Assembly (NCBI GenBank): GCA_002189035.1
Contig: CM007990.1
Coordinates: 4,464,001 to 4,528,000, forward strand
Reading direction: 5' to 3'
Source of the DNA: Utricularia gibba
Lineage: Eukaryota; Streptophyta; Magnoliopsida; Lamiales; Lentibulariaceae
DNA length: 64,000 nt
In this document: positions 1-64,000 of the stretch, piece after piece
How the letters are laid out: each line of letters opens with the position of its first letter
How positions within the stretch are numbered: position 1 is the stretch's first letter
Notes under the pieces: model-generated
What the model was told of the DNA's origin: nothing
Database searches by the model: none
What the model saw: the letters and a program-made list of their open reading frames with translations, nothing else
Position numbers and translations under genes: made by a program

Positions 1-459
1 AATGTAGTTGTTCTACTCATTTTTAATTTCAAGATAATATCAAAACTTTTGACTTGTAATCATGATCAAGATGAATTTCATATTGATTTGAATTTAAATA
101 AAAAAAATAAGAAAATGTATTAGACTTACATGATAAAAATTCGATGTACTTATTATTTAAGTACCATCTATAATCACAAAAAAAAAATTTATTCGTAAGT
201 ATTAGAATAAAAAAATTTATATGGAACTTAAAATTAAAATAATTAAATATAAAAAATTATAAATCAATACTAGTTGATTCAACCTTATGTTTTTTTAATG
301 TAATTCATATTTTTACGTACTTGAACTTCACTTATTAATGCCATACCTCATCTTATCCTTCATTTCAATAATTACAAGTTAAAAAAAGGGCAAATCGTCA
401 AAGTCTAAGGTGAAACAAAATCGTATTTTGGCAGCCTCGAGTGTCCACCTACACTTAAC
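1..459. other. AT-rich intergenic sequence
   Basis: The stretch is very AT-rich with short poly-A and poly-T runs and no open frame with coding character. Its wording (interrupted A/T tracts, short TAATTCATAT-like motifs near 297-310) resembles stretches near 62.8-63.3 kb, so it may belong to a dispersed AT-rich repeat. I see no gene in it. Confidence 0.6.
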
Positions 460-705
460 ATACGATAAAGAGGCCCTAGCAGTTGAGTTAGCACCACCCA
501 CTTCCTTGGAGTCAAGGGTTCGAGGCTAAACCCGGCCCGATCTCCAAGGAATCGGGATTTAGTGCCTGCATCCAGAATCTCGGACCGGGCCGGCCACCAT
601 GGTCTTGGGCGGGTCCGGGGACATGAACTGGGCGGAGTGTCTCGGGTGGGCCGCCCCAATTCTCTCTTCCGGGGATTAGCCAACTATTCGGATTTATGTA
701 ATAAA
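460..705 (+). mobile_element. tRNA-derived SINE-like retroposon
   Basis: A GC-rich island of about 240 bases sits inside very AT-rich DNA. Its 5' part looks like a tRNA-derived RNA polymerase III promoter. An A-box-like stretch (AGTTGAGTTAGCAC, about 480-493) is followed at about 518-527 by a B-box-like GGTTCGAGGC. The body carries plant SINE-like wording (GGGATTTAGTGCCTGCAT near 553, and a GGGGATTAGCCAACTATTCGG tail near 672) and runs out into an AT-rich 3' end. The reading frame on the opposite strand is a by-product of the GC content and is not a gene. I did not find a clean target-site duplication, so the ends are approximate. A solo fragment of a larger element is the alternative. Confidence 0.55.
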
Positions 706-2254
706 ATTTAAGAATATAAAACTCTAATATAAATATTACCCCACCTGATATACTAATTAGTATTTTCTTTCGAATATTAAATTTAATTCTATAATATTTT
801 TTATATAAATTAATTTATTAAATGACTATAATTTATTTTCCTTTTTTTTACAATAAGTAAAAGGGGGGCTGGAGGGCATTCACACATTTATCCTTATCTT
901 TAAAACAAAGAATGATGCATGACATCATGACACCATCACCATGCCGTGCTTATCTTCCCCGGTTCCTTTAATTAATCACGCGACAGGTGGCGAAGCATGA
1001 TTGGACAGCGCGTTAGGTATGGATTTGTAGCATTGCGCCAACACACCCCACTACCCATTAAACAATGAGCCCTTGTTTGACTCTCAAGACTCATGCAAAA
1101 TGATTGTGAGGGAAAGAAAATCTCCCTCTACATTGAGATTCAAATTTTGAAATTATTTTTATTTCTAGAAAATTAGTCCATTTCTTTGGTGTTAAGGTGC
1201 AGCAGCTAAGCACGAGAGTTCGATAATTGGAGCAAGATTAGGTATCTTTTTAGTGCATAGTGGCTCAATTATGTGACATGGGGGGAAATGAGGCCTCCCG
1301 TTCTTGAATTTAATTTAAACCCATTATTGTTGCTATTTCATTATAGCATGTAAAATAATGCCCCCCCCCCCCCCCCCGCCCCTTTTTTGCGGCATGTTTA
1401 GGTTTTGAGGTTGAAATATGAACAATTTTTTATAAATGGTTTTTTTTTTCAATTTCAAAATATTTTTTTTATTTTTGAAATTATTTTATCTAATTTATAA
1501 TTTATTTTTTCTTACTTTTTATTAATTTGATATTTTAAAAAATAAATTATATTTAATGAGTTTTTAATATATATATTTAAATCATTTTAAAAAGAAATCA
1601 AAATTCAACAATTTATGAATTTCAATGAGTATGAATTTATGAAGAAGAGGAGGTTTATGAATAAAGATTTAGTTCAAAATTCGAAGTTTAGATAAAAATT
1701 TAAAGATAATCATATAAGATTTATATAAAAAATTTTGATAGAAAATTTTATCGATATATATCACACAAATCCAATAAAATTTAAATCTTATTTTATATAA
1801 ATATCTTCTTTTCTCAATCATCTAGTATGATTTGAGTTCATAATAACGAGAATCATCAAATAATCGAATTGCATAAAACATTCATTGTTCGGAGTCCAAC
1901 TTGAGTGACAAAATCGAGCAATATTCTAAATTTCATTATGATGTAGATATATCATTGTAATAATTAGTTTTCGACGAGGAATTTCTAAGCACGAGTCGTC
2001 TGCATCGTGTATGATATGAATGTTAGAACTCCCAACGTCCCTTTTTTGTATTGTCCGCTAGTTAATGTGATAGTTACAGGATTATGACGTCATATTCCAG
2101 AACCTTAACATTATTAATTGCTATTAAAACATATTCAATAAATTAAAAAAAAAAGAAACCATGAATTATTCAAAGGAGTTATTCATTTGGTATGAAAAAA
2201 AGAACGTCAAATTCCATTTATATTACATCCATGTGATTAATGTGCGATTATTCC
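706..2254. other. Intergenic DNA downstream of 4CL, with a long poly-C run
   Basis: This is AT-rich spacer with no convincing gene. At 1361-1377 there is an uninterrupted run of 17 C followed by GCCCC. Between about 1430 and 1800 the sequence is dense in poly-T and poly-A tracts. The bases just before 2255 are the 3' flank of the 4CL gene, which is read on the minus strand. Confidence 0.6.
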
Positions 2255-4380
2255 TTAATTTGGATATCCAGCTGCTAATTTCGATCTCAATTCCTTTCGC
2301 AGTATTTTCCCAGAAGGGCTCTTGGGAATCGCGTCGACGAAGAACACCTTCCCGATCCTCTTGTAGAACACAACCTGCTTCGATACAAACTGCTTGATGT
2401 CATCTTCCGTCACGCTTGCGCCTTTGGACTTCACGACAAAAGCAACCGGAATTTCTCCCGCGTCCTCATCCTTCATCCTGTTACGCAAGGATCATGTAAA
2501 GAAGATGGGCAGGGATTGAACAGTTCCACACGTTTTTGAGGGGAGAGGGCTTACGGGACGACGGCGGCGTCGGACACGGCGGCGTGAGTGAGGAGGAGAG
2601 CCTCCAGCTCCGCCGGGGCGACCTGGAATCCTTTGTATTTGATGAGTTCCTTGAGACGATCGACGATGAAGAGCTCGTCGTCGGCGTCGATCAACCCGAT
2701 GTCGCCGGTGTGAAGCCAACCGTCTTTGTCGATGGTTCTTTGAGTAGCCTCGAGGTCATGAAGGTAACCTGTCGTGTACACGAGTTGAGTAACCTGATAT
2801 AGAAAAAGGATGGTTTAAAGGGTGCAATGTGGGTTACCTTTCATGATCTGATCCCCGCGAATGCATATTTCTCCGGGCTGGTTCCGGCCGAGGGAAGCTC
2901 CGGTCTCGGTGTCGACGATTTTCATCTCGGCGTTTCTCACGACGGTGCCGCAGGCGCCGGATTTGATCGCCATCGGCTCCTTGGCGAAGGCCAAGCACAT
3001 CGCTAGCACCGGCCCTGCCTCGGTCATACCATACCCCTGCCCATTTTCCATTTTTCATTATTAAATTAAAAAAATAAAAGGTAGTTGATAAATCATTATC
3101 GAATATACTTCTTAAAACGAAAAACGGTATATCCAATTTTTAACATTTGTTTAAAAAAATGATAAAAAAAAAGAGATATAAATGGGGCATATTAGAAATT
3201 TCACTATCCTTTAATCATTGTATTAGAAAATTGACTGTGGGTAACCTTTTTTTTAAATAACCCTATATAAATTAGAGAAAGGAGGTGACGAAGCCGAGCA
3301 CCTACTCCTGTGATGTGCAATCTACTAATGTCTAATTATAGAATTATTTGATTTAATTAAGATAGGATGTAAATGGTACCTGGCCAAGTTTTGCGTTAGG
3401 GAACTTGATCCTGACGGCGTCTTCGAGTTCCTTGCCGAGGGGGGCGGCGCCGGACATGACGGTACGGACGGAGGAGAGGTCGAATTTGTCGACGATGGGG
3501 CTTTTGACGATGGAGAGGACGATGGGGGGACGAAGGGGCCGATGGTGACTTTGTATCTCTGGATGAGGTCGAGGAACTGGGAGATCTCGAACTTCTGCAT
3601 GATGAGAATGGCGGCGCCCACGCGGAGGCCGCAGAGGAGGACGGAGTTGAGGGAGTAGATATGGAAGAGGGGCAGGACGCAGAGCAACACGTCTTCGCTG
3701 TGGAGGTAGAGATTGGGATTCTGGCCGTCCACTTGTTGGGCGACGCTGGTGACCAGCCCTTTGTGCGTGAGCATCACGCCCTTTGGGAGGCCGGTAGTCC
3801 CGGAGGAGTAGGGCAGCGCGACGACGTCGTTGGGGTGGATTTTCACCGCCGGCATGTCGCTCTCGTCCGCGGAGGAGAGCTCCGTGAAGTGGAGGCACCC
3901 GGGAGGCGGGGAGTCGATGCAAATGACTTTTATGCCCTTATCCAAAGCGAAATCCATCACCTTCTCCACGTGGCAGGAGACGGTGATGATGAGTTTCGCG
4001 GCGGAGGCGGTGGCCTGCTTGATCACCTCCGCGGCGGTGAAGAAGGGATTCGCCATGGTGGTGATGGCGCCGATGTGGGAGGCACCCAGGAAGGTCAAGA
4101 CGAATTCCGGCGAGTTGGGGAGGAGGAGCATGATGGTATCCCCCTGATTGATCCCCAGCTGGCTCAGCCCCGCCGCCACCTTTCGCGATTTCAGCTCCAC
4201 CTCCTGGTAGGTGAAAACTTCCCCCGTGGCGCCGTTGATCAGACACGGGCGCGAACTGAACTCCGACATGTTCTCGAAGCAATAGGAGTGAAGAGGCAAG
4301 TGCTTGGGAATGTAGATATCCGGCAGCTTTGATCGGAAGATAATCTCATCTCCCTTTACAGTCATCGTCTCGATCGCCAT
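2255..4380 (-). CDS. 4CL: 4-coumarate:CoA ligase (frame broken by a 1-base loss)
   Basis: The encoded adenylate-forming enzyme converts hydroxycinnamic acids to CoA thioesters, feeding lignin and flavonoid synthesis in the cytosol. Four exons are visible: 4380-3380, 3036-2838, 2768-2555 and 2477-2255, all with GT..AG borders. The AMP-binding box I ([11 protein letters not shown]) lies near residues 192-202. The 4CL-typical FHIYSLNS segment lies near 239-246. Box II (GEICIRG) is in exon 2, and GKILRKELR near the C-terminus holds the catalytic lysine region. After residue 286 (PFVPP) the frame shifts: a C run at 3524-3529 has six bases where seven are needed. With one base added the CDS is 1638 nt (545 aa), the normal 4CL length. 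Without it the protein ends early. Either an assembly indel or a recent null allele would explain this, and I favour the indel. The family call is very secure. The substrate preference and class cannot be read. Confidence 0.93.
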
Positions 4381-4499
4381 TCCGGATCAAATATGAACAA
4401 GAACCGAGACCAGAATGTGGAAAGGGAGAAGGAATTGAGGGCACAACTGTCTTTGGGAGCTAGTTGAACCTGAAGACGAAGACCGGATGCGATGGAGTA

Positions 4500-4506
4500 T
4501 AAATAT
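4500..4506 (-). promoter_or_regulatory. Possible TATA-like element of 4CL
   Basis: Read on the minus strand this is TATTTATA-like, about 120 bases upstream of the 4CL start codon. This would place transcription start near 4470 with a short leader. It is weakly supported because the motif is not a perfect TATAAA in that orientation. Confidence 0.3.
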
Positions 4507-4522
4507 TGGAGAGAATTGGTGA

Positions 4523-4714
4523 GGTTGGTAAACAGATTTGGGTCAAAGGGGAAATTGGTGGTTGTTGTCAGGGTATTTCCGAGAATTCACATCCTCTCCA
4601 ACCTCCTTTGATAGTGCTGTGTGGTTGGTTTTGGGGTTGGTAGGTAAAGGATGTTATGCGCAGGATGCTGACTGAGTGAGAAAAATATGTGCCACGTAGG
4701 ATTCACCTACCAAC
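4523..4714 (-). promoter_or_regulatory. Cluster of AC elements (MYB sites) in the 4CL promoter
   Basis: On the minus strand ACCAACC occurs at 4529-4523 and at 4629-4623, and ACCTACCAACC (overlapping AC-I and AC-II) at 4645-4635. ACCTACCAAC also occurs on the plus strand at 4705-4714. They lie about 145 to 335 bases upstream of the 4CL ATG. AC elements are established R2R3-MYB binding sites that co-ordinate PAL, 4CL and other phenylpropanoid genes, mainly in lignifying xylem. Four in under 200 bases is well above chance and supports a lignin or phenylpropanoid role for this 4CL. Confidence 0.7.
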
Positions 4715-5273
4715 ACCAAGACCAGGAAGATATTCACCCAAAAAAAGAAAAAAAAAACATGTTCAAACTTGAAACAATGACTGAAATTGTGACATAATAT
4801 AAAATAAAACGTAATTTATGTATTTAAATTTAAAATACGTTTGATAGATGAATTTAAGTATATTAAATAAATGTATATAATAACTTTAATATAAAATAAA
4901 TTTTTTATTTTTTTTTCATAAAGAAGTATATAACAATTCAATTTATATAAAACTAATTTTAAATGAAATCATAATTACCTAATATTTATATTAAATAAAA
5001 TATTCATTTATAACTAGGATTTGGGGTTAAATGTACTAATATTCAAGCCCAGTGGCAATTCCGTACGAGCCTTGGGAAATGGGCTACAATGAATATTGGG
5101 CCTGGGATCCAACTGTTTTAGGCTGTGATAGGTTGGTTGGGAAGCCCAAATGAATTGGCCCCATTTCCGTAGCGGCATTTTGATTGAATTCCAAAGGCGC
5201 AAAACAGCATTGTAGCAAAACCATCTATGAAACCTCGGCGGTTCGCTGGGGAGCGGAGGGGAGGGGGGAGGAA
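4715..5273. other. Spacer between 4CL and the U2A' pseudogene
   Basis: The first half is AT-rich and featureless. From about 5040 to 5165 the base composition becomes mixed and there are several TGGGCC or GGCCC motifs, which look like the remains of a site II-type housekeeping promoter belonging to the U2A'-like pseudogene that follows. Confidence 0.5.
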
Positions 5274-6955
5274 ATGGTTAGGTTGACGGCGGATTTGATG
5301 TGGAAAAGTCCTCATTTTTTCAACGTCATTCACGAGGGAGAACTGGATCTGCGATGTGGCCTGGTGCCACTCGCGTTGCCATTGCTTTGCAGTTGATTGA
5401 AATCTGAGGTATTGTTTGTGTGTGGTTTTTGAATAATGCACATGGAACAAGATTGCTGTCATTGAAAGCGTTGGTGCTAACTGAGGTAATTTTGTTGTGT
5501 ATTTAGGTGTTCTTCTTGCTTGTGGACATTGTCTTGCATGGAGTTTCATGATGTAGAAACCGTTTTTTATCGTGTTGTTTTATTGGAGCGATTAGGGTGT
5601 TCACTTGGTTGCTATTATTTTGGTTGGGTACTTGCAAAACCCGAAACCCCATATTGCTTTTGTTGTTCACAGACGTTTTTTTGTTTTTTGATGCAGGATC
5701 AATTTGACACTATCGATATATCTGACAATGAGATTGTCAAACTCGAGAATTTTCCATTGATGAGCCGCCTTAGTACTTCGTTAGTTAACAACAACAGAAT
5801 TACTCGCATCAATCCTAATTTGGGAGGTACCACCTGATTTGTGATTTGGGAGCTGAAATGAGTTCTTAAATGGAAGGAAGGCGTTTAGACTAACAACAGG
5901 TTGACTAACCTGGTGGAAATTGATCCTCTCGCATCACTCCCGAAGCTGCAGTTCCTTAGTTTGCTAAACAGAAATATTACTAAGAAACCCAATTACCGCT
6001 TATATGTTATTCACGAGCTCAAGTCATTGCGCGTTCTAGATTTCAGGAAAGTTAAACAGAAGGTCAGTATGGATAATAGGTTTGTGTTTCAAGCCTCAGC
6101 TTTTTCCGCAAGCTTTTTTTTTGTCAAAATGGAAGTTGCGGTTATTTCTTGTTGCATAAACCAGGAAAGTAGTATTTTGATGGCAATGTTTCAACCCTCA
6201 AATGATCAGTGCACTATGTGAACTGTGTAGGCTAGGATCATCGCTTTGATTATTGTGTACATTTATGATTGTGTTTAATATCTGCTTCAAATGGCAAGAG
6301 GAGCGGCTTGAAGCCCATAAGCTGTTTGCTTCTGAGGAAGCTGAATACGAAGCTAAACGAGAATATGTTTAGACATTTGTACCCAGCGAGGTTCCTAGCA
6401 CCCAAGATTTGAACACAGAGGAACCAATTACTAAACCAGCTGCCCCAACACCTGAGCAGATTTTAGCTATCAAGGTATTGTTGACCATGCTAACGCTTCC
6501 TTTATCATCTCCTTTTACGTTCTATTTGAAAGTTGTGTGATTTGTCTCTGTGAGTTCTAATTTCATTTTACTTCCATGCAGGCCGCCATTGTTAACTCAC
6601 AAACTCTTGAAGAGGTGGCTAGGCTTGAACAGCTAAATTTCATCTCCTAGTCTACATGGGAAGTGAAACATAAACTTATCATTTCCTTGTCATTCATCAT
6701 ATCCAGGCACTAAAATCAGCCCAACTTCCAGCTGATCTCAATCTCATCGACACTGCTAGCACACCAAAAGCTGAAACCATCCGACAGGATACCGATACTA
6801 AAGGTACAAAGGGGGAAGCTAAAAGCCAGGAAACTGAAGCAGGGGATGAGGCTGATGAAATGGAACAGGTACACTATATGTGCTTCACGTATTCCCACTG
6901 CATATGAGCAACATCTTCATCATTCATTTGATTGATCTCTTTCAGGATTAAGGTG
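5274..6955 (+). pseudogene. Decayed U2 snRNP protein A' (LRR) copy, introns retained
   Basis: The intact protein is a leucine-rich repeat component of U2 snRNP that binds U2B''. Recognisable blocks in order are MVRLTADLMWKSPHFFN from 5274, DQFDTIDISDNEIVKLENFP in 5697-5826, NLVEIDPLASLPKLQFLSLL near 5905-5965, a lysine/glutamate-rich stretch around 6300-6480, and AAIVNSQTLEEVARLEQ near 6585. The first exon loses frame after ELDLR. The EFLPKLHTLVL part of the LRR is reduced to unreadable remains near 5860-5890. There is a TAG at 6370-6372. The splice donor expected after ...RLEQ (about 6634) reads CT instead of GT. The introns survive, so this is a DNA-level duplicate and not a retrocopy. A fully working gene is unlikely. 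Confidence 0.8.
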
Positions 6956-8049
6956 GTCCTCATATCTCCACCTCCCGTATTGAACGTAAAGCATCCTTGT
7001 TGCACTTCACGAACGTTGTAGATGGTGTCTTGTCTTCTGCAAGTTTTGTAGCACAGCAAAAGGCTCTAGCTTGTCTTCTGCAAGCATCGCAGGTGTCAAG
7101 CATGTGCGGGACGGGAAGACGATACCCCGACTTCTCTCAGATTACTTCGCATAAACATCGCCTCTTATGGGATCGGAGATGGCTTCCTGGCGATCGGAAT
7201 CCTGAACATGCACCATGTTGCGGAAGACTGAAAGCTTCAAGAACTTGTCTGCCTTCTCCGCGACCTATTCCGGCACCTCCATTTCCGGCAAGCTCTTACT
7301 TGACTTTCTCAATTGCAGGTGTGGTGCGCCACCGCGAACAGCCCGAATCCTACAGATAACGTTACGATCCCTGCCGCCGTAAAAACCGGCGCATTGAAAG
7401 CAAACTCGGAATCCGATGGGCTGTCTGAATGTCGGTGTTCACACACTGAAAGCGAATTCGGATTATTTTCTTACTGTGGTTTCACGCGTTGGCAGAAGCG
7501 ATGGGAGGCGGGGGAGTAAGGCTGCTGATCGGAAGCGGGAAGCCTCGCCGTGGAGCGGCTGCCACTGACATTCTTACCCCTGGAATTACCATGAATGCAA
7601 GGCAAACAAAGCAGACGTCCGTGACAAAGGATTATAACTCACCGGCGAAGGTATTCACACGCGCCGCCGTTCTCAAAGCCACTTCCGATTGACTACTATT
7701 CATCCTTACCAACTTCAAACCTCCCAAGGTCTCCATTGTAATTAATTATATACAGAATTGCAGCGAGAGCTACGCGTCATGAAATCATAAGCACACGTCA
7801 CCACAGAAACTTCTGCATACGCCACGTTTTCTCTCTCTCTCTCTCTCTCTCTCATATTCTAATCGTTGAACCTTTCACCGGATACTTTGGATTTATCAGA
7901 AGCTAACCCAGTTTTCCGGTAAGCCGGAACTAACTTGGTGTGCTGGCGTTTCCCATTCAATAAACTTGATCTGAATCTTCATTGGGATTACACAGCCATA
8001 CGTACCGTACACGCACAGTCAAAGCTTCAGTTGAATCCTCCATTGTCAC
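6956..8049. other. Unassigned region with a (CT)n microsatellite
   Basis: Mixed base composition with several short open frames (for example 7489-7692 on the plus strand, 67 codons). None has a recognisable motif, and their frames overlap without a coherent splice model. It may hold degraded coding sequence downstream of the U2A' copy, but I cannot name it. A (CT)11 microsatellite lies at 7831-7852. The part nearest 8050 is the 3' flank of the minus-strand mitochondrial carrier. Confidence 0.4.
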
Positions 8050-10092
8050 CTAATGGAGCTCCAGACTCTTTTTCATGGCTTCATAGACCAGGTACGTGAT
8101 GCTTGCAGCAGGGATGACCTTCAGGAGATTCGGGAAAAGCCCTTTGTAGAACCCTCTAACACCTTCACGCTTGTACGTCCTCCCAAACACCTCATGCATA
8201 CTACTCCTGCCGCGTTCAGCTTGCATTCTGCACATCACTCGAGAATGAATGGCAACGAAGAGTTCATTGATCGCAGGTGGAAATCTCACTGTTACCATTT
8301 ACCTCGTTCTGACAACCTGCAGTGGGTAAACACATGTAGCTCCCAAGGCGCCTGAAACTGTCCCGCAACTGATTTGCGTCAGCGGCCCAGGATCTGGAAA
8401 CAAGCACAAGCTCTGTGAAAGGGCCAAGGAGGAGAATTGAAGAATGTGTATACCTTCGTTATGAAGAATGTATTTCTTGGACACTTCTTTCAGTGTTTCG
8501 TATGCAGCTAGATCGATGCCGGCGTAAGGTATGATCCCAAGAAGAGATGGCAGCAGCCCCTTGTAAAGAGCTCGAGGACCCTCTTGAACTAAGATGTCTT
8601 TTGTCAGTTTCCCTAAACTTGGAACGCCCCCGCCATCACAAACATGTGTTTGCAGGCGAGTTTTGATGAGATCCATCGGATAAATGGCGGTCTGCGCCAC
8701 TGCTCCGGCGAGCCCTCCTGCACAGAGGAGGCTTATGCTTCCTATACCTCCATCACCATCTCCCAGAACGGATTTCAGCTTTTCAAAAGTGTAGAACTTT
8801 ATGGCGCTTTCAGGGCCAACCTTCAGCACATTTAGCCCGTTGCCTCTGTAAAAACCAGGAAACCCACCTTGCTTCCAGATGCTTTTCACTGCACTGCTGA
8901 CGGAGGCGTTTTCCGTCTGTACTTGCAATACTACCTTCAGGCGATCGAAGGGCGCAGTTACTGTACGCGAAGCAGCACCAGCTACTCCTCCAGCGATCAA
9001 GTACTTGGTGGCGTTGACGTGCTTGCTGACTTGAGGAATCACTGCCTGCTCGCCGATGTCCACCAGATACACCCTTTCCCAGTACCGGTAGATGTTCTCC
9101 ATGGTAACCTCGTGTGGATACAACAGCAGAAAATCCCTCCACTCTTCAAATGTAATGATCCCATTGTTGTCTTTGTCGACATGTTCCACGAAATGAGCAA
9201 GTTCATCGTCATTCAGCTCTATGCCTGCACAAGAACTGCCTCCACTTATAAGACGATAAATGAAACTAAGCAGCCAAAGAGTATCCTCAAAAAGAGCTCA
9301 ACAGTATGGAAGACATGAAGCTTGTGCCAAAGAATCCAGCTTACAGATAATAGGTTGGTATCTAAAGACAAGTGTGCGTTTGCTGGAAAAGAAAGTGATT
9401 CAGCTCATTCCAACAGGAAGGGGAAGAAACAAAGCTTGCTTAATGATCAGAGAAGCTGATATAAAACATGGAAAGCCACTGAGATTTCACTAAGCATGAA
9501 TAAATTTGTGCTCCTTGCGGTCATAATGAAAATCCCCATGTTGAATGTCGATTCTGCCGTTTCACAAGCCATGAATCTGAACTAAAACCCAATGTACACA
9601 TACATATGGCACAAGGAAATTCTTACGGCTATTTCAGCCAAGATAATGTACCAGCTTTGGCCAGAGCATTCCCCAGCTCCTCCGGCTGTATAGAACCACT
9701 GTGCTCCACATCAATCGCCTGAAAAATCGTATACAACTCCAGCTCCTTGTCATCCATATACTTTCTAAACTCCTGATAATCAACTCTACCATCTCGATTT
9801 GCATCGCAAACTTCCAGAAGCTCCTTAGCGAACTTGTAATCGGCAGGGATTTGCATCGCAGATAACCCCTTCTGGATCCGGGCAGAATCCAGATAACCCA
9901 CATTATCAGAATCGAAGAAACCAAACAAGCCTTGCAATCTCAACTCTCGCTCCTCCTTTGTCTCCTGCAGAGCCAAGAGCACGTGCTCCAGCGCCACTGG
10001 CTCGGGCTTCGGGTTCTACCGGGTCGGGCTTCGGGGTCAGTGGGTTCTGCAGCAGTCGTTGAAGCGATCGGAATCTCCACTCCCGCGGCCAT
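8050..10092 (-). CDS. Calcium-dependent mitochondrial ATP-Mg/Pi carrier (SCaMC/APC type)
   Basis: An inner-membrane carrier that exchanges ATP-Mg for phosphate under control of cytosolic Ca. Exons are 10092 (proposed start)-9652, 9224-8454, 8393-8303 and 8227-8050. The N-terminal half has EF-hands: the loops [35 protein letters not shown] and [13 protein letters not shown]. The C-terminal half has three mitochondrial carrier repeats with [16 protein letters not shown] and YPLQVVRTR signatures, and it ends MKKSLELH. The start needs care. The conserved frame begins [16 protein letters not shown] but is preceded in frame by a TAG at 10018-10016. The only good ATG (10092) is in another frame, and one extra C near 10004-10013 would join them. 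The gene is closest to plant APC1-3 carriers. The function call is firm, the N-terminus is not. Confidence 0.9.
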
Positions 10093-10514
10093 TTGAACCA
10101 GACAATGACTAATTGACTACGGCCGCCACTAAAAAAATGAATTCTTGAATCTGAGTTCCATGTACCCCGCACGAAAACCTAGATAAAAAAGAATAAAAAA
10201 CAGATTAACTCTTCTTGGTAAGAGGACCGGACAAGACGGTCGCTTTGATACAAACGTTTGAAACGAAATATGCATCCAAAAACAAGTTCGAAAAGATTGA
10301 AATTCCAAGACAAATCTTCAGAATTCCCAAATCGCACAGAACCCGCGTTCTTGAACAGCAACCCTTTGTGACTGGATTCCATATTTTACAAGAAAAATAT
10401 GAACTTGCTCTTAATTCTTGATGTGTTGAGATATGTACACCAGTGTTCACACACACCAATACATCTAAAATCTTCTTAAGAATCCCAAACTCCAAGATCT
10501 CCGACTTGCTCGTG
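10093..10514. other. Spacer between the carrier and the small gene
   Basis: This holds the 5' flank of the mitochondrial carrier and the 3' flank of the small minus-strand gene at 10515-10628. No other coding signal is seen. Confidence 0.5.
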
Positions 10515-10628
10515 TTAGTCCTTGGGATGCAGTAGGACTCTTGTGAGGGCCTGGAAAGCAATGGAAGCCATTCTCGACTTGATCTGCCCTCTCCTCGGCA
10601 CAAGCCTCATGCTGCTGCCACTCATCAT
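10515..10628 (-). CDS. Tiny basic protein of 37 aa (putative)
   Basis: A 38-codon frame (with stop) starts ATG ATG AGT on the minus strand and encodes a short basic product containing RLVPRRGQIKSRMAS near residues 8-22. It ends in HPKD. PRRGQIK-like cores occur, as far as I recall, in small uncharacterised plant proteins of 40-70 residues, so this may be a real member. I cannot name a function. No signal peptide or membrane segment is seen. A palindromic TATA box (10702-10709) lies about 75 bases upstream, which is the right distance for a short leader. An overlapping 73-codon frame (10465-10686) starts too close to that TATA box to be preferred. The product could instead be a non-coding transcript. 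Confidence 0.45.
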   Translation of the reverse strand: MMSGSSMRLVPRRGQIKSRMASIAFQALTRVLLHPKD

Positions 10629-10701
10629 CGTGTAATGATCCATCCGAGCGTACAGAACCAGTTACTGTATTTGTCACTGCTGGCATTCTAAAAGTTCATT
10701 C

Positions 10702-10709
10702 TATATATA
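10702..10709 (-). promoter_or_regulatory. TATA box (TATATATA core)
   Basis: The palindromic CTATATATAG stretch reads as a TATA box in either direction. On the minus strand it would place transcription start near 10675, giving a leader of about 45-50 bases before the 37-residue frame at 10628. Confidence 0.5.
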
Positions 10710-10991
10710 GAGAGACACGGGGACACGCGGGGGCAACTTGACACGATCCGGTTGAAAGTCAAGAACTGCGGGCATTTGATCTGTCTTGAGATCAATGTGA
10801 ACTGAGGACAAGAATTTGACCAAATGGCTGTTCCAAGATTTAACTCATAAAAAATTTAAAATATTAAATTAAAATAATTATTTTATTCTTTATAATGTAT
10901 TGAATTTAAGTAAATTTATTAGCAAAATGATTCGATTTATAATAATTATATTTTCATTTATTTATTCATTTGTCTTCTTTTTTTTGTGCGA

Positions 10992-11810
10992 AACAGAACA
11001 GCTCTTCCGATGCTCTCGTCGCGAGAGGCCGGTGTCGGCGAAGAGGCGGCGAAGGTGCTGAAAGGAGGGAGGCCTGAATGTCGTCTTTCATCGATTGGAT
11101 GTCGTTGATCCGCAGTCGATTGAAGTCTTTGTCGATTACGGCGGGATCGATAAACAATGCGTTAAGAAAATTATTTATCTAGCATTGGATGATTCCATAT
11201 CTAGCATGTTCCCCGCTTTGTTCTTTGAGAGTCGGCGGAATGAATCTGCGGATAAACAATGCTGGGGTGGATTTCAGCACAGGATCAGACAGTAGCGCTG
11301 AATCTGCTGAGAAAGTTATCTTCACCCACTATTTTGTCACCAGACGTGATTGGGAAGATTCCAGGGGAAAATAACATCGATTCTACAATCTCTGGAAACA
11401 ATTTCTTATGCTGTTGCAGAAAATTGAAAACCTTGAGCTGAGGTGAAGGGTGGGGGATGAGGAATCTCTGTCCGAGGAGACAACCGAGAAGACGATGCAC
11501 AAATTCTTGGAACAAGTGAAGGATGGAACTTGGCAACAAGGTGGATGGCCTCATCTTCAGACTATTCCCTGTCGTAACTAGCTGTCAGCATGTACACCAG
11601 GGTGATGGCGAGAGAATTCTCCATCGACCGGAGAGGCAGAATATTTACATCAACTGGTACTGGTGGGGATGGGTAAGAACTGCTATGACCGGTTGGAATG
11701 GGCATGTCAGCCCGGAGGAAGGAGCTGACACCGCCGTCTGGCTTGCCCTTCTCCCTGATCAGTTCATCAGCGGCAAGTTTTTCTCAGAGTGGCGCACGAT
11801 ACATTTCTAG
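10992..11810 (+). pseudogene. Decayed short-chain dehydrogenase/reductase (salutaridine/menthone reductase-like)
   Basis: Blocks of a plant SDR110C-type reductase survive in different frames. These are a GVGEEAAKVL stretch near 11027-11056, NVVFHRLDVVDPQSIEVFVD near 11077-11137, NNAGVDFSTGSDSSAESAEK near 11252-11315, DYSLS*LAVSMYTRVMARE near 11559-11615, and VRTAMTGWNGHVSPEEGADT then WLALLPDQFISGKFF up to 11810. The first exon with the TGxxxGIG cofactor motif is not found. The part between 11140 and 11240 is deleted or scrambled, and several frameshifts occur. The YxxxK catalytic motif has TAA where the lysine codon should be (about 11571-11573). This is a real pseudogene and not merely a sequencing slip. 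Confidence 0.85.
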
Positions 11811-12046
11811 GTACAAATACCATGAGAGAATGAAGAATATCAGAGCTCAAGCTGTTCCAGGAACACATTCCCTTCCATTTCCTTACCAAGTTGGCGCAGT
11901 CAAGCTGGAACATCAGCAACCCTCCGCCACCAACGAAATCATATCTGGCATGACTACTCTGTGTAAGATCTTGCACACAATTTTAGTCCAGAAAAACATG
12001 CAAGTATCAAAAAAAAAGTTGCTTCCAGAATCAATCTAGGCTTTCT

Positions 12047-14168
12047 CTAGTTACCCGCAACAAGCAGGTTTCTCGAAGAGTCTAAAAATGCAATCAGCTT
12101 GGCAGGGCAAGAAATAGAAGACGCACTAAGAAGTTGCAGAAAGGTGGGATCTTGCGTCACTAATTTTTGCCTCCAACTCTCCCCTAATTCACTCTGGTTA
12201 CATATCAAACAATAAGTTCCACCCAATGCAATGCAGAACTCCCTAAACAGATGATCCTCCATGGTTTCCTTCAGATCAACAGAAACATCTCCTAAACTTT
12301 CAGGTGTAGCAGAAGCTTCCATTTTCAAACCAATGCTTCGAATGCGGTCAAGGTTGAAAAAAAGAAGCTGCACAATTTGTGGCAACGAGCTGTCCTTGTT
12401 GCTGCTATCATCATCCATTGATTGGCAGAGCAGGGTCAAGTTGGCCAAAGCAAATCGAGTGATGAGGATGAAGAAGTCTCTAAAATCCATGCCTAGAGGA
12501 AAACAGGGTCATATATACACGTTCCTCTGCATTGCCATAAAGAAACAATCACCTGCATTGGCAGCAAGATTTCTCTGACAAAGCCCTTCAAAATCATCAC
12601 AGATGTCCTTGATATCTTCAATGTATCCCCTTGCCTCCTTGTATTCTCTTAAAAGCAAATCCCACTAGTGTGGTATGCATAGAAATTCACAAACACTTGG
12701 TTTTTCATATAGGAGGTTAACTACTCCAAATGATGTTTATCTTCTTACCACATCAGACAGGTTGTATCCATTGAACCAATTGTGGTTGATTGATACAGTT
12801 TCTTCCTGAAAATTACAGTGCATAGTTGAAATCAGCGCCTTAAAACAAGCCCCTTTCATAAAATGATCCAGAATACCAGATTATGAACTTGATGGTACCA
12901 CCCGCTTGGAACGAAGATGATTTCATTCTGCTCCTGAGTGCATTCCCACCATATTGCCTAGATTAACATAACTACCGGTTGATTATAAATCACATATTGC
13001 AACACGACTGGAAAAAAATGATCTTTTTATGCACAACCTTTTCAAACCCGGGGAACTTAGACGAGCATACGTCTTCAAAGATATTGTACACGGAAGACTT
13101 CATATATCTAGCATTACATATGAATCAGAGCTCATTCTCAAGATGGAAAAAGCAGCATCCTATCTTGAAGATATGCTACAATGTATATGACAGTTATAAA
13201 AGACGTATGCCAAGTGTGTTTAAAATGCTTATCGACATCGAAAGTTGAACAAAAATAAGAATCAAACTCTATTAATCCACACCCGAGTGCTTGGGAATAC
13301 CTGTCAAAAACAAGGTGAGCTTGGCTTGGAGGAAGAAAATACCATTGTTTTCGACCACAAACATTGGCTGACCAGCTATAGGATCTGAAAACATCAGCAT
13401 GAAGTGGCGTCCATGTGCCTGAAAATGGAACCCCTTTTATGGCATTGCTTTGTTTGAGTAAGATCACAATCTTGTTGGGTGTGAGTGAAAACCTTTCTCT
13501 CCCATGTACACAAATCGGTAATCTGAGCAACGAGGTTCGTTTATTTTTCCATAACTTTCCGAATGGTCATGCATACGATACTTATCAAGATAGATATTCA
13601 ACCAGTCATCAAGGAAAAACAATGGTGTACTGTAAGCAACGTATTGTGGATACTCCTGCGTAACAGAAACTAGGAGATGATAAACGCCTCAAAGAGCAAC
13701 AGTAGGAGAGAAAGAATGCATATTTGCAGGACACAGAAAAAAAACACCTTAACAAAATGCCAGTCCTTCAAATACAACAAAGAACTCCCCCTATCAACAT
13801 CATGATTCAAGCAGCAGTCAATGAACTCCGCCACAGACATGTCTACCCTCTTTTGATCCGAGAATTCCCTGGTACTACAATCCGCAACCTAAGCAACGTA
13901 GAATCAGAAATGCTTTTTTATCGCAAAGAGAAATCAAGACGCAGAGGGGACAGCGTACCTGGACTCTAGAGGCGCCGAAATGCTCAGAGAAGAAGCGGAG
14001 ATCGGGCTTCACGTCATCAATTACCCATTCCTTGCACGCCTTCCATCCCTCCGTAAGTCCTGTTAGGACCACCGGCCGGTTCCCGTCAAGGTATCGCGCC
14101 GCGAAATCCACATAACTCAGTTCCCTACCATTAACCTTCTCTACTGTCCCTTGGATTTTCAGGGCCAT
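12047..14168 (-). CDS. JMJ20: JmjC-domain 2-oxoglutarate oxygenase (JMJD4/JMJ20 type)
   Basis: A Fe(II)/2-oxoglutarate-dependent oxygenase. The animal relative JMJD4 hydroxylates the release factor eRF1. Arabidopsis JMJ20 has been described as a histone arginine demethylase acting in seed germination, so the substrate is open. Nine exons are readable: 14168-13959, 13888-13748, 13655-13493, 13418-13301, 13107-13038, 12957-12877, 12805-12749, 12664-12553 and 12492-12047. The start MALKIQGTVEKVNGRELSY lines up with the family start, so I use 14168 and not the longer upstream frame. The iron ligands are visible as WTPLHADVF (H and D) and GWYHQVHN (second H). SYSWSANVCGRKQWYFLPP is typical. All junctions keep frame and no break is seen. 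The gene is intact. Confidence 0.88.
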
Positions 14169-14788
14169 CTTTGCCTCTGGGGTTAAGTGTATTCTACCGC
14201 CTGTCAATGAAAACACGCCATTGAAGTTTACGGATTGGAGGAGGTGGCAAAACACAATTGGAATTGCTTGGTTATGTGATAAATCTTGACATAATTGTTT
14301 GACGCGGCGCACACTCCATCGGAGAGTTTGCAATGTATATGGCACTGGGACACGCTTCGAGGATCTACCCTAGTGAAGTTTCAAATAAAAAACCTTGATC
14401 GGCTGCAGGTAATTGCCGATGGTTGGCGGACTAAACCGGCTAAAGATTCCAACTTTCTTCCTTTGTGAAATGAACAGTAAAACTCAAGTAAGAAAAATAT
14501 GTATGAATGAACCAGTGGAACATCGAATTCGGCTGATGAGATTATGCTCTTAAGCACTTTTTGCTGGGGCATACTGGAAAGAATCTTGTCAACAACACAA
14601 GTTTCCAACATTCATATGGCACATCAGAAGCGCAAGGACAACCAATTGCACAATGTACCAAATATAGGTAAAAGCCATGTTTCAGAAACAGAATGAGAAG
14701 GTTGATTCTCTTCACCAGAGACCACATACATCACAGTAACATAAAAAGGTCTAAAACTATAACCATTGAATAAAAACTCCATTTTTAA
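14169..14788. other. Spacer between JMJ20-like and L27a genes
   Basis: This contains the promoter and 5' flank of the JmjC gene and the 3' untranslated region of the L27a gene (both minus strand). No independent gene is supported. The short frames here lack motifs. Confidence 0.5.
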
Positions 14789-15229
14789 TCACGCAGTGAG
14801 CAAAACGGCACCTCCAGCCTCCTTGATCTTTTTCTCAGCATTCTTCGAGACAAGCTTCGCCTTCACCACAACAGGCTGATCCTCCGGCAGCGTTCCCTTA
14901 CCCAAAACCTTGAAATACCCAAATTGAGTGACGTCAATCAAAGGCACGTTATCCTTCGACGCCTTCTCCTTCACATCCTTCGGCACCATCGACCACAGCC
15001 TGTCGACGTTGACCGTCGGACAGAAGAACTTGTTACGCAGCTTGTGGAAGTACCGCATACCCACCTTCCCGAAGTAACCAGGATGATACTTATCGAATAG
15101 GATACGGTGGTGGTGCATTCCTCCGGCGTTTCCCCGACCACCGGGATGCTTCCTGTGCTTCCCGATACGCCCATGTCCGGCACTGACGTGGCCCCGCTTC
15201 TTCCTGTTTTTCCTCAATCGAGTAGTCAT
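14789..15229 (-). CDS. RPL27A: 60S ribosomal protein L27a (uL15)
   Basis: A cytosolic large-subunit ribosomal protein of the uL15 family. The single uninterrupted frame gives 146 aa, exactly the usual plant length. It starts [20 protein letters not shown] and contains the hallmark [20 protein letters not shown] and [20 protein letters not shown], with the C-terminal [10 protein letters not shown]. The reading frame is open further upstream to 15280, but MTTRL is the family start. The upstream region has the telo-box plus site II pairing typical of plant ribosomal protein genes. No oddities are seen. Confidence 0.97.
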
Positions 15230-15836
15230 TTCCGATCGGCCGCTGCGCTGGGAGGAAACCAAGAATGAAACGGCCTCCACAGCATAGGGTTTTCCAAGGA
15301 TATGAAATTTTCAGACTTTCCAAAGGCCCAACTATTTTTCCGAATATGAGGCCCAATTACTCATTCGGGCTGCTACGATTGTTTAATAATAAACCAAATT
15401 AAATAAAATTCAAGCCCATATTTAGGAATATAATAAATAAATGATTAAACTTTTCCCTTTAATATAATGATTACTTCGATAATATTTATGATATTATAAA
15501 AGACTATTTTTTATAATATTTTATAACCATTAAATAAAAAATAAAATTAATTAATTATGTATTATAATTTTAATCATATTTTTCGAATTTTTTTAATTTA
15601 CGTCCATTTTTAATCAGTTTTGGATTGGTTTGGATTTACAGCCGAATGATTTCCATCTCGACAGTTTACTGGAAGTTTCTAAGAAGGTTGGCGTGTCGCT
15701 CTTACCGTTGATGAAAAGCTTACACGTCATCGCTATCCTTTTTAAACTTTAGTTATTTTAATTTAACCATATTAGGGAACATTGGGAATGTAGAAGAAAA
15801 GGAAATCTGCTTCGTTTCAACGTTCCCTGAGTATGC
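15230..15836. other. Shared upstream region of RPL27A and the PB1 gene
   Basis: The two genes are divergent. The L27a side holds its promoter elements. From about 15395 to 15620 the DNA is AT-rich with no feature. The part near 15830 is the core promoter of the PB1 gene. Confidence 0.5.
15285..15355 (-). promoter_or_regulatory. Telo-box and two site II (TGGGCC) elements of RPL27A
   Basis: Read on the minus strand there is AAACCCTA at 15292-15285, and TGGGCC at 15330-15325 and 15355-15350, about 56-126 bases upstream of the L27a start codon. The telo-box with TCP-bound site II motifs is a well-known module driving plant ribosomal protein and other growth-linked genes in dividing cells. Confidence 0.7.
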
Positions 15837-15844
15837 TATAAATA
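15837..15844 (+). promoter_or_regulatory. TATA box of the PB1-domain gene
   Basis: TATAAATA lies 68 bases before the ATG at 15905, which implies a leader of roughly 35-40 bases. Confidence 0.6.
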
Positions 15845-15904
15845 TCGGTGAATCCGCGCTCTGAGTTCTGTCAGGAAAAATTTGGATATTTTTCAGTTCG
15901 AACT

Positions 15905-16485
15905 ATGGGTTTGACAGTGAAATCCGACGTGAATCCGATCAGGTTTCTTTACAGCTACGGCGGTAGGATTGTTCTCCGTCCCTCCGACGGTAAACTTCGC
16001 TACGTCGGCGGCCACACGCGCGTCCTCTCCGTTGTTCGATCGATCACGTACTCAGGCAACTTTCGTATTCGATTTACCTCGATTCTTGTGGAATTTTTTT
16101 TTTTTTTTTTATGATTTGGAGTTTATTGATTCGGTTCTGTAATGGTTTCTCAGAGTTGATGGCGAAATTTGAGGAAGCGTGCGGTTCTCCTGTGGTTTTG
16201 AAATGCAATTTACCGAGTGAGGATTCGGATGTGTTGGTTTCGATCAGATCTGTGGAGGAACTTCGGAGTGTGATCGAGGAGTACGAGATCGCAGCGCCGG
16301 AATTGAAAATAAGGGCGTTTCTTTTTCCGATGAAGAAAATTTCTCAACCTTCTTCTCCTATGTCCTGTTTTGATTTCCCTTCGGCTCCAAAGCAACGTCC
16401 AAAATCTTCTCCGCGTTTCCGCTGCTTTCATCCGGCCATCGGATATCCCGTCAAATGCCGCCACAACATCGCGAGGAATCACTAA
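15905..16485 (+). CDS. PB1 (octicosapeptide) domain protein, 160 aa
   Basis: The product is a small protein made almost entirely of a PB1 protein-interaction domain (about residues 12-100), followed by a serine/proline-rich tail. Exon 1 is 15905-16055 and exon 2 is 16154-16485. Diagnostic parts are RFLYSYGGRIVLRPSDGKLR and YVGGHTRVL in exon 1, and the DVLVSIRSVEEL acidic/OPCA region in exon 2. The intron begins CAG|GCAACT and ends TTTCTCAG, so it uses a GC donor. Joining there restores the family wording ITYSELMAKFEEACGS in frame. Similar stand-alone PB1 proteins of 150-200 aa exist in plants with no assigned pathway. The C-terminal end (YPVKCRHNIARNH) is not recognisable and the gene may be slightly truncated. 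Confidence 0.8.
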
Positions 16486-17177
16486 CTAGGAGCGGACTTT
16501 TTCAACGCCGCCAAGGACCGGGGCGAGCTCCATTCCGTAGAGGCTCGAAGAGGGGCTTACTAACCGAAAAGCCGAAGAAGGCGACGCCATCGAGTCTACT
16601 ATACTACCGAAAGGCGGCACGCAAATCAGCAAGGATCTCGTGTAGTTTTCTTTGTTCTCATGGCGAGTGCAGGGTGCTATCGAGACGCCAGTAGAGCCGA
16701 TTTTAGCGAAGATCCGCTCATATGCTGCATGAGCGGCGGCAATGGAAGGCGACCCTCATTTCTTCCAGACTTTTGAATATATTTCGCGAACTTTACTCTT
16801 GGTTCCGATGATTCCCAATGCTCAAATTTCCATAGGGAAAGAGGCTATTTTGATGCACGCTTATTCTGCCGACAAGGCCGAGGTTGCATTACCCTTCAGT
16901 GATGCTCAACGGCGCCAGACAGCTCCTACACCCAATTCTTCACTGGGGTGGTTGTGTAAGGTTCAGAACCCGCAAACAAGGAAAGCACTGCAGAAGCTGC
17001 CCTTCGGATGTAATTGCAAGCCCAGAGTAGCAAATTACTTTCACACCCATTGGCTATTAAGCTAAATGGGCCACGTTAAAAGCTATTTGGGCTACGGGCC
17101 AGGGATGTTAAGTCTACCGGGTTTTTGTGCTTCGTTGAATAAACCGTTACTCTGTGTTCGTTGACAGCATCCAAGAC
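16486..17177. other. Spacer upstream of the PIRL gene
   Basis: Mixed-composition spacer. A 107-codon frame at 16742-17065 has no recognisable motif, and I do not call it. From 17060 to 17102 there are TGGGCC and GGGCC motifs suited to a site II promoter for the following PIRL gene. Confidence 0.45.
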
Positions 17178-19070
17178 ATGGATCCCAATCCGAAAAATTT
17201 CCCCATCCTCTCCTACGTGATTTCCAAGATTCCTCCGGGAATCAAACGCTCGATCTCCAGCGCGGCCGAAGGTTCTGATGTGGAGAATCCGCTGGAGGTG
17301 GAGCTCAGGCCGAGAGAGCCTTATTTTGAGATCACGGAGCGGATGCCGCACCTCAAGAATCCCGCGCTTATCTCCGCTATGCGGAGCGCCGTCAGTGATG
17401 TCGTGCAGAGTCGATCAACGCTTCAAGCTCTGGGAAAGCGTCCTGACCATGAGACCATCGAGGCGGCTCGACTTAGGTTGTCGCAGACTGAGGCTCGTTC
17501 ATCGGAGGATTCTGCTGAAGTGATGGAGGAGATTGAGTTGTATAAGGTGGTGCTTTCACTTGATCAGATGCACGATGCGTATGAGAAGATGCTGAGCGAC
17601 GCGGAGATGAAGTTGGAAAAAATTTACGAGGCGGCGTTGGCAGGAAGTGAAGTGATTGAGGAGGAGACTGTGAATGACGAGGTCGGGATGGATGAGGAAG
17701 TCGTGCGTCTTCTGAAGGAGGCGGAGTCGGGGAAAGAGATCAAGGCTGTAAATTTGTCTAGTAGGAATTTGAGGATTTTTCCCGAGGCGTTCGGAAAAGT
17801 GAAGTCGCTGGTTGTACTGGATTTGTCCAATAATCAGCTCCAGGTAAATTTATTAAATGCCACATTATTCGGGTATTGAGATTGTACGATTAGATTTGTT
17901 GCTTGGCTTGGCCATTCTGTATTTGGTAGCCATATTTCTTGGAGCATGATGGGATTCTGATGAGTTTATTTTGCACCTAACAGCGTGATGCATCCCATTA
18001 TCATTTTAGCATCCTGAGATAATCTGCAGCTGCGTATGTTATGCAGCTGCTTTGCATACACAATGTTATTCATCGTTATTGGAAATAGAACTACAATTTA
18101 TGTTCGAAATCTTGGCAATGTTAACGCTGCGTCTTTATTCTGTTTTTCATTGGCAGTAACACTTGTTTCTTAATTTGAGCAAAACAGGTACTTCCTGATT
18201 CAATTGCTGGATTGGAAAATCTCGAGGCACTCCATCTCTCAGGAAATCTTTTAGTGTCATTGCCTGATTCCATTGGCCTGTTGTTCAAGCTAAAGTTCTT
18301 AGATGTTTCCGGGAACAAGCTTATTGCGCTTCCTGACAGTATTTCTCAGTGCAGGTGAAAATTTTCCTGTAAAAGATTATCTGTGCATCTTCCTTCGGAT
18401 TGCTAATACGTGTCACACTGACAGGATGCTGGAGGAGTTGGATGCAAGCTTCAACAGGCTTACCTTTCTTCCAACTAATATTGGGCTTGAACTTGTGAAT
18501 CTGAAACGGTTGTCAATCCAACTTAATAAAATTGGCTATCTTCCTGCATCTATTGGCGAGATGAAGTCTTTGCGTATTTTGGATGCACACTTCAATGAGC
18601 TCCATGGGCTTCCGGATTCCATCGGGAAACTCACAAGTCTAGAAATCCTCAATCTCAATGGCAACTTCAATGATCTGACGGAGCTTCCTGATACAATTTC
18701 TGAGCTGATCAACCTCAAGGAACTTGATCTGAGTAACAACCAGATTCATGCACTGCCTGAAACCTTTGGGTTCCTGCAGAGTTTATCTAAACTGAATTTG
18801 GACCAGAACCCCATTGCTATACCTCCCAGCAACGTTGTGGCTGAAGGTGTCGATGCTGTGAGGTCTTATATGATGCAAAGGTGGGAAGATATATCGAAGG
18901 AAAATGAACGTATAAGCATTGAAATGCAGCAACAATCAGAAGCCAGCTTGGTGATGCGAAGCACCTCTTGGCTGAATAATTTGGTCACCACCGTCGCTGG
19001 TTCCGTTTCAGAATACCTAGGAAGCCCCAAAAACTCCAACCTGGATCCTGCCCTGAATCAACAACTGTAG
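17178..19070 (+). CDS. Plant intracellular Ras-group-related LRR protein (PIRL)
   Basis: A cytoplasmic leucine-rich repeat protein of the plant PIRL family, related to animal SHOC2/SUR-8 scaffold proteins. Arabidopsis PIRL1 and PIRL9 are needed together for pollen development. Three exons, 17178-17843, 18188-18354 and 18425-19070, give 492 aa. The N-terminal ~190 residues are acidic and helical with a conserved start ([20 protein letters not shown]). About ten LRRs follow, for example [20 protein letters not shown] and [20 protein letters not shown]. After them comes the PIRL-specific [16 protein letters not shown] helix and a tail ending DPALNQQL. All junctions keep frame and the gene looks intact. 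The start at 17178 matches the family. An in-frame upstream ATG at 17154 is less likely. The exact PIRL number is not resolved, with the PIRL1/3/9 side favoured. Confidence 0.92.
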
Positions 19071-20032
19071 CAGCACATCTCCTCGATTGGAAAGAAAACC
19101 ACTTGTTTCCATAAGCTTGTGACTGAGCCAAGAGATGCTTCTGACTCTCGTAATAAGGAAACTAAGGGAGGCACGGCCAGACTGTTCTATAGGTTTCGAA
19201 ACCTCCAGTGTCGTTACAGTCCCACTGTGCAAGGTTGGTGTTTTTTGCATTCAAGCTTAGCTTTGTTTAAGCCTTGTCCAATTCCACAGAATAATGTCGT
19301 TCTGCCTGACAGTTTTTTCCCTCTTGATACTTAAGAGATGACGAGAGTTAGCTTTCCACTCTGTGCTCTCAACTGTTGCTACAGTTGCAATCTGATGTCG
19401 ACCAGCGGCAGTCAAGCCGACACTGCAGGACAGCGCGTGCAATTTGATCTGATCCCAGAAACACAGAATCCAAAGGGGTTTTTAAGGATTAAAAAATTTT
19501 ACTTCAAGTGAAAAAAAACATAATCATTGGATTTTCATAGTCGTGGGAATGTCTCGGTGTACCTTATTTCCGTGTTCAACTCCATAGCACGAGCAAAAAT
19601 GAGATGGAAGTTTGACCTGGGTGGAATTGAAGAAGTTCCTGTGCACGACACGGTGGTGCCGCTTCCAGTTACATGGCTGCAGAATTCTGACAAAAAGTCC
19701 AACGTTGGACTCGACATAGGTCGGCCGGTGTGCACCAAAGACTCCGAAGCAGTGCTAGACTTCGAAACCGTGGACACCGTCGTCAACCCCCTCGATCAGC
19801 AATAATGGGAAACATGGACAGGTAACTCAGCACCATCTCCAGCTCTACTGTTTTTCCCACCCTTACTTTTCCAGATAATAAACAGATGGTCCTTATTCAT
19901 AGCTCAATCATTTCTTCTGAAATTTCACACACTGTCACCAACGACGTCTATATATTCCTCTGTCTCTCTTACAAGGTTTAATCTCATCTTTTTTGACATG
20001 TGTTCCTGGTTTCCGGGGTTTCTCCTCTGGAA
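19071..20032. other. Spacer with an unassigned 92-codon frame
   Basis: This holds the 3' flank of the PIRL gene and the 5' flank of the DUF868 gene. A frame at 19527-19805 (plus) encodes an acidic-to-neutral peptide including WKFDLGGIEEVPVHDTVVPL. It has no motif I recognise, and upstream signals are poor. It may be chance or an upstream exon fragment. Confidence 0.35.
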
Positions 20033-20911
20033 ATGAACGTGATTCAGGAAACGTTTACAGGGGGGATTCCGGCGTGCTTCTCTTCAGGGGAAAAGGTGAA
20101 CGATGAAACTGCACTCACGAGGGCGGGACAGAGCGTAATTGTTTCGGTTTATCGCACAAAGGTAGCGGATCAGTGTCGCTTGATTACAGTGACATGGTGC
20201 AAGAACTTTCTGTTACATGGGTTATCGATTTCGATTGAGGGCCCGGAGGGCGAGACGCAGTACACATGTAAAATCGATATGAAGCCGTGGTACTTGAGGA
20301 AGAAGCATGGCTCTAAGCGCTTTCTGGTGGATGCGAAGGCGGTCTACGTTTTCTGGGATCTCAGAGTTGCTAGATTTGCCGGTGACGCCGAGCCGGTATC
20401 GGAGTATTACGTGGCAGTCATCTGCGACGAGCAAGTGGTGCTTCATCTTGGGAACATGAGGAAAGAAGCGTACAGGAAAACAGGGTGCCGGCCTTCTTTG
20501 ATCGACCCCATTTTAGTATCCAGGAAAGAACACGTTTTTGGGAGGAGGAAGTTCGTCACGAGAGTCCGGTTTCAAGAGAAAGGGAACTTCAATGAGATAT
20601 CAATTGAGTGCAAGGATAGAAACAGAATCCAACCAGAGATGGAGATAACAATCAATGGGATTTCAATGATTCAAGTGAAGCAATTGCAGTGGAACTTCAG
20701 AGGAAATCAGTCTATCACTCTCAACAAGATGAGAATAGAAGTGTATTGGGATGTTCATGATTGGCTATTCAGCCCTGGTTTGCATCATGGGTCCTTCATC
20801 TTCAAGCCATGCTTAGATTCAGTTACAGGGGCCGGGGAGGAGTCAACAACAAGCCATGGCCTCAGTGGAGGTGATTTCGCCTTGTTTCTGTATGCTTGGA
20901 AGGTGGAATGA
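20033..20911 (+). CDS. DUF868 protein (PF05910)
   Basis: A plant-specific DUF868 protein of 292 aa in one exon. Visible family wording includes QSVIVSVYRTKVADQCRLIT near the N-terminus, then LITVTWCKNFLLHGLSISIE, KPWYLRKKHGSKRF, the YYVAVICDEQVVLHLGN segment, and VYWDVHDWLF followed by GDFALFLYAWKVE at the C-terminus. The function of the family is unknown. No signal peptide or membrane segment is evident. The start is placed at the ATG at 20033. The open frame extends 11 codons further upstream but without ATG. The frame is unbroken. Confidence 0.88.
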   Translation: MNVIQETFTGGIPACFSSGEKVNDETALTRAGQSVIVSVYRTKVADQCRLITVTWCKNFLLHGLSISIEGPEGETQYTCKIDMKPWYLRKKHGSKRFLVDAKAVYVFWDLRVARFAGDAEPVSEYYVAVICDEQVVLHLGNMRKEAYRKTGCRPSLIDPILVSRKEHVFGRRKFVTRVRFQEKGNFNEISIECKDRNRIQPEMEITINGISMIQVKQLQWNFRGNQSITLNKMRIEVYWDVHDWLFSPGLHHGSFIFKPCLDSVTGAGEESTTSHGLSGGDFALFLYAWKVE

Positions 20912-22701
20912 GATTCTCCGACAAGAACTAATATGGGATTCTCTTCATCCAAAGTTATTGTACATTCTTTTGCAGTAGTTATGAAAGTGGGATTTGAATC
21001 ATCTATCTTACACATAAATTTCTGCTAAATCCTGGTGGTTTGAACGCAAGAAAATTGATCACTCTGGTTTTGGTAACATAGGTTATATGGCATGTTTGTG
21101 ACTTCCATTCCAACAATTATCAGGCAGCAGAAAAAAGAAAGATTGAATTGGGAAAAGAAGCGCAATGCACATGGGTGGCCCCCAATTGATTGATGTTAGG
21201 CTAGTTTACAGCTGGGGAGATGATTCAAGAAGATGACACATTAGATATCAAACCAAACAAGCACCAATCTCGAGTCATGCCCCATGTTCCATGTTTCTTG
21301 TTTTCTTTTATGGAATCTTGATATTTGGTTGTGACATTGGAACAACTTCATTAAAAGATTCACAAGTTGAATGGGCAGGGAGCTAGTGGGGTGGACAGTG
21401 AGTTGGTTCCCAGTTTTGTGACAACACGGGGTTTAGGGTTTAGGGCCCTAAACCCCAAACCAAACATCCAATCTACAGGCATGCACCATACCTCTTTTTT
21501 TTAGTGCTTTGGATTGACGATATTATGTTATGTTAACAGTGGCTCCTAGTGGAGCTAATGTGTTGGAAGCTCTGTGCAGTGTGCATTAATTCTGGTTTAA
21601 TTCACTAATGACAACCATTTGAGTTTTCTGACCAACAGTACAAAAGCTAATGATTGAGATGGTGGAATTTGTTAGCGGGTTGGATCACCCCATCGATATA
21701 GATTCAACACGAGGACCTTCTAATAATGGACCTATGACAAAGCCAACCCACAAGAAAATGGACCAACCCAGGAACACAGATTTGAATTTTCTGATAGTTT
21801 TCTTACACATTGACTGTAGCTGTATGCCTTGCGTGTCCAATCTGACTCTTCCTGAAGTTACTGGTGTTTTGTTTTCAAGTGGGTGAACAGAGTTTGCAGC
21901 CGGCGTTATGAACACAGTTAGATTGGTGTTTAGGGAACACTAGGTTATATTTTCTGTGTGTTTTCTGTTCGAAAAGTGCAATAGATTGTGTTGTTTTTAT
22001 TCCCTGTAACTGCATCACCCATGCCCCAGAGTCCGGTATCGCGCAATCGAAGGGAAATCTCCCGCTCCGGTGCTTCTTGGGAGCGGTGCCTGTAGTGAGT
22101 GCAATCGAAGGGAAATCCTCGTCTTGGATTCGTGTGACGAATGCATCCTGAAATGGTTTCAGGAAGTGCATCTGATGTGCTGCTGTTTTGTTGGATTGTT
22201 TTTGTTCCCCTGGCTTTCGGAGGTTTATTGTTGCGATCATGCTGCAGTCTGCAGTTTTCATTTGCGGCTACCTTCAGTGCCGTTCCATCCTCCCTACTCC
22301 AGTTCCATGTCTTGAGAAACAACCCTTTTAGCCACACCTTGGAAACCGCTCCTAGCGGAAAGCAGCCTTCCCAGGACGATTTCCGGCCACGCACGGCGAT
22401 GAAGCTCTTCTGAACAATGGCTTAGTCCTTGAGGAGGTCCCTTACCCATATTCTTTTAGTGTTTCTGCAGAAATGAAGAAGCTTGAAGCCTTGGAAGAAA
22501 CTTCCATGCCCATGAGTTTGATCCTCCTCTGCAGGCTGCTCCGGAAGGACAAAGGAAGAAGAGAAACCGATCCCCCTGCAAAGGTTTCTTCTCGGGAGCA
22601 TCCTATCTCATCCATGGCTATATGATTTTGGCATGGTGATTCGGTTTTGTTGCATATGATGTCGCATGTCTAGTTTGTCATAGGCTAGAATTCCATCTTT
22701 A
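20912..22701. other. Long spacer between DUF868 and the diphosphatase
   Basis: About 1.8 kb without a gene I can support. It contains the telomere-motif palindrome at 21436-21455. The phrase GCAATCGAAGGGAAATC occurs twice, near 22043 and 22100. Several short frames on both strands (70-150 codons around 21900-22400) lack motifs. The stretch near 22440-22600 has a coding-like composition but no consistent frame. Confidence 0.4.
21436..21455. repeat. Head-to-head telomere-motif palindrome
   Basis: Two plant telomere units (TTTAGGG) read into their own inverse around a central GGGCCC, giving ten perfectly paired bases on each side. The sequence also contains telo-box (AAACCCTAA-like) and TCP-site wording. 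It may be a fossil of interstitial telomeric DNA or a bidirectional regulatory site. Confidence 0.6.
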
Positions 22702-22975
22702 TGATCTAGTAAGCTGTATGAATGCTTGTCTCAATGAACCAACATCTCTTTGCAGACAGAATCAACCTATCAAACTCCATTGTAATGATCTAGTAAATTG
22801 TATGAATGCTTGTCTTAATGAAACAGCATCTCCTGGCTCTCCATTCTATCTACACCAGACAGAATCAACCTATCAAACTCCATTTTAATGATCTAGTAAA
22901 TTGTATAAATGCTTGTCTTAATGAAACAGCATCTCCTGGCTCTCCATTCTATCCACACCAGACAGTAGCAGCCTA
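22702..22975 (+). repeat. Tandem repeat, about 103-bp unit, overlapping the diphosphatase 3' end
   Basis: Three direct copies start with TGATCTAGTAA at 22702, 22786 and 22889. The second-to-third spacing is 103 bp. The first copy is shorter (84 bp) because it lacks a CTCCTGGCTCTCCATTCTAT-like part. The third copy runs into the minus-strand coding sequence, so its part from 22918 on encodes the last residues and stop codon of the diphosphatase. The first two copies lie in the 3' flank. Confidence 0.85.
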
Positions 22976-23864
22976 TCATTGAAAAGATCAACATGTCCAA
23001 AGGCATCTGTCCCTGGGGGCACTCCAGTGCTGCTTCGAGAACACGGTGGTGTACTCCTTGCGAATCCACAGCGTATCCACCTTTGTGATCATGTCCGGCG
23101 AGGCAAACCTTTACGCAGTCGTATCGGTGTATTAGTTCCAAAACTTCATCGTAGTTCCATAAGAGAGCTTCATTGGAAGATGAGCGAGGCTCCAATGGTA
23201 GGTGGCAGCAGATCACTACTTTCTGGTTTAGATATGTTGCGTCTTCAAGTACATTCTGAAGCCACACCATCTGTTCTTGTCCTATGCCTCCATTGAACAT
23301 CACAAACCTTCTTTCTGGCCCGAAAAGTCCATTCGGGCTATTCTTGTCTGAATTCGGATTCCTCTCATTAAGAATCTCAAGGGCCTTCACTGTGTTGGGA
23401 TGATCCTTGGGCCAACCTATGGCACTGATATCGTAGCCATCGAGAACGACGAATCGAAATTCTGATACGGGGGAAAAATCGTAGTAGGCTTGACCATGAA
23501 TGTTCAACAAAGGAAGCAGCTTTTCACGAGGAAGATTGTAGAGACAGTGGTTCCCAATAAGATGATAAACAGGGCCATCAAAAGTCATGAACTCAGATGC
23601 AATCTTCTCCACAGCTGCTCGAGAATGGGCTTTGGGGCAGAAACCATCTACAATATCTCCAAAGTTAACAGCAAACCTCAGCCTTTTCTCATTCCAATTC
23701 TTCACTGCTCTTTGCAAAACAAGCGCGCTGTGCCGGTAAAAGCGAGGCACACCAAGAAAGGAACGGCCATCCGGTATATCTGCGTACTGAACATCGGATA
23801 TAATACCAAACGAAACAAGAGGCTGCTTTGCCTGTGCACCCACAACCCCCTTCATGTATGCCAT
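22918..23864 (-). CDS. Manganese-dependent ADP-ribose/CDP-alcohol diphosphatase
   Basis: A calcineurin-like metallophosphoesterase (ADPRibase-Mn family) hydrolysing ADP-ribose, CDP-choline and related nucleotides. The coding part is a single exon. Metal-binding motifs are visible: GIISDVQYAD (D-x-H/Q), FGDIVDG (GDxxD), IGNHCLYNLP (GNH), VVICCHLPLEP (H) and LAGHDHKGG (GHxH). The start chosen is MAYMKGVVGAQ at 23864. A 5' leader intron (about 24172-23919, AAG|GTGTGT to TGATGCAG) is likely. Near the C-terminus the frame is lost at a G run at 23015-23019: ECPP needs six C on the minus strand, but five are present. One added base gives the family ending HVDLFNDRLLLSGVDRMES and a stop at 22920-22918, for 315 aa. 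As read, the protein continues in the wrong frame to 22893. Confidence 0.87.
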
Positions 23865-24749
23865 TAACAACAAAACTTCAATTTTTGCTGATAAAGCCAC
23901 ATGAACCCTTGCTGTCACCCTGCATCACAAGCCATCATCATTATTCAGTCACCTCACACAGATAGTCTCGCCAAACAAACACATTAAACAGGAAGGCACC
24001 GTAAAGTTGATTTCTTGGTACCAAACTAACTCCACCCATGGACAAAAACTAACACCAAAAACCCAACACGAATATACGTCTCAAAAGGGAATCAGGTGTA
24101 AAAAAAAATCGCAACCCAAGTAGTGAAAAGAATACATTTACATATCAAAACGTAAATAAAACAAAACACACCTTATCAAATCAGTGAGCGAACATCCAGC
24201 AGAAGACTGAATCGCGAACCGTAGGGTGACTTTATTGGAATGAGCAATAGAGAGGAATACAACGAAGTTCAATTAAAAGTAGGGCTTTTGTTTAAAAAAA
24301 AAACCCAAATCATGATTTAGGATATAGTACACATCATTATTTTTTAGTTTATGACTTAAAATAGAAATTAAAATTACTTATTATAGATTACTCTGAATTT
24401 TACTTATTTATAATTTCTCTTCAAATTTTAATTATTTTTAATTTATCTATATTATTTTTTAAAACTTAATTTATTTTATAAGTTACATTTGTCCTATTTA
24501 TCACAACAAGTCATCAATTTTTTCAATAAATGCTACCTACACTATAACTACTTGTTTGAATTCTATTTATCTAATAATTTCTATTTATGAATTAAGTAGA
24601 ATTTATGAAATAAGTCAGACTATATACTTATTAATCAGTAATTTTCAGGTTTTTGTAATGCGACAAAGAAATGTTTTTGGACCATAATATATGTAATATA
24701 GTTAATTCAATTTTCTGAGCATAATATTTATTTATATAAATAAAAAAAC
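23865..24749. other. Leader intron and promoter of the diphosphatase, then AT-rich spacer
   Basis: Up to about 24240 this is the minus-strand leader exon, its intron and the promoter of the diphosphatase. From 24300 to 24749 the DNA is AT-rich with no gene, and the last part is the 3' flank of the minus-strand P450. Confidence 0.5.
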
Positions 24750-26323
24750 CTAAACGGGGACAGGTTTGGCGACTAAGCAAAGCGGAACTTTCTTGTGCAT
24801 TGTGATCCCCACTGCTTCCTCCATATCAATGTCCTCCGCCGTCATCCCCGCCGGAAGTTCCCAATCGAAGCGCAGGGTAAGATTAGCGAGCGCAAGCTCC
24901 ACTACTTGTAACGCGAAGTTGATCCCTGGGCAGATCCTCCTCCCGGTGCCAAACGGCAGATACCCGTAATGCTGTCCTCTGAAGTCGATCTTGTTATCGG
25001 CGAATCTCTCCGGCCAGAATATCTCAGGCTTTTCCCAGAAGTCTGGGTCCATGGACAACGCAGTACCATTGATGATCACCCGCGTTTTCGCTGGGATTAC
25101 CCATTTTTCTCCGATGGAGCATGTCTCAATGGTCTCTCTGGGGACCAACAACGGCGCCGGGGGATGCAGCCTGAGTGATTCTTTGACGACGTGCTTCAGG
25201 TATGTGAGCCTCGGGAGGTCCTTCTCTTCTATCGCCTGTTTCCCGGCTCCGATTTCGCGGACCTCCCGCTGCAGCTTCTCTAGAATTGAAGGATTCCTGA
25301 TGAGTTCAGTCATCGTCCACACGATTGCAGTAGACGAAGTATCAGTTCCCCCAGAAAAAACATCCTGCAAAAGGGGCCTCATCCTTCAAACTTCAGCACA
25401 AGGAAACGCCCACATGAATACAAACAATGAAAACTGACCACGAGGTTTGCCTTGATTTGGTCCATGGTTAGCATGGATGAACCTTCAGATTCCTTCTGGA
25501 TTCGCAGAAGCACATCTACTATGTCCTCTTTGACGCCGGAACCCGGTTTCAGTCTGCTGCGATGCTCTGAGATCACTTGATCAAAGAACGCATGGAACTC
25601 CCTCTTACACGTATCTATCTCCTTATCCTTGCCGGTGATCCTATTGATTACTCCCAGCCACGGAAAGTAATCGGCGATATTGAACTCCGCAGCGAGGCGC
25701 TGCAATTGGTAGATGATTCGTTCGAATTCGGGATCGTTTCCCCGATCGAAAGCCACGCGGCAGATCACCCTGCTGGCCAAACGGAAAGCTAGGGAGCTCA
25801 AGTCGACTGGAGTCGCCGGCGAAGTTCTCCATGCTCGTGCTATTTCCTCAGTCATGGTTTCAATTTCTTGCGCACGAACACTCTCGAAGGACTCCACTCT
25901 TCTCACACTCAACAGCTCAAGAACTGCGATTTTCCTGATCTCGCGCCAGTACTCGCCGTAGGGAGCAAACGTGATGTCCAAGTGTTCTACCAGCCTTTCG
26001 GCTGCATACAGCGAGGGCCTGCCGGAGAAAGCAATATCATGGTTCTTGAATATTTCTTGAGCCATCTTTGCCGACGACACAATTAAAGTCGGCACGGAAC
26101 CCAGCCGCAACAACATGAGATCACCATATTTACTTGAGAGCTTGAGCAGAGTCTTGTGAGGTGCTTTTGCTCCCAGCTGGTGGAGGTTTCCGATAAACGG
26201 GAGCCGCGGCGGAGATGGCGGAACTTTAAGACCATCCTCTCTGCTTTGTTTTCTCAAGAAGATGAACACAACCAGGGGTGCGATGAAGGTGAAGAAGACG
26301 GAGATGATACTCAGGGGAACCAT
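24750..26323 (-). CDS. Cytochrome P450, CYP71 family (intact)
   Basis: An ER-anchored A-type P450 monooxygenase. Exon 1 is 26323-25439 and exon 2 is 25364-24750, split at the classic CYP71-clan single intron just before the I-helix. The product is 499 aa. The N-terminal hydrophobic anchor is followed by the proline hinge PPSPPRLPFIGNLHQLG. The I-helix oxygen-binding motif is GGTDTSS. The K-helix ExxR lies in KESLRLHPPAP, the PERF-type motif is WPERFAD, and the heme loop FGTGRRICPG carries the cysteine ligand. The substrate cannot be inferred. Many CYP71D and related members oxidise terpenoids, and others act on phenolics. It is divergently oriented to a second, related P450 1.6 kb away, which suggests a local inverted duplication. 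Confidence 0.93.
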
Positions 26324-27920
26324 GTTTGGTCTTCCACTGATCTAAGTGAGGGACTCACTTCAGTTCTATTTACCATAGGAAATAAAATGAAAGTGATGTC
26401 ATTAATTTTAGTAAAGTGTGAATCACAATTAATTGAATTTTTTCGAATCTAATTTATATTTAACGTGCATTTTTTTATCATAATAAAATAAATTTTAATC
26501 AAACAAAAAAATTAATTAGACTTGAAATCAAATATAAGCACAAATAATTACTTATCAAAAAATTAAAAATAATATAATTAATTATATAATATATTAATAA
26601 TTAATTAAATTTAATCTTTTCAAATACGATTACACATTATAAATTCCATACTCAAGTTATTCAATGAATTGGATAAATACACATGAAATCTAAATATATA
26701 AAAAAAAACGTAAATCATTTTAAAAAAATTAAATTCAATAATTATAAATAATTTGAAATTTTTTGTATATATTTAATTATTTTATTTTAATTTCTTGATG
26801 CCAAATTATAGGTTCTTATAATGAAATCTCAATCTCAATCTCAATCATTCATAAATTTTATCTGGGTTGAGAAATTAGATTTTGATACATTTATTACGCA
26901 TTTCCAGGTATAAATTCCTTTTCTTCAGAATAGGTACACAAACCGGCTTCGTCCGTGGTGATGGAGAGATCCGTACTGTTCGAACCGGTTTTGTCATCCC
27001 GAAAGCCGCCGTTCTGGAATTCTTCCACAACTTTAGCCGAAATTCAACGTATATCGCTATCTTGCGCAGGGACGGGAGTTTTCAAATAATCCCGGACTCC
27101 ATTCACATCAAGGTTTGGTCCAGCGTCACGTTCAAAAATCAAGTCTATGATTTGGTTTTGGTCCCATTGATCGACCCGCACATTCTTCTAGAGTTCCAGA
27201 TCATAGAACATTAATTCAACAAGATAGGGGTGGGCCAATCTGATTAAGCGAAAATCAAACTGATTAGAATTAATTACTATCGTTGACGAAGACATTTTTG
27301 AATCTATCATTTTAGTCGTGATATGGTCCACAAGAATTCAATTTTGATGATCTGATCCCGTGATATCTAAACATATAGTTACCTTTGAAAATCACTATAA
27401 TCGTATCAAAATTAATTCTCATTTTAAATATATATTTAATTTTTCTATGATAATTAATTCAATTTTACGAGAATTATGTTTTGAAAATTAAATTTATCAT
27501 TCTATCTATTGTTTAATTATTATTTTTCAAATAAATACTAAATTTAAATACATTATTGAAATAATTTAATTTGTGAATTATAATTTTAATACTAATCTAT
27601 TTAAATAATAATAATATGAAAAACATAATTTAAAAATTATATAATACAGAATATATAGATATATTTTAATTTATAAATTTATAAAATATAATTAATTTGA
27701 TAAATATAGTCAAAGATATGTTTCTGAATAAAAATTGCGTTTTAATTTTTATTTTAAAAATATAATTCAATTATATAATAATTGTTTTAAAAATAATTTC
27801 AAATATATATTCATTATTAGGATTGATTTTTCTAAACTATAGTAAGCGCATGCTGTCCCAACAGAAAGCCAAGTGTCTATATTATATGGAAAAGTCTCAT
27901 CCAAAGTAGAGGGGAGAATC
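26324..27920. other. Intergenic region between two divergent P450 genes
   Basis: Mostly AT-rich. It must contain both P450 promoters. A (CAATCT)n-like short repeat lies at 26828-26846. One GC-richer island, described separately (26905-27214), has coding character. The rest from 27240 to 27850 has no feature that I can support. Confidence 0.5.
26905..27214 (+). pseudogene. Orphan exon-like open frame, about 100 codons
   Basis: A frame of about 100 codons with balanced composition lies in AT-rich DNA and ends HILLEFQIIEH before a TAA. It has no ATG anywhere. It is preceded by a plausible 3' splice site (ATTTCCAG near 26909), so it looks like a terminal exon cut off from its gene. The residues (RGDGEIRTVRTGFVIPKAAV and a later DLVLVPLIDPH) match no family that I recognise. 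It may be a captured gene fragment or a lineage-specific remnant. Confidence 0.3.
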
Positions 27921-29465
27921 ATGATCTTGAATAGTTTCATCTTCGTCTTCTTCTTCTTCATCACGCCGCTGTATTTTTTGCTCTTCTTTTTGAGAAAAAA
28001 CAATGGTTTCGATAAAAGCTTGCCGTCTCCGCCGAAGCTCCCAATCATCGGAAATCTGCACCAATTGGGAGCGAAATCGCCGCACAGAGGATTACTCTGT
28101 CTTTCAAGAAAATATGGCGATCTCATGTTCCTCCAACTGGGTTCTGTGCCTACTTTAGTCGTTTCTTCGGCTAAAATGGTTCAGGAGATATTCAAGAACC
28201 ATGATCTTACTTTTTCTAGCAGGCCCTCGACGTATGCGATAGAGAAGATGACAAACAATTACAACATTTCAGCAGCGCCCTATGGCGAGTACTGGCGGGA
28301 TGCCAGGAAAGTCGTGGTTTTGGAGCTCTTGACTGTGAGAAAGGTGGAGTCTTTCGAGCGTGTTCGTGTGGAGGAAGTTGGGTTCATGATGGATGAAATA
28401 GCAAAAGCTTCTAATTCAGAAGTTAACTTGAGCTCCCTGGCGTTCCGACTAGCAAACACACTGATTTCTCGGGTGGCTTTCGGCCGGAGAAGCGACCCCG
28501 AATTTGATGGAATCATGAAGAAGGTGCATACTTTGTCGTCGGAGTTCAACATTTCTAATTACTTCCCATTTTTGCGTTGTCTGAATAAGATCAATGGAGT
28601 GGACAAAAGGATTGATCAGTGTAACAAAGAGCTTGATCTGTTCATGGATCGGGTGTATTCCGAGCATCGTAGCAGATCGAAGCTTGATTCTGATTGGGAC
28701 ATCGTAGATGTGTTGCTTGGAAATCACAAGGAGCCTCACCGTTCATCCAACCTCACTCTGGAACAAATCAGGGCAGTCCTCCTGGTAAACAATTCTACAT
28801 TGTTGTTGTGATACCTTGTGCTTTCATTACAAGAGCGCTGTCTGTACGCAGGATTTGTTCTTTGCTGCAACTGATACTTCATCTGCTACAATCGAGTGGA
28901 CAATGGCTGAGCTCGTGCGAAATCCTGAAACATTAGACAAACTCCGGCAAGAAGTTCGTGAAATCGGAGCTGGAAAACAAGCAATACAAGAGGAGGACCT
29001 GCCAAAGCTCACCTACCTCAAGCTTGTAATCAAAGAATCACTCAGACTTCATCCACCAGCGCCATTGCTGCTACCTAGAGAGGTCACTGAGACCTGCTCC
29101 ATTGGTGGAAAGTGGGTAATACCAGAGAAAACAAGGGTGATCATCAACGCGACGGCATTGTCAATGAACCCTGAGTACTGGAAAAGACCTGAGATATTTT
29201 GGCCAGAGAGATTTGCTGATAGCAGGATTGATTACAGGGGACAGCACTTTGGGTATCTACCCTTTGGGGTTGGAAGAAGGAGCTGCCCGGAACCAACTTT
29301 GCCATGCAGCTAGTGGAGCTGGCAGTGGCTAATCTTGTTTTCCGATATGACTGGGAGCCACCGGTGGGGACAAAGCCTGAGGAAATCGATATGGAGGAGG
29401 AATTTGGGATTGTGATGCACAAAAAGGCTCCCCTCTGTCTAGTAGCTAAACCTGTACTTGTCTAG
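27921..29465 (+). CDS. Cytochrome P450, CYP71 family (second copy, 1-base loss at heme loop)
   Basis: The second A-type P450 has the same two-exon structure as its neighbour (27921-28784 and 28852-29465). It has an N-terminal anchor rich in phenylalanine, SLPSPPKLPIIGNLHQLGAK, an I-helix FAATDTSSATIEWT, KESLRLHPPAP, WPERFAD and FGVGRRSCP. Directly after the heme cysteine the frame breaks. Around 29286-29290 one G is missing relative to CCCGGGAACC, so translation stops at 29313. With one base restored, exon 2 is 615 nt, identical in length to that of the minus-strand copy, and the protein ends DMEEEFGIVMHKKAPLCLVA plus KPVLV. Close similarity and divergent orientation point to local duplication. 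Either the copy is newly inactivated or the base is an assembly error. Confidence 0.9.
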
Positions 29466-29604
29466 GGGTCACATTATACTTGCTGAGTCTTGTGAATGAA
29501 CGTTCGCAAAACGCAAGCCTTGACCTCCTTTGTATGCTTGAAACCTATTAGAATCAAACCAAGCACAAAAGAAGTACTAACTTTGACGTTTACTGCAATT
29601 TATA

Positions 29605-29806
29605 CATCAACCAGAGCATCAGCACAATCTGGGAATCCCATAAGCATAATAGCAAGGATTCCTTAAAGTATGCATCAACCAGAGCAACAGCACAATCTGA
29701 GAATCCCATAAGCATAATAGCAAGGATCCTTAAAGTATGCATCAACCAGAGGATCAGCACAATCTGAGAATCCCATAAGTATAATAGCAAGGGTCCTTAA
29801 ATTATC
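29605..29806 (+). repeat. Tandem repeat, about 67-bp unit, three copies
   Basis: CATCAACCAGAG begins copies at 29605, 29673 and 29740. Each contains a AGCACAATCTG-type core and a CATAAGCATAATAGCAAGG-like segment. Copies differ by a few bases, so the array is not brand new. It sits 140 bases after the second P450. The long frame read on the minus strand across it (29590-29790) is a product of the repetition. Confidence 0.85.
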
Positions 29807-31158
29807 AAGCTACATTTCAATGCTGGATCTTATCCAACCAAGGAGAAAGTTCATCGCATATTATTGTCAGTGTCTAACGTACCGAGGCCTGGGTTGGGTT
29901 CTCTGGGGTAACCGGCTCCACTCTACTCTGTCTCTCAGGAAACGCTTCACGATTTCTCCATTCACATATGGCTCAGATGCAACAATGAGGGAATTTAGAA
30001 ATCTGCAAATCATGCGCTGACATCAACCCATTTCATCGCTTCTAATCTTCATCAACCAGAAAGGCTCCCTCCCCTTCTTGACTAAAATGATGGAAGGTTG
30101 CTTTCAAAGAAACCGTTCCAACTATGCAACACATCAACTCATTCTCTATCAAACCAGATGAAAAAAGCAACCAGATTTTGAAATGAAAGCAAAGATGGCT
30201 GCTTTTGAAGAATCCCTCTGTCAAAACTGAGAGAGAACAAACACCAAATTCGAAATGAAATGGCAATCAAAATGCGTTTAATCCATATTCCATCCACAAG
30301 TTGGGGGTGAAAAGCCGCAACCTACCTAGTTCCTCCAAAAAAAATTTTTACAACCTATTTTTATTTTTAAAAAAGTAAAAATAATTTTAATCCAGAATAT
30401 CAATTATTTTTACTTTTATTTTTATTAAAAATACTTTTGGTATTACACTTCAAAAATAGTTTTTGAAAAAATAAAGATGAGTTACTTTTGTATTCTATTT
30501 CTATTTTTCAACATAAATCCATAAAAAATTTTACACTTTTCTAGAACACCCATTTTTACTTCTATTTTTATTAAATATTTTTATTTTTAATTTTTACTTT
30601 TTCAAAAATAAAAATAAGTTCTAAAAATTTTCTAGAAGATAACTTAAATTTCACTTTAATGCGTGTTTGGAGTTTTTTTATTGAAGCCCATATCGGGGGC
30701 AAAGAGGCCTTTAATTTCACTGCTGTGGCCCAAGTCGGAGCCCGTCACCAAACACTGGCAGTCGTAGCGCGCAGAGGAACCCTAATTTTTCGTAATTCTC
30801 CCTCCATTTTCTTCTCCCCGAAGGCTTCTCGTTATTTCGCAGGCGCATCACGAAGAGCTTGTCGAATAGGCTAGAAAAAGGAAGAAAGAAGAGCAGTTCC
30901 TGGTGGAATTTCGCTACGATTCCTGAAGCCCTTCCTCCTGTAGGTAAATTTTGTATTTCCGTTGAATCATCGACTGAATAGTTTGACGTTAGCTCCCTTT
31001 CTGTAATCTATTGATTCATCGAATTGAACAAATACATGTAAAATTATTTTATATTCATGTTTGAGTTTTTGTTTTTTTCATTGGTGTGACTGAAATTGCT
31101 CTAATCTCTGAAAATTTTCTTGCTCCCCAATAGCTGCTCCGTTGGTACCGGAGACTGC
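29807..31158. other. Spacer and 5' leader of the PRP39 gene
   Basis: From 29807 to 30300 there is mixed sequence with no gene. From 30340 to 30655 there are repeated stretches of TTTTTATTTTTA type on both strands, perhaps a degraded small transposon. GGCCC motifs near 30705-30735 and the AACCCTAA telo-box near 30778 suit a housekeeping promoter. A leader exon ends near 30951 at CTGTAG|GTAAAT, and its intron ends at 31130 (CCCCAATAG). Confidence 0.5.
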
Positions 31159-34100
31159 ATGATAATGATTGCAGAATCTTACGCTATAAGTCACAATGCA
31201 TCTGATGTTTTTTTGGCTGACGGTTCCACCGCTGAACCTCCTCAGAACATAGCTGGCTCCGCTAGCGAGAGCTTTTTCAATACAACACCAAACTGAAGAT
31301 GATTCAGGGGTTTCTGCTTCAAATGTCAGCAGTGCAGACCATGCTGCAGTGTATCCTGACGAGCAGCGCATGGTTAATTCCTATGGTGTTAATGAAAATC
31401 TTGCTGTTCTTGCCAATTTTTCTCTAGAATCATCTCATGTGGAGGGCTATGACCCAGGCCTGAACAATAATGCCACTACTTTGCAAGCGAATGAAGCTAG
31501 TGCAGCAGAGAATGGAGTTGCATCTTCTGATCGCACAGGTTCTGCTGCGATGCATCAGCCATTGGATGAATCTGGTACACATAAAGTTGATTCTAGTCTG
31601 TTATTTTTTTTTTATCTCATTACAGTGGTTTATATTCTTTAAAAAAATCTTCTTTATTGTTGAACACATTGGGCATTTGCTTTGTCTATTTTTTTGATAA
31701 TATGTACCATGGATATGTGCGAAGAGGTGATCTTGCATTATTCACAGGTCTTTCAGCAGAGGAAGAAAGATTATGGAGTGTTGTCACGGCAAATTCACTT
31801 GAATTTGGTGCCTGGACTGCTTTAATTGAAGAAACTGAGAGAACGTCTGAGGTACCCTTACCAATTTTCATATGTTTGTTTTCATTTATCGTTTGGCTTA
31901 TGTCGTTCCTCTGCTTCCAAACTGACTTGTTAATTTTTCCCACTTAAAGGGGAATATATCGAAAATCCGGAAGGTTTATGATGCTTTCTTAGTGGAGTTT
32001 CCACTGTGCTATGGATACTGGAAAAAGTACGCTGATCATGAGGCGCGGCTCAGCTCACCAGATTGTGTTGCTGAGGTTTATGAACGAGCTGTTCATGGGT
32101 TACTTACTCTGTTGATATGTGGCTACACTATTGTGCCTTTGCAATTTCTTCTTATGGAGATCCTGAGGCGATAAGAAGGTAAATGTTGCTTTTATCTGTT
32201 CACCTAGTTATCTTCATCGTTCTGGGTGCTTTTCTAAATTCAACTTTCTTTATTTCCTCGGATTTCGAGTCTTGATGCCTCGGTGACTTGTCTTAGAATG
32301 TGGAAAAGGTTTCATCAGCTACTCACCCAACCCCTCATTTAACATATCTGCGCATTAGGATTAGAAATATGCTCTTGAATGAGGTGTTGTCAACGTGGTG
32401 GTCTAATTCTCAGTGCTTCTATGAAGCTGTTGTAGCATACTCCTCCTCTGAGAAGCTGTATAAGATGTCACAGAAGGTGGTAATGATTCAGCTGGAATTC
32501 CCGAGTCTTCCTTTTGCGTTTGTTTTCAACTTTCATAGTATCCACTTTTCATAAATGGTTGATGCAATGAGGTCCTGACCAAAGCTTTATTTGTTTCAGG
32601 CTATTTGAAAGAGCATTAGCATACGTTGGCTCTGATTATTTATGCTTTCCTATCTGGGACAAATACATTGAATATGAAATTTCCCTTCAAGCCTGGAATC
32701 GTGTTGCTGCAATCTACACAAGGGTATTAGAAGTTCCAAATCAACAGCTGGATCGTTTTTTTGAAGGGTAATATATTAGAAGAGTTCATTTGTCCATGTT
32801 TCTTTGTTCTTCTTTATCCATTTTGATGTTTTTTGGTGAATTCAGCCTAACATAATATATTGGTCCTCTTTGGCTGGTGAACGATAAACATTCCCCTAAT
32901 GTGGTCCTCATTACTCATTTCTTTTTGGATTATTTTAGCTCATTCTCTTAGGTTTCCTGCGATTTCACACCTTATATGAAGTTGAAAAAATGTTTTTCCA
33001 TGATGGAGTTATATTTTTCTGATTATTCTGTTACAGATTCAGGGAACTGGTTGCTAGTCGGCCTCTTTCAGATTTGCAAACGCCTGAGGAAGCTTTGGCT
33101 GCATCTGATGTGATTAGTGAAGGTGTTAATAACAAGGATGCGACCCCTCCTGATGCCATCGAGCAATCATCCAAAGCTGCAAATGAAAGCTTAAAAGATT
33201 CTGAGGAGTTGGAGAAGTATATCGCCATTAGAGAAGAGATATACAAAAAGGCTAAGGATTCTGATTCGAAGATTTTTGGTTTTGAAACAGCTATTAGGAG
33301 ACCCTATTTCCATGTGCGCCCTCTCAATGTCTCTGAGCTCGAAAATTGGCATAATTATCTTGATTATGTCGAAAGTGGAGGTGACTTCAATAAGGTACCC
33401 GGGTTGTTTTTTAAAGAGATTTCCGTTGTTTCTAATCACATGGCTTTAGACGCCTTTGCTATGCACTGATTTACAGTTAAGTAATATCTGCCACGTCATT
33501 TGCTTTATTGGCTAAACCATTGGAGAAGATGTTTTAAAACGGGGTATTGAACTTGGACTAAAGCATGGACCTTCCATTTGCTTTATATGAGGCTAAGTAC
33601 TTAAATCTCTCATTTTTTGAGTAGATTTCTGGGCTCCAAATGTCTACTATGGTTTATAGCTCCAATGTTATGCATGCAGGTGTGTTCTTATCTTCCTAAC
33701 CATCTGTCTATCAGGCAAGGAGAGCCCCTCAAATATAGGGGCCCTCCTGTTCCGCCAGCGGCGTACCTTGTTAAAATAATTCTCTTAATACATTAATTCT
33801 TCCTTGCAATAGCAAAAAGAAAAATTGAATTTGTTAACCAATGGGGTCTTCTGGCCTTGCAGATTGTGAAGCTGTATGAAAGGTGTCTAATAGCATGTGC
33901 AAACTATCCTGAGTATTGGATACGCTATATTTTGTGCATGGAAGCATCTGGAAGTATGGAGCTGGCAGAAAATGCACTGGCTCGTGCCACCCAAGTGTTT
34001 GTCAAGGTTAGTGCTCTATTTTTGTTCATAATCCATCTCCGGTATTGATGTTAAATTTCTTGGAAATTGCCAACTTCATTAGTTTCTCAAACCCTTCCTT

Positions 34101-36254
34101 TATTATTTAATGATATGAGAATCAGCATGCCGTTATGTAACTGCCACAGGTCCATGTATGTGATTTCCTGTTTTTATTTGTTTCATGAACAGAGGCAACC
34201 GGAAATCCATCTCTTTGCTGCACGTTTTAAGGAGCAGCATGGTGACATATCTGGAGCGCGGGCATCCTATCAACTTGTGCACACTGAGATTTCCCCGGGG
34301 CTTCTGGAAGCAATCGTCAAGCATGCAAACATGGAAAAGCGCCTTGTAAAATTGCTTGAGTCAAGCTGCTTTATTTTTTTTTAGGGATGATTTTCATGTA
34401 TAACTAGGTCTCGTCTTTTAACTGCCCAGGGAAAGCTTGAGGATGCGTTTTCTTTTTATGAGCAAGCACTTGTAATTGAGAAAGGGAAAGAACACTCACA
34501 GACATTGCCCATGTTGTATGCTCAGTATGCACGTTTTGTGTATTTGGTATGTGTTGTCCATAACAATGATGCCTTTATTTTTGGTATTTCCTACTTCCTG
34601 TCATATGGACTCAGACTTTCTGATATCTAACTTCTGCTCTCTTTGAAGGTTTCTGGAAATATTGAAAAGGCTAGGGAGATTCTTGTGCAAGGTGTTGATA
34701 GTGCACAGTTATCCAAACCTCTTTTAGAGGTTTGTATCTGCTCTCTTTTAAGCTTTTTTTGTCGCTGCTTCCTACTTCTATTTGGTATAGAAATGTTGTC
34801 TACTTGATTAATTCATCCCTTTCTTTCCGTATGTTAAAAGAAACAGATTTGGGAATATTCTTTGCGTTGGATGCTCTTTATCCTCCCCAAAATGATGACT
34901 CTGTTGTCTTGGGAAGCGTTGACACTGTCAAGTGGCAATGCTTCTTATGCCTTGAGTTACTTTCTGTTAATATTTCAGTGTTGTCGTTTTTAGGCAATGA
35001 TTCACTTGGAGTCTATTCATTCACAATCAAAACCAGTGGAGTATTTAGATTCATTGGTCGACAAATTCTTGGCTTCAAGTTCTGAAAACTTTCAAAGTGC
35101 ATGTAATGAGGAGAAAGAAGAGCTATCAAGTATTTTCTTAGAGGTAATTGCCATAAAGCATCTATTCTACATTCTTATGACCCCTGAGTTGAACTATTGA
35201 TTGGCTTTGGCAGAATCTGCATCTTGTAGCCAGGCTTTCAGTCATCATCATTGAATTCCTTTGATCTCTAGTAATGGGGATTAGATTCTCTTTCTTGCAT
35301 ATCTTTCTTTGATGTGCGTCATTTAGCTCTGTGTCTTGAATTTTTGTGTGTATCTTGTTCTCTAGCCTTCATTGTTGTTCAATATGTCCTTGGTATGCAC
35401 TTCCTTTTTTTATGTCGAGTTATGTGATGTTTACATGACCGGCTCTCATGATAAACATGGTTTTCTTACAACCTGCAAATTTTGGAGCTGCAGTTCTTGG
35501 ATCTCTTTGGAGATTCTAAGCTCATTAAAAAGGCTGACAACCGACATGCAAAACTTTTCTTGCGCCACAAAAGCACATCAGGGTCAAAGAAGCGACTTGC
35601 AGAGGATACTTTATTTTCTGATAGAAGTAAATACGCAAAATCTCATACCCCAGTCTCTGGTTCTTCAGCTGTGGGCTCATATGCCGCTACCCAAAACCAA
35701 TGGTCTGCGGGTTATGCTGTACAACCTCAGGTTTGGCCTCAGGCTCAGCAGTGGACTCCAGGCTATCCCCAACAGGTTTTGTTTTACCCCTATTGCATGT
35801 CCTTACTTTCAGTCATTATTTGATGTCAGTAACTTCATCATCCATGTTCACGTCCTATATCAAAATGGTTCCCATATTGACTCTCTTAAAAGGAATGTCC
35901 ACGTATGAGTTTGTTGCATTTTTTTCCCTGTAAGGCGGCCTATGGTGCATATGGAGCAAGTTATGTCCAACCCCAAATGCAGGCATATGTTCCCCCAAGT
36001 GCCGGTGCTTACGGAACCTATCCTCCCACTTATCCATCCCAGGTTACATAAACTCGTGTTTGAGTAGGTTCTGATTGCCAGTAGGACATGATATTTTTTT
36101 TCATGCATAATTTTAGTTTACATCATTAACGTTTTTTTTTTAACAGGCGTTTCCTCAACAAGTTTATGCACAGTCTGCAAGTGCTACAACGTTCAGTTCA
36201 GCTCCGCAGCCTGGTGCTGCCACGGCCCCATCGTACTATACCGGTTACTATTGA
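31159..36254 (+). CDS. PRP39: Pre-mRNA-processing factor 39 (PRP39, HAT repeats)
   Basis: The nuclear U1 snRNP-associated protein acts in 5' splice-site selection. Arabidopsis PRP39a affects flowering through FLC. Exons I can place are 31159-31574, 31748-31851, 31950-32178, 32600-32767, 33037-33394, 33863-34006, 34193-34345, 34430-34546, 34649-34729, 34994-35143, 35494-35775, 35935-36042 and 36147-36254. HAT repeats are clear ([52 protein letters not shown]). The C-terminal tail is rich in Y, Q, P and G ([14 protein letters not shown]). Two indels break the frame. One lies at the T run 31272-31276 in the poorly conserved N-terminus. In the other a G is missing at 32097-32099, where [16 protein letters not shown] is expected. 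All other junctions are in frame. These look like sequence errors in a real gene. Confidence 0.88.
33718..33748 (+). repeat. Short hairpin in a PRP39 intron
   Basis: Arms 33718-33729 and 33737-33748 pair at 11 of 12 positions around a 7-base loop. It is GC-rich within an otherwise AU-rich intron. The stem is too short for a plant microRNA precursor. Confidence 0.5.
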
Positions 36255-36787
36255 GTAGGGCTATCTTTTGTTCAAGATATGCATCCTGTGAGATCCAAAG
36301 GTTTAGATGTAGATGGTATCAGCGTGCCTATGAATAGGTCCTGATTAGACCTTAAGGTTGCGGATATTGTAGCTTGGATGGTGTTGCATTCACATGAGGA
36401 TAATGTTTCTGACTTGTGTGCTGTGTAACCTATAAATTGGTCATGCTGAGAAACTAGATTGATTGAAGACTAGAAACTGCCCATGTTTCCCTTCAACAAA
36501 CTGCTGTAGTTCTTTTATTGACATTGCGAAAGTAAATATCATTATGCTTCTGAGCTCGTCACACAGTTCATATGCACACTACACTGTTGGTATACTTTCA
36601 CTCTAAGTGCTTGCAGCCTGCAATCCACAGTAGGAGTGGAAGCCAGAGTGTGCGAGCTGAGGACTATCCACCACTGGTTCTTTGATCTCGTCATCCTAAC
36701 TCACATTCCACAGGAAACTGGCGTACGCTGCATGTAAATGGCTGCAAAAGGCTTCACATATTCAGACCACTTACAGGTATTATAAGG
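36255..36787. other. Convergent 3' ends of PRP39 and the TPR gene
   Basis: This holds the 3' untranslated regions of two converging genes. I see no other feature. Confidence 0.5.
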
Positions 36788-37679
36788 TCACTTCCACTGA
36801 GCTTTAGTTAGATTGAAAAACCTGTCTTCCGGTGAAGCTCTCACAGATTTTTCGAAGTAACGATTTGCTTTTTCCTGATCATGGTGCAAAGCCCATATGA
36901 GTTTAGCGTATTGCGACAGTGCGTCCCCGTCTTCTGGATTCGCGAGGGTCGCCCGCAATGAGTACTCTTCTGCTCTCCTGAGGTCACCCTTTACCTGTTC
37001 CATTTGATCTTGGATTCAGCACATATCTGAAAATATTGGAAATGATAATCCACGGAACTAACCTGATGCAGAAAGCTAGCATAGTTTTGCAGTGCCAGCG
37101 GATTCTTGGGATCCTCCTCCAGCAGTCTCCTGTAATGATCCTCCAGGTCATTGCTTTTATCATCATCGCTCTCCTGATTGAATTTCCAGTGGCTTCTTCC
37201 TCCACTGCGGCCGCCACTTCCACCATCGTCAACGAAACTGCCTGCGCCAAGCCCCATCGCCAGATACATTCTTCCTTCAACGTCCGAGCTATCATTCTCA
37301 TTCTTCAGCCCAGTTTCCCCTACCGAAGCCGAGGTAATCGGTCGCTGGAACCAGTCTTGAGCCTCTTCTTCTTCATTAGGAATGGAAGGTATTGCCTCCA
37401 GAGCCCCCCCTCCATGCTTTCCAGCATATGAAGCATCAGCCAACTGATCCAAGTTCCCCTCAGACTGAACCCGCCGGAATCCGCCACACCCCCCGTGCGT
37501 TTCGATCACAGACGGTGACCGGAAGGGTCTGTGCGAAGCGTGTGCCCCCCTGACCTGGAGTGCCAAATCTGGCCATGAACCGGACTCGGTGTGTGTAGGA
37601 GTAGCTCCGTCGTGGAGCCGTCGGTGAGGGATGGAATAAGAGAGTTCAGTAGCGGCGTCGATGAGCTCCTTAGCATCAT
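36788..37679 (-). CDS. TPR-like superfamily protein
   Basis: A plant tetratricopeptide-like protein of unknown function. Exon 1 is 37679-37063 and exon 2 is 36994-36788. The N-terminus MMLRSSSTPLLNSLIPSL resembles the start of a plant family of stress-related TPR proteins. The middle is low-complexity and glycine-rich (DDGGSGGRSGGRSHWKFNQ). The C-terminal half has TPR-type helices: DLEDHYRRLLEEDPKNPLAL then NYASFLHQVKGDLRRAEEY, and NPEDGDALSQYAKLIWAL. The frame is broken at a C run at 37545-37550 (six present, seven needed). With one base added the N-terminus joins AHASHRPFRSPSVIETHGG in frame. An alternative is a shorter protein starting downstream, but no good ATG exists there. Confidence 0.8.
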
Positions 37680-39718
37680 ATCTGTGTGTCAGTCTCTCGA
37701 CGAGTTGATTTGAGGAGAAGGCGAAGAGAGAGAAGGTAAGGTGTATGGTGGAGGATTCGTGGAGCGAGTGCGTGCTTTTTTATCATCGAAACGACGCTAG
37801 TTTCTATGGAAGGGGTGGACACGTACGGACGGTATGGTGCCTACCAAATTGCAATTTGGCTTCTCGATGAACTGTGTGCGGCTGTCTAACTTGGGAACTG
37901 GGACTCAAGATAAACGAGTCTGATTTAGAATCCTTTAATGGAGGATTAGTAACAGAAGCGCGGATTTGATGGGCTGATTAGGGAAGCGATTAGCGTAATC
38001 CCATCATTAAAGCTAGATTTTAACCCTTCTTATGCTTCCCTAGAGTCCCACCTGCATGTTTGTGATAATAAAATTATCACTAGTGTCTCTAAAACCTCTC
38101 ACACGCGGTACACGTGTACGGTCATGACTTTTCATTTCATTAGAAATTTATTTTTTGATTTGACTATGATTTTTCCACCGTTCAAATCAATTAAATTTTG
38201 CAGTCAGATTTAAATATTTCTAATTATTTGTACCGTTAATAATAATGGAATATTTCGGTATTCCTCATATAGTTTTTTAGGTGGAAAAAATTAAAAAACA
38301 CTTTTGGGTTAAAAAAATAGTTTTTTTTTTAATTTTTTGATTGATTAGGAAAATGCACGTGTTAGTTTTGATATTCCTTTATTGTGTGCGGCAAATCCGG
38401 ATAGGAATTATTTCGGCTCCATGAAATGATGAATTTGGTTGGTGAGTTGCTTCCCACAGGCACAGGTGGCTCATGTGATGGCTCATTTTTAAAAGTACCC
38501 ACTGTTCATTTATCTCACATATCATATCATGCACAAAAATTTGCACATAGAGTGGGTATATTTCTAACAAACACAAGACACAGTGGGTATTTTTCAAAGA
38601 GTGCTGGTGCAGACCATAAGCTGGGAGAGAGATGTCCTTCCTTCCTTCCCTTGTATTGCAGGTAATGCATGTTGAGTTCACGTATCTGCTTCAGAAAAAA
38701 TGTGTACACTGTTCCCGAAGCATATTCTATGGCGTCGAATGGCTTCATTTGATTTCAAGGGTCTGGGCTCCCTGTTGTTGGTAGGGTGGTCCAAACCACT
38801 GCTGCTAGACATTTTACTGGTTTTCTTGCTGGTAATAATGGAATCTTTACCCCATATTAATGACGAGGGCTTCCTTTGTCTTGTCGGTGGTCCTCCCCTG
38901 CACTCGCATTAACTTCCGCTTTTTACCTCTAATTGCTCCTCTCTCTGCTGCCTTTTACCCACCATTTAAGTCCCTTTCTTTGATCTGAATGTGGGGTTGA
39001 TTATTGATTTACTCCGCTTTTATCCCTAATGAAATCAGACAAAAGTTGGAGCACATATATTTGCAGGATCCAAGTGGGAATTATGATGTTGGCTACTGAC
39101 ATGACCGTTTCGTCTTTCTACATTAAGTTTTGTTCTTTTCTGTCTGTGTGACGACTACACGCATACATTTGTTTTGCTTTCATACCTGTGGGTGGGAAAT
39201 AGGAATGCACGAAGCTCGGTTATGATGATGCATGGCGTGGATTCCAGTTGCTGTCGGCTTGTGTTTTGACGCAAAGTCAGGCTCTTTACTGTGATTACGA
39301 GGAGTTGCAAGGAAAAAATGGCTTCGTACTTGCTAGCCCTTACGCCCTAGTATGGAAGATCTCTTCTAGCTCCTCGAAAAAATCTTGTATTTGCTTCATG
39401 GTGAAATGGGAATCACTGAATCTTGTATGCTTTCCATTAGAAATTCTCTTGTCTGCGGTTGTGTCGTACCTGGTGTGACTACTTGGTGCATCTGTTGGCT
39501 GCTCTACTGTTGTTCTTGGGGACCCATTTGTTGTCTATGATGATGCCGTTTTAGTTATAGGCGCACGAACCCGACAAAAGATGCCCCAAACCCCACTGCA
39601 GTTTCCTACTTTTCACTTGACCCATACCCCTATATACAGCAAGGCAACTGAACCAGGTCTCAGATCCTTCTTATTTTCCCTGCTGGTTTTCCACGCACCC
39701 CCAGCCCTCATTTCTCCT
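37680..39718. other. Divergent upstream region of the TPR and Aux/IAA genes
   Basis: Two kilobases without a supportable gene. From 37690 to 37760 it is the TPR leader. The part 38100-38360 is AT-rich. The rest is mixed sequence that should hold the Aux/IAA promoter and a possible long leader. I find no convincing TGTCTC auxin-response cluster by eye. Confidence 0.45.
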
Positions 39719-40631
39719 ATGGGGAGCAGGATGCTGATGGCCTCTGCAGAATCCGGTGTTTATGGTGATGAGTCTTGTTTGGAACTGCGGCTTGCTCTGA
39801 GTATTGGAGCAAGTATGGGAGCGGAAAATCAGACTACTGGTGGTGGTTCTTGGGAACATTTTGTTTCTATGGCTTCCTCTGAAGTTTCTTCTTCGTCATC
39901 CACTTCCTCTTCTTCTTCATTCACTAAAGCTCATGCACCCTCCTCCTACGGCATAAAGAGGCCTCTAACTCGGTATTACAACTCTTCCTCTTTTGGCTTT
40001 CATTTCCTTGAAAGATGTTATGATTCATGGAGATTAACCAATCCTTTTGAAAGCGGAGCAGGCCGGTCGTTGGATGGCCTCCTGTGAGGGCCTACAGAAT
40101 GAGCAACCTGAAGCACCCAACTACAGAAGAGCTGTTAATCAACAAGAGTGGCATGGCCACAGACACCAGTTTGCAGGCAAAAGCGGTCGCGAAAGCGTCT
40201 TGTTTCGTGAAGGTGACGATGGACGGCATCCCCATCGGAAGGAAGATGGATATAAACGCTCACAACTCCTACAGCACCCTACTCCACTCAGTCAACGAAA
40301 TGTTTCGACCCTCTGCTCCTGCAGGTCGACTACTCTAATCTCCACTCATGCTTAGATCTCAACACTTGCACTCAACTCACCAACTGCAGGATCAAAAGGT
40401 GTGAGACTACTAGATGCGTTCCCAGATTCAGAGCTCGTGCTAGCATACAAAGACAAAGAGGGGGACTGGATGCTGGTCGGAGACGTTCCATGGGAGTAAG
40501 AATACCAACACCTCTCATCGAATGCTTAAGTAAACTGAACTGATCTTTCTCTGCATTTGGGCAGCATGTTCATTAACTCTGTGAGGAGGCTGCGGATCAT
40601 GAGAAGAGCGGAGGCCAATGGGTTGGAGTAG
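39719..40631 (+). CDS. Aux/IAA auxin-response repressor
   Basis: A short-lived nuclear repressor that binds ARF transcription factors and is degraded after auxin-dependent TIR1/AFB recognition. Exons are 39719-39972, 40062-40324, 40390-40495 and 40565-40631 (690 nt, 229 aa). Domain I is the [13 protein letters not shown]-type motif near residue 18. A KR pair lies in IKRPLTR just before domain II. Joining exon 1 to exon 2 gives the complete degron core [14 protein letters not shown]. Domains III/IV (PB1) run from [20 protein letters not shown] through [20 protein letters not shown], with the invariant lysine and the OPCA-type [14 protein letters not shown]. It is therefore a canonical, auxin-degradable member. 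The first intron is only 89 bases. Without it the frame would end before the degron. The subgroup is not resolved. Confidence 0.93.
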
Positions 40632-41694
40632 CCAGCCACAGACACACGACTTCTGCTGCGCCTTTCTTTGTTTCTTTCCTTTTTCCCATGATATCGCTTG
40701 CTGCTTACTGTTGGATTCGATACGTTAATAAATGCCTTCTGTCTGTGTGGGGCCGTGTTGTGTTTGTGTCCAATCAAATTGCGTTGGTGGTCGTGGTGGG
40801 CCCCGTTGAAATCCCATGTGGAATCAGATAGGGTTTTAAATGATCGTAAATAAGCAGGAATATCTTGGGCCGGGAATCACGGCACGGCCCATAATTAGTG
40901 GGCCTGACAATGCCGAAAGAGAATATTCGGCCCAATATTATTGAGCAAGTTCGGCCCAATAATGTTGGCTGTCGTCGTTGCATACTATACAAGCACACCA
41001 CTTGCTCTCGGCTCCAGGTCGCCTTATCTTGGGGGTGTCTTTACGAGTCTGACGTTAAAGCACGATTGTTTTCTATGGGTGTTTATGCCGGTGTTGTATT
41101 CTTTGGGTTTCCTTTCTCCCAAGCTGAGCTCTCTCCAAGGTACGCCCATTTCCCTGTGTTTTTAATGGGGAATCTTTGCGGATGCTCCAGATCTTTGATG
41201 ATGGCAAAGCCAACTAATCAGTTCATCAATGGGGAATGAACAGACAATTCCGGATGTTAAACTATTGGTATAGTTTTTTCGGGCTATCCGTTTTCTTATT
41301 CATGATTGATGATGTAGGAGTGGTTGAGTCTTTTGATGTGAGTGCAAATGTAAATGGCAAAAAATATGCTGGAATTGAGGCAAAATGTATCATGAGAAAT
41401 CCCAAAGAATGGGATCGGTCCATTAGATTTATTGATCCAATCTTCATTCTTAACTTCTGAAGGATTCTATTCAACCATGTTATGTAACCACTGTAGTTTT
41501 ACCTGTGCACATGTTTGGTAGTATCCCAGCTTCTTGAACAAGTTTGAAATGTTGTGGTCAGCTTTCGATACAAGAACCAGAACTAATCCTAAATTTGAAA
41601 TTTAAAGGCAAATGAGCTGCGGTTCATGGCTTATTCAACTGTTTGCTTGCTTGTCAGGAATGTTAATCTCCTTCATTTGTTGATCATCTGTCCT
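40632..41694. other. Spacer between the Aux/IAA and GT47 genes
   Basis: GGCCCAATA-type motifs cluster at 40867-40965 (five GGCCC-containing words within 100 bases), a signature of a plant site II-like promoter, but no clear gene follows. Short plus-strand frames at 40898-41239 and 41236-41460 lack recognisable motifs. The second begins with a hydrophobic stretch (YWYSFFGLSVFLFMI) that could pass for a signal peptide. I do not call either. Confidence 0.4.
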
Positions 41695-43314
41695 TCAGTT
41701 TCTATTGGGTTTAGTGAAAAATGGATCCCATTCATGAGGCCCCAATGCTTGACCTTCTTCTAGCAAAGCATACTTCCAACTGCTCTCCTCCATGAAATTA
41801 TCATCTGTTCTTCCATTAACTATGTCTTTCCTCAACTTTGTCACCTTGCTGATTATTCCATCGAGAGCTATATCAAATGCGTCTTTCAAAGTCTCTAGCT
41901 TAGAGCGAGGATCAGCATATATAATCCGAGGGATGAGGTTTATCACAGCTTCTCTCATTTTGCTTATTTCTTCTGCAGGAATCTGGGTAAGCCTGTTCTC
42001 TATGCTTTTATTGTTGCGTACAACGTTCTCGGGTATGAACACAGAGTATAGGGAGAAATTCTTAGGCAAATGCCAAGTGTATTGTGTGTAGGCTGATCCA
42101 GGATGGAAGAACACCGGTATACAACCAGCAAGCATGCTATCGAAAGCGGACCTTCTTGTGTATGAGTCTCCCTGAGGTTGCAAACAGAAAAGGGAGCTCT
42201 GAAACATCTGCATAACGCTGCTGGGAGAATGGCACTTGCTCTCCCCAAAATCACACTCCAAAAGCTTACAAACCTTGGAGTTTCTACACTGACTGATTAT
42301 CTTGTCCCTGATAGAGTCTGGGTTCCCCGGCCGTGGTGCACCAGCAAAGCAGAAAAGGTACTTCCTTTTATGTTTTCGCATTCGCCCTTGCCATTCGAAA
42401 ACATCAGCATCACTTGATGGATGGAAGTACGTTGGATAAGGAACTGCATAGTCATTAGAACTCCAAGGACTAGATTCTACCACAAGCATGGTCATGTTCT
42501 TGGCTGCAGGCATCAGGAGAAGCTTGTTTCCCCAGTCCGATTCTCGGTCTGTTAATCGCCTGAAATCCCATGTTATCCTCCCTGCAACAAGAAAATGATC
42601 CTTCCCGCCCATAACGCTCCACTCTGGCTTCCTTACAAGCCAGTCAACCAGAGCAAGAGATGCAGAATCCCTCACAGACACACTGTGCCTCCAGAGATAC
42701 CTTGCAATATCAAACCCCGCAAAGAATGGAACAAACATCGCAGCAGCAAGAGATGAATCGTTTGTCAAACAATCATACTGCTTCATCCTGTTGAAGAATA
42801 TGACATCTACAGCAAACTGATTTGTGGCATACCACCCTGTGTTTGAGAAGACACCTTCAACATTCTCCAATGGTGGACCAAGACCAGCATTGGTTGTGAA
42901 CTTACACATGTCAGTCCATGGACTGAGACTCTCACACTCATTCAGCATATCCTGGTTGAATTTGGAGGGAAGCGGATGAATGTATATGTATCTCCCCCCA
43001 CATGGATCACTCTTGTTTTCCAGAGATCTGAGAGCCCTCATGAAAGGGTAACTCTGTTTCGCCCTCCACTGCCGGGATTGAGAAGGGCGATGATCCTCCT
43101 GTTTGAGTATTTCCTTTCTGGCACCAGACTTATCAGCCACAGTTTCAAGTAACCGAGAGGCGATTCCATGGCCCCCGGAGTGAAACAGGACGATAAGGAA
43201 CCACAAGAAAGCTGTAATTGAGAGCATCACGCAAATCTTCGAATGTTGACTTTTCCCCTGTCCCCTTTCCATGAACTCATTTAAGGGTATCACTGTTACC
43301 GGTCGACGTCTCAT
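41695..43314 (-). CDS. GT47 exostosin-family glycosyltransferase (MUR3/XLT2-like)
   Basis: A Golgi type II membrane glycosyltransferase of the family that includes xyloglucan galactosyltransferases MUR3 and XLT2. One exon gives 539 aa. A short cytosolic head ([14 protein letters not shown]) is followed by a membrane anchor near residues 28-46 ([19 protein letters not shown]), a stem region, and the exostosin domain from about residue 105 ([20 protein letters not shown]). Family hallmarks are [14 protein letters not shown], the [15 protein letters not shown] segment, [20 protein letters not shown] (donor-binding region) and [11 protein letters not shown]. The frame is unbroken and ends near [12 protein letters not shown]. 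The role is probably galactosylation of xyloglucan or a related hemicellulose side chain. The precise linkage cannot be told from sequence alone. Confidence 0.92.
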
Positions 43315-44244
43315 CTGAGAAACGGGAAACCAGAATAATCTCGGCTTTTTTGTTCGGATCCTTCGGTCTCAATCAATCAACGGAAATAGACAAACTCCAT
43401 TGAATTACGAAAACGCAGTTGAAGAGGACTAACGGTACGGAGATACACCGGGACGTATAGGACTCATTCGATCCAAATCGTCCCGGTTTCAACGAAATGA
43501 TTTAGAAGCAAAACAAAACAAAGGAGGAACCAACAGATTTCATCGGAAGAACAATCATGTTCCCTGAAGGGAGGCGCCGTACAACGGAAAAAAGGAGGGG
43601 ATCGGTACGGAGACCAGCCGTCGAAACTTTCGTGGTAGTGACTGGTAATTGGCCATCATATTTCGCAATCATTTATTCAATAAATACTATTTTAATCTCA
43701 TAAAAGGAAAAAATAATTAATGTCTTTTGTTATTCAATAAATAACACATTTTTCATATGCTCAATAATAATGCCTATTTTCAATTATTTTGAAACCATGC
43801 ATTGTTTTTCTAATGCAATTACCAAAGGAACCTTTGTGTTACTCCACGATTGGTGCACGTGGACCACGTCCCGTTTCTCTCATCCCATTGGTTCAGACCG
43901 TCGGTTGGGGTACTTTATGCATTATTTGCATTTTTTAATACAAATGAAATAAAAAAAAGTGAAGTATTGTTACTATTTGTTTCATTGCACCCCACTCATT
44001 CATAGATTCAATTGATGGGTAAAACCCTAGTTTTTCAATTTGTGCGATTTACTATTTGTTTCAACTATAAAAATATTATGAAAATAAAAATATGAATTCA
44101 AGGGATTTTAAAACTATGCTTCTAATTCTCCGTCGAATTCGTCAATTGTGGTAAAAATGGCCTATTGATGTGAAGGGGTAAACATGACATTTCACGTTAA
44201 GATGGGGGAAAGGAAACGCAGAGAGTAGAAATTTGGGGGGAGAG
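43315..44244. other. Promoter of the GT47 gene and spacer
   Basis: From 43315 to about 43640 the sequence is mixed and serves as leader and promoter of the minus-strand GT47 gene. From 43640 to 44220 it is AT-rich with no gene. Confidence 0.5.
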
Positions 44245-44691
44245 TTACTGGGATTGGAAGAAGAAGAAGAAGGCAGCAGGAACAGAGACAAGTGCCAGGA
44301 GGAGGACAGCAGCCATCAGCAGCAGGATCATGTGTTTTACAGAATCAGTTTGCCGCCGGCTGCTCCGGAACCGGAGCGCCGCTCTGTCCATCGACAGCTC
44401 TCCGAAGCGGAGACCAACCCCAAAATCTCCCATGATCACCTCACTGTCCATCAGAATGGAGTGGCTGATGCCATGAACATCGCTGTTGATATATATGTTC
44501 ACGAAGGAGCCACGGGTCGGGTTTCCTGGGCTGTCGATAACCATGGAGGATCCTATGTTTCTGCCTCCCAGTCTTATGCTCTCGTAGGAGCTACTGCTCA
44601 TGGGTGGCCGCCCATTCATCCTGCTTGCTGATTTGGGAGCTGGGAATGGCCTCCTCCTGGTTTTCATGGGTACTCCTTGGCCATTCACCAT
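44245..44691 (-). CDS. Unrecognised single-pass membrane protein, 148 aa
   Basis: A single coding exon starts MVNGQGVPMKTRRRPFPAPK. The middle contains SYESIRLGGRNIGSSMVIDS and GNPTRGSFVNIYINSDVHG. Near the C-terminus (about residues 118-143) a strongly hydrophobic helix (MILLLMAAVLLLALVSVPAA) ends in five phenylalanines and a short polar tail. This layout suggests a tail-anchored or single-pass membrane protein with a basic, serine-rich cytosolic head. I cannot place it in a named family. A 3' splice site (TTTAAACAG, near 44707) just before the ATG suggests a leader intron, which supports it being a real transcribed gene. No frame break is seen. Confidence 0.6.
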   Translation of the reverse strand: MVNGQGVPMKTRRRPFPAPKSASRMNGRPPMSSSSYESIRLGGRNIGSSMVIDSPGNPTRGSFVNIYINSDVHGISHSILMDSEVIMGDFGVGLRFGELSMDRAALRFRSSRRQTDSVKHMILLLMAAVLLLALVSVPAAFFFFFQSQ

Positions 44692-45122
44692 GGGATTTGA
44701 AAGGGTACCTGTTTAAATAGATCGAGGAGATGCAAATGCTTTCCTCAACTTCAAAGCAAAGTAGATATTCTGTAACACAAACTTAATCTGTACTCTGTCA
44801 GCCGACTGAAACAGATACTACGCATTCAGCAAGGTAGCCAGAGAAACAGCTCTAAGACATGAAAATACATCAGCCAATTACTTCTGAAGACTGATAGTGT
44901 TTGTCGGCATTATACATGGAAATGGTCATCTTTATTTCTTCGAGGCATTCCAAGTTTAAACTCTCTACAGCATTTTAAATGGGAGTGGTTAGTTTTATCA
45001 GCCATAAAGAAGTGATTACAATCTGCAGGGAATGCAGCTGCCAAACTGGCGGAAATGCAAATGAAAATAACAAACCTTCATGCTCTTTCCCCCATATGAA
45101 AGCAAGAAGTTGATAGAAAGCA
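44692..45122. other. Leader intron region of the 148-aa gene and 3' flank of NDUFA9
   Basis: AT-moderate DNA with no other gene. It likely contains the leader intron and promoter of the minus-strand membrane protein gene and the 3' untranslated region of the NDUFA9 gene. Confidence 0.5.
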
Positions 45123-47640
45123 TCAAGACCATGACTTGGGCAACTCTTTTTCACTGACAGTGGAACCATACTGTGGCCCGCCTTTACGATATTGTATGAG
45201 GAATTCAACAGGATAGCCCTTCAGCTTATGGGGTATGATTCCAAGATCCTCAAATTTCAAGGCTGGAAGGGCATTGACAGAAAGTCATAAATGAGCATCT
45301 TACAAGGAATTATATTTGTTGAAAAGCATATCTAATCACCACGTCTTAGCCAGATCTTACCATTTTCAGATACAACAGTATCAACTGACAGAGATTCAAT
45401 GAGGTCCAAGTTGAATATCTTTGGACTGGGCAGTGGGAAGGGAACCTTGTTGAGCAGGAACTCTCTAGGAGCAGCAATAGCCTGAAATTAAATACTAAAG
45501 TGAGCAATTAAGCGTGACCAGTGCTAATATATAATGCAAATGGGGAGGGAGTTTGCCTTTGCAATCGATAAAGGAATATTGACATAGTGGGGCCGTTCAC
45601 GAATCATGTCATACATGATTTCTGCCTATCAAACAAGAAAATGGGTGTATAAGTCCACTAATAACTCAGTTAGTTAATTAGCCCTGCAATCCCATGTAGA
45701 CGATTACCAAAAATCTGAGGGATTACCAGTTGGTGCCTAGTATAAATTTCAGGCCCACCAAGTTCATAAATTTTTCCCATGCTGATCCCAGAATCTTGTA
45801 ATGCGGCCACAATTGCGGATGCAACATCAACCACGTATACAGGCTGAATCCTGAGTATAAGCGATGATATAAAATGTTCAGATACAGAAAGATGCACATA
45901 ATCTTTCTAATGTGCGTTTACCTGGTTGACTCCCCTACTAAAGGCAGAAAGCTGAAATTCTTAGCGAATTGTGCCCATGTGTTCAAAATCCGATCTTCAG
46001 TGCCTATCATCACGGCAGGTCTCAAAATAGTAGCCTGAAAAGATATATTGTTTGTCAGCCTTGCGACATCATGTCCCCATTTTTTCAGTGTGCAAGTTCA
46101 GCTTCCCCCTCTAAATAAGGGGGGATTGCATAAATTTTAGTTGAATCATGGATAATCAGGGCAAGAAAGCATTACTCATGCTCGAAACTCTATTGACACA
46201 CAGGTAATTAAAATATAATTTACTTCAGGGATTTCTCGTAAGATGGCTTCCTCAGCAGCTGCTTTAGTTCTGAGCATTCGTGATGGAGAAGACAATGATG
46301 CTCCCAAACACGAAACTTGAATGAATCTCCCTATCCCGCCATGCTCTTTGGCAATCTGAAAGTACATGATACACCATAGAAAATATTGAGGACGCAGAAA
46401 AGAAAAACAATGTGGCAGGCAATTTTTATACTAAGCGGCAACAATATATCATTATCCATTCTCCAAAGGTTCAAATGTGGCCCTGAAATACAGGTACTAG
46501 AACCATGAGCAACGTGGTAGAAATTGGTTCAGTTGAGTATTCTACCAACACTTAACATGTTTAATGTTCCAGAAAATAGTAGGTTGTTCAGAAAATAATC
46601 ATTGGCATTATCACACGACCACCCAATTGATGAACACAAAATCTTCGAACACACATGAGAAAAGTGTAGAAGTTAAGAGACATACAACGGCTAACTGCTC
46701 TGCCATGTGATGATTAACTTCTTCAAAACTGTAATTTCGGGTCTCATATTCCCTGCCTATTTTCATGGAACATTGTAAGTTTATAATCCATAGTCCGGCA
46801 CAAAAAAATAATTCTGTAATATATGTTCCTTACCAATTAGATTAATTACAACATTAGCTTTTGCCATCACAGCCTTGACTGAATTCGGATCCCGGGGATT
46901 GTATTTCATGGGAACAACCTGCAATAATAAATGAGTAAACGCCAAAGAATTACACATTATAGTATATAAATCCGAACGGGATAAATTTGAGGCCGGAGTT
47001 CACCTGACCCAAATCACCCATTAACTTCAGGTGCCTGGGAGAGTCCTCAGAGCCCCGGAATGGAACCAGTACTTGAGACCCATTCTTAGCTAACAGTATA
47101 ATAGTATCAAAATACACATAAACACAACAGCAAAGCAAAAAACCACCGCCAGTCCAGAAGTAAAAAACTCCTGAGAAGTCATAATGCACGAAAAAAGGGA
47201 ACACACCCAGTTGCTGGACTAGATATCGTCCCAGAAATCCTGTTGCTCCGAACACGGTTGCAATGATTCCACTGCGTCAGAAATTTCAAATGGGTAGGTA
47301 AAAGCCGACGTAAACACCCATAATTAGGGCTTGCAACAGATGCTAACCTGACAGATGATCTCCCACCAGTGCCCTTACGAATCAAATGGCCCACGCCCTT
47401 GGTAGCAAGGCTCGAAGCACATCTAGGGCTCTCCGCTCCATTATCTGGAATATCACATCCATAGAATCAATTTGGAATGGGGGAAATGATGCATTCGATA
47501 CATAACCCTGACACACCGGCAAGGGAGAATCAGTTTTTACATTGATCATAGCGCAAAAAATCCGATTTGCAAGAAGAAACGGAAGCGAGTGAGTGCTTGA
47601 TACGTTGTTGGCTCCCCAATCGTCTGCAAACCCCCTGCAT
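45123..47640 (-). CDS. NDUFA9: NADH dehydrogenase (complex I) 39-kDa subunit NDUFA9
   Basis: An accessory subunit of mitochondrial complex I with an atypical SDR (NAD(P)-binding) fold. Twelve exons are readable: 47640-47541, 47444-47348, 47271-47207, 47089-47004, 46918-46834, 46756-46686, 46355-46224, 46034-45922, 45850-45727, 45625-45557, 45481-45361 and 45262-45123. They total 1203 nt (400 aa), and every phase matches. The N-terminus MQGVCRRLGSQQRIKHSLAS is a basic, serine-rich mitochondrial targeting sequence. TVFGATGFLGRYLVQQL is the nucleotide-binding loop. Further family wording includes LVPFRGSEDSPRHLKLMGDL, RFIQVSCLGASLSSPSRMLR, QPVYVVDVASAIVAAL and KLKGYPVEFLIQYRKGGPQ. Intron 10 begins AAG|GCAAAC, a GC donor, and ends with CAG. 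No defects are seen. Confidence 0.93.
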
Positions 47641-48403
47641 CTTGCCTCACACCACCGATCTCCTCCCTCAGCCTGTGCTCTATTAGAATAACGAGAAATC
47701 GCCAATGGGGAAGACAAAAAAGAGACATTTAAAAATTTATTATAATTATTTACATTATATTTTAATAGTTTTAAATTTTAAATTTTAATATAAACACTCA
47801 TATTTATTTGACAAGTGACATCCATAAATATTTATAAGATAAGAATTAAATAATTAAAAATAAAAACTAAAAATATATATATTTGATATTTTATATTAAT
47901 CTCACAATTTTTTGATATTATTCATTTAGAATACCTAATTTTTATAATTTTTTTTATTTTTTATTTAAAAATACTTTTAAAAAAATTAAAAAAAAATACT
48001 TCTATTTAAAACAAGTCTTCTCCCCGTTCTATCAAAATATTAAATCTTGTAATAAAGAATTATTTTTATTTATCATTAACTCTTGTGACGAATACTAGAG
48101 ATAACAATGCAAGCTAATGATTCTCATGTCTTATTTCACTTGAACATTACAGAGCTGCTATCCAAAAAAGAAGCCCATTCCTGGATTCTCTACCCCAACT
48201 GTGCCAACTTATTGTACAGTGAACCCCTGTGATGTGCAACAAGTCTGTATGCAGGGCGCAGCACGATGATGAAGATCAGCATTCCATCTTTAATGGCAGC
48301 CATGATTTGTGTGGAGTCCGCGGAGCAAGTGAGCAGCAGCAGCTAAGGAATGGAAGTGAGGCTCTTATTCCTGATTCTCCTAGGTGGTGCCTCGTTGCTC
48401 AGA
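47641..48403. other. Spacer between NDUFA9 and ABCC
   Basis: Immediately upstream of NDUFA9 this holds its leader and promoter. From 47730 to 48060 it is AT-rich without features. The remainder is the 3' flank of the minus-strand ABCC gene. Confidence 0.5.
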
Positions 48404-54448
<6,045 letters not shown>

Positions 54449-56181
54449 AAGCGATACAGATACCAATCTTGGAAGCAAAGAATTGAAGGGTCTCAATGAC
54501 GATTAGTAGAACGATGAGAGCGACTCCTTAAACGATGAATTAGCGAAAAATCGAGAACCGTAAAGGGGTATTTCACCGTCTGGCAATCGAAATTTTGTCA
54601 GGTATGCAGCCTAGTGACAAGCCACGAAACGTTGCAAGGTTGAATACCTGCGCATGACAACAAAATCATCTGCATTACAGAAAACGAGATAGAATATCGC
54701 CAACTTTAGCTGGCGATTATGGGAAAACACACCAAAAAAATCACGTCAGAACTCTCTTGTATCTCACTCTCACGTGCGTAGTCTTTATCATCTTTCCCTG
54801 TACTGTTGTCCATTACAATTGAAAAAAAAAAAAAAAAAAAAACACTACCCACTTTCCGAAACCCCGTAAAAGACCGACCTCCGCTTCGTTCCTCCCAAAT
54901 GGTTCGACGAAAGTGCCTCAATTTCCGCGAAACAAGTACAAAGTGTCTCCCAAAGCAGAACAGAATCAAGCTCAAAAGAAAGAGATGACGGCGCCCGCCA
55001 CCCACCAACCCACGGCTGTCAGAGCTGATGGGTGTAGAATTTCCGACGGAACAGAGCCGAAGATCTACCTACATGCGAAGAACATCCAAACCACGAGAAT
55101 GTGTCACCATAACGAAGCGAGGCGCAGGTGTCTCCTCATCTTAAATGGGGATTTGGTTTCATTATTATCAACAATTTCCAACGCAATTGCCACTCACAAA
55201 TCCCTCTCATTTCTCATTTTCTGAATTATAATAATATTATTAATATTATATTTTAATATAGACACAAATTGGAATACACTCATCATTAGGCCTCCGGGGG
55301 GGGGGGGGGGGTGGGGGGAATCAATAAAACAAAGCAATGGCTGCCGCATTTATTTGAGAATGTTCTGAAAAGGATGTGAACGAACTTGAAATTGAGTTAA
55401 ATTATTTTTATAATAAATTAAATCGATATACTAATTTTTAATTACATTGTATAATATTACACAATAAAAAGAATTATCTAAGTGAATCAATTCATTTTGA
55501 AAGCTAACAAACTATATTTTGAATCTGAAATTCATATTATATAGAATGTAATCAGTTTTGGGATTATGTGCATGAAATGTATTATACTAAAGTTTAATAG
55601 AAAAAATTATATATTATAAAGTATTAATGATTATATAATTTAATATTATAATATAAATATATTTTTCAATAGTTAAACAATGAATAATAAATTTTTTCCA
55701 ATTAATCTATTATTTATTTATTAAATAAAGATAAACAGAAATTTAATAATTTATTAAAAAAATTATTTGCATTTTTAAAAAAATCCGAAATTTGAAAGTA
55801 TATGAAACTTAAAACATTATTATGTGGGCCCATTCTTATTCCCTTGAATTGGTGGGGGCCACGGTTGACAGAAACTCGCTTTTTTTTTTATAGCCCAAGG
55901 CCGCAGACCATCCCTTGGTCTGAATTTTCCAGTATTTTATGGATTATTTGATTTTCAAAATAATAAAAAATCACGCAAATTATCAACATCGACTATACTG
56001 CGACTTTTAAAAGGGCCGGCTGCTAGTCCGTCACATCTAGGAATAGACCCGCGTAGACGAGAAGAATGTGGCGGGATGTCGGCCGTCGATCAGCACGTGC
56101 TGAGTGGTGTTTGGTAGAGGCTGGCCCACCACTGGGTCTTGATAGAGATTGGTTAGCTGAACTAGAAGGCTATATGATAGG
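54449..56181. other. ABCC leader, then AT-rich spacer with a poly-G run
   Basis: Near 54648 there is a 3' splice site (ATGCGCAG) consistent with a leader intron of the ABCC gene. A poly-A tract lies at about 54823-54841. An uninterrupted run of 16 G at 55296-55311 is followed by T and six more G. From 55380 to 55830 the DNA is very AT-rich. No gene is supported. Confidence 0.5.
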
Positions 56182-56250
56182 TGGGCCGAGCCGGTCTGGA
56201 CTGAGCCGGGCCCTGTTGGATCGAAAGTGTGTATTGGGCCTGAAGGCCCA
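56182..56250 (+). promoter_or_regulatory. Site II (TGGGCC) cluster upstream of WDR70
   Basis: TGGGCC at 56182-56187 and 56235-56240, and its complement GGCCCA at 56245-56250, lie 75-140 bases before the WDR70 start codon. Such TCP-type elements are typical of plant housekeeping promoters. Confidence 0.6.
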
Positions 56251-56324
56251 GTGGGACTCCCTTGCCTTGCTGTAAAAAGCCCGACTCGGCGAGTGCGGGA
56301 GAGGAGGAGACGGGAAGGGGATCC

Positions 56325-59266
56325 ATGGAGGATGAGGGGGAGATATACGACGGTGTTAGGGCTCAGTTCCCTCTCACTTTCGGGAAGCAATCCAAGTCTC
56401 AAGCTCCTTTGGAGGCTATTCACAACGCTACACGTCGCGCCGGCCGTGCTGATTCGCTTGCCGATTCACAGAAATCTGTGGTTGCTGGGAAAGCGAATGG
56501 GTTCCCTGCTGTCTCCACTTCCTCCGTAGATTGGCTCCAGTCGTTCAAGGTTTCTAACCCTAAATCTTCGAGGACGCGTGTTGTGCAGGGTGACTTAGTT
56601 GGACCTTCTCGCCAACCGGATGGTGATTCTGGTGGGATTGGGAAGCCTCGTAGGCGCGAGTCGGTGCATGAAGACGATGAACCTGTAGTTGGGCCGCCTA
56701 GACCGCCGGAAGGAAATGATTCAGAGGAGGAGAACGAGCCCGTCATTGGGCCTCCTAGGCCACCACCTGACCGAGAGGGCGTGATTGATGGTGGTAGTGA
56801 TGATGATGGAACATTCATTGGGCCTCCGAGACCACATCCTATTGGAGATGGCATGCTTGATGATGATGATGAAGGTAGAACCTTCGTTGGCCCGTCTAGA
56901 CCGGATAAAGGTCAACTGGACTCCGATTCGGATGAAGATACTGCGGAAGAGAATGACAATTCTGGTTATCGGCTTCCAATTAGCAACGAGATTGTTCTCA
57001 AGGGACACACCAAGGTAAAAGCGTTGGGCTTTCTTGTTCCACGTTCTTTACTGAATTGAATACGTTTAAACGCCTAGCGAATTTGTCTCTGATTAGTTAG
57101 TTCAACCCTGGCCGTTATATTATGTAACGTTGTAAGGTTGACGTAATCATCTTGTTGGCAGGTGGTTTCAGCTCTTGCTGTGGATCACTCGGGATCTAGA
57201 GTGTTATCTGGAAGCTATGACTATACAGTTCGAATGTACGATTTCCAAGGCATGAATTCTCGACTTCAATCATTTAGACAGATTGAACCATTTGAAGGCC
57301 ACCAAGTTCGTCGTTTGAGCTGGAGTCCTACTTCTGATCGATTTTTGTGTGTGACCGGATCAGCCCAAGCTAAGGTGAGCTGGAGTCCTACTTCTTGTAA
57401 TTTGAGGTTGTTTTCACTGCAAGGCTATTTGACTGGGCAGATGCTGTGCTGATATTTTGCAGATTTATGATCGTGATGGGCTTACGTTAGCTGAGTTTAT
57501 TAAAGGAGATATGTATATTAGGGATCTCAAAAACACAAAAGGCCACATATCAGGATTAACATGTGGAGAATGGAATCCTAAAGCAAAGGAGACAATCTTA
57601 ACTTCATCTGAGGATGGTTCATTGCGAATATGGGATGTAAATGACATTCAAAGTCAGAAGCAGGTTAGCTTCGTGATGCATTGTTCCTTGATAATCTTAT
57701 TGCAGACTTATTCAAGCACACGCCTTAATGTGTGAATTGTTTTTCTCTCACTGTATTGCCTTTAGGTTGGTTAATCTACAGATAATTATGACATTCAGTT
57801 TCTCCTTTTATGTATTCCTTAATCTTGAGTGTTGCCCTTTAACAGGTTATCAAGCCTAAACTTTCTAGGCCTGGAAGAGTCCCCGTAACCACATGTGCGT
57901 GGATCATGAGGGAACTCGAGTTGCAGGTGGTGTGGGTGATGGTTCTATACAGGTAAGATTACAGGTGTTTTCAACGCTATTTTCACCATGATGAGACGTT
58001 GAAATTTGTTCCTAGATATCTTTACTTTTAGCAACCGTTTTTTCAACGAGCAATCTTCTTCTTCCTGTCATAGGTTTGGAGCATAGCTGGGTGGGGTGCC
58101 AAGCCTGTCATTTGTGCTAGCAATTCTCATACGGATGATATTACTGGACTTAAGTTCTCCAGCGATGGACTAATTATGTTGTCAAGGAGCTTTGATGGTA
58201 CGCTCAAGGTAGCATGCTTCTCGCTTGCATTGGCATTTATTCGAACGTTGTCTTAGTTAAACCATCTTCTAGCTCCTATCATTTGGATAGTTTGGCATGT
58301 CAAGAGAACGTCGACTTAATCTAAGAACAATTGTACTTGTGCTGCTAGGTTTGGGATCTACGAAAAATGAAGAGTGCTATTCAGACGTTTGATGGCCTCC
58401 CAAACAATTATGCTCAGACAAACGTTGCATTCAGCCCAGACGAGGACCTGTTTGTCACTGGAACATCAATTGAGAAGGATAGGTCCACCGGGGGCTTCTC
58501 TGCTTTTATGACAGAGCGAAGCTGGAAATGATATCAAGAGTTGGAATTTCTCCCACATTTAGTGTAGTTCAGTGTGCATGGCATCCAAGGCTAAATCAGG
58601 TACATGGGACTTTCTCTGTACATGCACAGTGTTTCCTCCCTCACAGTTTATCATATGAGGCGTGCATCATCCTCTGTACAGATATTTGCTACAGTGGGGG
58701 ATCGACACGAGGGAGGGACTCACATCCTATATGATCCAACCATCAGTGAGAGAGGTGCCCTCGTGTGTGTTGCTCGTGCCCCAAGAAAACAGTCTGTTGA
58801 TGATTTCCAGGCACAGCCTGTAATCCACAACCCCCATGCCCTGCCAATGTTCAGAGATCAGCCCAGCCGTAAGCGTCAGCGTGAGAAGATCTTGAAGGAT
58901 CCCCTCAAGTCCCACAAGCCAGAGCTCCCATCAACGGTCCAGGACATGGTGGAAGAGTTGGCACCACCAAGGGGAGTTTGCTCACGCAGTACTTGCTCAG
59001 GGTGCTCACTCTACTCAACTCTTTCTTTCACCTTGCATATAAAAAAGAGAGAGAAAGCAGCAGCATTTGACTAAACCCTGTCTCACTTTCCTTTCCAGCA
59101 AGGTGGTATGCTCAAGGAGACATGGATGGATGAAGATCCCAGAGAAGCCATTCTCAAGTATGCCGACATCGCAGCGAAAGACCCCAAGTTTATCGCCCCT
59201 GCTTACGCCCACACTCAGCCTGAGCCCGTCTTTACAAAGTCTGATTCAGAGGAAGAGGACAAGTAG
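56325..59266 (+). CDS. WDR70: WD-repeat protein 70 (WDR70 / gastrulation-defective-1 homolog)
   Basis: A nuclear WD40 protein. Animal and yeast WDR70 works with the CRL4-DDB1 ligase in histone H2B ubiquitination at DNA breaks, and the plant role is little known. Exons are 56325-57014, 57162-57374, 57463-57663, 57846-57952, 58074-58208, 58349-58599, 58682-59001 and 59099-59266. The N-terminal 200 residues carry five GPPRP-type repeats separated by acidic spacers. WD40 blades follow (KGHTKVVSALAVDHSGSRVL, SEDGSLRIWDVNDI). The C-terminus has KRQREKILKDPLKSHKPELP and ends EPVFTKSDSEEEDK. Three single-base losses break the frame: GG at 57901-57902 (CAWDHEGTR expected), near 58495-58499 (STGGxLCFYDRAKLEM expected) and GG at 58936-58937 (TGPGHGGRVGTTKGSL expected). 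Each restored base gives an exon length in frame, for 695 aa. These are probably sequence errors in a working gene. Confidence 0.9.
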
Positions 59267-59837
59267 CTACTGCAAGTTTCTTGTGAGGCTCAGGGCCGGC
59301 AGTCCACCACATATAACACACAAGTACAAACCACTCTTTTCTTTTTTGTAGTGTTATGAATTGTCCAATCTAAGGCGAGGTGAAGCTTTTCCCTTGAAGG
59401 ATTCACTGAGAACTAAAGAAACGGAGGGCATGTAGTGTGGTGTAAGATTAACCGTCAAATTTGCACCTTCCACTAGAGATGGAGGACCAATTTGAGATTT
59501 CAAAACCTTTGAGGGCGATTTTACAATCTGTAGATATTGATGGTCCAGTCTTGTAATTTTGCAAATTTGTGGGTTTATTTGTAATTTTTTAGTGTCTAAA
59601 ATCCATATGTATCTGTAACCGCCCATATGCGAATGAAGTAATGAGTAGCGTGAAATGAAGGATCTGGCGCCTAATTTTAGGGGAAGCGCGGTTTGTACTA
59701 AGGCGGCAGGTATTCTCCGAATTCAGTGTTGATGGGGGCGGTTTAGGGTTTTTCTCGTTGCAGCGTACTTTTGCGAGGGATCCTCCTTCCTTCCTGATGC
59801 TATTTTCTTGGTGAAAGTTAATTTTGGAGAATTAGAG
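59267..59837. other. WDR70 3' region and RIN13-like leader
   Basis: 3' untranslated sequence of WDR70 followed by the short promoter and leader of the next gene. No separate feature is seen. Confidence 0.5.
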
Positions 59838-60847
59838 ATGGAAAAGGGTGATGCTCTGCCGCAGGAAACGAACTCCGGGGATGAAGTAGTCATCACTGGT
59901 TGTAGGAAACGCGTCTGCACTGGAAAGGCGGGTGATGAAGTTTCGGTTTTTGATGCTAATTGTGGATGTGGCGATGATGATGTGGTGGTGATTGATGCAG
60001 TGGCGCCAAAAACCCGTAAGAAACTGAAAGTTCGCCGGGCTAGTAAGGTAAAAGATGAGGATGATGATGATGACTGTGTGATTTTGGATAAAAGTCCTGA
60101 AATGTCGAAGGCTATAGTGAGTTTTCGAGGTGCTGATAATGCTGCAGACCTAGAAATTGTTGGCGAGAAGGGTGAGGTAATTGTGGATATGATATTTTTG
60201 CATTCCCGTAACGGCACCGGTCTCATCTCTGTGTTCTCTTTTCATTCAGGTTGCATGCAGAGATTTTCCTCATTCGAGACATGTCTGTGTTTTGTTTCCG
60301 TTTGCTTCTTCAGCACACGCGGCTCATTGCGCCAAGGTACCTGCCTTCTTCCGGTTCTGTTTTTACTTCCTTTTTGGATTAACTTCTGTTTTTGATTCAT
60401 CAATTTCAGTGCCACTGTTACATTTGTAATATACCAGCTCCTTGTTTCCTCTGGGGTTCTGGTGAATCCAATCTCGATCATTGTCATGCTACTGATAAAG
60501 ATCGTTTCTGGATCCATCAGCGGAAGAGTAAGCTTGTGCCTGTGGATCCTAATATTCTTAATGCCCCCTACGGTGGCTCCCCTAACCCCTTGCCACAGAC
60601 ACAGTACTACAATGCATCAACAATGTTCCCTTGTTCCTTGCCGAATCAAAGAGGCATTCACACTCCTCAGCCATTCCCACTAGGCAGAGCATCATCTCCC
60701 CTAATAAATGGTTCCCGTCGTACAACTCAGCAACTTATTGATACTTTCTTCATATCAAAGCCCTGGATGTTTTCTAAGAGATCCCTGAATGCAGCGGCTT
60801 CCCCGGCCACTGACAAGAATATTGCCAATTGTCAATCCCAACCTTAG
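59838..60847 (+). CDS. RIN13-like protein (RPM1-interacting protein 13 family)
   Basis: Plant-specific protein related to Arabidopsis RIN13, a nuclear protein that enhances RPM1-mediated resistance. Exons are 59838-60176, 60250-60336 and 60410-60847 (287 aa). The N-terminal part is acidic with DDDDDCVILDKSPEMSK. The diagnostic cysteine/histidine core is VACRDFPHSRHVCVLFPF at the start of exon 2, continuing through HCAKCHCYICNIPAPCFLWG into SNLDHCHATDKDRFW, probably metal-binding. The C-terminal tail is rich in proline, serine, glutamine and asparagine. It stops at TAG (60845-60847), but the same frame stays open for another 131 codons to 61243, so either the natural end is here or a nonsense change shortened the tail. 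The start at 59838 is chosen because the upstream part of the frame has no ATG. Confidence 0.75.
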
Positions 60848-62127
60848 GGATCAAGTCCCATACATTCCCAGCCTCTCAGTACTGGGATGTGCAACTCTTC
60901 ATCACTTACCCGGCGATCGCAGTTAGATGAACACTATTCCAGAGGAAGAGTTCTCCCTGAACCAGGCTCTGCACCAATCCCCTCCTATTGCTATCATGTT
61001 CAGTCTCAAGGACAGATTCTCTGCGAGACATCTAATGGAATTGGCTCTTGCCAGTACTGGACCAACAATCGCTCATGGTATGGTATGGTCACCACTACCC
61101 ACAAGTATCCTTTTTCCAGTGATGGCAAGCAGCATGCAGCGCAGAAGTACCTGAGAATCGACAGGTGGGTACTAGGCAATATGATTCTCCTAGAAAAAGG
61201 TCTTTGTGTTGGTGTTGAACAGCATGACAAGGTTCCACACTGATTGTTTTGAAGAGAGTAGTCAAAACGGCCAGCCTACGGCGTTCCTTAGAGAGAAGTT
61301 TCAAACTCCATGGGTGACGTGATTAAAAATGGTATACTGTCAAAGAAAACAGTGCATCTATTTGGATGATTCATCCTCTGCTGACGCTGGTACTTGCTGC
61401 CGCTGATACTTCAAAAGCTGCACAGGTGACAACTTGAACTTTTGGGCATTTTTTAATTTTCATAGGATTGACCCCCGAGGCCCAAATCACTAACTAGGAC
61501 ACAGGCTTCTTTAATTCCTACTTATGGCTGGCTGCGTATGGTGACAACAGGAAAGAACAGCCGCAGTACTGCGTCCTTGCGTCGCACACACTAGAAGCTT
61601 CGTAGAAGAGATAAACATGGTGGCTGCGATCACATGACGTTCAATACCAGGGGAAAGGAAATACAAGTATCCCTTTGAAAGGTCTTGTTGGGTAGCGAGG
61701 CTACTCAGTCAGCCAGTCTGGTTCCATTTTTGTGAACATGGAAAGATGAAGGTAATGTCTATGACGCCAGTCTTTTCGTTCTTTGATTTTTCATCACCTT
61801 GATAGTTTGGCAGCCTCGTTTTTGGACCCCTAAACGTCATTCGGACAATACAGGTTAGGTTTTGCAGCAATCCGTCATGATCATCGTATCCCACGATATA
61901 CAAGACAGAGGCTCCACACCATCCATGGAGTTGAGTGTGGCCAGCTGGGAAGCACTTCTTGGAACCGACATTTTTAAGCATCCCCATTGATTCAAAATAC
62001 AAAATTTTTGATCTTGAGACACGTGTTCTCTGTAATGAATAGCAAGAGTTACCCTAGCTCAAGTGGGTGTAGCCCGTTGATTGAGCTAGGACGTGCATGA
62101 CCCATTTGGGCGACGGAACCCGAGCAT

Positions 62128-62157
62128 GGATCTGGATCTGGATCCGGATCCGGATCC
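62128..62157. repeat. Hexamer microsatellite (GGATCT/GGATCC)n
   Basis: Five consecutive GGATCT or GGATCC units form a 30-base simple repeat in non-coding sequence. Confidence 0.85.
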
Positions 62158-62700
62158 CAACCGGGTTGAAGGAAAGAGCATTCTCTGAGTGAAATGTCAT
62201 CTTCACGTGTCGTCGTCTCCTGCATAAAATATCAGGACAAAAAGAAAGTGGGGGCGAGCGGCGGAGGGCGGCGGGGGCTGCCAAGTTACTTACAATATTT
62301 TTGTCGTATGAAATTGACTAGAGAGTAACATTTTCATAAACCTGAGAACGCACGGCCCACCGGAAACCCGACGTCGTTTGAACAGAAGGGCGGGCAGTTG
62401 TTAATCAACGGTTTTAGTTGTACCAACTTGATCCATTCATTCATTCATTATAGCTGAGGTGGCAGACGCAGGGTTTTGTTTAATGGGATTGTTGTCATTA
62501 TCCTGCCATCCGCCATACTGTAGTCGGCTGCATGCCGGACTGGGGTTGGCCGGCGACCGGCGAATCAAATAAGCAGGATGCGGAAGCCCATTTCTCTGCT
62601 GCATCCTGCTCTATGAGTGCAGAACAGATGATGACGCCATCGGTATGCTTGTCTGTGAGGAGGGGTACTTGCCCCATACACAGATTTGGATGCATAGTTT

Positions 62701-62717
62701 GTGTGTGTGTGTGTGTG
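62701..62717. repeat. (GT)n microsatellite
   Basis: Eight GT units in a row lie just before the AT-rich right end. Confidence 0.85.
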
Positions 62718-64000
62718 ATCTACGTGTCGCATGTATGAAAAGGTGATGACTGATTATTAAAATAAATAATTACGCATAAAAATTTGAAAATGAAATAAAT
62801 TAATTATATAAAAAATTAAAAATTATTAATAATCAGCTTTATTTAATCTTTTTAATATAACTTAAATTTTTTGTGTATTTTAACTTCACATGTATTTATT
62901 TAAATTATTTAATTTTTAATTTCAATATACTATTGTAGCATTTGTTTTATGATACAGCTTGAGTTACGAATATGTATTTCGTATTGATCAGAATTTCAAT
63001 TATAAAAAAATACAAAAGAAAACAAAAATAATAAAATGCATTAATTTTAAACGATAAAAATTAGATTGATGTAAACACTATCTATAATAATAAAAAAAAA
63101 AACAAGCAAATCTTAAATGAATCAAAAAATACAAGTTTGACTTGAAGGCTTGTATGAGAACAAACAATAATACATTAAAATTTGAAATTAAAATAATCGA
63201 ATATATAAAAAATCGTAAATCACTACCAATCTTCTTAATTTAATCTTTTTTAATATAATTCATATTTCATATATTAGTCCAATTCATTAAATATTTAATT
63301 TTAACACTCCCATTGCTTCTTGTGTTTCCCCATTCAAAAGCAACGGCATTAATACCAGGGAATGCATATTACATTTTAAATCCTCAAAAAATCATCAAGA
63401 TTAAAGTAGTACCAGTGGATGGACAATTAGCCACCGAACTTGGCCGGATTTCCGGACTAAACCTGTAAAGCCATTTGGGTGCCATCGTATCGGACAAACA
63501 TTGTTAACGACATCCTCAAGCAGCACATCCCATTTAAATAAATACAAAGAGCACCAACTTCCTTCTTTAGGGCATCACATCTTATCCTAATCCCCTCCCC
63601 GTCTGCAATATTCTACGCCTTGACGGTTATCTCAAACATATTCCCTTTCTTTTTTTTTTTCTTGCTAAAATATTCTATTCCCTTCTTGTGCGTGCATTTT
63701 AACAACCATTTCGGGTTGGGCGACGAGGCGCCAGAAAACTACTTTATAAAGTTGTACCGGATATGACAAAAAAAAATGAATTTAATTTTATGTCTTAATG
63801 TGTAAGATAGATAGCATAATTTAGTTAATGTAAAATTGGATCTTGATCACCTAAAGGAGTAAAAAAAGTTGAAACATTACGCAATGAGTTTCTTAATAAC
63901 CTATTTATGTCCCATGTATTAAAACACGAATAATAGAGAAGTATTTAGAAGTTTTTTTTTTTTAATAAAAAAAATTAGACACCTCAATATAAAATTGTTA

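Follow-up and report, generated by a model that had tools for sequence, protein, structure and literature searches.

In a 64-kb window of Utricularia gibba DNA (contig C2:4464001-4528000, the whole stretch analysed here), conserved genes are interrupted by changes of reading frame, which raises the question of whether these genes are dead in the plant or broken in the assembled sequence only. We re-translated the nine sites concerned in all three frames. At every one of them (9/9) the conserved protein resumes in the frame reached by the loss of one base (−1), and all nine shifts fall inside exons without a usable intron. This three-frame reading confirms what an earlier note on this DNA had claimed, namely one base lost relative to the conserved frame at each of these sites.

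Seven of the nine breaks are secure, meaning that they are located between adjacent conserved residues with no space for an intron. In the 4-coumarate:CoA ligase (4CL) gene, on the minus strand, the base is missing from a run of six C (3524..3529, FVPP/IVLS, the slash marking the break), and tobacco 4CL2 (5bsm/5bsw) matches both pieces end to end, the second one beginning at residue 284. The gene for an ADP-ribose/CDP-alcohol diphosphatase-like metallophosphatase, also on the minus strand, is broken in a C5 run (23015..23019, LECP/PGTDAFG), and its homologue 2nxf aligns as far as the residue that immediately precedes the break. The coding end and the stop of this gene are repeated downstream in a tandem array (22753-22978, period 103, 2.2 copies). 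In the second P450 (27846-29462) the break, at 29287..29291 on the plus strand, lies within the heme-binding motif RRSCP/GTNFAMQ; the piece before it matches residues 292-438 of 5ylw (ferruginol synthase), stopping at Cys-Pro, and the piece after it matches residues 434-490 of the same protein, resuming with Gly, a weak match if taken alone. The first P450 (24753-26341), which is unbroken, lies on the opposite strand and forms a divergent pair with the second, their 5' ends facing each other; another tandem array (29601-29805, period 67, 3 copies) directly follows the second gene.

The PRP39 break (32097..32099, plus strand) also separates adjacent conserved residues, the domain HAT_PRP39_N being matched over 29-76 in one frame and then over 78-97 in the next. 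The PRP39 paralogue is intact at this position, where it reads CATGGTGTTACC and has CATGGTG in place of the CATGGG of the window. Since a T stands between the Gs in the paralogue, it may be a T rather than a G that was lost. The remaining three secure breaks belong to WDR70 (56325..59266, plus strand, 8 exons), the only copy of this gene in the genome. They are located at 57901..57902 (CAW/DHEG), in a G5 run at 58490..58494 (STGG/LLCFYD) and in a CCC at 58927..58929 (ELP/INGPGHGG). The earlier note had put the third WDR70 break at 58936, about 7 bases off. When the three bases were restored, the gene encoded a protein of 695 amino acids up to its final stop with all introns in phase, as had been expected of a family-length product, and human WDR70 (6zym) was colinear with the restored protein across all three breaks. 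Apart from the three breaks, this single-copy gene is undamaged.

At the two other sites the frame change is real and the lost base can be placed only to an interval. In the EF-hand mitochondrial carrier gene (9995..10060, minus strand) the shift falls between the start Met (10092) and the conserved stretch (10015). A paralogue of the carrier (C1:2838793-2839248) is open in one frame across the corresponding stretch, and its uninterrupted N-terminus confirms the break. In the TPR-repeat gene (37519..37652, minus strand) the shift occurs between MMLRSSSTP and SPSVIETHGG, with the run 37545-37550 as a candidate; this is the least secure of the nine sites, with neither a conserved anchor nor a paralogue spanning the break. 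As for the genes previously described as clean, GT47 is indeed unbroken, and ABCC and PIRL (LRR) are open in the exons that were examined. We found no break in the DUF868 gene or in the first P450 of the window.

We then looked at the same type of lesion across the assembly (100,091,633 bases in 516 contigs), with a purpose-written spliced alignment of protein to DNA that has states for frameshifts, stops and introns. In HSP70 (18 distinct loci, 31,194 coding bases) there were ten −1 shifts, no nonsense codon and no insertion, two intron-edge artefacts being set aside; one of the ten, common to contigs C241 and C304, was read as +2 when aligned to a distant reference, and comparison with its sister gene shows it to be −1. 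The four breaks of HSP90 (one on C451, two on C255 and one on C414) are all −1, as are the single breaks found in actin (C1:8287632, in the C6 run of KVVAPPERKYSVW), in CesA, in the second PRP39 copy and in a carrier paralogue on C317. P450 was a poor family for such a survey, being too divergent; several of its shifts lay close to the usual intron and were not counted, and the roughly four that were kept are all −1. Outside the window, each of the 22 breaks is a one-base loss, with no gain among them, on many different contigs and irrespective of gene function. With the window included, the direction is −1 in 31 of 31 cases, for which the probability is about 4e-6 even if deletions are taken to be twice as common as insertions. 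The single direction of the nine breaks, together with the same pattern in independent loci, thus goes beyond chance.

In HSP70 there is about one break in every 3 kb of coding DNA, and in HSP90 the density is similar; CesA shows fewer shifts, and its short exons hide them. The nine breaks of the window fall in roughly 24 kb of coding sequence by our own rough estimate, close to the HSP70 rate. The window is therefore not special, its break rate matching that of the rest of the assembly. The two PRP39 copies (C451:486800-489400 and window positions 31750-34600) carry exactly one −1 shift each in the part compared, at different places. We also observed that the lengths of several contigs, namely C1 (8,500,000), C2 (6,192,500), C409 (2,492,500) and C505 (3,452,500), are divisible by 500, which gives the impression that these contigs were trimmed at round positions.

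The nature of the lost base was best seen where a close intact copy exists. In such comparisons the run was one base shorter in the broken copy: G3 against G4 in L052 and L053 (97% local identity), C2 against C3 in L054 and L052 (99%), C4 against C5 in the HSP90 loci L071 and L074, and C3 against C4 in L015 and L014. Most losses fit G/C runs, clearly so where there is a close copy; several may correspond to T runs (HSP90 on C255 and CesA on C244 fit these), to wobble bases or to positions that cannot be placed. Where the only paralogue is a distant one, the missing letter falls at a wobble position and its identity cannot be read. Most sites are compatible with the statement that nearly all lie in short G/C runs, some may be T-run or wobble sites, and the context was partly assigned rather than observed. 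It is likely that nearly all losses occurred in G/C runs. About 1% of coding bases lie in G/C runs of at least 4; the probability that so many losses would land in them is very small, a figure that deserves little weight as the run was often picked by eye. No G/C run of at least 8 was found in 266 kb, for about 2.4 expected, which is a weak result.

Real pseudogenes gather stops, larger indels and amino-acid changes. We measured dN/dS for pairs that include broken copies. Between the two copies of PRP39, each of which has a break, it was 0.10 (0.11 after the break); it was 0.02 for the HSP70 pair L042/L045, 0.016 for the HSP90 pair L071/L074 and 0.19 for the young tandem mitochondrial HSP70 pair L052/L054, whose divergence is low. 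The broken copies compared remain under strong purifying selection. Only one nonsense codon was seen, an in-frame TAG (LDLGS*KELR) common to two tandem P450s about 10 kb apart, L038 (C213:2207876-2209126) and L039 (C213:2217241-2218485). The mixed lesions and relaxed selection that characterize pseudogenes are not found here: the lesions are −1 only, and dN/dS in the pairs compared is about 0.02-0.1, with 0.19 in one pair.

Altogether, these data point to a fault of the assembly. We estimate at about 0.93 the probability that all nine breaks result from consensus errors in a PacBio long-read assembly left uncorrected, which is most likely the one of U. gibba. All over this assembly, the consensus would skip a single base roughly every 3 kb of coding DNA, in most cases at a short run of G or C; at each of the nine sites the DNA of the plant would still have that base, and the genes are probably intact in vivo. 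What leads to error and not to dead genes is that essential genes (HSP70, HSP90, actin, CesA and both PRP39 copies) are broken together, with no insertions and with low dN/dS. Homopolymer undercalling, already proposed in the earlier note, is supported in the same way by −1 losses that recur across the assembly in genes that are not jointly dispensable. The assembly fits the U. gibba PacBio product of HGAP and Quiver: the published genome was built with HGAP from 88x coverage and has an N50 of 3.4 Mb (PMC5793159), and its Unitig_8 measures 6.8 Mb (PMC8333044). The published assembly has 581 contigs according to a review, versus 516 in the genome surveyed here. Three points count against consensus error: one loss per 3 kb is a high rate for an 88x Quiver-polished assembly, the survey includes the probably real mutation of C241/C304, and several losses are possibly of T-run or wobble type.

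The C241/C304 lesion was studied further. The same HSP70 frameshift is present in L048 (C241:15098-19294) and L049 (C304:2234766-2238962), which are about 15 substitutions apart, the site in C304 being near position 2236266, and C241 appears to be a second haplotype of C304. Comparison of these two contigs could not separate error from mutation, as both carry the frameshift. The 97% identical sister gene L043 was more informative: from CACCTTTGAGG to CACCATGAGG, TTT is changed to AT beside an unchanged G5 run, meaning that no homopolymer base was lost and that a loss in the G5 run is ruled out as the cause of the shift. From these sequences the lesion is probably a true mutation. It would therefore be an overstatement to call all breaks errors, since at least one lesion outside the window looks real.

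The breaks could more generally be real mutations, the genes being recent pseudogenes produced by deletion-biased mutation in a shrinking genome. The Lentibulariaceae are described as fast-evolving and as having contracted genomes, and the seemingly genuine HSP70 lesion and the TAG common to two tandem P450s go in the same direction. We nevertheless consider this very unlikely, since it would require simultaneous breakage in roughly half the HSP70 loci, in several HSP90 genes, in actin, in CesA and in the two copies of PRP39, with almost no nonsense codons, no insertions and dN/dS near 0.02-0.1, and since WDR70 would have three breaks and be otherwise undamaged. Even less probable is a variant in which the −1 losses would be real and U. 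gibba DNA would be subject to a strong and continuing bias towards the deletion of single bases, disrupting many copies of housekeeping genes, function being kept by intact alleles or by correction of the frame at expression. The published truncation of U. gibba DCL3 was considered as a possible victim of the same error and set aside, as its authors report RNA-seq and 5' RACE support for it (PMC8333044).

Misread gene structure, through tiny or non-canonical introns or alternative starts, could account for some of the breaks, and the carrier and TPR sites do lie in poorly conserved N-terminal parts, an AG immediately preceding the conserved carrier frame. At seven sites, however, the residues that flank the break are conserved neighbours, which leaves no space for an intron, the carrier paralogue is open through the site, and the WDR70 introns are all in phase with no extra intron needed, so that we regard this explanation as highly improbable. 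That the cell decodes the frames correctly, through programmed or transcriptional slippage at the runs, is scarcely credible: many sites are short homopolymers and hence plausible places for slippage, but there is no apparent common motif, the base, the length of the run (some of only 1-3 bases) and the gene vary, and genome-wide slippage decoding is not known in plant nuclear genes.

Consensus error thus being the preferred reading, it has consequences for the use of this assembly. Roughly every second HSP70 locus examined is broken and, if the rate holds, gene models, lists of lost genes and selection scans made from the assembly include many false pseudogenes. A single −1 shift with no other lesion and a low dN/dS could serve as a filter for them, and gene losses in U. 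gibba should not be deduced solely from its genome sequence.

This type of error has already been described for PacBio data, and the present case is an instance of it, extended to a whole assembly. In actinobacteria, the PacBio consensus is prone to omit G or C in short homopolymers, which breaks reading frames (PMC4849082). The U. gibba breaks are alike in that one base is gone, mostly at what look like short G/C runs, normal genes are frame-broken and there are no matching insertions; they differ in that the genome is a plant nuclear one, that some sites appear to be T runs or single bases and that they are known here from the assembly sequence alone. In one bacterium, E. faecium, 561 single-base homopolymer deletions remained after three rounds of Quiver (PMC4888979), and an HGAP/Quiver assembly of P. 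falciparum contained, before Illumina correction, about 25,000 indels versus 1,800 substitutions (PMC5964635). Both resemble our case in the use of HGAP and Quiver, in the large excess of indels over substitutions and in the genic frameshifts, although in P. falciparum most of the errors affected long homopolymers and TA repeats, whereas the runs in U. gibba are of 2-7 bases and mostly G/C. The effect of long-read indel errors on protein prediction is also discussed, with reference to Watson and Warr 2019, in PMC12007338; there, as here, indel errors give genes the look of pseudogenes, in human assemblies in their case and in a plant in ours.
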